From Bacteroidales bacterium (lineage in GTDB: Bacteria; Bacteroidota; Bacteroidia; Bacteroidales; P3), in assembly GCA_017449525.1 (NCBI GenBank), contig JAFTFL010000004.1, positions 1 to 64,000 of the forward strand: a DNA stretch of 64,000 nucleotides, in the 5' to 3' direction. How positions within the stretch are numbered: the first letter of the stretch is position 1; each line of letters begins with the position of its first letter. The translations under genes were made by a program, and so were the position numbers. Below are positions 1 through 64,000 of the stretch, piece after piece. Under the pieces are notes generated by a model that made no database searches, was not told the DNA's origin, and worked only from the letters and a program-made list of their open reading frames with translations.

Positions 1-20
1 CCCCCCCCCGCGGGGGGGGC
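1..20. repeat. C9-GC-G8 homopolymer palindrome
   Basis: Nine C, then GC, then eight G, then C. Positions 2-19 form a perfect 18-bp palindrome made only of G and C. It lies downstream of purD (minus strand) and could be part of its terminator region. Such paired homopolymers are also prone to assembly or sequencing error at a contig end, so the exact run lengths are uncertain. Confidence 0.5.
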
Positions 21-44
21 CGCGCCTCGTGTTATTGCAGTTCA

Positions 45-65
45 CCGCAGCCCGATGCGCTGCGG
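45..65 (-). terminator. Hairpin after purD
   Basis: Arms CCGCAG (45-50) and CTGCGG (60-65) flank a 9-nt loop just past the purD stop codon at 72. There is no clear U-tract on the minus strand, so this is a weak terminator candidate. Confidence 0.3.
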
Positions 66-71
66 CTGAGA

Positions 72-1373
72 CTATTGCTGACCTATCTGATAGGCCAACA
101 GGTCTTGCCCAATGTCGTGGCGGTAGCGCATGCCATCCCACTGGATGCCGTCAAGAGCCTGATAGCTCTTCAGCAGCGCCTCGGGCAAAGTGGAAGCGAG
201 CGAGGTAACACACAGCACACGGCCACCCGCTGTAACGATGCGACCCGCGCTGTCGGTAGCAGTGCCAGCATGAATGACCAGCGAATGTTCCAGCGGAGTG
301 TCGAGGCCCGAAATGACCGCTCCCTTGGCGTAGCTGCCTGGATAGCCATCGGCCACAGCCATGACGCAGGCCGCTGTGCGTGGGTCAACCTGAAGCTGCC
401 GGTTGGTAAGCCGGCCGCGACAAGTGGCATCGAACAACTCCACCACATCTTCCGCAATACGCGGAAAGACCACTTCGGTCTCGGGATCGCCCATGCGCAC
501 GTTGTATTCCACCACGTAGGGATCACCACCACAGTTCATAAGTCCTACGAATAGGAAGCCGCAGTAGCGCATCTTCTCAGCCCGAAGTCCACGCAATGTA
601 GGCAGCACAATACGTTGTTCCACCTTATTCATGAACTCGCGGTCGGCAAAAGGCACAGGGCTGACAGCCCCCATACCACCTGTGTTGAGACCCGTGTCGC
701 CGTCGCCTACCCGCTTGTAGTCCTTGGCTGCGGGCAAAATCTTGTAATGGGTGCCGTCGGTCAGCACAAAGCACGACAACTCGATGCCCTGCAGATACTG
801 CTCAATGACCACACGTGAAGAGGCCTCGCCAAACTTGGCATCCTGCAACATCTCCACCAGTGCGCGCTGCGCATCGGCGAGGTCGTCGAGGATGAGCACC
901 CCTTTGCCAGCAGCCAAGCCGTCGGCCTTCAACACGTAGGGAGCCGAAAGGGTGGCGAGGTAATCCTGTCCTTCGCTGAGGGTCTCACGCGTGAAAGTGC
1001 GATACTCGGCCGTGGGGATGGAGTGGCGCGCCATAAAGGCTTTGGCGAAATCCTTGCTGCCCTCGAGCCGCGCTGCATCTCGGCAGGGACCCAGCACCAG
1101 CACATCGCGGTACTGACTATTCGCAGCGAAGAAGTCGGTGATGCCGCCCACAAGGGGAGCCTCTGGGCCAACCACCACAAGGCGAACGCTGTTGCGAAGC
1201 ACGAAGCTACCTATTGCCTCAAAGTCGTCTATGCGCAAGTCGACATTGCGAGCAAAAGCAGCAGTACCGGCATTGCCCGGTGCCACATAAAGGGTGCGAC
1301 ACCGCGGGCTCTCGGCCAACTTAAGGGCGATGGCATGTTCACGCCCGCCCGAACCGATGAGTAGAATGTTCAT
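72..1373 (-). CDS. purD: Phosphoribosylamine--glycine ligase
   Basis: GAR synthetase, the second step of de novo purine synthesis: it joins glycine to 5-phosphoribosylamine using ATP in the cytosol. The 433-residue product opens with MNILLIGSGGREHAIA, the typical PurD N-domain. An ATP-grasp domain follows (YVLKADGLAAGKGV, then NTGGMGA and EYNVRMGDPETE), then the C-domain. The frame is open a further 23 codons upstream, but the ATG at 1371-1373 matches the family start and is chosen. It is transcribed divergently from the radical SAM gene at 1527, and a TATCTTTG promoter-like box lies about 90 bp upstream. No other purine gene adjoins it; purB lies about 33 kb away. Identification is secure. 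Confidence 0.97.
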   Translation of the reverse strand: MNILLIGSGGREHAIALKLAESPRCRTLYVAPGNAGTAAFARNVDLRIDDFEAIGSFVLRNSVRLVVVGPEAPLVGGITDFFAANSQYRDVLVLGPCRDAARLEGSKDFAKAFMARHSIPTAEYRTFTRETLSEGQDYLATLSAPYVLKADGLAAGKGVLILDDLADAQRALVEMLQDAKFGEASSRVVIEQYLQGIELSCFVLTDGTHYKILPAAKDYKRVGDGDTGLNTGGMGAVSPVPFADREFMNKVEQRIVLPTLRGLRAEKMRYCGFLFVGLMNCGGDPYVVEYNVRMGDPETEVVFPRIAEDVVELFDATCRGRLTNRQLQVDPRTAACVMAVADGYPGSYAKGAVISGLDTPLEHSLVIHAGTATDSAGRIVTAGGRVLCVTSLASTLPEALLKSYQALDGIQWDGMRYRHDIGQDLLAYQIGQQ

Positions 1374-1461
1374 GATTGAATGAGCTGTTGAGGTTTTTCT
1401 TTTTGTGTATTGTCCTACGTTCCAAATTGCTATGAAGGGCAATCGTTCTTTTTTTGCACTT

Positions 1462-1469
1462 CAAAGATA
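1462..1469 (-). promoter_or_regulatory. Promoter -7 box for purD
   Basis: On the minus strand this reads TATCTTTG, matching the Bacteroidota -7 consensus TAnnTTTG, about 90 bp before the purD ATG. No convincing -33 TTTG is seen at the right spacing. Confidence 0.5.
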
Positions 1470-1526
1470 ACAAATTTTCACCAATAGAGTTACTTATGCG
1501 TACTCATAACACCAGAACGACAGAAC

Positions 1527-2435
1527 ATGGCAGCACTAAATCAAATGCTATACTTAGCACGATGGTTTGCAGGAGCACGCTTCTTCAAGCAGCACAAGCC
1601 TCTGCAAACCGTACTATTTGTAACCGATGCGTGCAATCTCTCATGCAAGCACTGCACTATATGGAACCATGCCAATCCACGGATGAAACCTTATGAAAAG
1701 GTACGCGAGGAATTGCAGTACAGTTACGCCCTCGGCTCGCGCTTTGTTGACTTCGAAGGTGGCGAGCCCACCCTGTGGCGGGAGGGCGACCGCAACCTGA
1801 ACGACCTCATCCAACTGGCCAAGCAAATAGGCTTCTTCAGCTGCACCGTTACGACCAACGCCCAACGGCCGTTTGCCGATGTGAAGGCAGACTCATTCTG
1901 GGTGAGCATGGACGGCGTGGGCGAGCTGCACGACGACATACGCGGTGCGGGTGCCTTTGCTCGATTGGAGGAGAACATAGCCGCTTGCGGACACCGCCAC
2001 GTGAGCGTCAATATGACAATCAACACGCGGAACTACACCGATGTGGAAAAAGCCATACGCTATGTGGCCGACAACCCACATCTGGAGCAGATATCATTCA
2101 GCTTCCACACCCCCTATGCCGGCACGGAGCACCTGTTTTTGGACTGGGAGCGACGCGCCGAGGTGGCAGACCTCATCATCCGCATGAAAAGGGAAGGTTA
2201 TCCCATCATGAACTCACGCTCAGGGCTAACCCTACTCAAGACCAACGACTTCAAAAAAGAATGTTGGGTCTCGAACTTCATCCTGCCCGACGGCACCCGA
2301 CTGAATGAATGCGCTGGCAAAACGGCTGGCGTGTGCGACCGCTGCGGCTTCGGCATGGCAGGCGAAATGCGCAGTGTATTTGACTTCAAGCCAGACACGC
2401 TGCGCTCTGGACTGCGGCTGAGAGTGAACACTTGA
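1527..2435 (+). CDS. Radical SAM protein of unknown substrate
   Basis: The 302-residue protein has the radical SAM iron-sulfur motif CNLSCKHC near residue 36 (CxxxCxxC, preceded by VTDA), and FEGGEPTLW as the SAM-binding GGE-type motif. The C-terminus holds further cysteines (ECAGKTAGVCDRCGFG), resembling the auxiliary-cluster tail of HpnH/DUF3463 and SPASM-like proteins. It should cleave SAM to make a 5-deoxyadenosyl radical; the substrate cannot be read from the sequence. It stands alone between divergent purD and the pth operon. The family assignment is secure and the function is unknown. Confidence 0.85.
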   Translation: MAALNQMLYLARWFAGARFFKQHKPLQTVLFVTDACNLSCKHCTIWNHANPRMKPYEKVREELQYSYALGSRFVDFEGGEPTLWREGDRNLNDLIQLAKQIGFFSCTVTTNAQRPFADVKADSFWVSMDGVGELHDDIRGAGAFARLEENIAACGHRHVSVNMTINTRNYTDVEKAIRYVADNPHLEQISFSFHTPYAGTEHLFLDWERRAEVADLIIRMKREGYPIMNSRSGLTLLKTNDFKKECWVSNFILPDGTRLNECAGKTAGVCDRCGFGMAGEMRSVFDFKPDTLRSGLRLRVNT

Positions 2436-2490
2436 TGCCTGCGACGCACACCCCAACAGCACAAAGCTCGGTGCGTCTCGCAAAAAATCG

Positions 2491-2500
2491 TACCTTTGCA
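2491..2500 (+). promoter_or_regulatory. Promoter -7 box for pth-coaX operon
   Basis: TACCTTTGCA matches the Bacteroidota -7 element and is preceded by the A-rich stretch and TCG seen at several other promoters in this window. It lies 18 bp before the first possible pth start and 78 bp before the preferred start. Confidence 0.7.
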
Positions 2501-2577
2501 TTCTATTATACGCGCGCATGAACATAATAGAAAGGATACTATCGCTCTGTAAACCACCGCAGCAAACACCCTCCGAA

Positions 2578-3141
2578 ATGAAGTACCTCATAGTCGGATT
2601 AGGCAACGTAGGCCACGAATACGAGAACACTCGCCATAACATAGGTTTCATGGCCGTTGACCGCTACGCACACCAAGCGCAGGCATCCTTCAGTCTGGCA
2701 CGCCACGCTATGAAAGCCGACGCTAAATGGGCAGGACGCCAACTAATACTCCTAAAGCCCACCACGTTGATGAACCTCAGCGGCAAGGCGGTGAAGTACT
2801 GGGCAGCAGTGGAGCACATTGCACCTGAGAACATCCTCATCATTGTGGACGATCTGGCGCTACCCACTGGTACTTTGCGGTTGCGCAAAGAAGGCAGCGC
2901 TGGAGGCCACAACGGACTGGCAGACATAGAGCAGTGCTTAGGGACTAATCGCTACAGCCGCCTACGGATAGGCATCGGCAACAACTTCGGCCGAGGCCAT
3001 CAGGTGGACTACGTGCTCGGCGAATTCACAGCAGAGGAGCAGGCGCTACTCGACCCCGCACTCACTACCAGCGTGGATATCATCAAAAGTTTCGTAACGC
3101 AGGGCGTGGACCGAACCATGAACCAGTACAACAAAAGATGA
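2578..3141 (+). CDS. pth: Peptidyl-tRNA hydrolase
   Basis: Hydrolyses peptidyl-tRNA released from stalled ribosomes, recycling tRNA. From the ATG at 2578 the product is 187 residues and begins MKYLIVGLGNVGHEYENTRH, the conserved Pth N-terminus with catalytic His in TRHNIGF. KPTTLMNLSG and the catalytic Asp in VDDLALP follow, then GGHNGL. An in-frame ATG at 2518 would add 20 residues not needed by the family; it lies so close to the promoter that the leader would be very short, but it cannot be excluded. The stop overlaps the coaX start by 4 bp (ATGA), showing translational coupling. Confidence 0.95.
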   Translation: MKYLIVGLGNVGHEYENTRHNIGFMAVDRYAHQAQASFSLARHAMKADAKWAGRQLILLKPTTLMNLSGKAVKYWAAVEHIAPENILIIVDDLALPTGTLRLRKEGSAGGHNGLADIEQCLGTNRYSRLRIGIGNNFGRGHQVDYVLGEFTAEEQALLDPALTTSVDIIKSFVTQGVDRTMNQYNKR

Positions 3142-3881
3142 GGCTCTTAGTCGACATAGGCAACACCCATATCAAGGCGGCTCTGAGCCAAGACGGGCAC
3201 CTGTGCGACAGGCTCTCCACCACAGACTGCGGGCAACTCATTCAGTGGGCGCAGCAACGGACGGGAGGAAGCGCCGTTGACAGCATCATCGCGGCAAGCG
3301 TGGCCAGCACTACCCCCATCGAAGCATTGAGCAAGGCCTTTGGCCTGAAGCCCGTATGCCTCACAGCCGATACGTTGCTTCCATTCTCTATCAACTACCT
3401 CACACCGCAAACCCTCGGTGCCGACCGGTTGGCAACGGCTGCCGGCGCACGTCGCCATTACCCCAACAAGCCAACACTCATCATCGATGCAGGGACGTGC
3501 ATCACTATTGACATTGTGGACGCTACGGGCATATACCGAGGTGGGAGCATCACCACGGGCTTGCACATGAAAGCAGAAGCCCTGCACCAACACACCAAGA
3601 GGCTGCCCTTGGTCAGCATCAATCAACAACACAGCACACTGCCAGGTCGCACCACCGAAGAGGCCATATGCACTGGCGTGATGCGGGGCACTGCATTTGA
3701 ACTGGATGGGTTCTACCACTATTACGCATCGCACTACCCCGAGTTGCAATGCCTTCTCACAGGGGGCGACACTGAGATGCTGCATCCTCACCTCACCGTA
3801 CCACACCACTGCATGCCCGACCTGTTGTTTGACGGGTTGGACTACATTCTCAGCCACACACAGCAACATATACAGCAATGA
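3138..3881 (+). CDS. coaX: Type III pantothenate kinase
   Basis: Phosphorylates pantothenate, the first committed step of coenzyme A synthesis. The 247-residue protein has the ASKHA-fold phosphate motif MRLLVDIGNTHIK at its start, GADRLATAAGA in the middle, and IIDAGTCITID with the type III signature Asp, followed by a GG-rich segment (YRGGSITTGL). It overlaps pth by 4 bp and the next gene by 4 bp, so the three are one transcription and translation unit. CoaX-type kinases do not show the CoA feedback or pantothenamide response of type I and II enzymes (family knowledge). Confidence 0.95.
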   Translation: MRLLVDIGNTHIKAALSQDGHLCDRLSTTDCGQLIQWAQQRTGGSAVDSIIAASVASTTPIEALSKAFGLKPVCLTADTLLPFSINYLTPQTLGADRLATAAGARRHYPNKPTLIIDAGTCITIDIVDATGIYRGGSITTGLHMKAEALHQHTKRLPLVSINQQHSTLPGRTTEEAICTGVMRGTAFELDGFYHYYASHYPELQCLLTGGDTEMLHPHLTVPHHCMPDLLFDGLDYILSHTQQHIQQ

Positions 3882-5206
3882 AAACACATCTTCGCACCAT
3901 ACTGGCCACCATCATGCTGCTTGCCACTGCCACAGGCGTCAACGCCCAAAGCGGCATCAACGCACCCTATTCGCAATACGGCATCGGGCTCGGCAGCACG
4001 CCCTACAACTACCCGTGGGCTGCTGCCAATGGAGGCACAACCGCCACCACAGCGGCGTTCAACATCATAAACCCCTTCAACCCCGCCTCGGCCGCAGCCA
4101 TTGAGCCCGAATCCTTCGTGTTCGACATGGGCTTTAACTTCGAGAGAGCCCAACAAAACGACCCGACCACATCAACCTCTGAGTTCGAGGGCTCCATAGC
4201 CTACCTATCGGCAGGTTTCCCCATCACGCGCTGGTGGAAGACTACTGTCGGTCTTATCCCACTGTCCACCACTGCTTATGCCACCACACAACCCGTGAAG
4301 GGTGCCGATTGGGACTCTATGAATACACGCTACGAAGGCAACGGGGGGCTCAACCAAGTATTCTGGAACAACGCCTTCAACGTGGCACCACATTTACGTC
4401 TCGGCGTAGGGGCGAACTACCTATTCGGAACGATACAGCGCGCCATCACCTACGACTTCAAGGGTCTTGGCTCAACCTATTTCATTAACTCGCGTAGACA
4501 AAAGAATACTACCGTGAGCAATCTCACTTTCCAACTTGGGGCACAATATGACATAGCATTGCCCAATGACCATCTGCTCTCCCTCGGCCTCACCGCCAAA
4601 GTGCCACAGCGGATGAAGGTGAACGACGAAAGTCTGGCCTACACCTACGTGGACAGCAACTACAGCGAATACATACGAGACACCATCTTCCCCCTGCCAG
4701 GTCAAAGCGGCCAGTACAAGAGTACCCTCGCCCAACCTCTGGCTATAACATTCGGTGCCGCCTTGAGCAAAATCAATCATTGGCAAGTAGCTATTGAGGC
4801 AGCCTATTCGCCTTGGAGCGGACTGAAGTACACTGAAGGCACCGATGCCAACATGCTTGGCAGCAACACCACCACATACGGCAACAACTACCGCATGGCG
4901 CTGTCGGCCGAACGGTGTGGTAACCCGAACGAAGGCTCCTACTGGCGTCGCATGGCACTCACGGCAGGGGCACACTACGAGCGAGGCAAACTGCGGCTCA
5001 ACCTCAACAATGAACAATACGTAATAGATGAGTGGGGATTTGGAGCTGGTGTGAGATTGCCCATGCGAAAGGGGAGGTCTACCATTAATATAGCAGTGGC
5101 CTACCGCAGCATTGGCACAGCCGACCTGCTCAAGCAGAACACCATCACCCTCGGCATTGGGGTGAGTAGCTGCGAAAAGTGGTTTACCAAGCGCAAATAC
5201 AACTAA
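3878..5206 (+). CDS. Outer membrane beta-barrel-like protein
   Basis: The 442-residue protein has a clear Sec signal peptide (MKTHLRTILATIMLLATATG, cleavage after NAQ). The mature part is rich in alternating aromatic and polar stretches ending in aromatic residues, as in outer membrane barrels of the PorV/FadL-like kind. Examples are YSQYGIGLGSTPYNYPWA near the start and VAYRSIGTADLLKQNTITLG near the end. It overlaps coaX by 4 bp. An outer membrane gene in this position, ahead of a TPR gene and lptC, is a familiar Bacteroidales arrangement as I recall it. No catalytic motif is visible. The barrel call is an inference from composition and signal peptide. Confidence 0.8.
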   Translation: MKTHLRTILATIMLLATATGVNAQSGINAPYSQYGIGLGSTPYNYPWAAANGGTTATTAAFNIINPFNPASAAAIEPESFVFDMGFNFERAQQNDPTTSTSEFEGSIAYLSAGFPITRWWKTTVGLIPLSTTAYATTQPVKGADWDSMNTRYEGNGGLNQVFWNNAFNVAPHLRLGVGANYLFGTIQRAITYDFKGLGSTYFINSRRQKNTTVSNLTFQLGAQYDIALPNDHLLSLGLTAKVPQRMKVNDESLAYTYVDSNYSEYIRDTIFPLPGQSGQYKSTLAQPLAITFGAALSKINHWQVAIEAAYSPWSGLKYTEGTDANMLGSNTTTYGNNYRMALSAERCGNPNEGSYWRRMALTAGAHYERGKLRLNLNNEQYVIDEWGFGAGVRLPMRKGRSTINIAVAYRSIGTADLLKQNTITLGIGVSSCEKWFTKRKYN

Positions 5207-5334
5207 GATATCCGAAGCCTAAAAAAAACTGAAATATAAAAGAAGCTCAAGTACCGATGTACAAACATACAAACAAACGTAATAAGCACACCAACATGAT
5301 AACTACACCAAAACAACAAAACTCACTATTCACC

Positions 5335-6690
5335 ATGAAAGCCATTAAGACAATAGCACTTGTGCTAATGATGTGCGGTATGGCAACGGCCGTACACGCC
5401 CAGAAGTGGGGCAAGACGCCCGAAGACAGTGTGGACTGCTTCCAGAATACGTCATTTTACCAACAACACTACAAGATGAAAGACTACATCGGTGCCTATG
5501 ACCCATGGAAGATAGTGCTCCAAAAGTGCCCCGCCAACAATAAGAACATCTACATCCGCGGAGCCGTAATCCTCAAGGCCAAGATAAATGCAGCCAAAAC
5601 TGCAGAAGAGCGTGAGGTTTACTTCCAGGAGTTGATGCACATGTACGACCTGCGTATCCAGTACTTCGGTGAGGCAGTGGACGTGTTAGCGAAGAAAGCA
5701 CTCGAGGTTGAACAACTCAAAGGCCCCTCGGCAGTGAACATGTACTACCCAATTTATGATAGTGCCATCAAGCTTTCTATCTCGTCGAAAGTCGATATTG
5801 ATGCACAGTATGCCTACAAATACTTCGAGGCAACTGAACGCTACGTGAAGGCCAATGCAGTTGCAACCGAGGGGACTCCGGCTGTAGACCCCTCACTCGT
5901 GGTGGACAACTACGACATCGTGAGCGAGATACTCGAACAGAAGTTGCGCAATGAGCGTGATTCTGTCAAGGCCGACCAGATACAAAAATACATCATCAAC
6001 GTTGAGAATGTGTTCTCACCCTACGCATCGTGCGAGCAACTGACCAACATCTATCAGAAGAAATTTGAGGCAGCACCCAATGACCTTGAGTTGCTGAAGA
6101 AGATTACAGACATACTGGATCGCAAGAAGTGCTCTGGTGAGGAACTCTACTTCAAGGCCACTGAGAAGATGCATGAACTTGCACCTTCGCCTGCCACCGC
6201 ACGTAGAATGGGCGTGATGTGCTACAACAAAAAGCAATATAACCAAGCCATCAACTACCTACAGGAAGCAGCAAAAGATCTGGAAGACGAGCGCGAGAAG
6301 TATCAAGCCTATATCGTCCTCGGCCATGCATACTCCGAGAACAACAGTTACAGCGCAGCGCGTGCCGCCTACCGTAATGCATCTCGCATTGACCCAAGCA
6401 AGGGCGAGCCCTATCTGCATACGGCACGTCTCTACGCCAAGAGTGCACGTAGCATCGATGATGGACTTGGTGGAGCTTCTGCTTACTGGGCAGCCTACGA
6501 CGAGGCAGTGAGGGCTCGCAACATCGACAACAGCCCTGAGAACGTCGAAAAGGCCAACGAGCTCACCAGCCGCTACGGAGCCTACTTCCCTAAGAAAGAG
6601 AAGGCTTTTGACCTCGACCTTGTTGACGGACAGTCCTTCACCATTCCAGGCTGGATAGGCGAACACACCATCGTACGTACCAGGAAATAA
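5335..6690 (+). CDS. Periplasmic TPR protein
   Basis: The 451-residue product from the ATG at 5335 begins with a signal peptide (MKAIKTIALVLMMCGMATAV, cut after HAQ). The frame extends 26 codons upstream, but those residues are hydrophilic and precede the signal peptide, so the later ATG is chosen. Tetratricopeptide-type helices occur at about residues 270-400 (for example YNQAINYLQEAAKDLE and YIVLGHAYSENNSYSAARAA), suggesting a protein-binding scaffold in the periplasm. It follows the outer membrane protein gene by 128 bp and precedes lptC, so a role in outer membrane biogenesis is plausible but inferred. Confidence 0.85.
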   Translation: MKAIKTIALVLMMCGMATAVHAQKWGKTPEDSVDCFQNTSFYQQHYKMKDYIGAYDPWKIVLQKCPANNKNIYIRGAVILKAKINAAKTAEEREVYFQELMHMYDLRIQYFGEAVDVLAKKALEVEQLKGPSAVNMYYPIYDSAIKLSISSKVDIDAQYAYKYFEATERYVKANAVATEGTPAVDPSLVVDNYDIVSEILEQKLRNERDSVKADQIQKYIINVENVFSPYASCEQLTNIYQKKFEAAPNDLELLKKITDILDRKKCSGEELYFKATEKMHELAPSPATARRMGVMCYNKKQYNQAINYLQEAAKDLEDEREKYQAYIVLGHAYSENNSYSAARAAYRNASRIDPSKGEPYLHTARLYAKSARSIDDGLGGASAYWAAYDEAVRARNIDNSPENVEKANELTSRYGAYFPKKEKAFDLDLVDGQSFTIPGWIGEHTIVRTRK

Positions 6691-6785
6691 ACACCTGTCG
6701 CCATCTGCGAGTGTGGGAGAGGGTCTCGGACAACTACCATACACCAGTCCCCCTCCCACCTCTCGTATAGCTCCACCCGTTGGGA

Positions 6786-7331
6786 ATGCAGTATAAAGGA
6801 AGTATCATCCTGTCATTGACGGCCGTCTTGTGCCTCACATCATGCCGAAACGACATGAAAGAAGTACAACAGTTTGCTCAGCAGACATTCCCTGCACAAT
6901 CCATTACCGACGCCCTCATCACCCAGACCGAAAGCGGAGTGTCCCAGCTCACATTGGAAGCGCCGCAAATCGTCATGTTCAACGCACCCAACGAGCGCAC
7001 CGTTTATCCCAAAGGCATTTTTCTCAAGGTACATGGTAGCCACGACTCACTAAAGGCTACCATTCAGGCTGGCTATGCCATTTCGATAGAGAGCAAACAC
7101 CTCATGGAGGCTCGCGACAGTGTGGTCGTCATTGACTACAGCACAGGCGACACCTCCTACCTGCAGCATATCGTATGGAATACGAATAAGGGCATCATCT
7201 ACTCCAATCATCCTGTTCGTTCCGTGAATGGGTCACGTGTAACCTATGGAGATGGATTCCTTTCAGACGAGAACTTTACCGACCCACAAATAGTGCGTCA
7301 GCGTGGCACCATCGAGTGGAACGACCAATAG
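6786..7331 (+). CDS. lptC: LPS export protein LptC (lipoprotein form)
   Basis: LptC bridges the LptB2FG transporter to LptA in lipopolysaccharide export. The 181-residue protein starts with a lipoprotein signal ending in the lipobox LTSC, so it is probably anchored by lipid rather than by the single transmembrane helix of the E. coli protein. The beta-jellyroll body includes LEAPQIVMFN, FPKG-like YPKGIFLKVH, and the typical C-terminal GDGFLSDENF motif. A TTG two codons upstream (6780) is possible, but the ATG at 6786 is preferred. It overlaps no neighbour and leads into the ComEA-like gene 10 bp later. Confidence 0.88.
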   Translation: MQYKGSIILSLTAVLCLTSCRNDMKEVQQFAQQTFPAQSITDALITQTESGVSQLTLEAPQIVMFNAPNERTVYPKGIFLKVHGSHDSLKATIQAGYAISIESKHLMEARDSVVVIDYSTGDTSYLQHIVWNTNKGIIYSNHPVRSVNGSRVTYGDGFLSDENFTDPQIVRQRGTIEWNDQ

Positions 7332-7341
7332 GCAGCAATCC

Positions 7342-8175
7342 ATGAACCATACTCCACAGCAACCGAAACTCACCGACAGTCAACGCCGAGGCTATAAGGC
7401 GCTGACTGTGCTGATGTTTGCCGTTTTGGTGGTATGCGTCATTGTCCATCAAATTCGCAGCGAGGTACTGCTGCATCAGCGTGATCAGCAGCCCGATGTG
7501 CAGTTGGTTACTGCTGTTTCGGTGCCTGATAGCAGTTCCTCCACATGGAGCACAATGCAGGCCTCGGCAACCCTACCCTCCCATCTACAAACGTACCAGC
7601 ACCACTCAAATCGACGTACTTCTGGCACTGCAACACACCAAAAGGAGTGGCAGAGCCATGCTGCATCGACCTCTCAGTCAGAACATCGAGCCAACAACGT
7701 GCGGCGCACTCTCGTGTTCGACCTCAACACGGCCGACACGCTGGATTTGCAGCAATTGTACGGCATCGGCCCCGTCTACGCAAAGCGCATCGTTAACTAC
7801 CGCAATCTGCTCGGCGGCTATGTCAACTTCAACCAACTGCACGAAGTGTACGGTCTGCCCGACGAGACAATAGCGGGCATCCTTCCGCACCTCACCCTCA
7901 CCCCCACCCTACTTCGAAAAATAGACATCAACCACATCGAGCTTGCACAGTTGCGCCGGCATCCCTACCTTGACTATTACCAGGCCAAAGCCATCGTGCA
8001 ACTGCGCCAACAGGGTACACGCTTCAGACAAGAACGCGACCTCTACAAGGTGTCGCTGCTAGACAGTGCCACCATTGCACGCATCAGCCCCTACATAGAT
8101 TATTCCGATACACCAAGCCAAGTCGCCTCCCAGGCCGACACCTCTGGCGACCAGTCCCAGCAACGTCCATCATAA
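7342..8175 (+). CDS. ComEA-like helix-hairpin-helix protein
   Basis: The 277-residue protein has an N-terminal membrane anchor (about residues 18-38, LTVLMFAVLVVCVIV), a low-complexity linker rich in S, T, Q and H, and then helix-hairpin-helix units. The first reads FDLNTADTLDLQQLYGIGPV (residues about 130-150). Further HhH units follow (INHIELAQLRRHPYLDYYQA). HhH units bind DNA without sequence specificity. ComEA proteins bind incoming DNA during transformation, but Bacteroidota carry many such proteins without known competence, so the role is open. The ATG at 7342 directly precedes the cytoplasmic N-terminus. Confidence 0.85.
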   Translation: MNHTPQQPKLTDSQRRGYKALTVLMFAVLVVCVIVHQIRSEVLLHQRDQQPDVQLVTAVSVPDSSSSTWSTMQASATLPSHLQTYQHHSNRRTSGTATHQKEWQSHAASTSQSEHRANNVRRTLVFDLNTADTLDLQQLYGIGPVYAKRIVNYRNLLGGYVNFNQLHEVYGLPDETIAGILPHLTLTPTLLRKIDINHIELAQLRRHPYLDYYQAKAIVQLRQQGTRFRQERDLYKVSLLDSATIARISPYIDYSDTPSQVASQADTSGDQSQQRPS

Positions 8176-8208
8176 TTCCGACATACAAAACATCAAATAC
8201 AACACAAC

Positions 8209-9240
8209 ATGACATTTGACGTACAACAAATTGCCAATCTACTCTCTGGAACCGTAGAAGGCAATCCGAACATCAAAGTATGGAAACTCTGTAAGATTGA
8301 AGAAGGAGAAGAGGGCGGTTTGTCCTTCCTTGCCAACCCAAAATACACCCATCATCTCTACCAATCGCAGGCCAGCGCCGTTATCGTGTCCAATGATTTC
8401 GTGCCCGAGCACCCTGTACAAGCCGCACTCATTCGAGTGGAAAACCCCTACGTTTCTTTTGCCAATCTGCTGAAGATTTACAACGAGATGCAACTCAACA
8501 AAGAGGGTATCTCCGAACATGCCGTCATCGAGCCCAGCGCCAAGATAGGCCAAAAGTGCTACGTCGCCCCCTTTGTCTACATCGGAGAAAATGTAACCAT
8601 CGGCGACAATGTGAAGCTCTACCCACATGTCTACGTGGGCGACAACTGCACCATCGCGTCGAACACCACACTGTTTTCGGGTGCGAAAGTGTACTGCAAC
8701 AACATCATTGGTGCAAACTGCATCATCCACTCTGGTGCAGTTATCGGTGCCGACGGCTTCGGCTTTGCTCCCACCGAAGATGGGGCCTACAGCAAGATAG
8801 ATCAGATAGGTACCGTCATCATTGAGGACAACGTGGAGATTGGAGCCAACACCTGCGTAGACCGTGCCACAATGGGAACAACCACCATCCACCGCGGCGT
8901 AAAGCTGGACAACCTTTGCCAGATAGCCCACAACGTCAGCGTGGGTGAACACACCGTCATGGCCGCCCAAAGTGCCATAGCAGGGTCAGGCAAAGTGGGC
9001 AGCCATTGTGTGGTAGCCGGACAGGTCGGCATAGTGGGACATATAACTGTGGGCGACAACGTCGTCATAGCAGCCCAAAGCGGTGTAACGCGCGACATAT
9101 CGTCCAACTGCACTATTCTTGGTTCACCTGCTATGGAAGCACATCAGCAACGGAAGAACTACGTGTACATGCGCAACATCGAGAAACTCGTGAAGCGAGT
9201 CGACGAGTTGGAAAAGCGTCTTGCCGAACTAAGCAAATAG
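8209..9240 (+). CDS. lpxD: UDP-3-O-acylglucosamine N-acyltransferase
   Basis: Third step of lipid A synthesis: N-acylation of UDP-3-O-acyl-glucosamine from hydroxyacyl-ACP. The 343-residue length fits LpxD. The N-terminal uridine-binding region (MTFDVQQIANLLSGTVEGN) is followed by left-handed beta-helix hexapeptide repeats (for example IGENVTIGDNVKLYPHVYVG), DGFGFAP, and the catalytic His in CQIAHNVSVG. A C-terminal helix ends the protein (LVKRVDELEKRLAELS). lpxC, fabZ and lpxA do not follow here; SGNH hydrolase genes do. Confidence 0.97.
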   Translation: MTFDVQQIANLLSGTVEGNPNIKVWKLCKIEEGEEGGLSFLANPKYTHHLYQSQASAVIVSNDFVPEHPVQAALIRVENPYVSFANLLKIYNEMQLNKEGISEHAVIEPSAKIGQKCYVAPFVYIGENVTIGDNVKLYPHVYVGDNCTIASNTTLFSGAKVYCNNIIGANCIIHSGAVIGADGFGFAPTEDGAYSKIDQIGTVIIEDNVEIGANTCVDRATMGTTTIHRGVKLDNLCQIAHNVSVGEHTVMAAQSAIAGSGKVGSHCVVAGQVGIVGHITVGDNVVIAAQSGVTRDISSNCTILGSPAMEAHQQRKNYVYMRNIEKLVKRVDELEKRLAELSK

Positions 9241-9274
9241 TCACCAGCCTCGCCCTCACGCCGTCCATCCGCCC

Positions 9275-10690
9275 ATGTCCCCAAAGCAAGTCCTTCGCTT
9301 TTTTGTCATCATCATCATCGCGTTGGCCGCATTGTGCCTACTCTATCCCTCGGAGGGCATCACGGTGGCTGGCCACACATTCCGCTTCTCCACCCTGCAC
9401 CACGCACTGGTCAAAGAGACAGGCCCTTCTGAAGAAGAGCTACTGCAGGAGGAACAAGCACGCGAACTCCAAGGGTTTCGCGACTCGGTGGAGTACTATC
9501 TCCACTCCATGGACAGCAGCAATACGCGCTTCTGGCTACCGCGTGGTGACTACCGATTCTTCGACGTACTGTTTGCCCGCCTTGATGCTGCGCAGGCCGA
9601 CAGCCAGATTGTGCGCATCCTTCACTACGGCGACTCGCAGATTGAAATGGACCGCATGACCGCGCAGCTTCGTGCAAAACTCATGGAAGTGTGGGGCGGC
9701 GGCGGACCAGGCCTGCTACCTATCCGTCAAACCATCCCGTCAACAACCGTCAACCAGTCGTCGACTGGCGACCTACGTATGCAGTCCTCCTACGGCAGCC
9801 CCGAGACCATGCCTCGCGCTGCTGGCAACTACGGCCCCATGACCCGTTGCCACCACCTCGTAGGTACCACGCAGGTCAGCATCCGTGCCTCCAAGCATGC
9901 CAAGACCGACGACCGAGCCAAGTCGTTCTCCACCATCACGCTACTCTATAACAACCGCCCCGGTCCCCTGTCTGCCACCCTGCAGACCACAGGCCAGAGC
10001 CACAACGAGTCTGCCTCTGGCGTGCACGCAATGCGGTGGCAAACCGACAGCGCAGTGCATGCCCTCAGCCTTACACTCAACGGCGATGCCGACATCTACG
10101 GCATCATGGTCGACGACGGACCTGGTGTGGCTGTGGACAACATCGCCATGCGTGGCTGCTCGGGGCAGCAATTCTGTATGATCAACGCCGACCAGCTCCA
10201 AGCTGCCTACTCCCATATGAACGTAGGCCTCATCATCATGCAGTTTGGTGGTAATTCAGTTCCCTACCTGCGCAGCAACAAGTCCATTGAGGTGTATGCT
10301 GCCAGCATGGGCAAGCAGATAGACCGTCTGCACCAGTGCTGCCCCGATGCCAAGATACTATTCGTAGGCCCGTCGGACATGAGCACCATGGTAGCAGGCG
10401 AGCTGCGCAGCTACCCCTACCTGAAGACCGTAGTCAGCGCCCTACGCGATACAGCACTATCACACGGTGCCGCCTTTTGGAGTATCTATGACGCCATGGG
10501 CGGCGATGGCACCATGGTGGCTTGGGCTCGCAACGGGCTGGCCGTGTCGGACTACATCCATTTCTCGCAGCGTGGGGTAGAAGTCATGGGCAACCGCTTT
10601 GCCGATGCCCTACTGCGCATGTACGAGTTCTACACCTTCCGCCGTCGCATTCCCCAACAGTATTTAGACTCAATCCAAACCACCCGATGA
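9275..10690 (+). CDS. Membrane-anchored SGNH/GDSL-type hydrolase
   Basis: The 471-residue protein has an N-terminal hydrophobic segment (FFVIIIIALAALCLLY) likely to anchor it in the inner membrane with a periplasmic domain. Block I of the SGNH fold is HYGDSQIE (near residue 117) with the nucleophile Ser. Block III is QFGGNS, and the C-terminal catalytic pair is DYIHFSQRG (D-x-x-H). It overlaps the next gene by 4 bp and lies two genes upstream of an MBOAT acyltransferase. Such SGNH/MBOAT pairs add or remove O-acetyl groups on polysaccharide or peptidoglycan (AlgI/AlgJ, PatA/PatB type). The substrate is unknown. Confidence 0.85.
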   Translation: MSPKQVLRFFVIIIIALAALCLLYPSEGITVAGHTFRFSTLHHALVKETGPSEEELLQEEQARELQGFRDSVEYYLHSMDSSNTRFWLPRGDYRFFDVLFARLDAAQADSQIVRILHYGDSQIEMDRMTAQLRAKLMEVWGGGGPGLLPIRQTIPSTTVNQSSTGDLRMQSSYGSPETMPRAAGNYGPMTRCHHLVGTTQVSIRASKHAKTDDRAKSFSTITLLYNNRPGPLSATLQTTGQSHNESASGVHAMRWQTDSAVHALSLTLNGDADIYGIMVDDGPGVAVDNIAMRGCSGQQFCMINADQLQAAYSHMNVGLIIMQFGGNSVPYLRSNKSIEVYAASMGKQIDRLHQCCPDAKILFVGPSDMSTMVAGELRSYPYLKTVVSALRDTALSHGAAFWSIYDAMGGDGTMVAWARNGLAVSDYIHFSQRGVEVMGNRFADALLRMYEFYTFRRRIPQQYLDSIQTTR

Positions 10691-12021
10691 AGCGCATCCT
10701 ACGAGGTATCGTATACCTATATATAATAATGTCGTGCGGTGTCGTGGGGGCACAGAAGCAGCCCCTGCTGTCCCCCGTAGCGATGGACTCCACTCACCCG
10801 TTTATCCGCTACAAGGCCAACACCCTGCATATTGCCTCGGACAGTACCCTGCTGTCCGAGTTCTTCTCCAAGTGGAACCAAGTCCTCACCACAGGGCAGG
10901 GAAACGTCCATATTGTCCACATCGGTGGGTCGCACGTGCAAGCTGGCACACTGCCCAACCGCATACGGCGCAACCTGCTGCTCTCCTCGCCCGAATATGT
11001 GGCCGACCGCGGTATGGTCTTTCCCTACTCGGCAGCAGCCAAGTGCAATAACCCACCCGACTACCGGGTGCACTGCCCCCAACGCATGGAGCTCACGCGC
11101 AACGTCTACAAAACGCTCGAGGCCGAACTGGGGCTGTGCGGCATCGCTGTAACGGCACGCGACACCTCCACCTTCATCGACATCGTAATGGCAGAGCAGG
11201 ACATTGACTACGCCAATAGTCGCATCGTTGTGCTGGGCTATAGCCCCGACCATGTCGTACCTTTCCTGCAGACCGAGAATGGCACCTATCGCCCGTCGCA
11301 CATCGAGGCTGGCACACGTCGTTTTCTCTTTAACCTGCCCACCACTACCGACTCCTTCCGTATTGTCCTGCCGTGCGAACAGGGACAGTCGTTTGTTCTC
11401 ACAGGAGTCTATCTTGGCAATCAGCGCGCCGGACTCAGTTACCACTCCATCGGGGTCAACGGTGCCGCCGTGCCAGACTATCTGAAATGCAACTACCTGA
11501 AAACAGACCTTCGCATGATGAAGCCCGACATGGTGGTCTTTGGCATAGGCATCAACGATGCCAGTGGCCCGAACTTCGACTCGGCAGCCTTCTTCCGCAA
11601 CTACATGCAACTGGTGGACTCCATCCGCGAGGTCAGTCCGCGGTGTGCATTCGTGTTCATCACCAACAATGACAGCTATCGGCGTGTCAAGCGCAACACC
11701 TACTCCGTCAACCGCAACGGACTGCAGGTGCAACAAGTGTGCTACAGGCTGGCCGAGGCCACGGGGGGCGCCGTGTGGGACCAATTTGAGGTGATGGGAG
11801 GATTGAAGTCTATGGACAAATGGCGTGTAGCCAAACTGGCACAGAACGACCGAGTGCACTTCACCCGCACTGGCTACCTGCTGGTTGGCGACCTATTCTA
11901 TAATGCACTGGCCTCGGCAGCCAACCACTTTGCCTCTTGCGGTGCACTCGAAAGCAAACCCACTCGTATCAACGGCAAGCGCAACGTCAACGATGAGCGA
12001 TCTGATTACCTTTCTTACTAA
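10687..12021 (+). CDS. Secreted SGNH-type hydrolase, second copy
   Basis: The 444-residue product from the ATG at 10687 (ATGA overlap with the upstream stop) has a signal peptide (MKRILRGIVYLYIIMSCGVV, cut near GAQ). SGNH blocks are IHIGGSHVQAG (block I, with Gly where Asp is usual before Ser), FGIGINDASG (GxxND-like block III) and DRVHFTRTGY (D-x-x-H). It is related to the preceding hydrolase and probably arose by duplication. A large periplasmic partner of the MBOAT enzyme encoded just downstream is the likeliest role. The frame is open far upstream, but those codons lie inside the preceding gene. Confidence 0.85.
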   Translation: MKRILRGIVYLYIIMSCGVVGAQKQPLLSPVAMDSTHPFIRYKANTLHIASDSTLLSEFFSKWNQVLTTGQGNVHIVHIGGSHVQAGTLPNRIRRNLLLSSPEYVADRGMVFPYSAAAKCNNPPDYRVHCPQRMELTRNVYKTLEAELGLCGIAVTARDTSTFIDIVMAEQDIDYANSRIVVLGYSPDHVVPFLQTENGTYRPSHIEAGTRRFLFNLPTTTDSFRIVLPCEQGQSFVLTGVYLGNQRAGLSYHSIGVNGAAVPDYLKCNYLKTDLRMMKPDMVVFGIGINDASGPNFDSAAFFRNYMQLVDSIREVSPRCAFVFITNNDSYRRVKRNTYSVNRNGLQVQQVCYRLAEATGGAVWDQFEVMGGLKSMDKWRVAKLAQNDRVHFTRTGYLLVGDLFYNALASAANHFASCGALESKPTRINGKRNVNDERSDYLSY

Positions 12022-13912
12022 CCTGTTCTCCTTTGACCAAGAGCACCCCCTCCTGTTCACCCAACTCAACTTTTGGGTATTCTTTCTGCTGGTATACGCA
12101 GGTTTCTGTGCCATCATGGTTTGGCGCGACCGCTCCAACCCCGCACCCGACGGCACATTGCCCCCTGCACGCCGCGTGGCACGCAACGGCTACCTCTTTG
12201 CCGTCAGCCTATTCTTCTACTACAAAACGTCTGGACTGTTCGTGCTGCTACTCATCTTCAGCACCTTCCTTGGCCATCTGCTGGGCATCCGCATGGACCA
12301 CTTGGCCGACCGCCAGCGGCCTGCGGCACACCTGCGGCGCAAGACGCTCATGATAGTCGGCGTCGTGCTGAACCTCTTTATGCTCTGCTACTTCAAGTAT
12401 GCCTACTTTTTCACGGACATCTACAACACCACCTTCTCCACCGACCTCCAAGTCGTGAACCACTTGGCTCAATGGGCCAATCATTTCACCGACACGCCTC
12501 GCTTCAATGCCGAACTCATCGTGCTGCCAGTGGGCATTTCCTTCTTCACCTTCCAGAACATCAGCTATATTGTAGACGTGTACAAGCAGAAGATTCGCCA
12601 CGTGGGCAACGTGTTCGACTTCGGTTTCTACACCACCTTCTTCCCCCAATTAGTGGCCGGCCCCATCATCCGTGCCGACCAGTTCGTCCCCCAACTGTAC
12701 CGCCCCCTCCACCTCAGCAAGCGTTATTTCGGGCTGGCGCTGTTCTGGATTATCAACGGTCTGGTCAAGAAGATAGTGCTTAGTGACTACTTGGCCGTGA
12801 ACTTCGTAGACCGTGTATTTGACAACCCAACCCTTTATACACCGTTCGAGAACCTGTCGGCTCTGCTGGTCTATTCACTACAGGTCTATGCCGACTTCTC
12901 GGGCTACACCGACATCGCTATCGGGGTGGCTCTGCTCATGGGCTTTAGGCTACCCACCAACTTTAACTCGCCCTACAAGGCCGCCAACCCAGCGGACTTC
13001 TGGCATCGCTGGCACATGTCGCTCAGCACCTGGTTGCGCGACTACCTTTATATCCCACTCGGTGGCAACCGCAACGCCACTCCGGCGTCGCGCATCATCC
13101 TCGGCAGCATCCTGCTCATCGTGGCACTGATGGCTCACAACGTGTGGGTGTGGCTGACCGTGGCCTTAGTGGCCGCCGCCTTAGTGGCCGTCTACGTCCT
13201 CTTCCCCTCCCATCGACGCGACTTCAACACCAACGTCAACAACATGGACACCATGCTGCTGGGCGGTCTATGGCATGGGGCAAGCTTCAACTTCATCACC
13301 TGGGGTGGGCTCAATGGCGTTGGCATTTTGGCCTATAAGTGGTGGCGCAAAGCCGAAACTTGGCCGAGACTGCTCATTGCGGGCTTCCTCTTCGTGGTGT
13401 GTGCCGTAGTGTCGCTGTGCAGCAACTCACCGCTGTTCAACCTGCTCTCCGTGCTCACCGGTGTATTCTTCGCAGGGGTAGTGGTGCGCAGTGCTATTAT
13501 AGTGGTGCGCCGCGGACAACCTGTGGCGTGGCTCGACCGAGGATGGAACGTGCTGCTGACGTTCGTTTTCATCTCGTTCACCCGTCTGTTTTTCCGCTCG
13601 GGCTCCAATCTGAACCCCGCCGAAGCCAACGAGGTGGCGTGGAACACAGCGCGCAGCATGGTGGGACAGATAGGCAGCCACTGGCATCTTGACCAGATAC
13701 CTGCCATCCTATCCAACTACGCCACCGTCTTCATCCTCTTTGCTATCGGCATGGTGGTGCACTGGCTTCCGGCACGCTGGAAACGGCGCTACCGCCTGCT
13801 CTTCGCCTCGCTGCCGCTGTGGATGCTGGCCGTGGCCGTGGTGGCCGCCGTATTCTTGGTCTACCAGTTCGTAACGGCCGACCTGCAACCCTTCATCTAC
13901 TTCCAGTTCTAA
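11993..13912 (+). CDS. MBOAT family O-acyltransferase (AlgI-like)
   Basis: The 639-residue polytopic membrane protein carries the MBOAT signatures HRWHMSLSTWLRDYLYIPLG and LLGGLWHGAS, the latter with the catalytic His near residue 427. Many hydrophobic helices span the length. AlgI/PatA/DltB-type members move acetyl or other acyl groups from the cytoplasm to an extracytoplasmic acceptor, here probably handed to the SGNH proteins encoded immediately upstream. The chosen ATG overlaps the upstream gene by 29 bp. Linkage to lpxD and lptC suggests an envelope glycan as target, but this is inference. Confidence 0.93.
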   Translation: MSDLITFLTNLFSFDQEHPLLFTQLNFWVFFLLVYAGFCAIMVWRDRSNPAPDGTLPPARRVARNGYLFAVSLFFYYKTSGLFVLLLIFSTFLGHLLGIRMDHLADRQRPAAHLRRKTLMIVGVVLNLFMLCYFKYAYFFTDIYNTTFSTDLQVVNHLAQWANHFTDTPRFNAELIVLPVGISFFTFQNISYIVDVYKQKIRHVGNVFDFGFYTTFFPQLVAGPIIRADQFVPQLYRPLHLSKRYFGLALFWIINGLVKKIVLSDYLAVNFVDRVFDNPTLYTPFENLSALLVYSLQVYADFSGYTDIAIGVALLMGFRLPTNFNSPYKAANPADFWHRWHMSLSTWLRDYLYIPLGGNRNATPASRIILGSILLIVALMAHNVWVWLTVALVAAALVAVYVLFPSHRRDFNTNVNNMDTMLLGGLWHGASFNFITWGGLNGVGILAYKWWRKAETWPRLLIAGFLFVVCAVVSLCSNSPLFNLLSVLTGVFFAGVVVRSAIIVVRRGQPVAWLDRGWNVLLTFVFISFTRLFFRSGSNLNPAEANEVAWNTARSMVGQIGSHWHLDQIPAILSNYATVFILFAIGMVVHWLPARWKRRYRLLFASLPLWMLAVAVVAAVFLVYQFVTADLQPFIYFQF

Positions 13913-13917
13913 GCCCT

Positions 13918-14436
13918 ATGACTGCTGCTGCGCACCGCCTGCTTCGTCGCTGTAGACTCACAGCGCGATGCTGCTGCGCACCGCTCGTCCATTACGCCAC
14001 AGCGCAACCCGTCCATTCGCTCCAGTCGCCGCTGCTCTACCAGCTCTACTGCAGTGCCATCGCGCCACGCCTGCCGCATCGGCTCCGCCGCCGCTTGCCC
14101 GCACCGCGCCGCTACTACGCCCTGCTGTTGAAGACAGCCGACTACCTGGGTGCACTGTCGCTCACCGTATGCGCCGATGCCGACGCGGCTGCAGCCATAG
14201 CCCGCTGCACAGGGCTACCCACCCACCACGTGGAAAGCAGCCAGCCCCTATGCATCATGCATCTGCCCGACAACCGACGCGCCGTCGTCATAGCGCATCC
14301 CGAGCGCAACGGGCGCAGCCTGCTGTGCTGGCAGTCGCTACAGCAGCACTATCCTGTCAGCCTCCTCTTAGGCTATGCCGCCCTACTTCTCTCGGGCTTT
14401 CCCACCGCACCGCAGCATCACCGACTGCGCGGATGA
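13918..14436 (+). CDS. Hypothetical protein after MBOAT gene
   Basis: A 172-codon frame starts 5 bp after the MBOAT stop. The N-terminal third is arginine, alanine and cysteine rich and low in complexity. The second half (LTVCADADAAAAIARCTG, CIMHLPDNRRAVVIAHPERN) reads more like a folded protein. No family is recognised. The tight spacing suggests co-transcription with the O-acylation genes. It may be real or a GC-rich chance frame; the competing frame 13968-14843 looks less protein-like. Confidence 0.45.
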   Translation: MTAAAHRLLRRCRLTARCCCAPLVHYATAQPVHSLQSPLLYQLYCSAIAPRLPHRLRRRLPAPRRYYALLLKTADYLGALSLTVCADADAAAAIARCTGLPTHHVESSQPLCIMHLPDNRRAVVIAHPERNGRSLLCWQSLQQHYPVSLLLGYAALLLSGFPTAPQHHRLRG

Positions 14437-14822
14437 GGGGGCGTATCGCTGTTGGCCGTTTTGCTCTCAAGCGTTCTGTTGCAAATCGAGGGGAGTTGGC
14501 GCATACGGCAAACTCTCAACCCGATAAGTGCCCCATGCGGTTCCCAATGTGGTTCCGTCGTCAACAGCGTCCAGACGATGCGCAGCACCACTACCCTCCC
14601 TTTGTAGACCATTTCGCCATAGTAGCGACAGCGGCCTTCCCTCCTCTCATCACTCAGCCCACGCACCACGACGCAGACAGAATCCATACGGTAATTAGAC
14701 ATATCAATGCGGCAGAGCCGAATAATATCCTTGTCAGCAGCCAAGCGATAGTTGGCCAGCACCACCTCGTCGGCCAACCGCGCCATGTTGGGGCTCTTCC
14801 CCTCGGTAGTGCTGAGGTACAC
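14418..14822 (-). CDS. Possible small hypothetical protein
   Basis: A 134-codon minus-strand frame with a GTG start. The first 85 residues have coding-like codon choice and a plausible amphipathic pattern (LADEVVLANYRLAADKDII, then SNYRMDSVCVVVRGL), but the C-terminal third is arginine-rich and doubtful. It is convergent with the previous frame and overlaps it by 19 bp. No promoter points at it and no family is recognised. It may be the remnant of a decayed gene. Confidence 0.3.
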   Translation of the reverse strand: MYLSTTEGKSPNMARLADEVVLANYRLAADKDIIRLCRIDMSNYRMDSVCVVVRGLSDERREGRCRYYGEMVYKGRVVVLRIVWTLLTTEPHWEPHGALIGLRVCRMRQLPSICNRTLESKTANSDTPPHPRSR

Positions 14823-14855
14823 CTATTTTCCATAACAAAATGAGGCAAAAAATCG

Positions 14856-14865
14856 TACCTTTGCA
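14856..14865 (+). promoter_or_regulatory. Orphan promoter-like box
   Basis: TACCTTTGCA preceded by AAAAAATCG, identical in form to the promoter at 2491. No plausible gene follows on the plus strand for over 800 bp; the first GTAC repeat site lies about 170 bp downstream. It may drive a non-coding RNA or mark a lost gene. Confidence 0.5.
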
Positions 14866-15030
14866 TCCTGTTTGGACGCAGCGCACTGCGAGTAACACCG
14901 ACACAACGAGGCGAGTGCACATGCAGGAGTCAATGCTCTTGGCCACAAACGCGCTCGACCACAAATTCCAACACAAATAGCCAAATTTCCCTCCACCTTT
15001 TCACTGCAACTTGAAGGTCGTAAGACTGTT

Positions 15031-15184
15031 CTCCGTACGGCATAGCGCATTCAGCCCAACGACTGCGAACGATGCACGCACGCATTGCAGTGGCACACAC
15101 CTTATTGTTTCTTCATGATGCCGTACGGCAGCAGCATCTATTCAGAACGACATCCTCCCCCTTGCCGTACAGCAGCGACCCCAT
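15031..15184. repeat. GTAC-centred repeat sites, locus A
   Basis: Three copies of a near-palindrome close to TGCCGTACGGCA have GTAC at 15035, 15123 and 15177. The first two are 88 bp apart (4 x 22); the third is 54 bp further, off the grid. This is the most degenerate of the four loci. Confidence 0.5.
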
Positions 15185-15638
15185 GTCCCCTACGGATCAT
15201 AGGCATGGCAGCGAAGATGACGTGCAGGGTCGGCGCAGGAGGGCATGGGCAGCCACGAAGGATGCTGGGAGCAAAGCACCATGGAATTAGAATGCACCCC
15301 CTCTGCACCGCCGTAAACTTAACGAAGACCTTGCAGACCACAGGCCGTTCTACAATTCATGATGCGCGCCGCAACATGGCCACCTGCGATGCCGCACAAG
15401 AGGTGCGCAACCAATGCGGTTCTCCAACCTCAAGATGAAGCTCATGCCTGCCGCTGCCTGTCTGCCCAAAGGGGCGGATAGCAGGCCGCAACGGTTTCAC
15501 TACAAGAGGCTCTTTCCAGGTGTCGGCGGGCTCCGCCCAGCCCTGCCTCGCAAGCAGTTGCGCGCGCTGCGCAAGGGTGCCCTTATAAGCGGTAGTAAAT
15601 AGTGCCACACCGAGGACGGTGGGTTGGATTATTTTTCG

Positions 15639-15646
15639 TAACTTTG
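15639..15646 (+). promoter_or_regulatory. Promoter -7 box for ackA
   Basis: TAACTTTG fits TAnnTTTG and lies 66 bp before the ackA ATG. A TTG at 15624 is too close to be an ideal -33 element. Confidence 0.6.
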
Positions 15647-15711
15647 AAGCGCAAAGCGTACGCTTTGACACCTAAGCAAGAGAATATAAACCAAACATAT
15701 ATTAGTAACCT

Positions 15712-16914
15712 ATGAAGATATTAGTTCTGAATTGTGGCAGCTCCTCCATCAAATATCAGTTGGTGGACATGGACAACAACGCTGCCGTCATGGCGAAGGG
15801 ACTGCTGGAGCGCATTGGACTGGAGATGGGCGAGTTCACCCACAAGTACAAAGGCGAAAAGCACTACGAACAACGCCCTATACCCAACCACACGGAGGGC
15901 ATCAAGATTGTGCTGGCCGCACTGACGGATGCCACCATAGGCGTCATCAGCTCGATGCAGGAAGTCGGTGCCGTTGGCAACCGCATCGCCCATGGAGGAG
16001 AGCTCTTCAAGGACAGTTGCCTCATCGACGACCATGTGATTGAACAGATAAAGAGTTTGGAGCCCCTCGCTCCGCTCCACACCCCAGGCAACTTGGCTGG
16101 CATCTATGCTATGCGCGAGGTGTTGCCCGGCGTGCCCCAGGTGGCAGTGTTCGACACCGCATTCCACACCACACTTCCCCCCAAGTCGTTCCTCTACGGC
16201 CTGCCTTACGAGATGTATGAGAAGCACGGCATAAGACGCTACGGCTTCCACGGCACCAGCCACAAGTACGTCGCCGAGAAGGCTGCACGCATGCTCGGTA
16301 GGGATTGGACCACCCAGAAGATAATCAGTTGCCACCTCGGCAGTGGAGCCAGCATCTGCGCTATCGACCACGGCAAGAGTGTCGACACCACGATGGGTAT
16401 GACTGCCCTCGAGGGACTCATCATGGGCTCGCGTTGCGGCGACGTCGACCCAGGCGTCATCCTCTACCTGCAAGAACAATGCGGCATGAGCCTTAAGGAC
16501 ATCAACACGATGCTCTATAAGCAAAGCGGCCTGACCGGCATCAGCGGTGGCAAGCAAGACATGCGCGACATTCGCGCCGGCCGCGACGCAGGCGATGTGC
16601 GCGCCACCTATGCATTCGACATGTTCGCTCAGCGCGTGAAACGCTACATAGGCGGTTACATGGCCGAGCTCGGAGGCTGCGACATCCTGCTCTTCACCGG
16701 CGGTATAGGCGAGAACGCGTGGTTCATGCGCCGCCCCATTCTCGAGAACATGGAGTGCCTCGGCATCAAGATAGACTTCTCGAAAAACGACAACGTAATG
16801 GGCGAAGACATAGTGCTCAGCACGCCCGACTCACCGGTAGCCACCGTGGTGGTGACCACCGACGAGGAATATGTCATAGCAAGCGATACCAACCGGCTGG
16901 TGCAGGGTCGATAG
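15712..16914 (+). CDS. ackA: Acetate kinase
   Basis: Interconverts acetyl phosphate and acetate with ATP formation, the last step of fermentative acetate production. The 400-residue length is standard. Family motifs are MKILVLNCGSSSIKYQ at the start, RYGFHGTSHKYV (with catalytic residues), HLGSGASICAI, and FTGGIGENAW near the C-terminus. It is monocistronic with its own promoter and a strong terminator. The usual partner pta (phosphotransacetylase) is not adjacent, unlike in many Bacteroidales. Confidence 0.97.
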   Translation: MKILVLNCGSSSIKYQLVDMDNNAAVMAKGLLERIGLEMGEFTHKYKGEKHYEQRPIPNHTEGIKIVLAALTDATIGVISSMQEVGAVGNRIAHGGELFKDSCLIDDHVIEQIKSLEPLAPLHTPGNLAGIYAMREVLPGVPQVAVFDTAFHTTLPPKSFLYGLPYEMYEKHGIRRYGFHGTSHKYVAEKAARMLGRDWTTQKIISCHLGSGASICAIDHGKSVDTTMGMTALEGLIMGSRCGDVDPGVILYLQEQCGMSLKDINTMLYKQSGLTGISGGKQDMRDIRAGRDAGDVRATYAFDMFAQRVKRYIGGYMAELGGCDILLFTGGIGENAWFMRRPILENMECLGIKIDFSKNDNVMGEDIVLSTPDSPVATVVVTTDEEYVIASDTNRLVQGR

Positions 16915-16935
16915 CCCCACACTGCTACATCCAAC

Positions 16936-16978
16936 AGAGGGGTCGAAGTGCCACAGCGCACGTCGACCCCTCTACTTT
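16936..16978 (+). terminator. Terminator of ackA
   Basis: A perfect 11-bp stem, AGAGGGGTCGA (16936-16946) with TCGACCCCTCT (16963-16973), has a 16-nt loop and is followed by ACTTTAT. It lies 22 bp after the ackA stop. Confidence 0.75.
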
Positions 16979-17060
16979 ATGGGTACGCACAGCGGGTTTT
17001 CTGCCACCAGCTGTTGATATCGCAGTGTCGACCACCGCCGCCGCAAGGCGGCTTTCTTCG

Positions 17061-17070
17061 TACCTTTGCA
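17061..17070 (+). promoter_or_regulatory. Promoter -7 box for thiL
   Basis: TACCTTTGCA preceded by TTCG, 54 bp before the thiL ATG. Confidence 0.7.
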
Positions 17071-17123
17071 CACGCGCTGGTGGCCACACGGCTGCCTGCA
17101 CCCACGCCAAAAGCATCTGCACA

Positions 17124-18197
17124 ATGGAAGAACAAGAACAATTGCAATACGCCAACCCCTCGCGAACCGAGATAGGGACGATGGGAAAGTTCCCCTTGAT
17201 AGAGCGGCTGACCGCCGACTTCGCCCCCCACTGCGCCACAACCACACGGGCGGTGGGCGACGACTGCGCCGTGATAGGCACAGGCGACGAACTGCAACTC
17301 GTCAGCACTGGCATGATGGTGGAAGGAGTGGATTTCGACATGACCTATACGCCCCTGAAGCACTTGGGCTACAAGGCAGTGAGCCGCGTCCTAAGCAACA
17401 TAGCCGCCATGAACGGCACCCCCGAGCAGGTGCTGTTCTCGATAGCCGTGTCCAACCGTTTCTCGGTGGAGGCACTGGACGAACTGTATGCCGGCATAGC
17501 ACACTGCTGCGAACGCTACGATGTGGACCTGGTGGGCGGCGACACCACCAGTAGCCGCATAGGACTGGTGCTCTCGGCCACTGCTGTGGGACGGGTGGAG
17601 CGGAGCCGCATCACCTACCGCAGCGGAGCTCGGCCGAACGACCTCATAGTGGTGAGCGGCGACCTCGGCAGCGCCTACAGCGGGCTGCTGGTGCTGGAAC
17701 GTGAGAAGGTTACCTTTCAAGCCGACCCGAATTTCCAGCCCGACCTTGCATCGTACGACTATGTGCTCGACCGTTTCCTCAAGCCCGAACCACGCATGGA
17801 CATTGTGCGGATGCTGCGCGAACTGGACGTGGTGCCAACGGCCATGATTGATGTGGCCGACGGCCTCGCCTCTGAGCTGCTGCACCTCTGCAAGCAGGGA
17901 AACTGCGGCTGCCAGGTGTACGAAGAGCGGCTACCCATTGACTACCAAACGACACGTGTGTGCAGCGAGATGAGCCAGAACATGTTGCCCATAAGTTGTG
18001 CCCTCAACGGTGGCGAAGACTATGAGCTGCTGTTCACCATTCGACAAGACGACTATGCCAAGCTGAAAGACCGCGACGGCCTGCACGTCATAGGATACAT
18101 GACCGAGGCTGGAGCCCCCGCCGTCATGGTAACACCACAGAACACAGCCATCGGCCTGCGCGCCCAAGGCTGGCAGGGCAACCAGGCCGACGCTTGA
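17124..18197 (+). CDS. thiL: Thiamine-monophosphate kinase
   Basis: Phosphorylates thiamine monophosphate to thiamine diphosphate with ATP. The 357-residue product has the PurM/AIR-synthase-type fold: TEIGTMGKFPLIERL at the start, AVGDDCAVI (metal and nucleotide binding), SRVLSNIAAMNGTPEQ, VGGDTTSS, then MIDVADGLASELLHL and CALNGGEDYELLFT. The start at 17124 is the first ATG after the promoter; a much longer open frame upstream runs into ackA and is not used. No thiamine riboswitch is visible upstream. The next gene, pcm, follows after 36 bp. Confidence 0.95.
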   Translation: MEEQEQLQYANPSRTEIGTMGKFPLIERLTADFAPHCATTTRAVGDDCAVIGTGDELQLVSTGMMVEGVDFDMTYTPLKHLGYKAVSRVLSNIAAMNGTPEQVLFSIAVSNRFSVEALDELYAGIAHCCERYDVDLVGGDTTSSRIGLVLSATAVGRVERSRITYRSGARPNDLIVVSGDLGSAYSGLLVLEREKVTFQADPNFQPDLASYDYVLDRFLKPEPRMDIVRMLRELDVVPTAMIDVADGLASELLHLCKQGNCGCQVYEERLPIDYQTTRVCSEMSQNMLPISCALNGGEDYELLFTIRQDDYAKLKDRDGLHVIGYMTEAGAPAVMVTPQNTAIGLRAQGWQGNQADA

Positions 18198-18233
18198 GCA
18201 ACCATTTCCATCTCCTACACTACGCAACGCACT

Positions 18234-18908
18234 ATGCCCCAACTTGAAGACTCATTCCTCCACAAAGGACGCCGCCGCGCCATGTGCGCCCGACTGGCCG
18301 AGCGCGGCATTACCGACCCCGCAGTGCTGGCCGCCATGGAGAAGGTGCCGCGACACTGGTTTGTGGACCCCACCGTGGAAGAGCACGCCTACGACGACCA
18401 GGCACTGCCCATAGGCTGTGCACAGACCATTTCGCAGCCCTCCACCGTGGCCTTCCAAACGCAACTACTGGAGCTTAAGCGCGGCATGAAAGTACTGGAG
18501 ATTGGTACGGGTAGTGGCTATCAAACCGCAGTGCTCTGCACCCTCGGCGCGCGCGTCTTCACCATAGAACGCCAAAAGGCGCTATTCGACAGCACTAAGC
18601 AACTGCTCTACGACCTGCACTACCACGCACGCTGCTTCCTCGGCGACGGCTACAAAGGGCTCACCGAGGTGGACTACGCCCCCTTTGACCGCGTCATCAT
18701 CACCTGCGGCGCCCCCTATGTGCCCACCGCCGTCATGGAACAGCTCGTCCCTGGTGGCATCATGGTCATACCGGTCGGCAACAACAATCAGGAAATGCTG
18801 CGCATCGTCAAGCCCTGCAACGACAGCGAAGAACCTCTTGTGGAGACCTATGGCAACTGTCGCTTTGTACCCATGCTGAGCGACATCAACTTCAGGCAAG
18901 AACCCTAA
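18234..18908 (+). CDS. pcm: Protein-L-isoaspartate O-methyltransferase
   Basis: Repairs isoaspartyl residues in aged proteins by SAM-dependent methylation. The 224-residue protein carries the PCMT signatures: QTISQPSTVAFQTQLLEL (substrate region), VLEIGTGSGYQTAVL (SAM binding) and FDRVIITCGAPYVP, then LVPGGIMVIPVG. It follows thiL by 36 bp and is probably co-transcribed. A 22-23 bp periodic repeat begins about 20 bp after its stop codon, inside the likely 3-prime untranslated region. Confidence 0.95.
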   Translation: MPQLEDSFLHKGRRRAMCARLAERGITDPAVLAAMEKVPRHWFVDPTVEEHAYDDQALPIGCAQTISQPSTVAFQTQLLELKRGMKVLEIGTGSGYQTAVLCTLGARVFTIERQKALFDSTKQLLYDLHYHARCFLGDGYKGLTEVDYAPFDRVIITCGAPYVPTAVMEQLVPGGIMVIPVGNNNQEMLRIVKPCNDSEEPLVETYGNCRFVPMLSDINFRQEP

Positions 18909-19175
18909 GAAGAAGCGAGCCAGCAGACAGGAGAAAGTAAGTCTGTTTCCTTTGGAATGCAATAAGAATGCCTTGGGAAAGACAAGATTATGGACTCTGG
19001 AAAACAGGGTGACGGACTGGGGAAAGCAAGACGATAAACTTGAGAAAGAAAGGGTAATGGACTTGGGAAAGACAAAACCGTACCGTCCTGCGGGATCGCC
19101 CATACGCAAGAGGATAGCATCATCCCCCAAACATATTTGACGGATATATTCTGCTCAAATCGATAAAAAACAGTC
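18909..19175. repeat. 22-23 bp periodic array, CTTGGGAAAG core
   Basis: Seven units start at 18928, 18950, 18972, 18995, 19017, 19039 and 19062. Steps are 22, 22, 23, 22, 22 and 23 bp. The core drifts around CTTGGGAAAG (for example CTCTGGAAAA, CTGGGGAAAG, CTTGAGAAAG), and several units end in GGA. The pattern sums to two blocks of 67 bp. As 67 is not a multiple of three, neither strand can hold a repeated peptide in one frame. It lies between the convergent genes pcm and 19256-20014. Confidence 0.75.
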
Positions 19176-19220
19176 GAGCCCCGATGCGAGTGCAGCAGAT
19201 CTGCACCCCCATCGGGGCTC
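19164..19220 (-). terminator. Strong terminator between convergent genes
   Basis: Outer arms GAGCCCCGATG (19176-19186) and CATCGGGGCTC (19210-19220) pair perfectly. Inner arms GTGCAG (19190-19195) and CTGCAC (19201-19206) extend the stem. On the minus strand the hairpin is followed by CTGTTTTTT, giving a classical U-tract for the gene ending at 19256. It may also stop pcm transcripts. Confidence 0.85.
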
Positions 19221-19255
19221 GGAAACATTCAACAACCCGCGGCGCAACCTACCGC

Positions 19256-20014
19256 TCACCTGTAGGACTTCAACTCAAATTTCACTTTGTACTTACGGTC
19301 TGGATGCGTGCGCGCTGCCCCATTTTTGTAGTACGCATAATCGTCATTGTGACCATAGCCTTTCAGGGAGAAAGTCTTGGTCATGCCAGGGTCTATCGTT
19401 ATGGTCTGAATAAAATCCTGATAGTCGAGCATATTGCCGCTCATGTCGTAATAGACCATTCGCCCCACGATACGGGTAATGGTTTTGCCAGTGTTGTTCT
19501 TCAACGCCACTGAGGCAGTAGAACTTACCCAGTCGTGCGAATAGCTTGCCAGCGTAATGTCGTCAGCTCGTCCCTGAGCATCATTGGTCGTTTTCGACTG
19601 AGGTGCATCCGTTTTTGCCGAGGTACTCACCCCCTCCTGCTGCACCTGCTGGCGAGACGATACGCTTCGAGAACTCTTCAACTGCTCAACCTCTTGCCGT
19701 AACATCTTCACCTCGCTTTGTAGTGCAAGCCACTCACGTTCCGTCACTACGAAGTTGCCCTTCGCCACCTTTACGCCAGACGCCCTCTCCGCCTGCTCCA
19801 ACTCCATTTCGTCCACCACCGTCGACTCTTGTGCCTCCACCTCAGAGGTTCTTTCGTCCACCACCACTGACTCTTGCACCTCCACCTCAGAGGTTTTTGA
19901 ACTATTCATGCCACGCGCCAGCAGCATCACCACAACCACTGCCAACAACACGACCACCAGCATAATCAATGCCATGCCAACACATCCCTTGCGATTGTTC
20001 AACTCTTCCTCCAT
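19256..20014 (-). CDS. Membrane-anchored coiled-coil protein, unknown function
   Basis: The 252-residue protein has a short cytoplasmic N-terminus, one transmembrane helix (about residues 14-33, ALIMLVVVLLAVVVVMLLA), and an acidic Val/Glu-rich linker with an imperfect 15-residue duplication (TSEVEVQESVVVDER, TSEVEAQESTVVDEM). A coiled-coil stretch follows (LALQSEVKMLRQEVEQLKSS). The C-terminal beta-rich domain (about 155-252) resembles the FxLYD-like Ig folds of surface proteins (VALKNNTGKTITRIVGRMVY). The domain likeness is inferred from pattern only. It is monocistronic with a strong terminator, and no promoter box was found. Confidence 0.8.
   Translation of the reverse strand: MEEELNNRKGCVGMALIMLVVVLLAVVVVMLLARGMNSSKTSEVEVQESVVVDERTSEVEAQESTVVDEMELEQAERASGVKVAKGNFVVTEREWLALQSEVKMLRQEVEQLKSSRSVSSRQQVQQEGVSTSAKTDAPQSKTTNDAQGRADDITLASYSHDWVSSTASVALKNNTGKTITRIVGRMVYYDMSGNMLDYQDFIQTITIDPGMTKTFSLKGYGHNDDYAYYKNGAARTHPDRKYKVKFELKSYR
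19809..19898. repeat. 45-bp in-frame tandem duplication
   Basis: Two copies of a 45-bp unit start at 19809 and 19854 and encode the 15-residue duplication in the linker of the coding region 19256-20014. The copies differ at several bases. Confidence 0.75.
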
Positions 20015-20180
20015 AACATTATTTCTTTATTGATTTTACAACACTGGATCACAAACCCCAGTCTTCAAGTCTCATACTTTTGCACCCCCACAAGCACTGC
20101 CTCCTTCCTCAACACCTCACAACCTTCCACCACACTCCTCTCTACATCCTTCTCACGCATGTTTCACCCTACATCACCAC

Positions 20181-20226
20181 AAAAAAATTGCTGTCTTTCC
20201 ACGCCTTCGGCATAGAAAGACAGCAA
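20181..20226 (-). terminator. Terminator of ECF sigma gene
   Basis: Arms TTGCTGTCTTTC (20188-20199) and GAAAGACAGCAA (20215-20226) form a perfect 12-bp stem. On the minus strand it is followed directly by seven T (complement of 20181-20187). It is placed 36 bp after the sigma-factor stop. Confidence 0.88.
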
Positions 20227-20261
20227 AATTACAATACATATTCTTCAACTGCTGCGACGAA

Positions 20262-20852
20262 CTACAACTCGTCGTAGATATTATTCTCTTTGGCTAAACG
20301 TCGAAGATTGATGATGGCATAGCGCATACGACCGAGAGCCGTATTGATACTCACCCCTGTTTTCTCAGCGATATCCTTGAAGTCGAACTTGCCATAATGA
20401 CGGAGAATGACCACGCGCCGTTGCTCCGGAGGCAACATCTTCACCAATTTGCGAATGTTCTGACTGGTCTGCTTCTTCATGATGTCCTTCTCCACATTGT
20501 CATCATGCAGTTTGAGAGAATCCACCACGTCGTAGTCTGGCCGGTTGGGCACCATAGGCATTTTATTTATACGCCGATAGTAATCCACAATCAGGTTGTG
20601 GGCTATTCGCATCACCCAATGAATGAATTTATTCTCATCCTTATAGAGACCAGAGCTAATAGTGTAGATCACCTTGTAGAATGTCTCTTGGAATATGTCG
20701 TCAGCCACTTCTTTATCCTTTACGACAGACAAGATGTAGCCGTAGACTTTACTTTGATAACGATCCAAGAGGGCATCGAAGCATGCATGCTCGCCGTTGC
20801 GAAACCGAATGATAAGCTCATTGTCAGTGAGTGTGCGCAGTTTTGTGTCCAT
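20262..20852 (-). CDS. RNA polymerase sigma factor, ECF type
   Basis: The 196-residue protein carries sigma region 2 (about residues 20-90: FDALLDRYQSKVYGYILSVV, DIFQETFYKVI, and the -10 reading helix FIHWVMRIAHNLIVDYYR). A short linker leads to region 4 (LPPEQRRVVILRHYGKFDFK, then the HTH with VSINTALGRMRYAIINLRRL). No FecR-like anti-sigma or SusC/SusD genes adjoin it, so it is not a typical nutrient-uptake ECF. It resembles the conserved stand-alone ECF of Bacteroidales. An upstream in-frame ATG at 20885 adds 11 residues; the later ATG matches relatives better. Confidence 0.92.
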   Translation of the reverse strand: MDTKLRTLTDNELIIRFRNGEHACFDALLDRYQSKVYGYILSVVKDKEVADDIFQETFYKVIYTISSGLYKDENKFIHWVMRIAHNLIVDYYRRINKMPMVPNRPDYDVVDSLKLHDDNVEKDIMKKQTSQNIRKLVKMLPPEQRRVVILRHYGKFDFKDIAEKTGVSINTALGRMRYAIINLRRLAKENNIYDEL

Positions 20853-20938
20853 CTTTACCTCCCGTGTACTTTGACGGTTAAACACTGGTACTGGTAGTCT
20901 ATTTGCATGCTCCTAAGGTTAACATTCTGTTTTGACGA

Positions 20939-20948
20939 TGCAAAGGTA
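20939..20948 (-). promoter_or_regulatory. Promoter -7 box for ECF sigma gene
   Basis: On the minus strand this reads TACCTTTGCA, 87 bp before the chosen ATG. Confidence 0.7.
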
Positions 20949-21149
20949 CACTTATTTTTTTAAACAAGGGCACATCTACGTTGACTTTTTTGTTTTAGTA
21001 TGTAGGGTGGAATAATTATTGTGTTAAACTACAACTTTTTTGGGGCAGAGGCTCTTTGTCAGTTCTTTCACGATACATTTGTATTTGTGGGTTTAGGGAC
21101 AGGTAGTTGAACTGAAAACGTTATTGATTGCATCATTTTGGCGTACGGT

Positions 21150-21219
21150 CAACAGCAGAAAGATGAATCCGCAAGAGATGGCGTGCAGAAAGCAAGGGGC
21201 GCACTTCTTTCAGCTGTTG
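21150..21219. other. Imperfect long inverted repeat, possible RNA structure
   Basis: CAACAGCAGAAAGA (21150-21163) pairs with TCTTTCAGCTGTTG (21206-21219) with one mismatch, enclosing inner GTGC and GCAC arms. It could be a structured RNA or a degenerate element end. No function is assigned. Confidence 0.4.
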
Positions 21220-21250
21220 TAGCCGAAGGTACCACTGCTTGCGAGCTATA

Positions 21251-21627
21251 TACTACGCCCCTCTATCGCTACCATCTTCTTCCCCGTAGCACCAGACTTC
21301 CATTGTGGTTTGGATAATACTACGCCCCTCAATCGCTACCATCCCCTTCTTCGTAGCCCCAGACTTCCATTGTGGTTTGGATAATACTACGCCCCTCAAT
21401 CGCTACCATCTTCTTCCCCGTAGCACCAGACTTCCATTGTGGTTTGGATAATACTACGCCCCTCAATCGCTACCATCTTCTTCCCCGTAGCACCAGACTT
21501 CCATTGAGGTTTGGATAATACTACGCCCCTCAATCGCTACTATCTTCTTCCTCGTAGCCCCAGACTTCCATTGAGGTTTGGATAATATTACGCCCCTCTA
21601 TTACCACTATCTTCTTCCTCGTAGCAT
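21251..21627. repeat. 67-bp tandem repeat, five copies plus part
   Basis: Copies begin at 21251, 21318, 21385, 21452, 21519 and 21586 (the last partial), each exactly 67 bp apart. The unit starts TACTACGCCCCTCAATCGCT and ends near GGTTTGGATAA. Copies differ by a few bases (CTTCTTCCCC versus CCCCTTCTTC; TTGTGG versus TTGAGG). The unit length is not a multiple of three, and it lies in a gap between two minus-strand genes, so it is non-coding. Copy number could vary between strains. Confidence 0.92.
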
Positions 21628-21706
21628 TCTATTACAACCACATGTAGTAGTTATAACAGTTCCCACAGCCATATATCTTCAAGGGGTTCGGCTCGCGCCG
21701 TTGAGG

Positions 21707-22675
21707 TCATGACTTCTTTGCTTCGGCAATTACGGCAAGGACACTGCTCACCTTGTCTTCCATCGACGCAGTGCCGTCAATCCAGTGTATCCGCACCCCG
21801 CCTCGCTCCATTCTGCGGAACCACGTCATCTGCCTTTTTGCGAAGCGGCGGATGTCCGTAAAGAGCGACTCTCGCATGGATGCATAACTGCATTGACCCG
21901 CAAGGTGTAGTGTCACATGCTTATATTCCAACCCATAGCGCAGCAGTCGTTCTGAGGGAACACCCTGTTCCAGCAGTCGCTGCACCTCCTCAATCATACC
22001 AGCCTGCAACCGCTCGTCCAGTCTACGCTCGATGCGACCGATGGCCACTTGGCGAGGAATGCTTACACCTATTATTATATGTTGCACATCGGGCAGGTGC
22101 TGACAGTCCTCTGGATGCGACGCACGATAAGTCTGTATCTCAAGAGCTCGAACAAGACGCTCACGAGTCTCCGTATCTGTGTGGTTATGCAGCCTAATGA
22201 ATGAGGCCAGCCGTTCAGTCAATTCCTCGTCGGAACATGCAGCGATACTTTTCCGAAAATCCTCATCAACAGGGGCGTTCGACAACTGGTAATCCCTCAC
22301 CACGGCATCTATATAAAGACCCGTTCCGCCGCATAGGATGGGTTGATGACCTCGCTGCACGATTTGCTCGTATGCAGCCACATAGTCTGCCACGAACTGG
22401 TAGACGTTGTATTCATAACCAGCTTCGTGGATATCAATAAGGTGATACGGTATGTCGGTGTTGTGCACATGGTAATCGGCCAGGTCTTTTCCCGACCCAA
22501 TATCCATGCCCCGAAACACTTGTCTCGAGTCAGCACTGATTATTTCGCCGCTCAGCCGATAGGCCAACTCCGTCGCCAACGCGGTCTTACCCGTCGCGGT
22601 GGGTCCCAGTATGGTCAGCAGGTAAGGGTGCTTACTCTGTGAAGGTGAGCTTGCCACGCTGCTTGTCGAAGTCAT
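21707..22675 (-). CDS. miaA: tRNA dimethylallyltransferase
   Basis: Adds a dimethylallyl group to A37 of tRNAs that read codons starting with U. The product is 322 residues from the ATG at 22675. The P-loop is ILGPTATGKTALA, followed by GEIISADSRQVFRGMDIGSG (isoprenyl acceptor and catalytic Asp), ILCGGTGLYIDAV, and a C-terminal RQMTWFRR motif. The coding start lies inside the 3-prime end of the upstream OmpA-like gene (44-bp overlap); an even longer form from 22729 is possible. The overlap implies coupling to that gene. Confidence 0.95.
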   Translation of the reverse strand: MTSTSSVASSPSQSKHPYLLTILGPTATGKTALATELAYRLSGEIISADSRQVFRGMDIGSGKDLADYHVHNTDIPYHLIDIHEAGYEYNVYQFVADYVAAYEQIVQRGHQPILCGGTGLYIDAVVRDYQLSNAPVDEDFRKSIAACSDEELTERLASFIRLHNHTDTETRERLVRALEIQTYRASHPEDCQHLPDVQHIIIGVSIPRQVAIGRIERRLDERLQAGMIEEVQRLLEQGVPSERLLRYGLEYKHVTLHLAGQCSYASMRESLFTDIRRFAKRQMTWFRRMERGGVRIHWIDGTASMEDKVSSVLAVIAEAKKS

Positions 22676-25295
22676 AAGGGCCGAACTGGCTAAGTCCCAT
22701 CTTGTTGATGATAAACTTATAGTCCACACCTTTCACCACCACTACCTCCACGTTGCGCAGATGTTTTTGTCCAATCTGCATCTCCTTAAAGATAACGGTA
22801 GCCTTGTCCAGGATGTTGCCCTCATGGTCAAATGCGTTATCGCGGTCGGGGAAATCCTCTTTGTTGATACGCCTCTGATAGAGGAAGTTCATTGCCTCCT
22901 CCCAGGAGATAGCCACTGGTTCGGCGTAGCGCTCATCAATGAGCATCGGCATTTGAGAGCCGTTGACAATGCAGGTGATTTCACCCTTGGCCGAAGAGAT
23001 CATAGTGGCTGGTATCGAGCCCTCGTCGTGGATAATCGCAGGGGTGTAGTTGGTCTCCGATACGGGTTTGTCCACAAGGTCGATCACCTTGCCGTCTTCT
23101 GTCCTTTTGACGGTCGGCGTGTCCGATGCAAGATTATTGATGAGAGTCTTCGACACATAATCCGTACGCAGAATGAGGAATTCCAACCGGCGGTTCAGCT
23201 GATGGGCTGCCTCCTGACGTTCCTTGCCTGGGATATGGTTGATGTAGTCGCATTCCAACTCAGTGCCTGCCGAGAAGCGATAGGGCGTGCCGTTGACCTT
23301 GACCGTTATGTTGCGGTCAAGCACTCGAGGCACACGCTCTGCATAGCCTTTGGCTACCAAGCGGTCAGGCTCTATGCCACGCGATATGAGATAGTCCACC
23401 ACCGACTGTGCACGGCGTTGCGACAGGGTGTCGTTGGTCAAGCCGAGGAATGGTCGGCAATCAGTGTGGGCACGCAGCTCCACCACAATGTTGGGGTTGT
23501 TCACCATCACCAAGTAGAGATCCATCAAAGAGTCCATGTACTCTTCCTTCAGGTCCCACTTAGCCAAGTCGTAGCGTATCTCGGGCAGCACCACAGGCTG
23601 CTTGGGGACGGGTTCTATACGGAAGTCGTGCACAATGTCCTTGTCAGTATTGTATCCGCAGGTACTCTCCGACCCTTCTATCGAGAAGTAGTCCACCTTC
23701 GACACATACATCTTGTATATCACATTGCGTTTGATTTGAGTAACGTCGAAGCGGTAGAAACCCTGCTTGTCCGTATAAGTCTCGTACTCGGTGTTGTTCG
23801 ACCCCACAATGCGCACCTTGGCCTTTTCGACCAGCTGCATTGACTTCTCATCCCTCACGGTGCCCTCAATGCTGTACAACAGTGGGGGCAATTCGAAGTA
23901 GTACAGGTCGTCGTTGATGGGGGCAACCTTCTTTCCCTTCTTGTCTGTCTTTCTGTTGTGGGGGTCGGTGAAGGGGCGGTTGGAGGAGAAATATCCACGC
24001 TCCATCATGTAGTGCTCACCGGGGTAGTACACGATGCTCATCTCATCGTACGACGAGTTGATTGGGATGCCGAGGTTCTGCGGTTTTGTCCATCGGCGTC
24101 CGCGGCGGTACGTAACGAATAGGTCCAGACCGCCCACTCCTGGCAAGCCGTTGGAGGAGTAGTACATCGTCGTATCGTCGCGCAGTGTCGGGAATACTTC
24201 GCGACCTGGTGTGTTGATGGTCTTGCCCAAGTTGATTGGGGTGCCAAAGGGCTCCTGCTTTGATTTACGCGTAACCATCCACAAGTCGTACTCACCCTCA
24301 CCACCAGGCATATTGGAGGAGAAGTACATCGTCAACTCGTCGCGCGTAATAGCGGGATAGAGGTAGTTGTAGGCAGTGTCGCCCAGGTTGATTCGCACGG
24401 GTTCCGACCACTTGCCGCTGTTGTCGGCATTCGCCTCCTTTTTGCCCTTACGTGGCTTGTCATCCAGCTGAGCAATGCTCTTGTTGGCCCAGTATATGTA
24501 GCAACTTTGGTTCTCATTCTTGCGGGCGTCGCACCGCGAGAAGTATATCGTACTGCCGTCGGGCGAAAACACACCTTCACCTTCGTTCACGGCCGTGTTT
24601 ATTTTGTTGTCAGCGTCCAGCAGCTCGGGCACATCCGACCAGTTTCCCATGCGATCCTGAAATACGTAGAACAGGTCGGAGAAGGCCTGACCGGTCCAAG
24701 CGTCATGCTTGTCCTTGTCGGGGCCAGTGAACCGCGACGAGCTAAATACCAGTGTTGAGGTGTCATCTCCCAGGAAGCGCGGTGCCCAGTCGTTGTACTC
24801 GGTGCTCCATTGGTCAAGGCGCACGATGTTGTGCCGTGTGCGTTCCATGAAGAGCTGGTTCACATAGATGAGTGATGCCTTACGCTCGGCGGCATAGGTG
24901 TCTTCGGGAACGAGCTCCAGGTACTTGGCATAAAAGTCGTCAGCCTCGTCAAACTTGTTCTCGAACCTATACATTTCGGCCATATAGAGGTAGAGTTTAG
25001 GCTCTGTGGTGTAGTATTTGGAATTGATAAGCCTTTTATATACACGTTCGGCCTTCGGGAAATTGTTCATCAACCTGTAGCACTCACCCATCTGGAAGTA
25101 TACGCGATTCTTCTCGGCCTTGTTGGACGAAATCTTATTGTACGCCTCTTCATACTTCTCAAGAGCGGCGATGAATTGCTTCTGATCAAAAAGGTCGTCA
25201 GCCTTCTGCGCAATGCTCTTGGTCTGAGCCATGAGGGAGAAGGAGCAGAAAAGCGTGCAGACGAGCAGCACTATTCCTTTTTTGAACGTTTTCAT
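22632..25295 (-). CDS. OmpA-family protein with TPR, PD40 and extra C-terminal domain
   Basis: The 887-residue outer membrane or periplasmic protein has a signal peptide ending LMAQ. TPR repeats follow (about 25-160), then PD40/WD40-like blades (about 170-480; motifs LVFSSSRFTG, GVFSPDGSTIYFSR, MYFSSNMPGG), and a carboxypeptidase-regulatory-like beta domain (about 510-600). Next comes an OmpA C-terminal peptidoglycan-binding domain (about 620-740; VELRAHTDCRPF, LSQRRAQSVVDYLISRGIE). This order matches PorE-like proteins. A further 120 residues resemble a retropepsin-like domain without its catalytic motif. The ATG at 25295 begins the signal peptide; a longer open frame upstream is spurious. 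Confidence 0.92.
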   Translation of the reverse strand: MKTFKKGIVLLVCTLFCSFSLMAQTKSIAQKADDLFDQKQFIAALEKYEEAYNKISSNKAEKNRVYFQMGECYRLMNNFPKAERVYKRLINSKYYTTEPKLYLYMAEMYRFENKFDEADDFYAKYLELVPEDTYAAERKASLIYVNQLFMERTRHNIVRLDQWSTEYNDWAPRFLGDDTSTLVFSSSRFTGPDKDKHDAWTGQAFSDLFYVFQDRMGNWSDVPELLDADNKINTAVNEGEGVFSPDGSTIYFSRCDARKNENQSCYIYWANKSIAQLDDKPRKGKKEANADNSGKWSEPVRINLGDTAYNYLYPAITRDELTMYFSSNMPGGEGEYDLWMVTRKSKQEPFGTPINLGKTINTPGREVFPTLRDDTTMYYSSNGLPGVGGLDLFVTYRRGRRWTKPQNLGIPINSSYDEMSIVYYPGEHYMMERGYFSSNRPFTDPHNRKTDKKGKKVAPINDDLYYFELPPLLYSIEGTVRDEKSMQLVEKAKVRIVGSNNTEYETYTDKQGFYRFDVTQIKRNVIYKMYVSKVDYFSIEGSESTCGYNTDKDIVHDFRIEPVPKQPVVLPEIRYDLAKWDLKEEYMDSLMDLYLVMVNNPNIVVELRAHTDCRPFLGLTNDTLSQRRAQSVVDYLISRGIEPDRLVAKGYAERVPRVLDRNITVKVNGTPYRFSAGTELECDYINHIPGKERQEAAHQLNRRLEFLILRTDYVSKTLINNLASDTPTVKRTEDGKVIDLVDKPVSETNYTPAIIHDEGSIPATMISSAKGEITCIVNGSQMPMLIDERYAEPVAISWEEAMNFLYQRRINKEDFPDRDNAFDHEGNILDKATVIFKEMQIGQKHLRNVEVVVVKGVDYKFIINKMGLSQFGPYDFDKQRGKLTFTE

Positions 25296-25521
25296 ATATG
25301 TACTATTTGTTCCGTTTTTCACTACAACTATTATATTCACAACACACTGCACGCTCCCTTCCACACGAAGGGGTGCAGTAGTTCGACACGCTAAATTACA
25401 CATTTTTTCCCAAATACAGGCAGCCCTTTCCTCAGCGGCCGTGCACGGGTTGCTCAGCAGGATGATTTTTGCTGCCGCCGTGGGTTGATGTTGGCGGTGC
25501 TCGGCGGTCGTTTTTTTTTCG

Positions 25522-25531
25522 TACCTTTGCA
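25522..25531 (+). promoter_or_regulatory. Orphan promoter-like box
   Basis: TACCTTTGCA preceded by a run of nine T and CG. It points away from the flanking minus-strand gene toward the GTAC array about 190 bp further. A hairpin with arms AAAAGCCC (25536-25543) and GGGCTTTT (25579-25586) lies just downstream and might terminate a very short transcript. Confidence 0.5.
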
Positions 25532-25665
25532 TCGCAAAAGCCCCCTCTGCGCACCCCAATTCCCCTGCAGGCTGCCGTGGGCTTTTCCTCCCCATGTTTT
25601 GTTGTGTTGTTCCTCGGCGTCGATGCCTCAGCCGTTGGGCGTAGGCCGCGCTGCTGCACGGCATG

Positions 25666-25796
25666 GGTAGTACTGCCGCCGTATTGCAGTGGGGAACACG
25701 TTGTTGTGTCGTTCCGCTGCCGTACGGCATCCGCCCTTTCCTCCGTACGGCATTGCGCCCCCACCCGTACAGCACAGCGGTCTGCCCCGTACGCTA
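25666..25796. repeat. GTAC-centred array, locus B
   Basis: Four regular sites have GTAC at 25722, 25745, 25767 and 25789 (steps 23, 22, 22), each within CCGTACGGCAT or a close variant. A looser site lies at 25670. The spacer sequences are C-rich and differ. Confidence 0.7.
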
Positions 25797-25861
25797 TCTG
25801 CCCCCGGCACCGCCCGGCTTGCGCTGGGGCGTGCCTCTATGGGGTTACGGTCATTCTTATG

Positions 25862-28429
25862 CTACAGGCTGATGCGCAGCTCGAAACGCAGGGCACCGCG
25901 CTGACGCGAGGTGAGGCCGTCGGTGTAGGTGAGGCGGCGCACGTATTCCACTCTCAGTATCTGGAAGATGTTCTCTATACCCACTGCCCATTCAGCGTAG
26001 GGGGTGCTGCCGATGGCTTGTGTGCCCTCGGGCCAGAGGAAGAGGCCTGCTTCGGGCGAGCGCGAGGGGTCGTTGCGGTCGGCAAGTGAGCCCTTGACCA
26101 CGTTGAATGAAACCACTTCGCGCAAACGCAACCGCTTCACCAGCGGCACGTGGCGCAGCAGCAATCCCTTCATGTGGTAGCTGAGGAAGAGCGAGGCATG
26201 GCTGTCCATGACATACTCCAGGGGGCGCATCGTGCTGAAGGCCGACTGCGAGGAGAGCAGCCAACCCACATTGGTGGAGGGGAAGTAAAGTTTCGGGAAC
26301 GGGGTGCGGCTCCACACCTTGCCTGCTCTCAGCGTGCTCTCCACGTAGCCAAACGTGCCGAGCCAAAAACGCTTGTGGGCACTCAAGTCAGTGCGCCCGT
26401 AGAGGAATGTTCCGTCGAAACTGCCCATGCGCTGCGTGAGGTGCAGCGTCGGGGCGTGCTGATAGGCGGCCGACTGCGAGGAGCTTGACTTGCCCGACGA
26501 CTGGGCTGTGGAGGGGTCGAAGCTCAGCTGGCCAATCCATTCCCATTCGGAGAAGTGCTTCACTGGTTCGGTGTTGCCGTCGGCGCGCAACCGGTCGTAG
26601 TGCAATGTGCCTGTCGGTTCCACATTGCGCGCCTCCACATAGGTGTCCACCCCGATGTGGCTCTGCCACACCTTGCGCAGACGCAGTTGCACGCTGCCCA
26701 CATACTGCATGGCTGCCGCCGAGGTGGAGGACATCAGCAGGTTGTCGTGCTCGTAGCGTTCGAAAGCGCGCCCGGGCGACTCCAGGTCGTAGCACCCCGT
26801 CAGCGCAAGCCAACCGATGGGCGACTCATAGGGTCGGTGCTTCATGGGGGCAAATGTGCGGACGAGCGACAGGCGTCCTTTGGCGCGCGCATCGGCAAAG
26901 CCGTAGGCAGCATAGCCTTCCGCAAACCACTGTGGGTTGAGCCGCGCCGTGGTCATGCCTCCCACCCGCAACCGCAGCCCCTCCGTGCCATTCCAGCTCA
27001 CCGTGTTGAACACGGGGCCAAAGTCCCAGCGGCTGCTGTCGCGCACCGAGTGTGTAGGCACATAGCCCGACACCAGCACTTCGGCCACCCGTCGCAGCGC
27101 ATCAATACCAGGCACCCGCAGCAGTTCGATCTTCAAGCTGTCGAGGAAGGTCTCCTTCATACTGAGTTCGAGTGGGCGTATCTCGTTCCACACGCGGCGG
27201 CGCACTTTCCCTGCTTCGGGCAGCACAGCCACTTTGGAAAAAGTGGCAAAGAGGCTGTCGGGCAGGGGTTGCACCGTGGGCGAAAAGTCGTACTCGGTGT
27301 AGAGCCGCGTCTGGTGGGCATATACTTTCTGCAACCTGCGGTGCACGTAGATGCGTGCAAACGCATCAGAGCGTTCGGGCACCAAGCGCCCATCGGCTGG
27401 CACGCGCGTGTAGGACTGCATGATGGTCAGCTCGTGAACAAAATTGAGGTTGACCCGCGGCGACACCTTCATCACATACTGCGTAACGGCATAGGTGCCG
27501 TCGAGGGCTATGTACATCTGCCCCGTGAAGCCGTAGCTATCCTTGTTGGCCGGCACAAACGACAGCTCGGCACACAGCGTGCCATCCACCTCGGTGGTGT
27601 CGGTGATGTAGTAGCGATAGAACGCCACCGCCAAAGTGGGCGACAGCGGCCCCACAAAGTGGTTGAGCATAATCTCGATGTCCGCATCGTAGATGTCGAC
27701 AGGGGCAAACATGGCCTCGAGGTTGGCATCCAGCCCCTCGCGGTCCAGCATCTGGTCCACCCCCTCCATGCGCCGCGCCGTAATCAGCGTGCGCAGGCTG
27801 CGGTCATAGTATTGTTCCATCAGCCTTTCGCGCATCGACAGGGTGAGGATAGGCGTATCGTCGTAGGGCGTACGGTCAATATAATGTTCGAGGAAACGGA
27901 ACTGCTGCCACAGCTTGCGCTTATCGAAATTGGGGTGAAAGTCGTCGAGCGAGAGCGTAATCTTCTCGTAAGCCTTGCGTCTGTAGCGTGGGGCAAGAGC
28001 CTCCACTCGGTTCTGGTCGCGGTGCGCAATGACTTCTTTGACGAGGTCAACAGCCTCGTTGTTGCGTCGCGAATAACGGGTGCGGCCCCGTTTTTCCGTA
28101 ACGACCAGCGCCTTCATCGTCTGCGCCGTAGGCTGCAATTCCACTCGATTGTCGCGCACGATGCGACCGGCCGTGAGCTTGCGGTCGAGGGACTCGTAGC
28201 CCAACATCTGAAAGCGCAGCTGCGCATGGGCAACGGTATCGGCTATGGAGAAGTTGCCCTCCATGTCGGACAGAGTGCCAATCTGTGTACCTACAAAGTA
28301 GATTTGGACAAACGGCAGCGCCTCGCCCGTCTTGCCATCCACCACGCGTCCGCGCATGCCTGTGGACTGAGCAAAGGCCGCAACTGCTGCCACACCGAGT
28401 AGCAGCACCAGCACAAAAAATCTGCGCAT
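25862..28429 (-). CDS. DUF5686-type outer membrane protein with CarboxypepD-reg-like domain
   Basis: The 855-residue protein has a signal peptide (MRRFFVLVLLLGVAAVAAFA, then Q). A CarboxypepD_reg-like beta-sandwich follows (about 24-110; MRGRVVDGKTGEALPFVQIY and DMEGNFSIADTV). A long DUF5686-like region then runs to a C-terminal barrel-like end (FELRISL). Such proteins look like TonB-dependent receptors without the plug, and their cargo is unknown. A GTG two codons upstream is possible, but the ATG at 28429 is chosen. It starts 8 bp after the arginase-like gene stops, so the two are co-transcribed. Confidence 0.88.
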   Translation of the reverse strand: MRRFFVLVLLLGVAAVAAFAQSTGMRGRVVDGKTGEALPFVQIYFVGTQIGTLSDMEGNFSIADTVAHAQLRFQMLGYESLDRKLTAGRIVRDNRVELQPTAQTMKALVVTEKRGRTRYSRRNNEAVDLVKEVIAHRDQNRVEALAPRYRRKAYEKITLSLDDFHPNFDKRKLWQQFRFLEHYIDRTPYDDTPILTLSMRERLMEQYYDRSLRTLITARRMEGVDQMLDREGLDANLEAMFAPVDIYDADIEIMLNHFVGPLSPTLAVAFYRYYITDTTEVDGTLCAELSFVPANKDSYGFTGQMYIALDGTYAVTQYVMKVSPRVNLNFVHELTIMQSYTRVPADGRLVPERSDAFARIYVHRRLQKVYAHQTRLYTEYDFSPTVQPLPDSLFATFSKVAVLPEAGKVRRRVWNEIRPLELSMKETFLDSLKIELLRVPGIDALRRVAEVLVSGYVPTHSVRDSSRWDFGPVFNTVSWNGTEGLRLRVGGMTTARLNPQWFAEGYAAYGFADARAKGRLSLVRTFAPMKHRPYESPIGWLALTGCYDLESPGRAFERYEHDNLLMSSTSAAAMQYVGSVQLRLRKVWQSHIGVDTYVEARNVEPTGTLHYDRLRADGNTEPVKHFSEWEWIGQLSFDPSTAQSSGKSSSSQSAAYQHAPTLHLTQRMGSFDGTFLYGRTDLSAHKRFWLGTFGYVESTLRAGKVWSRTPFPKLYFPSTNVGWLLSSQSAFSTMRPLEYVMDSHASLFLSYHMKGLLLRHVPLVKRLRLREVVSFNVVKGSLADRNDPSRSPEAGLFLWPEGTQAIGSTPYAEWAVGIENIFQILRVEYVRRLTYTDGLTSRQRGALRFELRISL

Positions 28430-28436
28430 GCTCACG

Positions 28437-29576
28437 CTAACGGTTTACACGGTTGTAGATAGTCCACCAACGATCAGGCAACTCGTTGTGGAGCGCCTGC
28501 TGGTAGTCGTCGTAGGAACAGGGGATGAGCCGATGGCGGTTGTAGCGGTCGGAGTCGTCCACACAAGGCACCTCGAACCACCAGCGGTCGGTGCGGCGAC
28601 TCTTGTAGAAGTGTATCTCCTGTCTGCCGTCTGCCAGAGGCACAAGGAAGTGGCGGAACTGCTGCTTGTCGCGCCAGGGCAACTCCCCTACCCGTCCGGC
28701 GAACCCTTCGAGGTAGTGCCACAGAGCCTGCGCCACCAAGTGAGCCGTCTGGTCGTCGCGGTCGCGCTCCACCTCCAGCCCAAAGAGGCCGAGGCAACTG
28801 TTCTTCTCGCTTAGGCCTGCATAGAGCATCAGCTGGCAGAGCTGCTCACCGTAGAGGCCGTGGGGCGACGGATTGGCAACGCCGGGCGCATCGCTTTGGC
28901 GCACCGCACACATGTCGACACTCACGATGTCGCTCCACCGAATGTAGGGCTCGACCGTCTGCATACCAAGCTGTTGCATCTGACCCAGCCGCACCGCGTC
29001 GAACTGCAACTGCTCCATCAGCTCGCGACCTGTAGCCCCTGTGAAATAGGACTGATGACCCAAATTCGTGAAGTTGAACAGATAGTTGGGTTGAGCCAGC
29101 ACCACATGGTACAGCCATGAGCGGGGAGAAATGTCGGCCTCTGCAGCCACATCGAACCGCGAGTCGATGTTGGCAATATTGACCACGCGAGCCAGGCGTG
29201 CATAGGCCTCGTAGAGGGCGTAGGCCAATTCTTGGCTGCCGCCAAGTAGCACCACAGTGCATTCCGCCTCCACGCAGGAGGCTACCATTTCGGCCAGCGC
29301 ATAGACGGTGTCGGCAACCTGTCGGCCTGGGATAAGGTTGCCCCAGTCACAAAGCCTCACAGGCTCGGTGGTGGGAACCAGACGGTACAGCATATTCCTC
29401 ACGGCATCGGCCGGGCAAAGCCGGTCGGCCGTTTCGCAAGCGCCTATCAGCACTACGCTGCCAGGTTCGGGGTGCGGGAACGACGACTCATCGGTATAAG
29501 CCTGCACGTGGCCACCAAGCAGGGTCTCGTCGGTGGTAGGCAAGTCTATGGGTTGCAAATACGAACGGAAATTCAT
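28437..29576 (-). CDS. Ureohydrolase-fold protein with degenerate metal site
   Basis: The 379-residue protein resembles the arginase/agmatinase/formimidoylglutamase fold (VVLLGGSQELAYALYEAYA near 108, then NIANIDSRFD, then SDIVSVDMCAV). The usual dimanganese ligands are altered. The GGxH position reads GGSQ (112-115), DAHxD reads DSRFD (138-142), and SxDxD reads SVDMC (219-223). Classical ureohydrolase activity is therefore doubtful, and a structural or other role is likely. It follows nadK by 49 bp and precedes the DUF5686 gene by 7 bp, suggesting one operon. Confidence 0.82.
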   Translation of the reverse strand: MNFRSYLQPIDLPTTDETLLGGHVQAYTDESSFPHPEPGSVVLIGACETADRLCPADAVRNMLYRLVPTTEPVRLCDWGNLIPGRQVADTVYALAEMVASCVEAECTVVLLGGSQELAYALYEAYARLARVVNIANIDSRFDVAAEADISPRSWLYHVVLAQPNYLFNFTNLGHQSYFTGATGRELMEQLQFDAVRLGQMQQLGMQTVEPYIRWSDIVSVDMCAVRQSDAPGVANPSPHGLYGEQLCQLMLYAGLSEKNSCLGLFGLEVERDRDDQTAHLVAQALWHYLEGFAGRVGELPWRDKQQFRHFLVPLADGRQEIHFYKSRRTDRWWFEVPCVDDSDRYNRHRLIPCSYDDYQQALHNELPDRWWTIYNRVNR

Positions 29577-29625
29577 GGAAAGTGGTTCTATTGTTACATG
29601 TGGTGCACAACTCTCGCAGGGCGCG

Positions 29626-30471
29626 CTAACGACCCCAGGAGAGCTTGTCGTGAATAGCCGTGTAGAAACTTTGGTGGTGCAGACGCACCAACTTTATGGT
29701 GAAGCCAGCCCGCTGCAGATGGACATGTGAGCCTGTGGGGAGCGTCAGCGACCGCGAGTCCATGCCGAGACGGAAGTAGGCCTGCCTGCTGGGGCGAGGC
29801 ACCAACCGCAGGCGAGCACTGTCTGGCACGATGATGGGGCGGAGCGTCAGCGTGTGGGCAGCCACTGGCGTTATCACAAAGCAGCCAGAGGTGGGCGTTA
29901 GGATAGGGCCACCGCAGCTAAGCGAATAGGCGGTGGAGCCCGTAGGCGTGGCCACTATAAGCCCATCGGCCTTATAGGTCGCCACGTAGTCATCCTCGAT
30001 AAATAAATCAGTGTGTAAGAGCGAAGAGTGTCCTTTGCGGTGCACATACACCTCGTTTAGGACGAAGGTAGGCTCGGTCTTGAGGGTGGATTCCGTTGGC
30101 TCCACCTCCACGCGCAGCAGGGTGCGGTCCTCGATGGTGAAGCGTCCCTCTATCAAATCCGAAACGAGGGTGTCCAGATTGGCAGGGCTACCCGTGGTCA
30201 AGAAGCCGAGATGGCCGTAATTGATACCAACGATGGGGACATCCTGCCGTTGCATCAGATGGACGAGGCTCAACAGCGTGCCGTCGCCTCCCAGGGAGAG
30301 TACGAAGTCGAGGCCTTCGGTGGAGGGCAGGCGGTCGTCGACAATGCTTGGTTCCACTCCATTGCGCCGCAACATGGCCAGTAGTTCATCCACCTGTGCG
30401 TCGGTGGGTATTCCCGTCGAATCGCCCTGCGCCGATGCAGAGCCTCTGCGTCTGTATAATCCTATCTTCAT
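29626..30471 (-). CDS. nadK: NAD kinase
   Basis: Phosphorylates NAD to NADP. The 281-residue product carries the kinase motif FVLSLGGDGTLLSLVHLM, then GINYGHLGFLT, VLNEVYVHR, and the ATPTGSTAYSLSCGGPIL motif that completes the NAD site. ATGs at 30471 and 30474 are adjacent, and MKIGLY fits the family. A minus-strand TATCTTTGCA box lies about 100 bp upstream. nadA lies 13 kb away on the same strand. Confidence 0.96.
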   Translation of the reverse strand: MKIGLYRRRGSASAQGDSTGIPTDAQVDELLAMLRRNGVEPSIVDDRLPSTEGLDFVLSLGGDGTLLSLVHLMQRQDVPIVGINYGHLGFLTTGSPANLDTLVSDLIEGRFTIEDRTLLRVEVEPTESTLKTEPTFVLNEVYVHRKGHSSLLHTDLFIEDDYVATYKADGLIVATPTGSTAYSLSCGGPILTPTSGCFVITPVAAHTLTLRPIIVPDSARLRLVPRPSRQAYFRLGMDSRSLTLPTGSHVHLQRAGFTIKLVRLHHQSFYTAIHDKLSWGR

Positions 30472-30566
30472 CATGGCACTCAATCTCCGCCTCAGCGGCA
30501 CTCATGTCGTTCCCGTTGCGGTCTGCCGTTCCGCGTGTGCACTGCGGCACCGTCTGGATTTGGGAG

Positions 30567-30576
30567 TGCAAAGATA
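30567..30576 (-). promoter_or_regulatory. Promoter -7 box for nadK
   Basis: On the minus strand this reads TATCTTTGCA, about 96 bp before the nadK start. Confidence 0.65.
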
Positions 30577-30647
30577 CGCCTTTTTCATGACACCCGTTGT
30601 GCCAACGACTTTGCCAACGCCCCTCAAGCGCACATACACCTGCTTCA

Positions 30648-32396
30648 TCAGCGCAACAGCAGTACCGACCCTACTACGTGCTCACTGCGCCCGTCGGCAT
30701 AGGAGCAGTAAGCCTTATAGGTATAGACTCCCTGTGGCAGGGGACGTCCTCGCCAGGTGCCGTCCCAACAGGTGGCCACATCACGACTTTCGAACACCAA
30801 GAGGCCTTGACGGTTGTAGATGTGCAAACGGTAGGACGATGCATCCACAAAGACAGCCGAGGGGCAGAAGTGGTTGTTGTTGTCGGATGTCGGGGTGAAG
30901 GCGTTGGGAAACCATACATAACCTTCGCGCGTGTAGCGCGCCATGTTGGAGAAGAGCGTATCGTACGCTCCGGCATCGAGCATGGTGGCAACCTTGTAGA
31001 GCATCGGCTCGGAGAGGTCTTCCAAAGAGAACGAGCGGTCGGTGTAGGCTGTGTCGGTGGTGATAGCGAGCTGCTGCCACTGTGCTGCCGACTGCGCACG
31101 ACGCCACACCTCGTAGCGTGGCGACACCACAGGCCGACAGGGCGACCAGACCAACTGTAGCCCATCGGGCTCTGCGGCGGAGCGTAGCACCAGATGCATT
31201 GTGCTCGCCGTGCTGCCACGTGCTGCTGCGGAGGATGCACAATCGTCATCGGGTTCAAGGCTGTAGAGGTAGGAGGATGATGCGGGATGCGCGCTGCGGT
31301 CGATGTAGGTCTGCTGGCCGACGGAAGTGGCACTCAAGGTGGCTACGGCCTGTTTTTTCCCACCTGCAGCCACTCTGTACAGGCGATAGTGCTCCTGCGG
31401 CGTAGCCTCGTCGACCTGCATCATCAGCAACACCGACTCGTCATCGTCGCAGACCGAGGCTCCAAGCAGCACCATGTGCTGCTGCAAGCGCAAGTCGTTC
31501 ATATCTATCGTATCGCGGTTGGAATACGAGCGCAGCTCGCGCGACGCATCCTCGGCCACCACGGCAATACTGAAGGAGCCTTCACTCACGGGTGGCACAA
31601 TGACGGCCTCGCACGTTGCCGCGCCACCGACCACAGCCAGATTGTGTTCGCTTCCGTCCGTCCCGAACCACACCACGCGGTAGCGATCCACCCCGCCTGG
31701 CATGCCTTCGTAGGGGGTCCAATGCAGCATAATCTGAAAGGCACAAGCATCCACTTCGTGCGAGAGCACCATGTTACACATTACATCGGTATAGGTGCTG
31801 GCCGTGAAACAAGAGTCGAACGCACTGATGCGGAAGCGGTGCACCTCTTGAGTCGAGAGTTGCGGACACACATAGTCCGTAGACCACTGCCCCCACACCG
31901 TGTCGAAGTCCATGCAAGGATAACCCTCACACAAGAAGTAGCCCATAATGTCGGCATCAGGACTGGGCAACCAGTGCAGTTCTATTGAACCAGTCTGCGG
32001 GTTGACCGACAACACCTTCAGAGCACAAGCCGTGGTGGGCAGGAGGTCAACGAAGAAGAGGTGCTTGGGGTTGGATAAGAAACTTGTGTCGCCCAGGACG
32101 GTGCGCACTTGGTAGTCCACCGTGTCGCCGCAAAGCGTAATGTGCAACGAGTCGCGGCATACGGTATCGCGAGTGATGAGCAGCGGCGAAAAAGACTCCT
32201 CACCAGGCATGCGGCGGTAGAGCTCATAAGAAACATCGCCTGCGATGCTCAACCACGAGAGGGATGCACAAAAACCCGTCTCTGCCTCGCCTGCTAAACG
32301 CAATCGGCCAGCCGAGTCTACAACGGTCTGAGCTGCAGTGCTCATCCCAACAAGGAGTAGAACAAAGAGCACCAGGCATCGACAATTCCAACGCAT
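30648..32396 (-). CDS. Secreted protein with T9SS type B sorting domain
   Basis: The 582-residue protein starts with a signal peptide (LVLFVLLLVGMSTAAQ). Several fibronectin-III-like beta domains follow (for example LHWLPSPDADIMGYFLCEG and LHWTPYEGMPGGVDRYRVVW). It ends in the gliding-motility-associated C-terminal domain: FPNAFTPTSDNNN, YRLHIYNRQGLLVFES, WDGTWRGRPLPQGVYTYKA. That domain (type B CTD) directs export through the type IX secretion system. The passenger role, adhesion or scaffold, is inferred. The T9SS machinery itself is not in the window. The ATG at 32396 is chosen over a GTG three codons upstream. Confidence 0.9.
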   Translation of the reverse strand: MRWNCRCLVLFVLLLVGMSTAAQTVVDSAGRLRLAGEAETGFCASLSWLSIAGDVSYELYRRMPGEESFSPLLITRDTVCRDSLHITLCGDTVDYQVRTVLGDTSFLSNPKHLFFVDLLPTTACALKVLSVNPQTGSIELHWLPSPDADIMGYFLCEGYPCMDFDTVWGQWSTDYVCPQLSTQEVHRFRISAFDSCFTASTYTDVMCNMVLSHEVDACAFQIMLHWTPYEGMPGGVDRYRVVWFGTDGSEHNLAVVGGAATCEAVIVPPVSEGSFSIAVVAEDASRELRSYSNRDTIDMNDLRLQQHMVLLGASVCDDDESVLLMMQVDEATPQEHYRLYRVAAGGKKQAVATLSATSVGQQTYIDRSAHPASSSYLYSLEPDDDCASSAAARGSTASTMHLVLRSAAEPDGLQLVWSPCRPVVSPRYEVWRRAQSAAQWQQLAITTDTAYTDRSFSLEDLSEPMLYKVATMLDAGAYDTLFSNMARYTREGYVWFPNAFTPTSDNNNHFCPSAVFVDASSYRLHIYNRQGLLVFESRDVATCWDGTWRGRPLPQGVYTYKAYCSYADGRSEHVVGSVLLLR

Positions 32397-32410
32397 AGTT
32401 CCCACACCTA

Positions 32411-34294
32411 TTATATATATGTCGGTTGTATCGGTGTCAACACGCTCATAGCTTCAGCCGCTGCAGCGGTTGCACCGTAGTCCCACATGCGTCGGTAATG
32501 TCCCCCGAGAGCCAACAGCTCCGCATGTGTGCCCCGTTCTACAATAGCCCCCTCTTGCATAACAAGAATTTCATCGGCTCGCACCACCGTTGACAGTCGG
32601 TGTGCTATCATCACCACCGTCCTGCCCTGCATGAGCCGCTCGAGAGCCTGTTGGACAGCGCGCTCGGTTTCGGTGTCAAGAGCCGACGTGGCCTCATCGA
32701 GAATCAGTATGTCGGGCTGGCGCACCAACGCCCGCGCAATACTGAGGCGTTGCCGTTGGCCGCCCGACAGCAGAGTGCCGTCATCACCAATGTTGGTGTC
32801 GTAGCCGTTGGGCAGCGACATGATGAAGTCGTGAGCACCTGCATCGCGAGCCGCCTGCTCCACCTGTTGCGGCGTAGCACTGGCGCAGCCAAATGCTATG
32901 TTGTCGTAGACCGAGGCGTTGAACAGCACGGTGTGCTGCGACACGATACCTATATGCGACCTCCAAGAGGCCAAGCTGTAGAAGTCCAACGGCTGCCCGT
33001 CGCACTCTATCACGCCCTGTCCACACTCGGCGTAGCGCATCAGCAGGTCTACCAAAGTACTTTTGCCCGAACCCGATGCGCCAACCAGTGCCACCTTGCT
33101 GCCTTGCGCTATGCGCAGCGACACATCGCGTAGCACCCACGGCAACGCTTCCACCTGTCCAGCCGCTGCATCGTAGCGAAACCACACATGGCGAAGCTCA
33201 ATCGAGTCGTGCAGACCGTCGAACACCTGTACATCTGCTTTGTCTTTCACTGTCTCGGGCAACGAGAGGAACTCCTCCAAACGTTCGGTACAAGCCTTGC
33301 CCTTGCGCATCTGCGCCACCGCAGTGGTCAAGTCCTTCGACGGTGCTATCATCAGCACGAAAAGCATGATGTATGAGATAAAAAGCTCCGGCGAAAGCGA
33401 ACTTCCTCCGAAGATGAGCATGGAGCCGTAGAGCAGGATGGCTACCACAATGCTGTTGCCCAAAAAGTCGCTCACCGGCGAAGCCAAATAGATGCGCCTG
33501 TACACCTTGACGCGCAACTTTGTATAGTCCTCGTCGCGCTCCACAAAACGTTGATTGAAGAAATCCAAGGCCGTATAGGACTTCAGCACTTTGATGCCAG
33601 CCATTGTCTCCTCCACTTGCGACATCAGGAGCGCATTCTTCTCCTGTAGGGTAGCCGACTTTCGGCGCAGCTTTCTCGTTATGCCCGAGATGACAAACGC
33701 AACGACGGGGAACGCGCACAGCACCACCAGCGTCATCTTTACATCAAGGTAGAAGAGCATAAACAGATAGAGAGCGATGCTGATGGCGGCCGTCGTCAGC
33801 ATCTGCAGCGAAGCGAGTACATTCTCGTCGTACTCGCTCACATCGCCACTGAAGCGCGCCAAGGTCTCTCCCTTGCTGGTGCGTGCAAAGTAAGCCACTG
33901 GCAGTCGCAGCATTTTCTCGTAGAGGTCGTTGCGCACATCGCGTACGACCCTCACACGCAACGACGCAGCCAGCACGGCCGATGCATAGGAGAACACATT
34001 CTTCAAGCCATAGACCACGAAGAGTAGTAGCGAAAAGCCTACGAGTGCTTTCTCTCGTCCCAAAGCCACCAAGCGCACGTAAAGCCATTGCAACGCATTG
34101 GTGGCGAGGTTTCCCGATGGTACAGTCGTTGCACTCAACCCCGACTCGTCGCCGAAGAGTATCCTTAGGAAGTCGGACACCGACAGTGCAGTTACGATGG
34201 TGAACACCACCGAGCCAACCACGCAGAGCACAAAGGCTGCCGTTCGCATCTTGTAGCGACCTATGCGCTGGACGGTAGACGAGGCAGGCTTCAT
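32411..34294 (-). CDS. ABC transporter, fused permease/ATPase (MsbA-like)
   Basis: The 627-residue half-transporter has six N-terminal transmembrane helices (about 20-320), then a nucleotide-binding domain. Walker A is VALVGASGSGKSTLVD, the signature is LLSGGQRQRLSIARAL, and Walker B is ILILDEATSALD with a downstream H-loop (MIAHRLSTV). Bacteroidota homologues export lipid A core or other lipids (MsbA-like), but drug exporters share these features. It ends 15 bp before the T9SS-cargo gene. The cargo is not certain. Confidence 0.92.
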   Translation of the reverse strand: MKPASSTVQRIGRYKMRTAAFVLCVVGSVVFTIVTALSVSDFLRILFGDESGLSATTVPSGNLATNALQWLYVRLVALGREKALVGFSLLLFVVYGLKNVFSYASAVLAASLRVRVVRDVRNDLYEKMLRLPVAYFARTSKGETLARFSGDVSEYDENVLASLQMLTTAAISIALYLFMLFYLDVKMTLVVLCAFPVVAFVISGITRKLRRKSATLQEKNALLMSQVEETMAGIKVLKSYTALDFFNQRFVERDEDYTKLRVKVYRRIYLASPVSDFLGNSIVVAILLYGSMLIFGGSSLSPELFISYIMLFVLMIAPSKDLTTAVAQMRKGKACTERLEEFLSLPETVKDKADVQVFDGLHDSIELRHVWFRYDAAAGQVEALPWVLRDVSLRIAQGSKVALVGASGSGKSTLVDLLMRYAECGQGVIECDGQPLDFYSLASWRSHIGIVSQHTVLFNASVYDNIAFGCASATPQQVEQAARDAGAHDFIMSLPNGYDTNIGDDGTLLSGGQRQRLSIARALVRQPDILILDEATSALDTETERAVQQALERLMQGRTVVMIAHRLSTVVRADEILVMQEGAIVERGTHAELLALGGHYRRMWDYGATAAAAEAMSVLTPIQPTYI

Positions 34295-34332
34295 GGCTGG
34301 TGCACTATGATAGTTGCGACCGCAGGCTGCTG

Positions 34333-35679
34333 CTACAAGCCGTAGCCCGTGTAGTTGTGGGGCGTAACGGCGCGCATCCGATCCTTGATGTCGTCAGCCA
34401 CGTCCAGCCCATCAATAAATTCGGCCATGGTCTGCGCCGTAACCTTACTGTTGGTGCGGGTGAGCTGCTTCAACGCCTCGTATGGATTGGGATAGCCCAC
34501 ACTGCGCAGAATGGTCTGCAGTGCTTCGGCCACCACTGCCCAGTTGTCTTCCAGGTCGTCGTGTATTGCATGTTCGTTGAGCAACAACTTGCCCAAGCCC
34601 TTCTCGAGCGAAGCCAGTGCGATGACAGTGTGTGCGACTGGCACTCCCAGGTTGCGGGTAACCGTGCTATCGGTGAGGTCGCGTTGCATGCGGCTCACGG
34701 GCAGCTTGTGGCTAAGGTGCTCCAGTATGGCGTTGGCCAAGCCGAGGTTTCCTTCAGCATTCTCGAAGTCGATAGGGTTCACCTTGTGCGGCATGGCAGA
34801 GGAGCCCACCTCCCCAGCCTTGATGCGCTGCTTGAAGTACTCCATGCTGATATATGTCCACATGTCGCGGCACAGGTCGAGTAGCACCACATTGAGTCGC
34901 TTGCAGTTGTCGAGGTAAGCCGCCAGGTCGTCATAGTTTTCTATCTGCGTGGTGTACTGTTGTCGCTGCAGGCCTAAGGAGTCGGCCACGAACTTGTTGC
35001 CAAACTCGCGCCAGTCAATATCGGGGTAGGCCACGCGGTGCGCATTGAAGTTGCCCGTAGCGCCTCCAAACTTGGCTCCGAACGGTATCTGCTCAAAGTA
35101 GCGCAGTTGCTTGCGCATCCTGTAGGCGAACACCATGATCTCCTTGCCCAGATTGGTGGGCGAAGCTGGTTGGCCGTGGGTGTGTGCCAGCATCGGTATC
35201 TGACTCCATTCGGCAGCGCAACGCTCCAGATGCTCCACAACTTGTTCATAAGCGGGCAACAGCACCTCCTCGTGGCACTCTTTCATCGAAAGGGGCACTG
35301 CCGTATTGTTGATGTCCTGCGAGGTCAGGCCAAAATGCACATACTCCTTCACATCCTGCAGTCCCAGCGCATCAAACCGACGCTTGATGAAGTACTCTAC
35401 AGCCTTCACGTCGTGGTTCGTCGTCTGCTCTATCGTTTTCACCTCGGCCGCATCCTGCTCGGAAAAGTCGCGGTAAATGTCGCGAAGGCGGTCAAACACC
35501 GCAGCGTCCACCTGTTCCAACCGTGGCAGAGGCAGCTTGCACAGCGCTATGAAGTACTCTATTTCCACTCTCACGCGATAGCGTATGAGTGCTTGCTCAG
35601 AGAAGTAATTTTGCAGACGGTCGGTTTTGCTTCTGTAGCGTCCGTCGATGGGGGAAATGGCAGTAAGTGGGGACATCAT
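34333..35679 (-). CDS. purB: Adenylosuccinate lyase
   Basis: Cleaves SAICAR and adenylosuccinate in purine synthesis, releasing fumarate. The 448-residue product begins MMSPLTAISPIDGRYRSKT, has TSQDINNTAVP, AHTHGQPASPTNLGKE, and the fumarase/aspartase superfamily signature GSSAMPHKVNPIDFENAEGN. Two adjacent ATGs (35679 and 35676) are equally good starts. The much longer open frame upstream has no family similarity. Confidence 0.96.
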   Translation of the reverse strand: MMSPLTAISPIDGRYRSKTDRLQNYFSEQALIRYRVRVEIEYFIALCKLPLPRLEQVDAAVFDRLRDIYRDFSEQDAAEVKTIEQTTNHDVKAVEYFIKRRFDALGLQDVKEYVHFGLTSQDINNTAVPLSMKECHEEVLLPAYEQVVEHLERCAAEWSQIPMLAHTHGQPASPTNLGKEIMVFAYRMRKQLRYFEQIPFGAKFGGATGNFNAHRVAYPDIDWREFGNKFVADSLGLQRQQYTTQIENYDDLAAYLDNCKRLNVVLLDLCRDMWTYISMEYFKQRIKAGEVGSSAMPHKVNPIDFENAEGNLGLANAILEHLSHKLPVSRMQRDLTDSTVTRNLGVPVAHTVIALASLEKGLGKLLLNEHAIHDDLEDNWAVVAEALQTILRSVGYPNPYEALKQLTRTNSKVTAQTMAEFIDGLDVADDIKDRMRAVTPHNYTGYGL

Positions 35680-35828
35680 GTTGTTGTAATCGATTTGGAT
35701 TGAAGTAATTCTTGGTAATACTGTGTAGATGAGCCTATGCACCACCCGTTGGCTCAGTGCCGTGCGGTGCGCACCGTTTCGGCTACCGCGCTGCCTCATC
35801 TGCCACGGAGGTGCTGCAACATTATGGG

Positions 35829-36563
35829 CTATAGGGTACTATTCATAAAGGTGTGCTTGGACAACAGTTTTTCTATCTTCTTGTTGGTGCAGGCATCGGT
35901 AAGTGCTTTGGCGTACATGGTATTGTGCATGTCCGTACCCAGCAATTCCACCCAGCCGGCCTCTATATACTCAAAGCCACGATGCATCGCACCCTCGCCA
36001 TAAAAGCCTGCCAGCGAAAGCACATTGACCTGAAAGAGTACGCCTTGCTCCTTGAGGTTACTCAGTTCGCGCGAGTTGATGTTGTAGTAGGGGTAGCGCT
36101 CGGGGTGTGCCAGAATGGGGTCATAGCCCTTCATCATGACGTTGAACATGGTCTCCTCCACCCCCATGCGCCGTTGGTGGAGCGACAACTCGGTGAGCAG
36201 ATACTTGTCGGCCACCTTAAGGCACTTGGCGTTCTCCACCAGTTCGTTGAACTTGTCGCCTATCTGGTATTCGCCTGCCACACCGGCAAGGCGTATGTCG
36301 AGGTCGTAGGACTCCACCTCGCGCTGCAAGGCATCGAAGCGTTGCCGTATGTCGTCTGCATCGTTGGGGTAGCGCGGGAAGGTGAAGTGGGGCGTGATGT
36401 ATACCTTCTTATAGCCTGCATCCTGCATGGCGCGCAGGCACGCTACTGTTTCCTCTACTCCTCGCGACCCGTCGTCCACGTTCGGCACCAAGTGGCAGTG
36501 CATGTCGGTGCCGATGCATTCCAGGATTGGACGAGGGCTCTTATTTCTGTGGAACCAACTCAT
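35829..36563 (-). CDS. CpsB/YwqE-type tyrosine phosphatase (PHP fold)
   Basis: The 244-residue PHP-domain metal phosphatase has DMHCHLVPNVDDGS (first metal motif), YITPHFTFPRYPN, LTELSLHQ, ILAHPERYPYY and LLGTDMHN (last metal ligands). Members dephosphorylate the tyrosine autokinase that controls capsule polymer length. No BY-kinase or capsule genes are in this window, so it acts in trans or on another target. It lies between murA and purB on the minus strand with 130-150 bp gaps on either side. Confidence 0.92.
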   Translation of the reverse strand: MSWFHRNKSPRPILECIGTDMHCHLVPNVDDGSRGVEETVACLRAMQDAGYKKVYITPHFTFPRYPNDADDIRQRFDALQREVESYDLDIRLAGVAGEYQIGDKFNELVENAKCLKVADKYLLTELSLHQRRMGVEETMFNVMMKGYDPILAHPERYPYYNINSRELSNLKEQGVLFQVNVLSLAGFYGEGAMHRGFEYIEAGWVELLGTDMHNTMYAKALTDACTNKKIEKLLSKHTFMNSTL

Positions 36564-36693
36564 GAGTCTCCGTAGTGTTGTTGATGTAATTGTCGTTCAG
36601 TAGTTATTGTGTGTCGTTGGGGTTGTATGCTATTTTGTCCGTGTCGGCAAGGGGTAGTTTCCGTAGTGTCGTGTGGTGTTGGGTGCTGCGGTT

Positions 36694-38010
36694 TTATGGT
36701 ATTCTCACTATGTCGGCACCCAGGTTGCGCAAGCGTTCGTCGATGTGTTGATAACCGCGGTCTATCTGTTCTATGTTGTCTATGCGGCTCTTACCGTCGG
36801 CAGAGAGGGCTGCAATGAGTAGTGCCACGCCTGCTCGGATGTCGGGCGACGACATGTTGATGCCACGCAACCTGTGCTCCCAGTCGAGGCCTATGACCGT
36901 GGCACGGTGCGGGTCGCACAGGATGATTTGCGCACCCATGTCAATAAGCCGGTCCACGAAAAAGAGGCGACTCTCGAACATTTTCTGGTGAATGAGCACA
37001 CTGCCTTTGGCTTGGATGGCAACGACCAGAGCGATGCTGATGAGGTCGGGGGTGAACCCGGGCCAAGGGGCATCGGCCACGGTCATGATAGAGCCGTCCA
37101 TGAAGCGTTCTATCTCGTATGACTCGCGTGCTGGCACATAAAGGTCTTCACCCTTCTGCCATATCTCTATGCCCAACCTACGGAATACCTGCGGTATGAG
37201 GCCGAGGTGTTCCACTTGGGCGTTCTTGATGGTGATGTCGCCCCTTGTCATGGCGGCCATTCCTATAAAGCTGCCCACCTCTATCATGTCGGCCAGCAGG
37301 CGGTGGCTGCAACCGTGGAGCGACCGCACCCCGTCAATGGTGAGCCTGTTGGAGCCCACTCCGTCGATGCGTGCCCCCATGCTGTTGAGCATGTTGCATA
37401 GTTGATAGACGTACGGCTCGCACGCTGCGTTCATGATGACGGTGCGTCCTTCGGCCATCACCGCCGCCATGACGATGTTGGCTGTGCCTGTAACGGAAGC
37501 TTCGTCCAGTAGCATGTAGGAGCCTGTCAACTTGGGAGCAGATACGATGTACCTGTTGCGTTTGCTCACCACCTCTGCTCCAAGTCGCTCCATGCCGGTG
37601 AAGTGGGTGTCCAATCGGCGACGACCTATTTTGTCGCCTCCTGGTTGATGCACCACGGCGTGCCCCAGCCGAGCCAGCAATGGCCCAAGCAGCATGATGC
37701 TTCCCCGCAGGGCGGCCGATTGTTGGGCGTACTCAGGGCTCTCAAGTGCCGACTCGTTGACCGACGAGGCGCAGAACTCGAAGGTGCGTCCGTCGGGGGT
37801 GCTTTCGGCCGTCTGGCGCACGGATACGCCCAGCAGTTGCAACAGCTCGATGAGCTTATTGACGTCGCGTATATCGGGCACATTGCTGATGGTTACCGTG
37901 TCGGTCGTGAGCAACACGGCGCATATCACCTGTAGGGCTTCGTTCTTGGCCCCCTGTGGGGTGATGGAGCCCCTTAGTCTCAAGCCACCATTGATTTCAA
38001 AACTCGCCAT
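36694..38010 (-). CDS. murA: UDP-N-acetylglucosamine 1-carboxyvinyltransferase
   Basis: First committed step of peptidoglycan synthesis, transferring enolpyruvate from PEP to UDP-GlcNAc. The 438-residue protein has SITPQGAKNEALQVICAVLL (with the catalytic Lys-Asn), SASVTGTANIVMA-like segments and SYEIERFMDGSIMTVADAPW. The loop that carries the reactive Cys in E. coli (Cys115) reads PGGDKIGRRRLDTHF here, with Asp at residue 126. Asp at this position is found in enzymes naturally insensitive to fosfomycin. It overlaps the upstream DUF4290 gene by 31 bp. Confidence 0.96.
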   Translation of the reverse strand: MASFEINGGLRLRGSITPQGAKNEALQVICAVLLTTDTVTISNVPDIRDVNKLIELLQLLGVSVRQTAESTPDGRTFEFCASSVNESALESPEYAQQSAALRGSIMLLGPLLARLGHAVVHQPGGDKIGRRRLDTHFTGMERLGAEVVSKRNRYIVSAPKLTGSYMLLDEASVTGTANIVMAAVMAEGRTVIMNAACEPYVYQLCNMLNSMGARIDGVGSNRLTIDGVRSLHGCSHRLLADMIEVGSFIGMAAMTRGDITIKNAQVEHLGLIPQVFRRLGIEIWQKGEDLYVPARESYEIERFMDGSIMTVADAPWPGFTPDLISIALVVAIQAKGSVLIHQKMFESRLFFVDRLIDMGAQIILCDPHRATVIGLDWEHRLRGINMSSPDIRAGVALLIAALSADGKSRIDNIEQIDRGYQHIDERLRNLGADIVRIP

Positions 38011-38699
38011 GTTGATGCTGCTGAAGGGTTGTTCGAGGGGTTCATCCTACGCTGACAGTCTGTGCTGCCGAAGCCGACTTCTTCTTCTTTTTCTTCTTCT
38101 TTAGGCGATGCCGAGGCTGCGGGCGGCTGGCCTACGACGTGCGACAGGGTGCTTCTGTCCTTAATGTTAACGAGCTTCACCTCCTGGGGAGAGGCTATGG
38201 TCTTGCCTGCAATGGCGTTGATTTGAGAGATGATGAGCTCATCGGTTACACTATTGTCGTTCCACTCTATGTAGGACAACTTCATCTGGTTACCAATAAG
38301 GCGTATGAGGGTGCTGCGTTCTTCGCCCTCGGGCATGGTGAGCACCTTCTTCATCATGGCCTCAACGCTGCGGCCGTAGTGGCGGAAGCGGATGTTGGTG
38401 CCGTTGCGTTGGATGCGATTGGGGCGCAACGGCTCCTTGATGGAGCGTGCTATTGGGAAGGGGGTATCCACGTCGAGCTTGAAGTCGGATGCCATCATCA
38501 GGTGGTCCCACAGCATGTGCTGGTAGTCCGCATTGTCCTTCACTGCGGGATTGACCAGCGACATCACCTCCACAATCTGTCGGGCAGCTGCGGTGCGCTT
38601 CTCACGGTCTTGTATTTTCATGGCGTACGCTATCATCTTATGGACGTTTCGCCCATAGTCTGTGAAGCGTACCTGTTCTCTCTTGGTGTTGTATTCCAT
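37980..38699 (-). CDS. DUF4290 protein
   Basis: The 239-residue protein matches the Bacteroidota family DUF4290, found beside murA. Recognisable stretches are YNTKREQVRFTDYGRNVHKM, QDREKRTAAARQIVEVM, and DHLMMASDFKLDVDTPFPI. The C-terminus is a charged, low-complexity tail. Family function is unknown; the linkage suggests cell-wall synthesis or its control. The ATG at 38699 fits the family; upstream ATGs at 38720 and 38813 would add a proline/serine-rich leader. Confidence 0.9.
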   Translation of the reverse strand: MEYNTKREQVRFTDYGRNVHKMIAYAMKIQDREKRTAAARQIVEVMSLVNPAVKDNADYQHMLWDHLMMASDFKLDVDTPFPIARSIKEPLRPNRIQRNGTNIRFRHYGRSVEAMMKKVLTMPEGEERSTLIRLIGNQMKLSYIEWNDNSVTDELIISQINAIAGKTIASPQEVKLVNIKDRSTLSHVVGQPPAASASPKEEEKEEEVGFGSTDCQRRMNPSNNPSAASTWRVLKSMVA

Positions 38700-38709
38700 G
38701 GTAGATGGG

Positions 38710-39336
38710 TTAGCGGTCATTGTGTATGGAGTGTCCCGTAGTGGGCTGGCCGAAGAGGCTCCCTGGTTCACCTGTGCCCCACCAGGGGTACAGGTGGTCG
38801 GCAGCTCCCTCATGATGAAATCTCAAGTCGAGGGAGAGGATGTTGTCGTGCTTGGTCTTGTAGCTAAGTGAGGCTTCGACCCCAAAGGCCGACAGGTTGG
38901 CTCCGCGTGTCCACGGCGTGGGCTGCAGAAGCGGCGACATCTGGCCTCCGACGAAGTATACCGAGGCACCTATCAGCAGGTTGTCGGCAGCCAAGTAGTC
39001 GGCAGCCACCTGCGCACCCACCAGCATGCCGCTGTTGCGACGCGGCACGAGCGGACGGTCGGCGGTTGGGTTATTGGCTATGGGCGCGGCTGTGGAGGTG
39101 GAAAACATCGAAGCCTCCGCGCTGATGTGCAACTTGTCGCTGGCGCGATAGGTCAGCGAGGGTGCCACACCCAAATAGCCCACTCCGCAGTGGCCGTCGG
39201 CCACCACACCAGTCTGTACAGCCGTATGCAGGCTCCACCGGTCGGTGCTGTCTGCTTGAGGCACAGCCTTTCCGGTCTGCGCCACGGCCACGTGTGCCAC
39301 TACCATGAGGCACAGGCCGCACACCATTTTCTTCAT
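38710..39336 (-). CDS. Exported protein, probable outer membrane beta-strand protein
   Basis: The 208-residue product from the ATG at 39336 has a signal peptide (MKKMVCGLCLMVVAHVAVAQ). The body has alternating hydrophobic and polar strands (LGVAPSLTYRASDKLHISAE, LLIGASVYFVGGQ, NILSLDLRFHHEG), like small outer membrane barrels of Bacteroidota. It ends 11 bp before the DUF4290 start, so outer membrane protein, DUF4290 and murA form one operon. No precise family is recognised. Confidence 0.75.
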   Translation of the reverse strand: MKKMVCGLCLMVVAHVAVAQTGKAVPQADSTDRWSLHTAVQTGVVADGHCGVGYLGVAPSLTYRASDKLHISAEASMFSTSTAAPIANNPTADRPLVPRRNSGMLVGAQVAADYLAADNLLIGASVYFVGGQMSPLLQPTPWTRGANLSAFGVEASLSYKTKHDNILSLDLRFHHEGAADHLYPWWGTGEPGSLFGQPTTGHSIHNDR

Positions 39337-39583
39337 TCGATTGGTTCCCCACATGGGTTTTGCCTTGTATTCCTTCCTTTGTAGAACGCTCCATGCACTC
39401 TTTTATTGTGCAGCAGCCGAAAGAGCTTTTGCGCGGCCGCTGCAGCCCGTCCGAAGGGGTGCGCTACTGGGCACTCTTCGGGGCAGGAGCCCCTCCCCTA
39501 TCGCCCCTCATGACTTCCGCCACACGGCGCGTGCCACCACGCCCCACAACCTCACGGCCATTGCCCTTGGGAAGAGGGCTCTA

Positions 39584-39727
39584 TGCCGTACGACACTGGC
39601 ACCTATGCTGTACGGCATGCGCCCCGATGCCGTACAGCATGGGAACGAAACAACAAGTTGTAATCCAGAAGTGTAGGTGTACCGAAATGTGGGGGCTGTA
39701 CGACAAGGGGGCTGATGCCGTACAGCA
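39584..39727. repeat. GTAC-centred array, locus C
   Basis: GTAC occurs at 39588, 39610, 39632, 39698 and 39720, all on one 22-bp grid (39588 to 39698 is exactly 5 x 22). An off-grid copy lies at 39679 and one position (39654) is lost. Sites read ATGCCGTACGACA, ATGCTGTACGGCA, ATGCCGTACAGCA and similar. Confidence 0.75.
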
Positions 39728-39741
39728 TCAGCCCCCTTGTC
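39702..39741. repeat. 17-bp perfect hairpin with GTAC in the loop
   Basis: Left arm 39702-39718 starts GACAAGGGGG and right arm 39725-39741 ends CCTTGTC. They pair perfectly over 17 bp around the loop CGTACA. It could act as a terminator or RNA processing signal for a minus-strand transcript from the box at 39792-39801, but there is no clear U-tract. Confidence 0.7.
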
Positions 39742-39791
39742 CTGTAGTTGCGTGGTCCACAGAGCGCCGCTGCAATAATATCGCAGGAGGA

Positions 39792-39801
39792 TGCAAAGGT
39801 A
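39792..39801 (-). promoter_or_regulatory. Orphan promoter-like box
   Basis: On the minus strand this reads TACCTTTGCA, preceded by AAAAAATCG. The next gene in that direction starts at 39336, more than 450 bp away across array C, so it may drive that operon with a long leader or a non-coding RNA. Confidence 0.5.
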
Positions 39802-39865
39802 CGATTTTTTCGGCTATCGCACCTCTTTTCTACTATTTTTCTGCTCGACCGCAGCATAGAAGAAC

Positions 39866-39905
39866 CTTGCCGTGCTGCCATCACCCGATGAGGCAGCACG
39901 GCAAG
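39866..39905 (-). terminator. Hairpin after helicase-associated-domain gene
   Basis: CTTGCCGTGCTGCC (39866-39879) and GGCAGCACGGCAAG (39892-39905) form a perfect 14-bp stem with a 12-nt loop, 24 bp after the stop at 39929. On the minus strand GGTTCTTCT follows, a weak U-tract. Confidence 0.65.
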
Positions 39906-39928
39906 CTGCGTTCCCAAAGAACGATGTG

Positions 39929-40267
39929 CTACTTTATCTCCTTCGTTTTAGGTTCCCTGTGTTCGGAACTGGCGGAGGAAACAGCGCACTGAGCAGGCTT
40001 GGCAGCATCGGTAGTAAATTCCTTGGGCGGCACTACGTAGGCATACTGGTTGATACGTCTCAACCGCGTGCACTCAGCCAAAAGGTGCTCAAACTTCTGC
40101 TTCCTCGCATCGTCGAGCAGTCCGCGATGGTACAATTTCTTGTTGTACTTCACCCAGTTGAACATTTGGGCATCTTCCTCCTTGTGCTTCGATGGGCGAT
40201 GCCCCTTGGTACGCATGTAGGCCATCACCTGTTCGTAGTGATTGAGCCATAAGCCGTCTTGTGTCAT
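39929..40267 (-). CDS. Stand-alone helicase-associated-domain protein
   Basis: The 112-residue protein consists almost wholly of one helicase-associated-type repeat: W-x(3)-Y start (LWLNHYEQVMAYMRTKGHRP), central FNWVKYNKKLYHRGLLDDAR, then FEHLLAECTRLRRINQYA. A Ser/Ala/Glu-rich tail follows. These domains normally occur in series behind a helicase core and are thought to bind nucleic acid. Here no helicase is present. It overlaps rluA by 4 bp, so it is co-expressed with an RNA-modifying enzyme. The domain call rests on pattern likeness. Confidence 0.75.
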   Translation of the reverse strand: MTQDGLWLNHYEQVMAYMRTKGHRPSKHKEEDAQMFNWVKYNKKLYHRGLLDDARKQKFEHLLAECTRLRRINQYAYVVPPKEFTTDAAKPAQCAVSSASSEHREPKTKEIK

Positions 40268-41250
40268 GAGCGATGTGTGTGTTTAGTTTCTGAAGGGGTA
40301 GTATTGGAGTGCTCCTTGCGGCCAGCATGTGGTTGCACATCCTGCTGCACGAGGCGCAGGAACGAGGAGGGGATGGGGGTTTCGAACTCATGTTTTCTGC
40401 CCGTAACGGGGTGGATAAAGCAGAGTCGATAAGCGTGGAGAGCCAAACGCGCTATGGGAGCCTGGTCCTCCTTGTAGCCATACATGGGGTCGTGCACCAC
40501 GGGATGCTTCAACTCGCGCATGTGGACACGAATCTGATTGCGTCGTCCCGTATCGAGCCGCAGCTCGACCAGCGAGTAGGGATGCCTGCTCTGCAGGGTG
40601 CGATAGTGGGTGGTGGCCAGCTTGCCACCGTTGTCTACAGGCGATGACAGCACACAGTACTGCCCGTCGGTCAGATAGGAGGTGATGCTGCCCTGCTGCG
40701 GTTCTATGGTGCCCCACACCACAGCCACATAGGCGCGGTCGTACACCCGCTCTTTCCAGTTCTCCTCAAACAGGCGGGCCACCTCCTTGCTCTTCGCCAC
40801 TATCATCAAACCGGATGTGTCTCGGTCCAGTCGGTGTACCACGTGGGCGTGGCACGACTGATGGGTACGTTCAAAGTATCTATTGACCAACGATATCAAC
40901 GTCGGGTCGGAAGGTTTCTTACTGTAGGAGATGAGCCCCTCGTGCTTGTTGACCACTATCAGGTGCGGGTCTTCGTACACGATGTCGTACTCGCGGTTGC
41001 TGAATCGACGGCGGTAGTCGGCCTTGACAATCGAGACTTCCATGCCGCGCACCAACGGGTAGTTGTACTGCGACGTACGGTGTCCGTCCACACAGACACA
41101 ATATGCCAGCAGGTTTTTCAAGCGCGTGCGGTTCATGTCAGGAAAGCACTGGGCGAGGAAGGTCAACAACTCGACCGACTCCTGCACACGGAAGGTGGTC
41201 TTACTCGACTCGGCTTGGGGTACTTCTTTGTTGTCGGTATATCGTTTCAT
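40264..41250 (-). CDS. RluA-family pseudouridine synthase
   Basis: The 328-residue enzyme isomerises uridine to pseudouridine in rRNA or tRNA. An S4 RNA-binding domain lies at about 30-80 (NRTRLKNLLAYCVCVDGHRT). The catalytic domain has the RluA motif HVVHRLDRDTSGLMIVAKS with the nucleophile Asp, later LRLDTGRRNQIRVHM. The C-terminal 25 residues are a basic tail. It starts 4 bp after the upstream radical SAM gene stops and overlaps the next gene by 4 bp, a tight three-gene operon. The specific RNA site is unknown. Confidence 0.93.
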   Translation of the reverse strand: MKRYTDNKEVPQAESSKTTFRVQESVELLTFLAQCFPDMNRTRLKNLLAYCVCVDGHRTSQYNYPLVRGMEVSIVKADYRRRFSNREYDIVYEDPHLIVVNKHEGLISYSKKPSDPTLISLVNRYFERTHQSCHAHVVHRLDRDTSGLMIVAKSKEVARLFEENWKERVYDRAYVAVVWGTIEPQQGSITSYLTDGQYCVLSSPVDNGGKLATTHYRTLQSRHPYSLVELRLDTGRRNQIRVHMRELKHPVVHDPMYGYKEDQAPIARLALHAYRLCFIHPVTGRKHEFETPIPSSFLRLVQQDVQPHAGRKEHSNTTPSETKHTHRS

Positions 41251-41254
41251 TGGT

Positions 41255-42277
41255 TCACGATGTAGTTATGTTTACTTGATAGTGGTGCAGGGAGGGCTGC
41301 TCTCTGAAGACCACTTTTCGATGGGTTTGCATTAGCCAGCGCTTGTTAGTAGCACCATGTCCCACGGCGGCGTTGATGTACCCCTCTGCTACCCAGACTG
41401 TCAGCTCGCTGGCCACAGCGAGTTCAGGACGAGCAGCAAGATACTTTTCCAGTTCGTCGCGGAAGATGGCGGTACGCACCAGGTCCTTGAAGGCCACATG
41501 GAAAGGGCCCGCAAGGTAGTCCTCTCCGTTGATAAATCCTTTGGTGGGATGCAGTCCGACCCGAAGCACATGGAGCCCCTTTTCCTCGAAAAAACACAAC
41601 AATGGACTTACCCATTCCACTGCCTGCTGCAGCGTAAGGGGGGCATACGCGCCACGCCGGTACATGTGTGCCAAGCGCGTGTGTTCTATCACAAGCGTAG
41701 GGTAAATACGAACGTCCTCAGCACCCCACTCTACAAACTTCTGCGCCGTCAGCATGCTCTTTGCAGGGGTATCGCCTGGAAGGCCTACCATCATTTGCAT
41801 ACCCAGCCGCAATCCCGCATCGGTTACGCAACGGGCAGCCTCGGCCACCCGTGCCGAATCGTAGCCCCGCTCCACGGTGCGGAGCACCTCGTCGTCGAGT
41901 GATTGAACACCCAACTCCACCGTCTGCACCCCCATATCGCACAGCATGGCAAGGTTGTCCTGCTCAATATAGTCGGGTCGGGTGGAGAGCCGGACCGACT
42001 GAACAGAACCGCGCTTCAGATAGGGCTGTACGACACTGAGCAACCCGTACTGCACCTCGGCAGTCAGCGCCGTGAACGTGCCACCGAAAAACCCTACCTC
42101 TACCCTACTACCTGCCGCAATGGTGGACAGGTACTGCTCGATGGTGTGTCGCACCTCCTCAGTGGTGGGCAAGGTGCTATGACCCGAGATGAGGTACTGG
42201 TTGCAGTAGACACACCGAGCTGGGCACGCTTGTTCTGGAATGAAGATGGGGATGGTTCTATGGAGTTGTTTTCCCAC
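41255..42277 (-). CDS. Elp3-like radical SAM protein
   Basis: The 340-residue protein carries CPARCVYCNQ near residue 18 (CxxxCxxC), FFGGTFTAL (GGE-like SAM site), LGVQSLDDEVLRTVERGYD and MVGLPGDTPAKS. These are typical of the Elp3/MiaB-like radical SAM subfamily that includes tRNA- and porphyrin-modifying enzymes. No acetyltransferase domain follows, so it is not full Elp3. Its position before rluA hints at RNA modification, but the substrate is not proven. Confidence 0.88.
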   Translation of the reverse strand: MGKQLHRTIPIFIPEQACPARCVYCNQYLISGHSTLPTTEEVRHTIEQYLSTIAAGSRVEVGFFGGTFTALTAEVQYGLLSVVQPYLKRGSVQSVRLSTRPDYIEQDNLAMLCDMGVQTVELGVQSLDDEVLRTVERGYDSARVAEAARCVTDAGLRLGMQMMVGLPGDTPAKSMLTAQKFVEWGAEDVRIYPTLVIEHTRLAHMYRRGAYAPLTLQQAVEWVSPLLCFFEEKGLHVLRVGLHPTKGFINGEDYLAGPFHVAFKDLVRTAIFRDELEKYLAARPELAVASELTVWVAEGYINAAVGHGATNKRWLMQTHRKVVFREQPSLHHYQVNITTS

Positions 42278-42303
42278 GGGACTAATCAGAATTTAGTACT
42301 ACA

Positions 42304-42325
42304 ATTTGTTCCACGCGGAACAAAT
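42304..42325. terminator. Small hairpin between 42277 and 42393
   Basis: ATTTGTTCC (42304-42312) and GGAACAAAT (42317-42325) form a 9-bp stem with an ACGC loop between two minus-strand genes. It could terminate the ybaK-like gene; the U-tract is poor. Confidence 0.4.
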
Positions 42326-42392
42326 AATTACCTTATTAAGTATCAGTAGTTTTATGTGAGTTGTATTACTATCAACTTTTTGTCGTATTTTA

Positions 42393-42914
42393 CTAACAGG
42401 TTATTTCCTCGTTTTCCGTTGTTTCGTACAGGTCCATCACACTATAGGGCACTTGCAATTCTTCGACAAACTTCATCATGTCTTTGCTGCTAATGACAAG
42501 GGATGCCCGATTGTCATTGGGGTGAAAACTGACCTTTTCTGCCTGTAGAAGATTGCGGTCGATGAACAGGGTAACGGCATGGGTCGCATCGTTGACCAGT
42601 GCAAACAGTGAGACACTGCCTGGCCTAACGCCGAGATGACGCATCAGACGCTCTGGGCTGGCGAAGCTGAGTTTGCCCTGATGAAGACGATGTTCCATAT
42701 CGTGGATGTCCATCGCATGACGTGCATCCATGATAACCAAGTAGTGTTTATCGCCTTTATGATTACGAAAAAAGAGATTTTTGCATAGGGTTGTCCCCTC
42801 GCCACGGTAGTATTGCGAGGCTATTTCTATAGTGGGTGCCTCGGGATGCTCATAGTAATCGAACGGAATGCCGAGGCGAGAGAGGCATTCGTAGACTCGC
42901 GGTTGTCCTATCAT
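42393..42914 (-). CDS. YbaK/ProX-type aminoacyl-tRNA deacylase
   Basis: The 173-residue protein has the INS/YbaK fold: YYEHPEAPTIEIASQYYRGE, CKNLFFRNHKGDKHYLVIMD with the conserved Lys in the K-N-L-F-F motif, and GVRPGSVSLFALVNDATHAV. Such proteins hydrolyse mischarged tRNAs such as Ala-tRNA(Pro) in trans of prolyl-tRNA synthetase. It follows nadA by 29 bp and is probably co-transcribed. Which mischarged species it edits cannot be told. Confidence 0.9.
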   Translation of the reverse strand: MIGQPRVYECLSRLGIPFDYYEHPEAPTIEIASQYYRGEGTTLCKNLFFRNHKGDKHYLVIMDARHAMDIHDMEHRLHQGKLSFASPERLMRHLGVRPGSVSLFALVNDATHAVTLFIDRNLLQAEKVSFHPNDNRASLVISSKDMMKFVEELQVPYSVMDLYETTENEEITC

Positions 42915-42943
42915 CGCGCAACGATATGTAGGAAAATAGTCCT

Positions 42944-43891
42944 CTATTTAATGATACCAAGAGTTTTCGACATGTCAAGCATCCGTACGATGGGACGCTT
43001 GGCAGCCTCAATAAGTTGCTCATCCATCACTATCTCGGGACTCTCATCCCGTAGGCATTCATAGAGTTTCTCGAGCGTGTTGAGCTTCATGTATGCACAA
43101 TCGTCGCATGCACAGCTCTTGTCATCGCGTAGGGTGATGAACTCTTTATCGGGGTTTTCGCGCTTCATCTCGAACAGAATACCCGTTTCGGTGGCCACGA
43201 TGAAGCGGTGGCTGTCGGACTTTTTGATGAAGGAGAGCATGGCTTTGGTAGAACCAATAAAGTCGGCCACCTCAAGCAGTGCAGCGTTGCACTCGGGGTG
43301 CGCAATGACGGGCGCATCGGGGTTGGCAGCTTTCAGTTGCAGGATAGCTTCGGCTTGCATGGCGTCATGAACCGTGCATACTCCATTCCATAGAAGCATG
43401 TTTCGTCCTGTAACACGGTTGATGTAGCCGCCCAAGTTCTTGTCGGGCGCAAAGATAATCTTTTGGTCGTCGGGCAGTGCGCGCACTAATTTCTCAGCAT
43501 TGCCAGATGTACAGATAAGGTCACTGAGGGCTTTTATCTCGGCTGAGCAGTTGACATAACTTATGACCATGTGGTCGGGGTGCTGAGCCTTAAAGGCGGC
43601 AAAGTCAGAAGCCTTGCAGCTTTCGGCCAGGGAGCAGGAGGCTTCCATGTCGGGCAGGAGCACCTTTCTACTTGGATTTAGGATTTTGGCCGTTTCAGCC
43701 ATGAAATGTACACCGCAGAACACTATGATGTCCGCAGTAGCCTCCTGCGCCTTTTGCGCAAGGGCGAGGCTGTCGCCTACGTAGTCTGAAAGTTCTTGTA
43801 TCTCGTGTCTTTGATAGTAATGGCCAAGGATAACGGCATTCTTCCTCTTCTTGAGTTCGAGAATTGCTTCTCGGATATTGTTGTTACTCAT
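42944..43891 (-). CDS. nadA: Quinolinate synthase
   Basis: Condenses iminoaspartate and dihydroxyacetone phosphate to quinolinate in NAD synthesis, using a 4Fe-4S cluster. The 315-residue protein has AVILGHYYQRHEIQELSDYV, VFCGVHFMAETAKIL, LLPDMEASCSLAESC, YVNCSAEIKA, ICTSGNA, and CACDDCAYMKLNTLE with cluster cysteines. The ATG at 43891 is chosen; 13 more codons are open upstream. nadB and nadC are not adjacent. Confidence 0.97.
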   Translation of the reverse strand: MSNNNIREAILELKKRKNAVILGHYYQRHEIQELSDYVGDSLALAQKAQEATADIIVFCGVHFMAETAKILNPSRKVLLPDMEASCSLAESCKASDFAAFKAQHPDHMVISYVNCSAEIKALSDLICTSGNAEKLVRALPDDQKIIFAPDKNLGGYINRVTGRNMLLWNGVCTVHDAMQAEAILQLKAANPDAPVIAHPECNAALLEVADFIGSTKAMLSFIKKSDSHRFIVATETGILFEMKRENPDKEFITLRDDKSCACDDCAYMKLNTLEKLYECLRDESPEIVMDEQLIEAAKRPIVRMLDMSKTLGIIK

Positions 43892-43925
43892 AACGTTGTA
43901 ATACTTGTTTGAGTCAGTCAAAGTA

Positions 43926-43935
43926 TGCAAATTTA
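43926..43935 (-). promoter_or_regulatory. Promoter -7 box for nadA
   Basis: On the minus strand this reads TAAATTTGCA (TAnnTTTG), 35 bp before the nadA ATG. Confidence 0.6.
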
Positions 43936-44363
43936 CTAATAAATTTCAACCTGTTCCGTACGGCTTCTTGTCCTACGATCTTATGCAACGGGAGCAATGG
44001 TGTAGTGTGAGTGATGTATGGGTACTACGGCTCGCTATATATATAAATATGTATCTCTTTATATAAAGAGTATTCTATTATGTTTTATGGATGTCAATAT
44101 AGTGGATAAAGTTGCAAGAGGCTGTAAGCTATAGAGTAGGGTCGGGATAAGTGAAGTGTAAAAAATCTGATTAAGTCCTCTTTTGTTCACGTGTTGATAA
44201 GCTTGAAAAGAAGTTCACACGTTGTTGAAAGGTTATTCTTGGAGAGTAAACAAGGTGATGTGGAAATCTTGTAAGCATCAATAAGGCAGTGAGGTGCGGA
44301 AGGGTGTGGAGAAAAAGGGAAAAACATCATGTGAGTAGAGATGAAAGAATTATGTTTTTGGAG

Positions 44364-44373
44364 TAACTTTGCA
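44364..44373 (+). promoter_or_regulatory. Promoter -7 box for rpiB operon
   Basis: TAACTTTGCA, 32 bp before the rpiB ATG. Confidence 0.65.
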
Positions 44374-44404
44374 ATCTATTTGTTTTTATCAACACCAGTT
44401 GTAG

Positions 44405-44851
44405 ATGAAAGAAATTATAGCTATAGCGTGTGACCACGCTGGCTTTGGGCTAAAAAAGGAAGTGGTGTACCACTTGAAAGAACATGGATTTGAAGTGCAG
44501 GATTATGGCACTGATGGTGAACAAAGCGTGGACTACCCCGACTATGCGCATCCTCTTGGGAAAGCTATCGAAGGTGGTGAGTACAAGAGAGGCATTGTTA
44601 TATGTGGAAGTGGCAACGGAGTGCAGATGACAGTGAATAAGTATCCGCATGTGCGGTGCGCGTTGTGTTGGAATGAAGAGCTGGCAGAGTTGGCTCGGAG
44701 ACACAACGACGCGAATGTGCTGTCGCTACCCGCAAGGTTTATAGACAAGGAGTTGGCCTTGATGATAGTGGATAGATTTCTGTCTACGCCGTTCGATGGT
44801 GGAAGACACCAACGCAGGGTGGAGAAAATCAGTGAACTGTTGGCACGTTAG
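44405..44851 (+). CDS. rpiB: Ribose-5-phosphate isomerase B
   Basis: Interconverts ribose 5-phosphate and ribulose 5-phosphate. The 148-residue protein matches RpiB/LacAB: IAIACDHAGFGLKKEVVYHL, VDYPDYAHPLGKAI, RGIVICGSGNGVQMTVNKYP (with the Cys base) and RHNDANVLSLPARFI. It leads an apparent operon with the LutB-like gene (20 bp later) and deoC. RpiB and DeoC together would channel pentoses from nucleoside breakdown. Confidence 0.96.
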   Translation: MKEIIAIACDHAGFGLKKEVVYHLKEHGFEVQDYGTDGEQSVDYPDYAHPLGKAIEGGEYKRGIVICGSGNGVQMTVNKYPHVRCALCWNEELAELARRHNDANVLSLPARFIDKELALMIVDRFLSTPFDGGRHQRRVEKISELLAR

Positions 44852-44871
44852 TGAACAACATGTTGTAGAAG

Positions 44872-46041
44872 ATGGGAAAAGCAGCGGATGGATATGAGTT
44901 GTTTTTGAGCAGGGCACGTCAGCATGCGGAGAAGAGTAGTAGCCGTTCGGTAGAACAGTTGTGTGGCTCTCAATGTGCTGAAGAGTGCAACAAGGAGTTG
45001 GGAAGTTACTTGGCTGGTGTGCATGCATCGGTTCTAACTCGTTTGGATGAGGTGCTGAAGCAGTTCGAGAAATCCTTTACCTCACCTCGCACGGTCATTA
45101 AGTGGTGTAGCGACTATCAAGATGTGTTTCTGCAACTTCGCACTTTGGTGAGTGAGGTTGGTTACCGTTCGGTGTGCTTTCCACAGTATGATTTGGTAGA
45201 AAACTCTCCTTTCGACCGTGGACTCTTCTGCGAACTTGGGTTGCGCTATTTCATTAATGATGAAGGACTTTCAATCAGCGATGCAGGTGATATGCAGCTC
45301 TTTCTGGCCGACGCAGTGTTTGCCGACCAGGGCACGATGCTGCTGAGGAGTATGAGTCCGCACGCCTTGGAGCTCTACAACAACACTCATATAAAGATAG
45401 TTTTTGCCACCATCAGTAGTGTGTATGAGGTCGAGCAGGACGCGGAGGTGTTTGAAGCTGTGAAGTGTGCTTGTGAGCAGACAACAGAAGGCATGACTCT
45501 GCTGAGCAAGTCGGCAATGGCGGGTGTTACGTACCTATTTCTTGTGGACAACGGTCGCAGCAAAATGTTGCCGCTAAGCGAAGGGCGCAACGTACTGTCT
45601 TGTATTGAATGCCGAAGGTGTGAGGAGGTTTGCCCCGTGGCTCAATTGGCGGGAGCCGATGCATATAATAATGTATTCACAGGTCCCGTAGGTTCGGTGG
45701 TGTTGCCTTATATGGAAAACGTTGTAGAATACGGATATGCGCCGTTCGCGTGCACCATGTGTGGTGTCTGCGAGGAGGTGTGTCCGATGCAGTTGCGCTT
45801 GCGGGATATGATAGTGGAGTCGAGGTCAACCCTCGCTTCAAATAGACAGTTAGATGTCCAAACGCAGGAATATATGCGCACTATTCAAAGACTGTTCTTG
45901 GACAGGAAGCATCAGAATAGACATCTACGCTGGAAACGGCTACTCAGTTTTTTCAACACCAAGCATCACAACGGCCTTGCCAAGTATTATCATCTGCCGA
46001 GTTCTACCTTCAACACACAGGCATGTAAAAAGGTGCAATAG
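44872..46041 (+). CDS. LutB-like iron-sulfur protein
   Basis: The 389-residue protein resembles the LUD-domain/ferredoxin protein LutB (YkgF). The N-terminal two thirds hold a divergent LUD-like region. Two 4Fe-4S motifs follow: SCIECRRCEEVCPV and CTMCGVCEEVCPM (about residues 245-310). LutB normally works with LutA and LutC in lactate oxidation, but neither is present; the gene lies between rpiB and deoC. The LUD motifs are weak, so the electron-transfer role is inferred mainly from the cluster motifs. Confidence 0.82.
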   Translation: MGKAADGYELFLSRARQHAEKSSSRSVEQLCGSQCAEECNKELGSYLAGVHASVLTRLDEVLKQFEKSFTSPRTVIKWCSDYQDVFLQLRTLVSEVGYRSVCFPQYDLVENSPFDRGLFCELGLRYFINDEGLSISDAGDMQLFLADAVFADQGTMLLRSMSPHALELYNNTHIKIVFATISSVYEVEQDAEVFEAVKCACEQTTEGMTLLSKSAMAGVTYLFLVDNGRSKMLPLSEGRNVLSCIECRRCEEVCPVAQLAGADAYNNVFTGPVGSVVLPYMENVVEYGYAPFACTMCGVCEEVCPMQLRLRDMIVESRSTLASNRQLDVQTQEYMRTIQRLFLDRKHQNRHLRWKRLLSFFNTKHHNGLAKYYHLPSSTFNTQACKKVQ

Positions 46042-46065
46042 ACAAATGTTTAGAAACAACTGTGT

Positions 46066-46845
46066 ATGGACAATCTCCTGAACGATAATATAATTGAAGA
46101 ACTACGAACTATATATACATGTCTTGACCATACTTCGCTTTCAGACACCGACACTGAGCGGTCGGTAGTGCAGTTTTGCGAGGAGACGCTTCGTATGGCG
46201 GAGTCGACTCCCAACGCTGGCCATGTGGCATCGGTATGTGTTTATCCGTTGTTTGCAGGTGCTGCCAGTAGAGTGCTCAAGGGAAGTGGCATCAAGGTGG
46301 CAGCCGTAGCAGGTGCTTTCCCTACAGGTCAGTCTCCTTTAGAGATCAGAATAAGTGAAATACACAACGCTTTAGACCATGGAGCCGATGAAATAGATAC
46401 CGTTATTCGCCGTGGACTCGTGCTCGAAGGCAACATTCAGCAGGCTGAGGATGAACTGTATGCCATCCGCGAAGCTTGTGGAACAAGCACGCTCAAGGTG
46501 ATTATCGAAACGTGCCAACTACCGACCGAGCAGTTGGTGCGTACAGCCACCGAGTTGGCCATCCACTGTGGGGCCGATTTTGTCAAGACATCTACGGGCA
46601 AATCTACTGCGGGTGCGACGCTCGACGCGTCGCAAATTATGATAGAAACCCTTGAGAAGTACTATCAAGAGACTGGAAAAATTGTGGGTTTTAAGGCGGC
46701 TGGAGGCATATCTACCCCTGACCAGGCATATTCTTACTTTAGGATGTGCAAGCATTTACTCAGCAAAAAAACTTTTCCTTCTCAGGTATTTAGAATTGGA
46801 ACCAGTAGGCTTACACCTCTCCTTCTCCAATATTTAACGGCGTAG
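46066..46845 (+). CDS. deoC: Deoxyribose-phosphate aldolase
   Basis: Cleaves deoxyribose 5-phosphate to glyceraldehyde 3-phosphate and acetaldehyde. The 259-residue class I aldolase has LDHTSLSDTDT, ASVCVYPLF, AVAGAFPTGQ, LKVIIETCQL, and the Schiff-base Lys174 in GADFVKTSTGKS, then GFKAAGGIST. It begins 24 bp after the LutB-like gene. Confidence 0.96.
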   Translation: MDNLLNDNIIEELRTIYTCLDHTSLSDTDTERSVVQFCEETLRMAESTPNAGHVASVCVYPLFAGAASRVLKGSGIKVAAVAGAFPTGQSPLEIRISEIHNALDHGADEIDTVIRRGLVLEGNIQQAEDELYAIREACGTSTLKVIIETCQLPTEQLVRTATELAIHCGADFVKTSTGKSTAGATLDASQIMIETLEKYYQETGKIVGFKAAGGISTPDQAYSYFRMCKHLLSKKTFPSQVFRIGTSRLTPLLLQYLTA

Positions 46846-46871
46846 CTGCCTGTTAATTGACTATTTATTCG

Positions 46872-46881
46872 TACCTTTGCA
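46872..46881 (+). promoter_or_regulatory. Promoter -7 box for spt
   Basis: TACCTTTGCA preceded by ATTCG, 32 bp before the spt ATG. Confidence 0.7.
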
Positions 46882-46903
46882 CGTTAATATATCGTAATTT
46901 TAG

Positions 46904-48091
46904 ATGAAACCGCTTCAACAGAAACTCGCCCGCTACACCGAACCTCAAAAGGTGAAACGCCAGGGCGTGTATCCTTATTTCCGTGTCATTTCGAGTGATC
47001 AGGATGCAGTAGTTACTATGGATGGCAAACGAGTACTGATGCTCGGCTCAAATAGTTATCTGGGTCTTACCAACCATCCTAAGATAAAAGAGGCTGCGAT
47101 TGAAGCTACGCGCAAGTATGGCACAGGATGTGCAGGCTCCCCTTTCTTGAACGGCACACTCGACATCCATATAGAGCTTGAACAACTCATGGCAGAGTTC
47201 CTCCACAAGGACGGTGTGATGCTTTTCTCGGCAGGTTTCCAGGCCAATTCGGGCACCATCCCCGCCATTACCGGTCGAGGAGACTACGTGATATACGACG
47301 AGATGGACCACGCTTCCATTATCGAGGGACGCCGACTCACCTTTGCTGAAACGCTGAAATACAAGCACGGAAGTATGGAAGACTTGGAGCGTGTGCTCCA
47401 ACGCTGTCCTCTTGATGCGGCTAAACTTGTGGTTACTGACGGCGTGTTCAGTATGGAAGGTGATGTGGCTAAACTGCCGCAAATACACGAATTGTGCGAC
47501 AAGTATAATGCCACTCTCATGGTGGACGAGGCTCACAGTCTCGGTGTCTTTGGACGTGAAGGACGTGGAGTGTGCGACCACTTTGGCTTGCTTGAAAGCA
47601 CCGAAGTCGTAATGGGTACATTCTCTAAGTCATTGGCTGCCATAGGTGGTTTCGTGGCATCGGATGCTGAGACTATCAACTGGATGAAGCACAACGTACG
47701 GCCATATATATTCACAGCCAGTATCGCCCCAGCAGCAGCAGCTTCAGTGATAGCAGCTATGAAAATCATGAGGTCAGAGCCTGAACGTCAAGAGAATCTG
47801 TGGCGTGTTACCAACTATGCACTTAAGTGTTTCCGTGAGGCAGGATTCGAAATAGGCCACACCGAAACACCCATCATACCGCTCTATGTGCGCGACGACC
47901 CAAAGACATTCCAGGTTACACGCATGTTGCTTGACGAAGGTGTCTTTGTTAATCCGGTCGTATCCCCTGCAGTACCACCTAAAGACACTCTGATACGTCT
48001 GTCCTGGATGGCCACACATACCATAGAACAAGTTGACTATGCTGTGGATAAGGTAGTCAAGTGCTTCAAGAAACTTGACCTGCTGAAGTAG
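46904..48091 (+). CDS. spt: Serine palmitoyltransferase (alpha-oxoamine synthase family)
   Basis: The 395-residue PLP enzyme has the alpha-oxoamine synthase layout: LGSNSYLGLTNHPKIKEAA, CAGSPFLNGTLDIHIELE, DEMDHASII (His136 stacks on PLP), MVDEAHSLGVFG (Asp208, His211) and GTFSKSLAAIGGF (Schiff-base Lys242). It closely resembles Bacteroides serine palmitoyltransferase from memory, including YPYFR near the N-terminus and IPLYVRDDPKTFQVT. It makes 3-ketosphinganine from serine and acyl-CoA or acyl-ACP. Biotin-pathway KAPA synthase is the alternative, but no bio gene is near. A GNAT-like gene follows 37 bp later. Confidence 0.9.
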   Translation: MKPLQQKLARYTEPQKVKRQGVYPYFRVISSDQDAVVTMDGKRVLMLGSNSYLGLTNHPKIKEAAIEATRKYGTGCAGSPFLNGTLDIHIELEQLMAEFLHKDGVMLFSAGFQANSGTIPAITGRGDYVIYDEMDHASIIEGRRLTFAETLKYKHGSMEDLERVLQRCPLDAAKLVVTDGVFSMEGDVAKLPQIHELCDKYNATLMVDEAHSLGVFGREGRGVCDHFGLLESTEVVMGTFSKSLAAIGGFVASDAETINWMKHNVRPYIFTASIAPAAAASVIAAMKIMRSEPERQENLWRVTNYALKCFREAGFEIGHTETPIIPLYVRDDPKTFQVTRMLLDEGVFVNPVVSPAVPPKDTLIRLSWMATHTIEQVDYAVDKVVKCFKKLDLLK

Positions 48092-48128
48092 CCCCTTATC
48101 CCCTCTCCTACTCACTCAATTCCGTTGC

Positions 48129-49253
48129 ATGGAAGCCATAGATATCGTACAAGTTACCACACGAAGACAACTACGTGCATTTATTAAATTCCCCAACGTT
48201 TTATTCAAAGATGTAGAGACTTACATCCCCCCTCTCAATCGTGATGAGCTGGCCATCTTGACCCCCAAGAATCCTTCATGGGAGCATAGCCGCTGCAAGA
48301 TGTGGCTTGCCTACCGCGGAGGCAAGGTTGTGGGTCGCGTTGCCGCTATCATCAACGACAGCGTCAATACGCATTGGAACAAGCGGTCGGTGCGCTTTGG
48401 CTGGTTTGATTTTGTGGAGGATATCAATGTGTGTACGGCACTGCTTGACCAAGTGAAGCAGTTTGGCCGCGATAATGGAATGACGGACATCGAAGGTCCT
48501 ATGGGTTTTACCGACATGGACAAGGAGTGCTGGGTTATAGACAACTTTGATGCGCGCCAAAACTCAACGACACTCTACAATCCAAAGTACTACATCGACT
48601 TTATAGAGCAACTGGGCTATAGCATTGTGTGCCGCTGGCAGCAGTACAAGATGCCTGCAAGTCAACCCATACCCGACAAGGTTGCACGCATCAATGAACT
48701 GATACTTAATAAGTATAACCTTAGGCTACTGAAGTTCAAGAAGCGCAAAGAAGTCTACCCTTACGCACGGAAGTTCTTCTATACTCTTAATAGTTCGTTC
48801 GGTGAACTGTTCGATTTCGTCCCACTTACGGAACGGGAAATCGATGTTTACGTAAAGGAATATTTCCCCTTTGTCAACCTCGAATTTGCCAATTTCGTAG
48901 TCGATAAGGACGACAATCTGGTGGGTTTTGGACTTAGCATCCCCGATCTGGCACCCGCCTACAAGAAGGCCAACGGGCGTCTTTTCCCGTTCGGTTGGTA
49001 CTACATCCTAAGGGCATTGCGTAAGTTTGACACCATCGACCTGCTTCTTAACGGTGTGCATCCGGACTGGCAGAAAAGAGGGGTGCACTCCATCTACTAC
49101 GCCGAAATGAATCGCAATGCAATAAAGCACCACGTAAAGACTGCTTATACTAATCCACAAATCATTGGCAATGAGGCTGAGAAGATTTGGGGTACACAGT
49201 ATGATACCGACCCACTCATGACCCGTGCGGTGTTCGCCAGGTCGATAGATTGA
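48129..49253 (+). CDS. GNAT-like protein, candidate bacterial ceramide synthase
   Basis: The 374-residue protein has a GNAT-like N-terminal half (about 55-160: MWLAYRGGKVVGRVAAIIND and FVEDINVCTALLDQVKQFGR, then GPMGFTDMDKECWVIDNFD) and a second acetyltransferase-like half (FVVDKDDNLVGFGLSIPDL). It is coupled to spt. Bacterial ceramide synthase described in Caulobacter is an acyltransferase unrelated to the eukaryotic enzyme and, to my knowledge, GNAT-related. The gene pairing makes N-acylation of the sphingoid base a reasonable inference, not proof. Confidence 0.75.
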   Translation: MEAIDIVQVTTRRQLRAFIKFPNVLFKDVETYIPPLNRDELAILTPKNPSWEHSRCKMWLAYRGGKVVGRVAAIINDSVNTHWNKRSVRFGWFDFVEDINVCTALLDQVKQFGRDNGMTDIEGPMGFTDMDKECWVIDNFDARQNSTTLYNPKYYIDFIEQLGYSIVCRWQQYKMPASQPIPDKVARINELILNKYNLRLLKFKKRKEVYPYARKFFYTLNSSFGELFDFVPLTEREIDVYVKEYFPFVNLEFANFVVDKDDNLVGFGLSIPDLAPAYKKANGRLFPFGWYYILRALRKFDTIDLLLNGVHPDWQKRGVHSIYYAEMNRNAIKHHVKTAYTNPQIIGNEAEKIWGTQYDTDPLMTRAVFARSID

Positions 49254-49286
49254 GTGCTGCTGCGAGTGTTTTTTCGCACTCCCCTA

Positions 49287-49321
49287 CCCCACCGAGCGTA
49301 CAGCTGGTGGGGTTTTCTTTT
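49287..49321 (+). terminator. Terminator of spt operon
   Basis: CCCCACC (49287-49293) and GGTGGGG (49306-49312) form a 7-bp GC stem followed by TTTTCTTTT. It lies 34 bp after the GNAT-like gene. Confidence 0.85.
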
Positions 49322-49378
49322 GCTGAACGAGGAATTATGCAGCCAGGAGGAAAGAACCATGATGCAGTCCATTATATA

Positions 49379-49412
49379 TTTGGTTGTTCGGCTAAAAATG
49401 AGTAACTTTGCA
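49379..49412 (+). promoter_or_regulatory. Full -33/-7 promoter for rsbW-like gene
   Basis: TTTG (49379-49382), a 20-bp spacer and TAACTTTG (49403-49410) match the Bacteroidota consensus TTTG-N19-21-TAnnTTTG in both boxes and spacing. It lies 28 bp before the ATG. This is the best complete promoter in the window. Confidence 0.8.
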
Positions 49413-49437
49413 GAACTGAACAGAATGATGCTGAACT

Positions 49438-49890
49438 ATGGAACGTATTACCATTCAGTCGGATATTGCTGAGATAAGTAAAGTCGAGTCTTTTGTCAGC
49501 AACATTTGCGATAATCACAATCTGGACCGATACTTCGCTTCTATCACCATGGCAGTGGTAAGTGCTGTGGACAATGCCATACGGCATGGTAATCATTCTG
49601 TCAAGGAGAAGAAAGTTGTTATCGAAAGTGCTGTGGTGCGAGGTGGTATCTCGTTCTCTGTAGAGGACGAGGGCGAGGGCTTCGACTATCAGCATCATGG
49701 ACATATTGACGACGACGCAACAGGTAATGGCATGATAATGATGCGTATGCTTGCCGATGAAGTAGAGTATTCCGAAGGAGGTAGAAGGGTTAACATGCTC
49801 TTTGCCGTCAGCGGAATCGACGAGGCCCTTGCGAACCAGCGTTGCCGCGTGCTCAAGCAGTTTTCTCCTGCTCAAGTGCTCAATGTGTAG
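49438..49890 (+). CDS. Anti-sigma-like histidine-kinase-fold ATPase (RsbW type)
   Basis: The 150-residue GHKL ATPase-fold protein has the N-box VVSAVDNAIRHGNH, the G1 box VEDEGEGFDY and the G2 region DDATGNGMIMMRMLADE. Such RsbW/SpoIIAB-like serine kinases bind sigma factors or anti-anti-sigma partners. No partner gene adjoins. The order anti-sigma-like, ybeY, mnmG is familiar in Bacteroidales. It carries its own consensus promoter. Confidence 0.88.
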   Translation: MERITIQSDIAEISKVESFVSNICDNHNLDRYFASITMAVVSAVDNAIRHGNHSVKEKKVVIESAVVRGGISFSVEDEGEGFDYQHHGHIDDDATGNGMIMMRMLADEVEYSEGGRRVNMLFAVSGIDEALANQRCRVLKQFSPAQVLNV

Positions 49891-49978
49891 CAGTCTTCTT
49901 GTTTTTTCTTATGTGCGTTGCGTAGTAAGCACCCTTGTGCAGTGGTGTGGCGGTTCTATCCCCCTGTTTTCCGTATTG

Positions 49979-50058
49979 GAAAGAGGGGAGGGGGTCTCGT
50001 GTCTCATGGGGAAGTGTAACTGTGTCTCATGGGGAGGAGCCCTCATGTCTCCTGGGGA
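49979..50058. repeat. 23-bp periodic array, TCTCATGGGGA core
   Basis: Cores TCTCATGGGGA at 50002 and 50025 and TCTCCTGGGGA at 50048 are each 23 bp apart. A degenerate GAAAGAGGGGA at 49979 continues the same step. It lies in the gap between the anti-sigma-like gene and the next small gene. Confidence 0.65.
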
Positions 50059-50103
50059 GAGGCGCACATGTTGTAATGTTGATTTTTTTAACTTGGTAAT
50101 GAA

Positions 50104-50298
50104 ATGCAGCAAATATTGAAGTACATCTTTTCTGGTCTCGGGCTGGCCATGGGCATGGCCGTCTTGGTCATCATGATTGTTTCCGAACAGCCCGACATCA
50201 AAACCATGGTGCTCCTATTGGCATTGGGCATGGCCTCACAGGGCATTTGCCTTATCGACCAGATTAGCGAGAAGCAGGAGAAGGACAAAGAAGGCTAA
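50104..50298 (+). CDS. Small two-helix membrane protein
   Basis: The 64-residue product has two hydrophobic segments (IFSGLGLAMGMAVLVIMIV and MVLLLALGMASQGICLI) and a charged tail ending in SEKQEKDKEG. It probably forms a hairpin in the inner membrane with a cytoplasmic C-terminus. Coding likelihood is good because the overlapping minus-strand frame is less protein-like. Function is unknown. Confidence 0.72.
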   Translation: MQQILKYIFSGLGLAMGMAVLVIMIVSEQPDIKTMVLLLALGMASQGICLIDQISEKQEKDKEG

Positions 50299-50479
50299 GT
50301 TTATCGCTTCGAGAATTGCTCGACGGCGACCTGGTGGTCGCTGAGCGAAAACGAAGATGCTCATTTCGACGAATATTTATATTTTAGTACTTATAAATAA
50401 ATGTAGTTCACTATGTTATTCTGCTTAGAGCGGCATGCAATATTGAACTGCTGAAAAATGATTACACCCCAGTACAGCT

Positions 50480-50914
50480 ATGACTATAAGTTTCCAAGTG
50501 GAAGATGTACGTTTCTCTCTTCCGGAACGCCAACGTTTCAAGAAGTGGATACGTGAAACTGTTGAGGAACACGGCAAGAAGGTAGGGGAGATAGGCTATC
50601 TCTTCTGCAGCGACGAGTACATCCTCGAAGCGAACCGCACTTACCTCGACCACGACACCTATACCGACATCATTACTTTCGACTATGTGGAGGGCAACAT
50701 TGTCTCGGGCGATATCCTTATCAGCATTGACCGCGTGCGCGACAATGCCGAGCAGTTTGGTGTGCCTTTTGAGCAAGAGTTGCGTCGCGTAGTCATCCAC
50801 GGAGTGCATCATCTGCTTGGCCAGGGCGACAAGAGCCCGGCCGAGGCGGCCGAAATGCGTCAGCGCGAAGATGCTTCGCTCTTGTGGTGGGAACGTCAGG
50901 ATAGCGAATGTTAG
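50480..50914 (+). CDS. ybeY: Endoribonuclease YbeY
   Basis: Single-strand RNase for 16S rRNA 3-prime maturation and ribosome quality control. The 144-residue protein has EIGYLFCSDEYILEANRTYL, DHDTYTDIITFDY, and the zinc motif VVIHGVHHLLGQGDKS. The third ligand of the canonical HGxxHLxGYDH pattern differs (GQGDKS), a variation I associate with Bacteroidota members. It precedes mnmG by 129 bp. Confidence 0.94.
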   Translation: MTISFQVEDVRFSLPERQRFKKWIRETVEEHGKKVGEIGYLFCSDEYILEANRTYLDHDTYTDIITFDYVEGNIVSGDILISIDRVRDNAEQFGVPFEQELRRVVIHGVHHLLGQGDKSPAEAAEMRQREDASLLWWERQDSEC

Positions 50915-51043
50915 AAATAAGTCTATTTTTATTACTGTTTCACAAGAAACAGGTGCGGAAAGAACTCTTGGATAGTTTGTTCAATTGTCTGTAACAGGTC
51001 ATATTGAGGACTCGGTACCTTTTCATTCAAGTGTTGTAAGCCT

Positions 51044-52927
51044 ATGTCTATACAGTGGGAGAAGTATGATGTTGTAGTAGTTGGCGGAGGCCATGCTGGG
51101 GCAGAAGCTGCTGTGGCTTCGGCTCGGATAGGATGTAGCACACTGCTGATTACCCAAAAGATTGAGGCAGTGTGTCGTATGTCGTGCAACCCAGCTATGG
51201 GTGGCGTTGCGAAAGGGCAAATTGTTCGAGAGATTGATGCTTTGGGCGGTTGCTCAGGCATCATCACAGACTTATCTACCATACAGTTTCGCATGCTCAA
51301 CAGGTCCAAAGGTCCTGCTATGTGGAGCCCCAGGGCGCAATGCGACAAGGATCAGTTTTCGCTGCACTGGCGTCAACTTCTTGAGCAAACGCCGCATCTC
51401 TCTCTCTGGCAGGACGAGGTGGTAGACCTCATTGTTCGGCAAGGCAGGGTAGAAGGAGTGCGTACACGCATTGGTTTAGAGATACCTGCACGTGCAGTGG
51501 TGTTGACCAACGGCACTTTTCTCGAGGGACGTATGCACATCGGCGAGTGGTCGCACGAGGCAGGGCGCATTGGCGAAGAGCCATCGGTAGGGCTCTCGGC
51601 TCGTTTGCGCGAACTGGGCTTCGAAGTAGGACGTTTGAAGACGGGCACCCCGATGCGTGTCAACGGACGCACGGTCGACTTCTCCCGTCTCGAGGAGCAG
51701 CCGGGCGACGAGTGCCCAGGCAAGTTCTCCTTCTCCAACACTGTCTCTGTGCAGCAGCAACGCTCTTGTTATCTGGCATATACAAATCTTCATACCCATG
51801 ATGTGCTTCGCACAGGCTTCGACCGTTCGCCTATGTTTGCAGGTCGCATACAGGGTCGTGGGCCGCGCTATTGTCCATCCATCGAGGACAAGCTCGACCG
51901 GTTTGCCGACAAAGAACGCCATCAACTTTTTGTTGAGCCAGAAGGACGGTCTACGCTGTCCTACTATTTGAACGGATTCTCGTCGTCGTTGCCCCTCGAG
52001 GTACAACTTGAGGCGCTCCGCACCATCGACGGTTTTGCTAATGCCCGTATCTTGAAGCCTGGCTACGCTATAGAATATGACTATTTTCCGCCCACCCAAT
52101 TGTCCTATACTCTTGAGAGCAAGATAGTTGATGGTCTGTTTATGGCTGGTCAAATCAACGGTACCACGGGCTACGAAGAGGCGGCCTGCCAGGGATTGAT
52201 GGCGGGAATCAATGCGGCGCTCAAGGTGCAGGAGCGCGCTCCCTTTGTGCTTAACCGCACACAGGCTTATATTGGAGTGCTGATAGACGACTTGGTAACC
52301 AAAGGTGTAGATGAGCCTTACCGCATGTTCACGTCGCGTGCCGAGTATCGTATCTTGCTCAGACAGGACAATGCCGATGAGCGTCTTACGCCGCTGAGTT
52401 ACGCGTTGGGGTTGGCATCGGACGAACGGATGCGCCGTGTGGAGCAGAAGGTGGAGGCTCGTCGGGGTCTGACGGAGGCGCTGCAGCAGCTCTCTGTGGC
52501 ACCGTCCGAGGTCAATGAGGCGTTGGAATCCTACGGGTCGCAGCCGCTACAACAGCATGTGCGGCTCGAAAACCTGCTCTTGCGTCCCGAACTTGACATG
52601 CAGAAGTTGCAGCAGCTGAGTGCTGACTTGCAGACGGCGGTGCTGGCTGTGCCAGAAGCGATGCGTGAGGAGGTGGTCGAATCTACCGAGATTGCGCTGA
52701 AGTATCAGCGCTATATAGAGAAGGAACGTGTGGTGGCGGAGCGTATACTGAAGTACGAGGATGTGCCGCTGCCGCCAGACTACGACTACTTCTCTCTGTC
52801 GGCGCTCTCTTACGAGGCGCGTGAGAAACTCACCAAGATGCGTCCGCAAACGCTGGGTCAGGCGTCGCGCATCAGCGGGGTGTCGCCTGCTGATGTATCG
52901 GTGCTGATGATATACCTGTGCCGGTAG
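51044..52927 (+). CDS. mnmG: tRNA uridine 5-carboxymethylaminomethyl modification enzyme
   Basis: With MnmE it modifies U34 of tRNAs reading split-box codons, using FAD. The 627-residue length and motifs fit GidA/Mnm[21 protein letters not shown] (FAD binding), [69 protein letters not shown], and the C-terminal helical domain ending [18 protein letters not shown]. mnmE is not in the window. Confidence 0.97.
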
Positions 52928-53314
52928 GGTGCTACGGTGTGCATGGGGAAGTAGAGGTTCTCTCTGCTAAAAGTTATAGTGCAATAGTCCGCCTGTCGTG
53001 ATGCAGGTTTGCAGGTGTCGTACGGCAAGGAGAAAAGATGCCGTACGACAAGGGGGTCTATGCCGTACTGCTGAGGGGCTGATGTCGTACGGTATGGAGG
53101 CATGTGCTGTACGACACTTGAAGGGGGTGTCGTACGGCAGTTTTATTGGTTGTAGTAGGGGTGATGACAGGGCTGATCTACGGGAGGAGGCAGGCGGTGC
53201 TTGAGGGCAACGTTTCCTGTGGAACAATCGGCGTAAAGCTCATGGAACAAGACGATTGAACTTCTTGGGCGCGTTTTATGCATCTTTTGCACTAAAACGC
53301 ATGGAACATGGTTC
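52928..53314. other. Non-coding interval between convergent genes
   Basis: About 390 bp between mnmG (plus) and the WbqC gene (minus). It holds the most regular GTAC array (53016-53139). The rest shows no gene, clear terminator or promoter box. Confidence 0.65.
53016..53139. repeat. GTAC-centred array, locus D
   Basis: Six sites have GTAC at 53020, 53043, 53065, 53087, 53109 and 53132, with steps of 23, 22, 22, 22 and 23 bp. Sites read GTCGTACGGCA, GCCGTACGACA, GCCGTACTGC, GTCGTACGGTA, GCTGTACGACA and GTCGTACGGCA. Spacers share G-runs (complement C-runs) but otherwise differ. Confidence 0.85.
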
Positions 53315-54013
53315 TTAGTCGCCCATAAGGGGCAACGATAGCAGGTAGTCCTTCGTTTCGGGGCCGAGGTTGAACAGAAGGTCGATGATGCTGAGGTTGG
53401 GCAGGAAGGGTTGGCGGCCTGTGAAGACTTGGGTGTATGGCGGCAGGGGGCAGGGGGCTACGTAGTGCTTGGTGGTGATGGTGGAGCGCAGGTCGCCGAC
53501 GAGGCCTCCGTTCGCGTCGCGCGATGCGCCGTTGGTGCATGCGGCGTCGGGTGGCAGGAAATCGGTGCTGAGACCGATGGGGCAGTTGATGCCTATCCTG
53601 CGGCAGAGGCAAGCCAGCAGCGCGTCGTTCAGCGTGAGCAGCGTGGTGTGCGGAGCGAGCAGCGTGCGCTGCAACTCGTCTTTGTAGTAGAGGAAGAAGG
53701 GTGCAGCACTGTAGGCCGACTCTATGGTGCGCCAGTGTCGTACTGGCCAAGCCTCGGCGTAGTTCAGCTCGATTTCGTGGGTGCGAGTGCGGTTGCCGAA
53801 GGGGCGGTGCAGCGGGATGCTGAGGGCGAGGCTTCCCTGCGGTGTGCCTATCAGGGTGCGGTTGCGGAGCGTCTGCTTGGGGAACGTTTCATATTGCTCA
53901 ATGACCACATGGGAGGCCTGTGCCACGCAGGCCATGTAGGCCACCGAGGGCAGATAGGCCGTGGAGAGGAGCAAGTAGGGGAGGGGCGTCGTGGCTGCTG
54001 TGGGGGTGCTCAT
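53315..54013 (-). CDS. WbqC family protein
   Basis: The 232-residue product from the ATG at 54013 matches the WbqC-like family: LLLSTAYLPSVAYMACVAQA at the start, QTLRNRTLIGTPQGSLALSI, HEIELNYAEAWPVRHWRTIE and LFNLGPETKDYLLSL at the end. Members occur in polysaccharide loci and elsewhere; the reaction is unknown. Its ATG overlaps the stop of the upstream gene by 4 bp. A much longer open frame upstream overlaps that gene and is rejected. Confidence 0.88.
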   Translation of the reverse strand: MSTPTAATTPLPYLLLSTAYLPSVAYMACVAQASHVVIEQYETFPKQTLRNRTLIGTPQGSLALSIPLHRPFGNRTRTHEIELNYAEAWPVRHWRTIESAYSAAPFFLYYKDELQRTLLAPHTTLLTLNDALLACLCRRIGINCPIGLSTDFLPPDAACTNGASRDANGGLVGDLRSTITTKHYVAPCPLPPYTQVFTGRQPFLPNLSIIDLLFNLGPETKDYLLSLPLMGD

Positions 54014-54432
54014 TGGCCGAAGGTGATGGTGCAGAGTTTGCCAGCGTCGAAATAGAAGTCGATGTTCGCTTCGGGGAACGACACACGGCGTTCGCCCCAG
54101 GGTTCCTGCTCGACATCCTCTTCGAAGAAGCCGTGGTCGGTCATTATTTTTACAAGGTCGCGTTCGGTGAGGGGGAACACCTCGAGCCCGAAGAGGGTGC
54201 AGTCGGGGTTGGCCACATCCACGCATTGCAGCTCGGGGTTCTCGTTTTCGAAGAAGAGACTTGTCTGAAGCTGGTCGTAGTGCAGCACGGTGGTAGGCTC
54301 GTTGGCCAGGTTGTCGATGCTTTCTACGCTGTCGGCTTCGCCCCAAAGTTCAACGACCTGCTCTACAGGCATGCCGAAGCGTAGCGCCCCCAGTCCTTGA
54401 TGAATCAGTATGTCGGTTTTGGCTGTTTCCAT
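54010..54432 (-). CDS. Conserved-looking hypothetical protein
   Basis: The 140-residue acidic cytoplasmic protein opens with ILIHQGLGALRFGMPVEQVV and ends AGKLCTITFGQ. The pattern G-x-x-x-FGM-x-x-x-VxxLxG recalls small Ig-like domains common in Bacteroidota and Proteobacteria, but I do not recognise a named family. It has its own promoter and is translationally coupled to the WbqC gene. Confidence 0.82.
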   Translation of the reverse strand: METAKTDILIHQGLGALRFGMPVEQVVELWGEADSVESIDNLANEPTTVLHYDQLQTSLFFENENPELQCVDVANPDCTLFGLEVFPLTERDLVKIMTDHGFFEEDVEQEPWGERRVSFPEANIDFYFDAGKLCTITFGQ

Positions 54433-54471
54433 GTGGTGTAGTACTGTTTTGTGGTTGTATGAGTTCTGTGC

Positions 54472-54481
54472 AGCAAAGGTA
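54472..54481 (-). promoter_or_regulatory. Promoter -7 box for 54010-54432
   Basis: On the minus strand this reads TACCTTTGCT, preceded by AAGTCG, 40 bp before the ATG. Confidence 0.6.
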
Positions 54482-54677
54482 CGACTTCTTTTCCAAATGA
54501 TGTTTTTCGGAGGAGCAGCGGCCGAAGTCCGCGGTTGGGCTGTATTTTGTAAAGGGCTGATAGGTATTGTGTTGTTGATTGGAAGATGAAAATGTGAGGT
54601 TAATTTTTGTTTATGTCGTTGCCCTCCGAGGGGCGAGGATTATGGCTGTGAGTGGCCGACACGTCGATTTATTTGCG

Positions 54678-54687
54678 TAACTTTGCA
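54678..54687 (+). promoter_or_regulatory. Promoter -7 box for alpha-oxoamine synthase operon
   Basis: TAACTTTGCA, 120 bp before the chosen ATG at 54807. Confidence 0.65.
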
Positions 54688-54806
54688 ACTAAATTTGAAG
54701 CACCGTTTCCGCAACGCGAGTGGGAGGCTCAGAGGGGGAGAAGAGGCTATGTGCGGTGGCGTGTGCTGCTCTGGGCAAGAAGAATTACAACACAATATTG
54801 CGCAAT

Positions 54807-56072
54807 ATGAAGGATATATTCGAAAGGATTAAGGAGTCGACAGGTGGCCCGCTGGGTCAATACCGTAAGTTGGCCGATGGTTATTTCTACTTCCCCCACC
54901 TCGAGGGTGAACTGGGACCGGAAATGACATTCAATGGTAAGAAGGTTCTGAACTGGAGCCTCAACAACTACTTAGGACTGGCCAACAACCCAGAGGTAAG
55001 GGCAGCCGACGAGGAAGGCACGCGTCGGTGGGGTTTAGCCTATCCGATGGGGGCTCGCATGATGTCAGGAAACACCTACCTGCACGAGGAGGTAGAAGCT
55101 ATGCTGTGCGAGTACACGCATAAGAAACATGGGTATCTGCTCAACTTCGGTTATCAAGGCCAGATTAGCATCCTCGACACCATCGTAGGTCTGCGTGATG
55201 TCATTGTCTACGACAGTGAGGCACACGCCTGCCTCATCGACGGTTTCCGTGTTACGGGCGCAAAGCGTTTCAAATATCAGCATAACGACATAGAGAGTCT
55301 GCGCAAGCAGCTTAAGCAAGCTACTGCAGTGGCCGAGCGTCAAGGCGGTGGAATATTGGTGGCTACAGAGGGCGTCTATGGTATGGAAGGCGACCTGGGC
55401 GCACTCGACAAGATAGTGGCTCTCAAGAAGGAGTTCAACTTCCGCATTCTCATTGACGATGCGCATGGCATGGGCGTCATGGGGCCCGAGGGGCGCGGCA
55501 CGCACACCCACTTCCATTGCGAAGATGAGATAGACCTCTACTTCTGTGCTTTCGCCAAGACGATGGCCATCATCGGCGGCTTCATTGGCTGCAATGATCC
55601 GGACATCATCACTTATCTGCGCTTCAACATGCGCAGCCAAATCTATGCCAAGAGCCTTCCGATGCCCATCGTATGGGGTGTGAAAAGACGCTTGGAAATC
55701 ATCAACCAACACCCCGAATACCGTGAGCGTCTGTGGGAACTCTCCAATTATCTGCAGAAGTCGCTCAAGGAGGAGGGCTTCAACACTGGTGTAACCGAAT
55801 CGCCCGTCACCCCAGTGTTCTTCCCCGGCGACGTCAACCAGGGCACCAATGTCGTGGTGGATTTGCGCGAGAACTACGGTATATTCTGCTCCATAGTGGT
55901 CTATCCGGTGGTTCCCAAAGGACAGATTATGCTGCGCATCATCCCGACAGCTGTACATACACGCGAACACGCCGACCGCACACTGAGTGTGTTCCGCGAG
56001 GTGAAGAAAAAACTGGACGCAGGCGAGTACAACAAGCCTATGCCCGATATGCACCTTATCAAGAATCAGTAA
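54807..56072 (+). CDS. Second alpha-oxoamine synthase, candidate cysteate acyltransferase
   Basis: The 421-residue PLP enzyme joins an amino acid to an acyl thioester with loss of CO2. Motifs are ESTGGPLGQYRKL near the start, NWSLNNYLGLANNPEVR, YDSEAHACLIDGF (His140), LIDDAHGMGVMGPEGRG (Asp218, His220) and FCAFAKTMAIIGGF (Schiff-base Lys251). It differs from the serine palmitoyltransferase at 46904 by a longer N-terminus and by many substrate-loop residues. In Bacteroidota such enzymes include cysteate acyltransferases for sulfonolipids and glycine C-acetyltransferase-like enzymes. The downstream genes favour a lipid role. The ATG at 54807 follows the promoter best. Confidence 0.85.
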   Translation: MKDIFERIKESTGGPLGQYRKLADGYFYFPHLEGELGPEMTFNGKKVLNWSLNNYLGLANNPEVRAADEEGTRRWGLAYPMGARMMSGNTYLHEEVEAMLCEYTHKKHGYLLNFGYQGQISILDTIVGLRDVIVYDSEAHACLIDGFRVTGAKRFKYQHNDIESLRKQLKQATAVAERQGGGILVATEGVYGMEGDLGALDKIVALKKEFNFRILIDDAHGMGVMGPEGRGTHTHFHCEDEIDLYFCAFAKTMAIIGGFIGCNDPDIITYLRFNMRSQIYAKSLPMPIVWGVKRRLEIINQHPEYRERLWELSNYLQKSLKEEGFNTGVTESPVTPVFFPGDVNQGTNVVVDLRENYGIFCSIVVYPVVPKGQIMLRIIPTAVHTREHADRTLSVFREVKKKLDAGEYNKPMPDMHLIKNQ

Positions 56073-56302
56073 TAGCACAGGTGTGATGCGGCCATGACAC
56101 AGGCAGCTGCGGTCGTGCGGTGGAAGAGACCAGGTACGGAGGTGGCTGCATGTGTCGTGGTGTAGCGTTGCGCGAAGGATTGACAACCTGCGCAGCAGTG
56201 CAGGTCTGTAGCGTGTGGAATAATGTATTGTGAATGCGCAACGCACCTGTGAACATGCAACTTGGCGGAGTGCACAGCACCTCCGCATAAATTCGAATAG
56301 CG

Positions 56303-57526
56303 ATGAGCAAATACCAGTTAGTGTGTAAGAAGTGTGGCAAAATCGTGGGCGACTTTGCTACGTGGTTCGCACAGGACCAGAAGTGCAGTTGCGGAAGCAA
56401 CCATGCCGAGGTGCAGTATCCGGAGGCTGACTTTGCCGTGATGGAGGAGGTTGCCAGTGGCGCACCCGACTCGTTCTACAACTATTTTGACTACTTGCCG
56501 CTGTCATCACGCGTCAATATAGTGAGCTTGGGCGAAGGAGCCATACCTATGGAGCGGTGGGAACATCTTGAACGCTATGCACAGAGACAGTGTGGTATAG
56601 ACTGCGAGGTGTACGTCTACCGCAACGACTTGAACCGAGGAACTGGCACCTTCAAGGACATCAGCGCATCGCTTGCTGCCTCGGTGATGAAGGAGCACGG
56701 GGTGAGGGAGTATTGCCTGGCCAGCACTGGTAATGCGGGCATTGCGTACGCCACCTATCTGGCTAAGGCTGGGGTGGGATTTACCGTGTTCACACCAGAA
56801 AATGTGGAGGATGACACTCTGCTGGCACTTCAAAGCACAGGGCAACGCGTCATGGTGTCGAGAGGCAACTATGGCGATGCTAAACGAGAAGCAGCTGAAT
56901 ATCATACGGAAAAGCATGTAATGATTTCGGCTGGCAATATTGACCCACTGCGCGTAGAGTCGAAGCGCACAATGGTGTTTGAATGCCTGCGACAACTGGG
57001 TGGCATGCCCGATGTGTACATGCAGGCCGTGGCGGGTGGTACGGGTCCGATAGCATTTGAGAAGGGTTTCCGCGACCTTGCTCCAACACATCCGAACCTG
57101 CGCATGCCGCGTATGATACTGGTGCAGCAGGACACATGCGACCCTATGGTACGAGCTTGGGAACGTGCTCGTAAAGAGGGATTTCCGCAAGGCTACGAAA
57201 AGAACTATGAAGCACTGGCAGATGTGCATACGCGCATCTCTATTCTCACGGCTGCCAACCCGGGCATGTACCCCATTGTGGCACCGATAGTGCGCAATAG
57301 TGGTGGCTCTTTTGTGCGTGTGAAAGAGAGTGGACTGCCCCTGTTGGGCAAGGAGATGATGTCGGAACGTGGTGTGCTGCTTGGCCCAGCTTCAGCAGTG
57401 TGCTATGCAGGATTCTACGAGGCATGCAATGAGGGACTTATCCATTCGGGCGACCGAGTGTTGCTCAATACGGGTGAAGGCTCGGCACGTGCTGCGTGGT
57501 ATCGTCAAGAGGTGGAAGCTCTTTAG
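56303..57526 (+). CDS. Threonine-synthase-like PLP enzyme, candidate cysteate synthase
   Basis: The 407-residue fold-type II PLP enzyme has an N-terminal zinc-ribbon-like region (CKKCGK with CSCG; Cys 8, 11, 28, 30). The PLP Lys is in NRGTGTFKDISAS (Lys118), the phosphate-binding motif is ASTGNAGIAYATYLAK, and VAGGTGPIAFEKGF lies later. It resembles threonine synthase, but TGTFKD replaces the usual TGSFKDR, a difference I associate with cysteate synthase, which makes L-cysteate from phosphoserine and sulfite. Its position between an alpha-oxoamine synthase and an SDR supports that. True threonine synthase is the main alternative. Confidence 0.75.
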   Translation: MSKYQLVCKKCGKIVGDFATWFAQDQKCSCGSNHAEVQYPEADFAVMEEVASGAPDSFYNYFDYLPLSSRVNIVSLGEGAIPMERWEHLERYAQRQCGIDCEVYVYRNDLNRGTGTFKDISASLAASVMKEHGVREYCLASTGNAGIAYATYLAKAGVGFTVFTPENVEDDTLLALQSTGQRVMVSRGNYGDAKREAAEYHTEKHVMISAGNIDPLRVESKRTMVFECLRQLGGMPDVYMQAVAGGTGPIAFEKGFRDLAPTHPNLRMPRMILVQQDTCDPMVRAWERARKEGFPQGYEKNYEALADVHTRISILTAANPGMYPIVAPIVRNSGGSFVRVKESGLPLLGKEMMSERGVLLGPASAVCYAGFYEACNEGLIHSGDRVLLNTGEGSARAAWYRQEVEAL

Positions 57527-57599
57527 AACAAGACTATTGCGAATTGACGCAACGGAATCGACGACTGTTGTAAAGAGGTGTTAGACCGAAAGTGTGGAC

Positions 57600-58400
57600 A
57601 TGAAGACATTGAAAGGCAAGACGATTTGGATAACGGGTGCCAGTAGCGGTATAGGCGAAGCCGTGGCCTACGAGTGTGCCAGACAGGGGGCGCGCGTGAT
57701 TGTAACGGCATTGGAGGCTGATTTGCTCCAAGGAGTGGTGGCAAAATGCAAAGAGTTTGGCGCGGCCGACGCAGCATCTTTGCCGTTTGACCTCAGCCGG
57801 ACTGACGAGCTTAGCGAACTGGCAGACAGTGCATGGCGTCAGTTTGATGGCATTGATGTGCTCTACAACAATGCTGGTATCAGTCAGCGTGGAACCACCA
57901 TCGAAACACAAATGAACGTGATTCGCAAGGTGATGGATGTGGATTTCTATGCACCCGTAGTCCTCACCAAAACGATATTGCCACGGATGGTGCAGCGTGG
58001 TGGTGGTCAGCTTGTTGTTACGACAAGCATAGCTGGTTGTTTCGGCTTCCCGTTGCGGTGCGCCTACTCGTCGGCGAAACATGCGCTGTATGGCTTTTTC
58101 GAAACGGTGCAGGCGGAAACCTACGAGCAAGGCATCCGTGTAACCATTGTGTGTCCAGGTAGGGTGCAGACCAACATTTCGCGCTATGCACTTGAGAAAG
58201 ACGGTACTCGCCATGGTAAACTGGATGCCGGACAGGCCGGCGGTGTTACACCAACCCAGGCGGCTCGCAAGATAGTGAGAGCCATCAACAAGCAGAAACG
58301 CGAGGTGCTCGTGGGTAGAAAAGAACTGCTGATGGCCTATATTAAGCGGTTCTTCCCGGGGCTATGCGCACGGCTGTCGCGCAAAATCAGCCCGATGTAG
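57600..58400 (+). CDS. SDR oxidoreductase, candidate 3-keto-lipid reductase
   Basis: The 266-residue short-chain dehydrogenase has the cofactor motif TGASSGIGE, NNAG at about 90, and catalytic Ser143, Tyr156 and Lys160 (YSSAK). The C-terminal extension (LLMAYIKRFFPGLCARL) is basic and hydrophobic, suggesting membrane contact. DHRS7B-like SDRs include 3-ketosphinganine reductases. Placed after an alpha-oxoamine synthase, whose product is a 3-ketone, reduction of that ketone is the natural inference. The ATG at 57600 is preferred over a GTG two codons earlier. Confidence 0.85.
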   Translation: MKTLKGKTIWITGASSGIGEAVAYECARQGARVIVTALEADLLQGVVAKCKEFGAADAASLPFDLSRTDELSELADSAWRQFDGIDVLYNNAGISQRGTTIETQMNVIRKVMDVDFYAPVVLTKTILPRMVQRGGGQLVVTTSIAGCFGFPLRCAYSSAKHALYGFFETVQAETYEQGIRVTIVCPGRVQTNISRYALEKDGTRHGKLDAGQAGGVTPTQAARKIVRAINKQKREVLVGRKELLMAYIKRFFPGLCARLSRKISPM

Positions 58401-58434
58401 CATCATAACAACCATACTTTCAGGGTAAAAAGCG

Positions 58435-58476
58435 AAGCGTGGAACATTCACATCTGTGTGAGTGCTCCACGCTTTT
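58435..58476. terminator. Bidirectional terminator
   Basis: AAGCGTGGA (58435-58443) pairs with TCCACGCTT (58466-58474), and inner TCACA/TGTGA arms extend it. A-rich sequence lies on the left and TTTCC on the right. It separates the convergent SDR gene and dihydrouridine synthase gene. Confidence 0.8.
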
Positions 58477-58499
58477 CCTTGAGAGCAAGGGTTTGATGG

Positions 58500-59495
58500 C
58501 TACACTATTGAAGAGTGCTCCTCATAGTGAAGGGCAATGCTGTCGAGCAGTTGCATCACCTCGTCGGCTGTGGTGAGGGTAACCAATTGTTGACGAAATG
58601 GTTTAAAGTTGTGCAGTGCACGGAAATAACCACTGTAGTGTTTCCTCATTTCGAGAACAGCTACACGCTCTCCCTTGAAGTGGATGGCCTCTTGTAGATG
58701 TCTCTTACATACTTCGCAGCGTTCTGATACCATGATAGTTCTCGGCTTATGGCCGTTGAGAACAGCGCGAGATTGCTCGAATATCCACGGGTTCCCAATG
58801 GCGGCACGCCCAATGAGGACACCGTCTACCCCGTAGCGTCGTTGCATCTCGGCTGGTTCGGAAGGATGAGTGATGTCGCCGTTTCCAAACACGGGAATGC
58901 GCATGCGTGGATTCTCCTTGACACGGCCAATTAGCGTCCAGTCGGCCTGCCCCGTGTACATTTGTGTTTTGGTGCGGCCATGAATGGCAAGGGCTGCAAT
59001 ACCAATGTCTTGCAACCGTTCGGCTAATTCGCAAATGGGTTTGTTGTTTGCGTCATAGCCAAGACGCGTTTTGACGGTGAGAGGGTAGGGTTCTGCCCGA
59101 CGGACTAAGGCGGCGGTGATAGCGACCAACTTGTCGGGGGTGAGGAGCATGCCGCTGCCAGCCCCACGTCCAGCCACCTTGCGCACGGGGCAACCCCAGT
59201 TGATGTCGATGAAGTCTGGGTGATGCTCCTTGACGATGTCAACGCAACGCAGCAGTTCCTCCTCATTGGCTCCGAAGATTTGGATGCCGACAGGACGGGT
59301 CTCTTCGTCGAAAAGCAGTTTGCGGAGGCTCTTCTCGGCGTCGCGTACCAGTGCCTCGGCCGCAATGAATTCAGTAACGGTAACATCGGCTCCCAGGTGT
59401 CGACACAGCGACCGGAACGGCTTGTCCGTAATGTCGTCCATGGGTGAAAGTACCAAGGGGAAGTCGGGCCACTGCATATTGCCGATGGTCAGCAT
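58500..59495 (-). CDS. tRNA-dihydrouridine synthase
   Basis: The 331-residue FMN enzyme reduces uridines in the D-loop of tRNA. Motifs are PLVLSPMDDITDKPFRSLCR, GIQIFGANEEELLRCVDIV, FIDINWGCPVRKVAGRGAGS (catalytic Cys), HGRTKTQMYTGQADW, and PVFGNGDITHPSE, then GVLIGRAAIGNPWIF. The ATG at 59495 is chosen; a further 130 open codons upstream overlap the divergent cdd gene. It resembles DusB-type enzymes of Bacteroidota, but the exact Dus class is not certain. Confidence 0.94.
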   Translation of the reverse strand: MLTIGNMQWPDFPLVLSPMDDITDKPFRSLCRHLGADVTVTEFIAAEALVRDAEKSLRKLLFDEETRPVGIQIFGANEEELLRCVDIVKEHHPDFIDINWGCPVRKVAGRGAGSGMLLTPDKLVAITAALVRRAEPYPLTVKTRLGYDANNKPICELAERLQDIGIAALAIHGRTKTQMYTGQADWTLIGRVKENPRMRIPVFGNGDITHPSEPAEMQRRYGVDGVLIGRAAIGNPWIFEQSRAVLNGHKPRTIMVSERCEVCKRHLQEAIHFKGERVAVLEMRKHYSGYFRALHNFKPFRQQLVTLTTADEVMQLLDSIALHYEEHSSIV

Positions 59496-59562
59496 TGGAC
59501 TCCTCCTTTTAAACCCGTACGTACACAATAAAACATAATGCGGTGCGTATCTTCCAAAGTCG

Positions 59563-59572
59563 TGCAAAGGTA
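59563..59572 (-). promoter_or_regulatory. Promoter -7 box for dihydrouridine synthase gene
   Basis: On the minus strand this reads TACCTTTGCA, 68 bp before the ATG at 59495. Confidence 0.65.
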
Positions 59573-59599
59573 CTAAAAACATCACACATATTATTATAT

Positions 59600-60085
59600 A
59601 TGACTCCAGAAGAATCAACACCGCGGCAGTTGCTAATATCCTACAACGAATGGGAGGGAATGGACAGTTTGCCAGCGGACGACCGCGCCCTGTTGCAAGC
59701 TGCGGTAGTGGCCTTAGATGGGGCTTATAGCCCGTACAGTAAGTTTTGCGTGGGGGCTGCCGTTCGGTTGGCCGACGGAAGCATTGTAACAGGCTCAAAC
59801 CAAGAGAACATCGCCTACCCATCGGGACTTTGCGCTGAGCGTACTGCATTGTTTGCAGCAGCGCATCGCTACCCAGAGCAACCATTTACGGCTCTCGCCA
59901 TCGTGGGACGCAATGCCGAGGGGCAACTGGTACCAGCCACTCCGTGTGGAGCCTGTAGGCAGGTGATGGCCGAGTACGAACAACGACACCGTAGAAGCCT
60001 ACACATTATTCTATTTATATCGGTGGACAAAATACTGACGCTCGATGGAGTGGACTCTCTTTTGCCGTTCTCTTTCAGTATGTAG
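59600..60085 (+). CDS. cdd: Cytidine deaminase
   Basis: Deaminates cytidine and deoxycytidine for pyrimidine salvage. The 161-residue protein has YSPYSKFCVGAAVRLADGSI, the zinc ligand and catalytic Glu in CAERTALFAAAHR, and the zinc pair in PCGACRQVMAEYE. The ATG at 59600 is preferred; 19 more codons are open upstream. A TAATTTTG box at 60129 follows the gene and may serve the next one. Confidence 0.95.
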   Translation: MTPEESTPRQLLISYNEWEGMDSLPADDRALLQAAVVALDGAYSPYSKFCVGAAVRLADGSIVTGSNQENIAYPSGLCAERTALFAAAHRYPEQPFTALAIVGRNAEGQLVPATPCGACRQVMAEYEQRHRRSLHIILFISVDKILTLDGVDSLLPFSFSM

Positions 60086-60263
60086 CAATTGGGACTGGAA
60101 TAATGTAACGGTTTTACAACCAATGGCCTAATTTTGCCCTTCAAAAAGTTTGTGCTCATACTGCGCGTGATACGGATTTTTCTTTGTACTTTTGCACGCT
60201 TAAAACTGCACCCCCTTATAGCGGGGCGCAACGGTACGTGAAATAAACAATAAGTATAGTAAC

Positions 60264-62387
60264 ATGGGAATTATTGGAAGAATTAGAAAAAACTCATGGT
60301 TAGCGGTGCTCTTGGTGGGCATTGCTATAGTGGCGTTCATTATTGGTGACCTCACCAAGAACAACCGTTCCATACCAGATCTTGCCAAGATTAATGGTGT
60401 GAGCATTTCTGACCAAATGTTCAGAGAGCGTACCGACGAGTTGAAGGAACAAGTGATGCGCCAACAGGGACTGACGCACATATCGAACGATATGGAAGGC
60501 CGTATACGCGACCAGGTGTGGCAGAACATCCTCTCTGAACAGATGATGGGAGAGCAGTATGACGCACTGGGACTGGAGGTGAGTGCGCAGGAGTTGAGCG
60601 ATATGTACACTGGTGAATTCATCCATCCTTATCTGCGCCAGATGTTCACCGACCCCCAGACTGGCCAGTACAACACGGAAGTCATCCGCTACTATGTGGA
60701 CAACTTTGACCAACTTGACAGTACGCGGCAGTTGGAGTGGATTGAGGTGGAAAAAAGCGTTAAGCAAGACCGCCAGATGCAGAAGTACACCACGCTCATT
60801 AGTCAGGCAATGTACACTCCGAGGCCCATTGCAGACAAACTGGCCGAGCTACAGAACAAGAGCGCTTCCGTCCGTATTACTTCGGTTCCCTACTACAACG
60901 TGCAGGATGATGAGGCTGTAGTCGCTGATGCAGACTACAAGAAGTACTACGACGAGCACCGTGCCGAATTCAGAGTGCGAGAAGAACTGCGCAACCTTGA
61001 CTATATTGTTTTCCCAATAATGCCTACCCAGGCTGACATGGACAACATTGCGAAAGAAGTTGACAAACTGTGGCAGGAACTGCAGGATATGACGGAGACG
61101 GATAATAGGGAAATGGCATTCTTTGTCAACTCCGAGTCTGATCGCTCCTATGACTCTTCGTATGTACGCAGTACCACGTTCCCTGCACCATTTGACTCAC
61201 TCATAGCACATGCTTCGGCTGGCACGAACATCGCCCCTCAGGTTGTGGGCAATCAGTGGATGATGGCCAAGGTGTTGAACACCGAGGTGCGTCCCGACAG
61301 TTTGCGCGCCAGTGCAATATGGATCCTGAGCAGCAACTACAACCGCCAGATTACGCGTACACCCGAACAAGCCCGCAACATTGCCGACAGTGTGATGCAT
61401 CTGCTTAATACACATCAGCTCTCTTTCGAAGAGGCTGTCCAGCAGTATTCTGACAACAAGGAGAACGATGGCGACATGGGTTGGGTAACTGATGGCGGTT
61501 ACGGTTTCTTGAATGAGCAGGTCATTGCCACGCCAGTTGATGGTATCTTCCTCTATGAGCATCCGCAGAAAATCGGTTGTTATATCGTGAAGGTAACGGG
61601 CAAGACGACCCCCGCTAAGAAGTATCGTGTGGCTATGATAACGCGCAACATTGTGCCGAGTGAAGCAACGGAAAAGTCTGTTTATTCTACGGCCAACCAC
61701 TTTGCAGGCCAGAACCGTACGCATGCAGCTCTACTCAGTGCAGCCAGCGAGCAAAATCTATCGATACGTAATGACATGGTCAACAGTGTCGCTTCCACAC
61801 TGGGCAATCTCCAGAATGCAAGGAGTGTGGTGCAGTGGGCCTTCAATGACAACACGAAAGAAGGTGAGGTGGCAGATGAGGTATTCATGGTCGACAATGC
61901 GTATGTCGTTGCTTCGCTCAAAGATATCATAAAGAGAGGTTATGCTAAGTTGGAGCAGACACGTGATATGATAGAACAGGGTGTGCGCCTTGACAAAAAG
62001 GCTGAGGTGCTGATGGAGCGCATGGCGGCTGTGAAAGACCTTAAGGACATTGATGCCATTGCAGCAAAGTTAGGTACGACGGTCGACACGATGCCCGAGG
62101 TGAAACTTGGCGACAATTACTTGGGTCGCTTCGGTCTGGAACCAAAGGTGATAGGCTCCATAGCTGGGCAGGCTTCGAAAGGTGCCAAGGGTGTTGTTGG
62201 CCCGATTCGTGGTGCCAATGGTGTATATATGGTGCAAATGGACGAGGTTTCCCCAGTTCTTGTACCGACCAGCGGCGAAGACATTGCACGTACGATGACG
62301 CAGCAGGCGCAGCAAAAGGTGAATGGCGTGCTGGATGTCCTTATGGATAGAGCCAAGATTGTTGACCAGCGCAACAAGTTCTTCTAA
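60264..62387 (+). CDS. PpiD/SurA-like periplasmic peptidyl-prolyl isomerase
   Basis: The 707-residue protein starts with one transmembrane helix (WLAVLLVGIAIVAFIIGD) and a SurA N-terminal-type chaperone region (about 35-200; INGVSISDQMFRERTDELKE). A parvulin-like PPIase domain lies at about 340-460 (LSFEEAVQQYSDNKENDGDM, then GWVTDGGYGF). A long C-terminal chaperone region follows. It should assist folding of outer membrane proteins at the periplasmic face of the inner membrane. It is followed after 110 bp by the M23 peptidase gene. Confidence 0.9.
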   Translation: MGIIGRIRKNSWLAVLLVGIAIVAFIIGDLTKNNRSIPDLAKINGVSISDQMFRERTDELKEQVMRQQGLTHISNDMEGRIRDQVWQNILSEQMMGEQYDALGLEVSAQELSDMYTGEFIHPYLRQMFTDPQTGQYNTEVIRYYVDNFDQLDSTRQLEWIEVEKSVKQDRQMQKYTTLISQAMYTPRPIADKLAELQNKSASVRITSVPYYNVQDDEAVVADADYKKYYDEHRAEFRVREELRNLDYIVFPIMPTQADMDNIAKEVDKLWQELQDMTETDNREMAFFVNSESDRSYDSSYVRSTTFPAPFDSLIAHASAGTNIAPQVVGNQWMMAKVLNTEVRPDSLRASAIWILSSNYNRQITRTPEQARNIADSVMHLLNTHQLSFEEAVQQYSDNKENDGDMGWVTDGGYGFLNEQVIATPVDGIFLYEHPQKIGCYIVKVTGKTTPAKKYRVAMITRNIVPSEATEKSVYSTANHFAGQNRTHAALLSAASEQNLSIRNDMVNSVASTLGNLQNARSVVQWAFNDNTKEGEVADEVFMVDNAYVVASLKDIIKRGYAKLEQTRDMIEQGVRLDKKAEVLMERMAAVKDLKDIDAIAAKLGTTVDTMPEVKLGDNYLGRFGLEPKVIGSIAGQASKGAKGVVGPIRGANGVYMVQMDEVSPVLVPTSGEDIARTMTQQAQQKVNGVLDVLMDRAKIVDQRNKFF

Positions 62388-62451
62388 CAGACAGTAGCTT
62401 TCGGAATTTGAAAGTGCGCCAGGGCACATACTTCAGACTTCGGTAAAACAG

Positions 62452-62481
62452 GAGGCGGTGCCGTTAAATTGGTACCGCCTC
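62452..62481 (+). terminator. Hairpin after PpiD-like gene
   Basis: GAGGCGGT (62452-62459) and ACCGCCTC (62474-62481) form an 8-bp stem followed by TCTT. It lies 65 bp after the stop and 17 bp before the next ATG, so it may attenuate read-through rather than stop it fully. Confidence 0.5.
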
Positions 62482-62497
62482 TCTTGCATACACTCTC

Positions 62498-63907
62498 ATG
62501 GACAGTATGTTTCGCAACTTCCCATTGCGGGGCAAGAGCAAGATGGCTGGCGAGGAGTCGGCCAAAGGGGGAGGAGCGAGCGGTCGTGAAGACCAGAATA
62601 ATAAATCGGAAACGGTTGATTCGAATACTGCCCATCCTAACCAGTTTTCATCGGATTCTCAACACCGCAAAGCTGACAGAGCGTTGGGATCAAGTGTGGA
62701 GATCTCAAACCAGTCTTCATCGGATTCTCAACGCCGCAATGCTGACAGAGCGTTGGGATCAGGTGTGGAGATCTCAAACCATTCTTCGTCAGATGCTCGA
62801 CGTCGTGGTAATGGACGGTCTGCAGAGAACGTTTCATCTTCCATAGGTACAGGTAGTGCCTACAAAGCGTCGGAGCGGTCTTCTACTACGTTGAAAAGGC
62901 GAACCTCCTCGTCTCGCAGTACGAATGATCCAGGACATCAGTCCACTTTCCGCCGTATATTTGCGGGCATAGGCAGGTTCTTCTCCGATTTTGGACGGGT
63001 GTTGAAAGGCATTGTGCGCAAGAAAGATGTCCTCAAGGACATGGCCAAAAACAACAATCGTTTTGTGGTCATGGACTCGCAGACTTATCGAGAAAAGCTT
63101 TCATTCCAGTTGTCAGGCATCAACCTCTTTGTCATTATCGGCATGAGCATGATAGTTTTGGTGGTTATCACCACCATTATTATTGCTTTCACCCCTCTGC
63201 GTGAGCTCATCCCTGGTTATACAAACACGCGTATGATGGAGCAGGCATACCGCAATTCCGTACAGGCCGACTCGTTGGCCATGGTGGTTAATGCGCAGGA
63301 GCAGATGTTGGCCGACATCAAAGACCTACTGCTGGGCAACGACCCAGCAGTGCGCCGAGCTGCTATGCAGCAGCGCCCTACGGCTGATACGATTGGGAGT
63401 GCAAGCCGAGCCTATACGCATAGTGTTGCTGACTCGTTGTTGCGCAGCGAGGTTGAATCGGCCGATCGCTACTCCTTCGCTTCAGCTGGTGGGGGCGATT
63501 CGCGGGAAACGTCGGCATCCACTGGCACAGCCGTTTCCATGCAACTCTTCTTCACACCGCTCAAGGGTAAAGTGATATCTCCCTTCGACCCTAAGATTAA
63601 ACACTTTGGTGTCGACATAGCTGGCGTGTCCAACGAGGTGGTCAAGGCGGCTATGAGCGGCACGGTTATATTCTCTAACTTCACCGTTGAGACTGGCTAT
63701 GTTGTAGCTATTCAGCATGCTGGCGATTATATATCGCTCTACAAGCACAACAGTTCCTTGCTGAAACGCGAGGGCGATGTGGTGCGGGCTGGTGAGCCAA
63801 TAGCCTTCATGGGCAACAGTGGTGAGCAGACCACTGGGCCGCATCTCCACTTCGAGCTTTGGCTTGGTGGCAAGCCAGTCAATCCATTGCAGTACATATC
63901 CTTTTGA
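62498..63907 (+). CDS. M23 family metallopeptidase with long N-terminal extension
   Basis: The 469-residue protein has a hydrophilic cytoplasmic N-terminus with 23-residue tandem repeats, one transmembrane helix (about residues 208-230, NLFVIIGMSMIVLVVITTII), a coil region, and a C-terminal LytM domain (about 350-469). Zinc ligands are visible: HFGVDIAG (His and Asp) and GPHLHFELW (HxH), with YKHNSS. The peptidase should therefore be active on peptidoglycan cross-links. An M23 gene before dxr is a recurrent Bacteroidales arrangement. An alternative ATG lies at 62507. Confidence 0.92.
   Translation: MDSMFRNFPLRGKSKMAGEESAKGGGASGREDQNNKSETVDSNTAHPNQFSSDSQHRKADRALGSSVEISNQSSSDSQRRNADRALGSGVEISNHSSSDARRRGNGRSAENVSSSIGTGSAYKASERSSTTLKRRTSSSRSTNDPGHQSTFRRIFAGIGRFFSDFGRVLKGIVRKKDVLKDMAKNNNRFVVMDSQTYREKLSFQLSGINLFVIIGMSMIVLVVITTIIIAFTPLRELIPGYTNTRMMEQAYRNSVQADSLAMVVNAQEQMLADIKDLLLGNDPAVRRAAMQQRPTADTIGSASRAYTHSVADSLLRSEVESADRYSFASAGGGDSRETSASTGTAVSMQLFFTPLKGKVISPFDPKIKHFGVDIAGVSNEVVKAAMSGTVIFSNFTVETGYVVAIQHAGDYISLYKHNSSLLKREGDVVRAGEPIAFMGNSGEQTTGPHLHFELWLGGKPVNPLQYISF
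62648..62790. repeat. 69-bp in-frame tandem repeat
   Basis: Two clear copies begin at 62648 and 62717, with a third degenerate part. They encode 23-residue units of the type SSDSQHRKADRALGS in the cytoplasmic N-terminal part of the M23 peptidase. Confidence 0.8.
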
Positions 63908-63911
63908 ACAA

Positions 63912-64000
63912 ATGAAGCAGATTGCTATTCTTGGCTCTACGGGATCCATCGGAACGCAGGCTCTCAATGTGATACGTCGCCACAGGGATCGTTATGGAGT
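63912..64000 (+). CDS. dxr: 1-deoxy-D-xylulose-5-phosphate reductoisomerase, partial
   Basis: Only the first 29 codons are inside the window. They read MKQIAILGSTGSIGTQALNV, the NADPH-binding start of DXP reductoisomerase of the MEP isoprenoid pathway. The gene starts 4 bp after the M23 stop and is cut by the window end. Confidence 0.85.
   Translation, partial: MKQIAILGSTGSIGTQALNVIRRHRDRYG

Follow-up and report, generated by a model that had tools for sequence, protein, structure and literature searches.

Arrays in the 64-kb Window

The stretch of DNA analyzed here (the window, 64 kb in full) lies in a genome, G000, of an uncultured Bacteroidales bacterium, probably from the rumen. Six of its intergenic gaps, at ~15.1, 19.0, 25.7, 39.6, 50.0, and 53.1 kb, contain short arrays of repeated units, and all six were re-found where the initial annotation of this DNA had placed them. 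The features within and beside the arrays are as follows.

14856 to 14864, plus strand: promoter-like -7 box TACCTTTGC, directed into the 15.1-kb array
14994 to 15179, minus strand: weak copy of the G000 element (37.5 bits, nhmmer profile), containing GTAC units at 15035, 15123, and 15167
18975 to 19075, unstranded: locus-private array with core CTTGGGAAAG and period 22-23 (TRF 45), not dispersed
25522 to 25530, plus strand: promoter-like box TACCTTTGC, directed into the 25.7-kb array
25593 to 25761, minus strand: copy of the G000 element (57.7 bits, profile search)
25697 to 25706, unstranded: variant anchor unit CACGTTGTTG
25718 to 25792, unstranded: four GTAC units (GTAC starts 25722, 25745, 25767, and 25789; steps 23, 22, and 22)
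39577 to 39761, plus strand: top-scoring copy of the G000 element (98 bits, profile search)
39584 to 39639, unstranded: three GTAC units (GTAC starts 39588, 39610, and 39632; steps 22 and 22)
39651 to 39660, unstranded: anchor unit CAACAAGTTG, its dyad lying 22 bp from that of the last GTAC unit
39698 to 39727, unstranded: two GTAC units on the opposite side of the anchor (GTAC starts 39698 and 39720; step 22)
39793 to 39801, minus strand: promoter-like box TACCTTTGC, directed into the 39.6-kb array
49998 to 50071, unstranded: locus-private array of three units with core TCTCATGGGGA (starts 50000, 50023, and 50046; TRF period 23)
53016 to 53139, unstranded: six GTAC units (starts 53020, 53043, 53065, 53087, 53109, and 53132; steps 23, 22, 22, 22, and 23)

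Steps of 22 or 23 bp, as the initial annotation had read them, are seen at 25.7, 39.6, and 53.0 kb. The 15.1-kb array is the weakest of the six, with GTAC-start steps of 88 and 44 that are only multiples of 22, and the TRF period of 45 at 19.0 kb corresponds to two units. Neither an anchor nor a promoter-like box was found adjoining the 53.0-kb array. Allowing up to two mismatches, TGCCGTACGGCA matches the window 20 times versus 3.4 expected, and the maximum among 100 shuffles is 8. The proposed division into GTAC cores and other cores at 19.0 and 50.0 kb stands, with the amendment that the two kinds are distributed differently: ATGCCGTACGGCAT is dispersed in G000 (184 matches versus 8 for the reversed pattern), and the two non-GTAC cores are each restricted to their own locus (TGTCTCATGGGGA, 7 matches versus 14 when reversed; ACTTGGGAAAGA, 60 versus 74).

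A Common Step across G000

The step in G000 is common to arrays with unrelated cores. In a 450-kb sample of the genome, the count of 6-mer pairs is 199 at lag 22, compared with 18.4 ± 5.2 in 20 dinucleotide shuffles, and 54 at lag 23, compared with 15.1; the genome-wide excess for which an autocorrelation check against shuffles had been proposed is thus present. Since one near-perfect tandem array supplies 72 of the 199 pairs, a capped count is safer, in which each of 323 gaps contributes a maximum of 6 pairs and no single array dominates. This count gives 180 pairs versus 29 in shuffles at lag 22 and 88 versus 26 at lag 23, with lags 24, 25, and 28 at background; lag 21 (68 versus 26) and lag 9 (55 versus 27) are also elevated. 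When the YGTACR cores are masked, lags 22, 23, 21, and 44 retain 119, 63, 64, and 81 pairs, respectively, over a baseline at lags 25–43 with a mean of 29 and an sd of 10.

Pattern and tandem repeat searches point the same way. GTACN18-19GTACN18-19GTAC occurs in 97 places in G000, some on duplicated contigs, versus 10 for the reversed pattern. TRF, run with lax settings and a minimum score of 60, reports 45 arrays after removal of three duplicate loci, and the period is 22 in 15 of them, 23 in 6, and 44, 45, 66, 67, or 88 in 11. GTAC is present in the unit of 8 of the 21 arrays with period 22 or 23, leaving 13 without it. The G000 stretches beyond the first were partly picked where the GTAC triple pattern showed arrays, which tilts the G000 densities upward, and the period distribution of the non-GTAC arrays is independent of that choice.

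These periods could reflect a fixed-step mutational process, in which replication or repair would duplicate units of one or two turns irrespective of sequence, and the arrays would be mostly a by-product. The succession of TRF steps (22, 44, 45, 66, 67, and 88) is consistent with this, as are the locus-private arrays with unrelated units at 22–23 bp, some of them near-perfect, such as L129 (period 22, 5.6 copies, 93% match) and L138:2371-2889. An orthologous array in two relatives (L047 versus L060), in which the outer borders are retained and all units have changed together, also fits. However, such a process explains neither a palindromic core kept across dissimilar spacers and dispersed through the genome, nor the promoter-like box and the anchor at exactly 22 bp described below, and we regard it as unlikely.

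A Dispersed Composite Element

Most GTAC arrays in G000 are parts of a dispersed composite element of ~190 bp, laid out as an inward promoter-like box, GTAC units, a CAACAAGTTG unit 22 bp off, and further GTAC units. Alignment of 30 GTAC chains, comprising 108 units of which a few are duplicated via duplicated contigs or overlapping chains, gives the palindrome ATGCCGTACGGCAT as the consensus. The steps among these chains are 22 (56), 23 (15), and 44–46 (7), and the spacer columns contain 0.04–0.3 bits. The palindrome halves are not coupled, with nine symmetric column pairs giving z values of -1.6 to 0.5 over the 108 units. This independence favors protein-bound DNA over hairpins for the G000 units, and we accordingly reject a hairpin-maintained repeat, for G000 only, as no compensatory change is seen. 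Of 60 flanks, 15 contain a unit resembling CAACAAGTTG with a score of 8 or more out of 10, compared with 4.4 in shuffles, and in 11 of those 15 the anchor is exactly 22 bp from the GTAC dyad. Behind it, one and two steps further, an ATAG motif and more GTAC units are found.

A profile built from 21 copies (hit threshold E ≤ 0.01) has 88 matches in the G000 sample of ~850 kb, of which 32 are long and 31 of these distinct. TAnnTTTGC, containing what we take to be the Bacteroidetes -7 box, TAnnTTTG, is located upstream and directed inward within 260 bp in 28 of the 32 elements when no gene mask is applied, compared with ~0.5 expected by simple arithmetic. Masking ORFs lowers the counts to 6 or 15, since many of these gaps are covered by ORFs from the crude caller. 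In 16 of the 28 boxed elements, another box with the same orientation is present. The box-to-anchor distance is 178–183 bp in 14 of 27 cases; the other 13 tend toward whole-step offsets, although with 1084 of 20000 random draws as small this is only suggestive. Inspection by eye for an invertible promoter did not reveal a GTAC row behind the box. Among 27 lag-detected G000 arrays, many of them non-GTAC, promoter-like boxes are inward in 4 and outward in 5.

The results for gene context conflict between array definitions. Profile elements, one of which is a duplicate, occupy 17 divergent, 10 tandem, and 4 convergent gaps, compared with 34, 75, and 35 in the background of gaps of at least 300 bp. 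Lag-detected arrays of the first G000 sample occupy 3 divergent, 6 tandem, and 6 convergent gaps, and no context bias was found in relatives (14/102, 23/224, and 11/71).

Arrays in Related Bacteria

A strict array finder, requiring a minimum of 6 pairs at lag 11, 22, or 23 and excluding low complexity, was applied to five sets of sequences. G000 contains 18 arrays in 75.4 kb of intergenic DNA. Relatives, defined by acetate kinase (ackA) identity of 77–86% alone, contain 45 in 140.4 kb at 80 acetate-kinase loci (31 of the 80 with arrays), and the family set contains 9 in 36.0 kb at 20 loci (6 of the 20 with arrays). Other Bacteroidales families yield 1 array in 32.9 kb (20 loci) and the rest of the phylum yields 0 in 35.5 kb (19 loci). 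The density per 100 kb of intergenic DNA is therefore 24–32 in G000, its close relatives, and the family, where the 20 family stretches were drawn partly from genomes with high array-pattern counts and the G000 stretches were likewise partly array-chosen, versus 3 for the other families of Bacteroidales and 0 for the remainder of the phylum. Six control period triples give 0–2 arrays in G000 and 1–15 in relatives, the value of 15 belonging to 8/16/17.

A few arrays do lie on duplicated contigs, and contig C9 is 99.994% identical to positions 42284-58205 of the window, an observation in favor of an assembly artifact. Shuffles of all five sets, however, give 0 arrays each, by which the chance reading is already refuted, and the same steps recur in independent genomes; chance or artifact is hardly credible as an explanation.

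Many relatives step by 11 bp. Neither this step nor the membership of most GTAC arrays of G000 in one composite element was foreseen by the initial annotation. At the 80 ackA loci, pairs at lags 11, 22, and 33 number 389, 311, and 232, compared with 69, 55, and 63 in shuffles, and the 20 family loci show 124 versus 25 at lag 21 and 82 versus 25 at lag 22. The order set gives 22 versus 22 at lag 22 and 37 versus 22 at lag 11, and the phylum set 25 versus 19 and 26 versus 18. Lag 21 is elevated 2.4-fold in both outgroups, probably due to uncalled coding DNA, so lag 21 alone is weak evidence. The ackA set also shows a two- to threefold elevation at lags 9, 10, 12, 18, and 24, and part of the lag signal is attributed either to short tandem repeats of the ordinary kind or to coding DNA missed by the gene calls.

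Cores vary between species while the step recurs. Among other members of the family, G133 has the palindromic core GATGTACATC, with GTACATCTTATTTTATTTTGAT-like units in 126 triples, and G173 has the palindromic core AATTCATGSCATGAATT, with 136 CATG triples in which units are overcounted because each contains two CATG; identical spacers reappear in several G173 loci. Two genomes carry rows at 11 bp, G259 with AGGCGTTGRTC (168 and 151 pattern matches, controls 0) and G260 with CATATAGTATN in near-identical inverted elements (93 and 97 pattern matches, controls 0), where the rows meet as inverted arms. Agreement between the G260 arms is weak, at 40.9 within elements versus 39.7 between them (56 of 5000 permutations, 15 distinct elements). 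These data support the claim, across G000 and in its relatives, that one step is shared by differing sequences, as masked lags, TRF, and the array finder all indicate, and the array observation is wider than the initial annotation claimed. As to its proposed check in relatives, the same step ladder is found there, but the arrays are not conserved in place upstream of acetate kinase (3 of 41 gaps versus 41 of 266 other gaps), a test of a single gap type in which 17 of the 80 loci were not evaluable because the gene caller missed the gene.

The promoter-like boxes near the relatives' arrays face outward in 40 cases and inward in 2 (57 arrays), including 18 versus 2 in G259 and 14 versus 0 in G260, so the inward promoter is a trait of G000 and not of the class. 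This bears on whether the arrays are transcribed to act as RNA hairpins, terminators, or templates. The box facing into 28 of 32 G000 elements and the long inverted 11-mer rows of the relatives would suit such a role, and A-form RNA, too, makes one turn in 11 bp. The uncoupled half-sites of G000 and the outward boxes of the relatives argue against it, as does Rfam, which has 0 matches in the window and only two tRNAs in six array-bearing loci; known RNA families are rejected on the same searches. RNA structures thus appear very unlikely, and the suggestion that a protein tiles RNA in fixed steps finds no support in the G000 units.

Comparison with Known Systems

The number and uniform layout of the elements in G000 raise the possibility that they are mobile or formerly mobile, whether MITE-like or a new dispersed repeat, with the phased units serving as internal binding sites of the mobilizing enzyme, which several transposon ends carry. 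The near-identical 11-mer elements in G260, the AGGCGTTGRTC rows in G259, the recurring spacers in G173, the species-specific letters, and the placement that is not conserved at one gap are all in line with mobility. A precedent exists in BrickBuilt of P. gingivalis, also a member of the Bacteroidales, which is described as intergenic, with 23-nt units in imperfect copies at 19 sites (PMC4596501). BrickBuilt is the nearest published system; its units are spacer-free, with a leader and tail and IS5-like terminal inverted repeats, and it occurs in P. gingivalis and P. gulae (PMC4596501). The G000 arrays, in contrast, have a conserved core, free spacers, steps of both 22 and 23, and many unrelated cores. 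No inverted copy of the end box, the only repeat tested, was found within 450 bp past the opposite end in any of 28 boxed elements, and a BrickBuilt-type MITE is therefore rejected for G000. The same report notes that direct repeats of 22 and 23 nt had earlier been described in strain W83 of P. gingivalis (PMC4596501), so the 22–23-bp trait may predate or extend beyond the family of G000, which is compatible with the order sample of 20 loci.

Mobility in general also meets difficulties. Among relatives, the difference at orthologous gaps is one of units and not of an entire insert, with no clean empty site or target-site duplication seen there, although the species are too distant to provide a clean case. 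The equal step of the locus-private arrays is left unexplained. The Y1 transposase (PF01797) is absent from G000, G133, G173, G165, and G259, and present in G260, G261, G100, and G120. We consider mobile elements a rather unlikely explanation of the arrays.

REP/BIME sequences and their RAYT transposases resemble the present case in being high-copy, intergenic, species-specific palindromes, described as 20–40 bp in length (PMC2817692, PMC3733652). A REP/RAYT mobilizer is rejected here, as PF01797 shows no correlation with the arrays over 23 genomes and is missing from G000 and four other array-bearing genomes. To our knowledge, the step of REPs is not locked. CRISPR arrays combine a repeat and a variable spacer at a regular step, with near-identical repeats and long spacers; the degenerate 14-bp core, 8–9-bp spacers, and non-identical repeats seen here, and the absence of an Rfam CRISPR-repeat match in the window, speak against them. 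Phased operator arrays of cooperative regulators or nucleoid proteins are likewise made of palindromes that all face the same side of the helix. The present arrays differ from these in that the core changes with the species and the bound protein is putative. GTAC arrays in viruses were looked for with the strict pattern GCCGTACGGCN12-13GCCGTACGGC, which has 0 matches in viral contigs (viral_contigs). A search of the open-licence literature found no paper describing such arrays, a weak negative.

Proposed Helically Phased Platforms

Helical repeats of 11.08 and 11.60 bp are reported for E. coli in vivo (PMC1762422), and E. coli DNA in vivo is elsewhere given 11 bp per turn (PMC8501960). The steps of 11 and 22–23 bp match one and two turns at this E. 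coli value of 11.0–11.6 bp, from which the host may differ. Since a step of 11, 22, or 23 bp is close to whole turns, every unit would lie on the same face of the DNA. On this basis, and with not quite even confidence, we propose as the likeliest reading that the arrays are phased platforms for a putative cooperative DNA-binding protein. Each array would repeat once per turn (11 bp) or per two turns (21–23 bp) of DNA in vivo, and the protein would occupy every unit, binding cooperatively along the row, with possible effects on gene expression or chromosome folding. The chief unit in G000, the palindrome ATGCCGTACGGCAT, would be bound by a dimer, and the CAACAAGTTG unit may be a special member of the row. 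Evolution would retain phase rather than letters, as recognition and cores drift between species and arrays gain and lose whole units. Half-sites that vary independently, with free spacers between the units, are consistent with a dimeric protein on DNA, and the in-phase sites with independent halves seen here are what a phased array calls for.

Several observations sit less easily with phased platforms. Near-perfect tandem arrays (period 22, 93% match) are not needed for an array of sites, and the position upstream of acetate kinase is not conserved. The 22–23-bp step exceeds two turns of relaxed DNA (21 bp) by 1–2 bp. The weak agreement between the arms of the relatives' inverted 11-mer rows would be explained by a hairpin or by copying, and the elevated lags include 9, 10, 12, 18, and 24 in the ackA set and 21 in the outgroups. 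Counts of PF01797 (23 genomes) or PF00216 (20 genomes) provide no candidate for the protein; an expansion of HU/IHF was rejected, as PF00216 counts are 2–20 in the family versus 1–17 outside, without pattern.

A mixture is possible, in which tandem growth supplies units, selection keeps those in phase, and dispersal spreads a favored unit. Phased platforms might also form part of a chromosome-wide phase code, in which cores turn over and a protein polymerizing on one face of the DNA organizes the nucleoid or gates promoters, an extension that we hold to be doubtful.

Conclusions

Bacterial repeat families are usually recognized by sequence; here, it is the spacing that recurs across species, near the turn of DNA in vivo. 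Arrays that vary between species and step near one or two turns hint at a protein or process that measures DNA by turns. If confirmed, they would allow helical phase to be read naturally in bacteria that are uncultured, offer a route to a nucleoid or regulatory protein of a new kind, and constitute a repeat class invisible to sequence-based annotation. Were the phase-code reading true, these bacteria would possess a regulatory or architectural system in which the step alone is the conserved signal.

Repeat Organization and Contig Redundancy

Several contigs in the assembly that holds the window (G000) are redundant. Window positions 42284-58205 match contig C9 of this genome at 99.994% identity across the 15,922 bases of C9, and two of the sampled stretches, L029 and L129, have 18,757 identical bases in common. 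Both overlaps are redundant assembly contigs, and because of this redundancy the genome-wide counts in G000 are slightly inflated. One copy of the dispersed ~190-bp composite that carries most of the GTAC arrays is likewise seen in both L028 and L126, with an equal profile score and equal gene distances.

Periods of 66, 67 and 88 bp are found repeatedly in G000. The 67-bp unit of the repeat in the window corresponds to three steps of 22.3 bp. The repeats observed within single gaps, including one from a relative, are as follows:

Window 21250-21626: tandem repeat between ORFs, 67-bp unit, 5.6 copies
L138:2371-2889 (G000): long minisatellite, 22-bp unit, CAGCACCTCTACTCTCCTCAAA-like
L021:8754-9059 (G000): two adjoining 22-bp rows, cores TGATGAAAG and TTACATC-like
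L112:16439-16739 (relative): two unlike arrays, steps of 22/23 bp

Arrays in Other Genomes

In the array-bearing genome G259, adjacent arrays on contigs C1-C16 are often co-oriented on a contig, among the matches listed. In G173, the spacers recur with their order kept and in opposite orientation, as exemplified by C8:185064-185182 and C8:222987-223105. The array of this species is therefore an element dispersed through the genome, in which each spacer belongs to a particular position.
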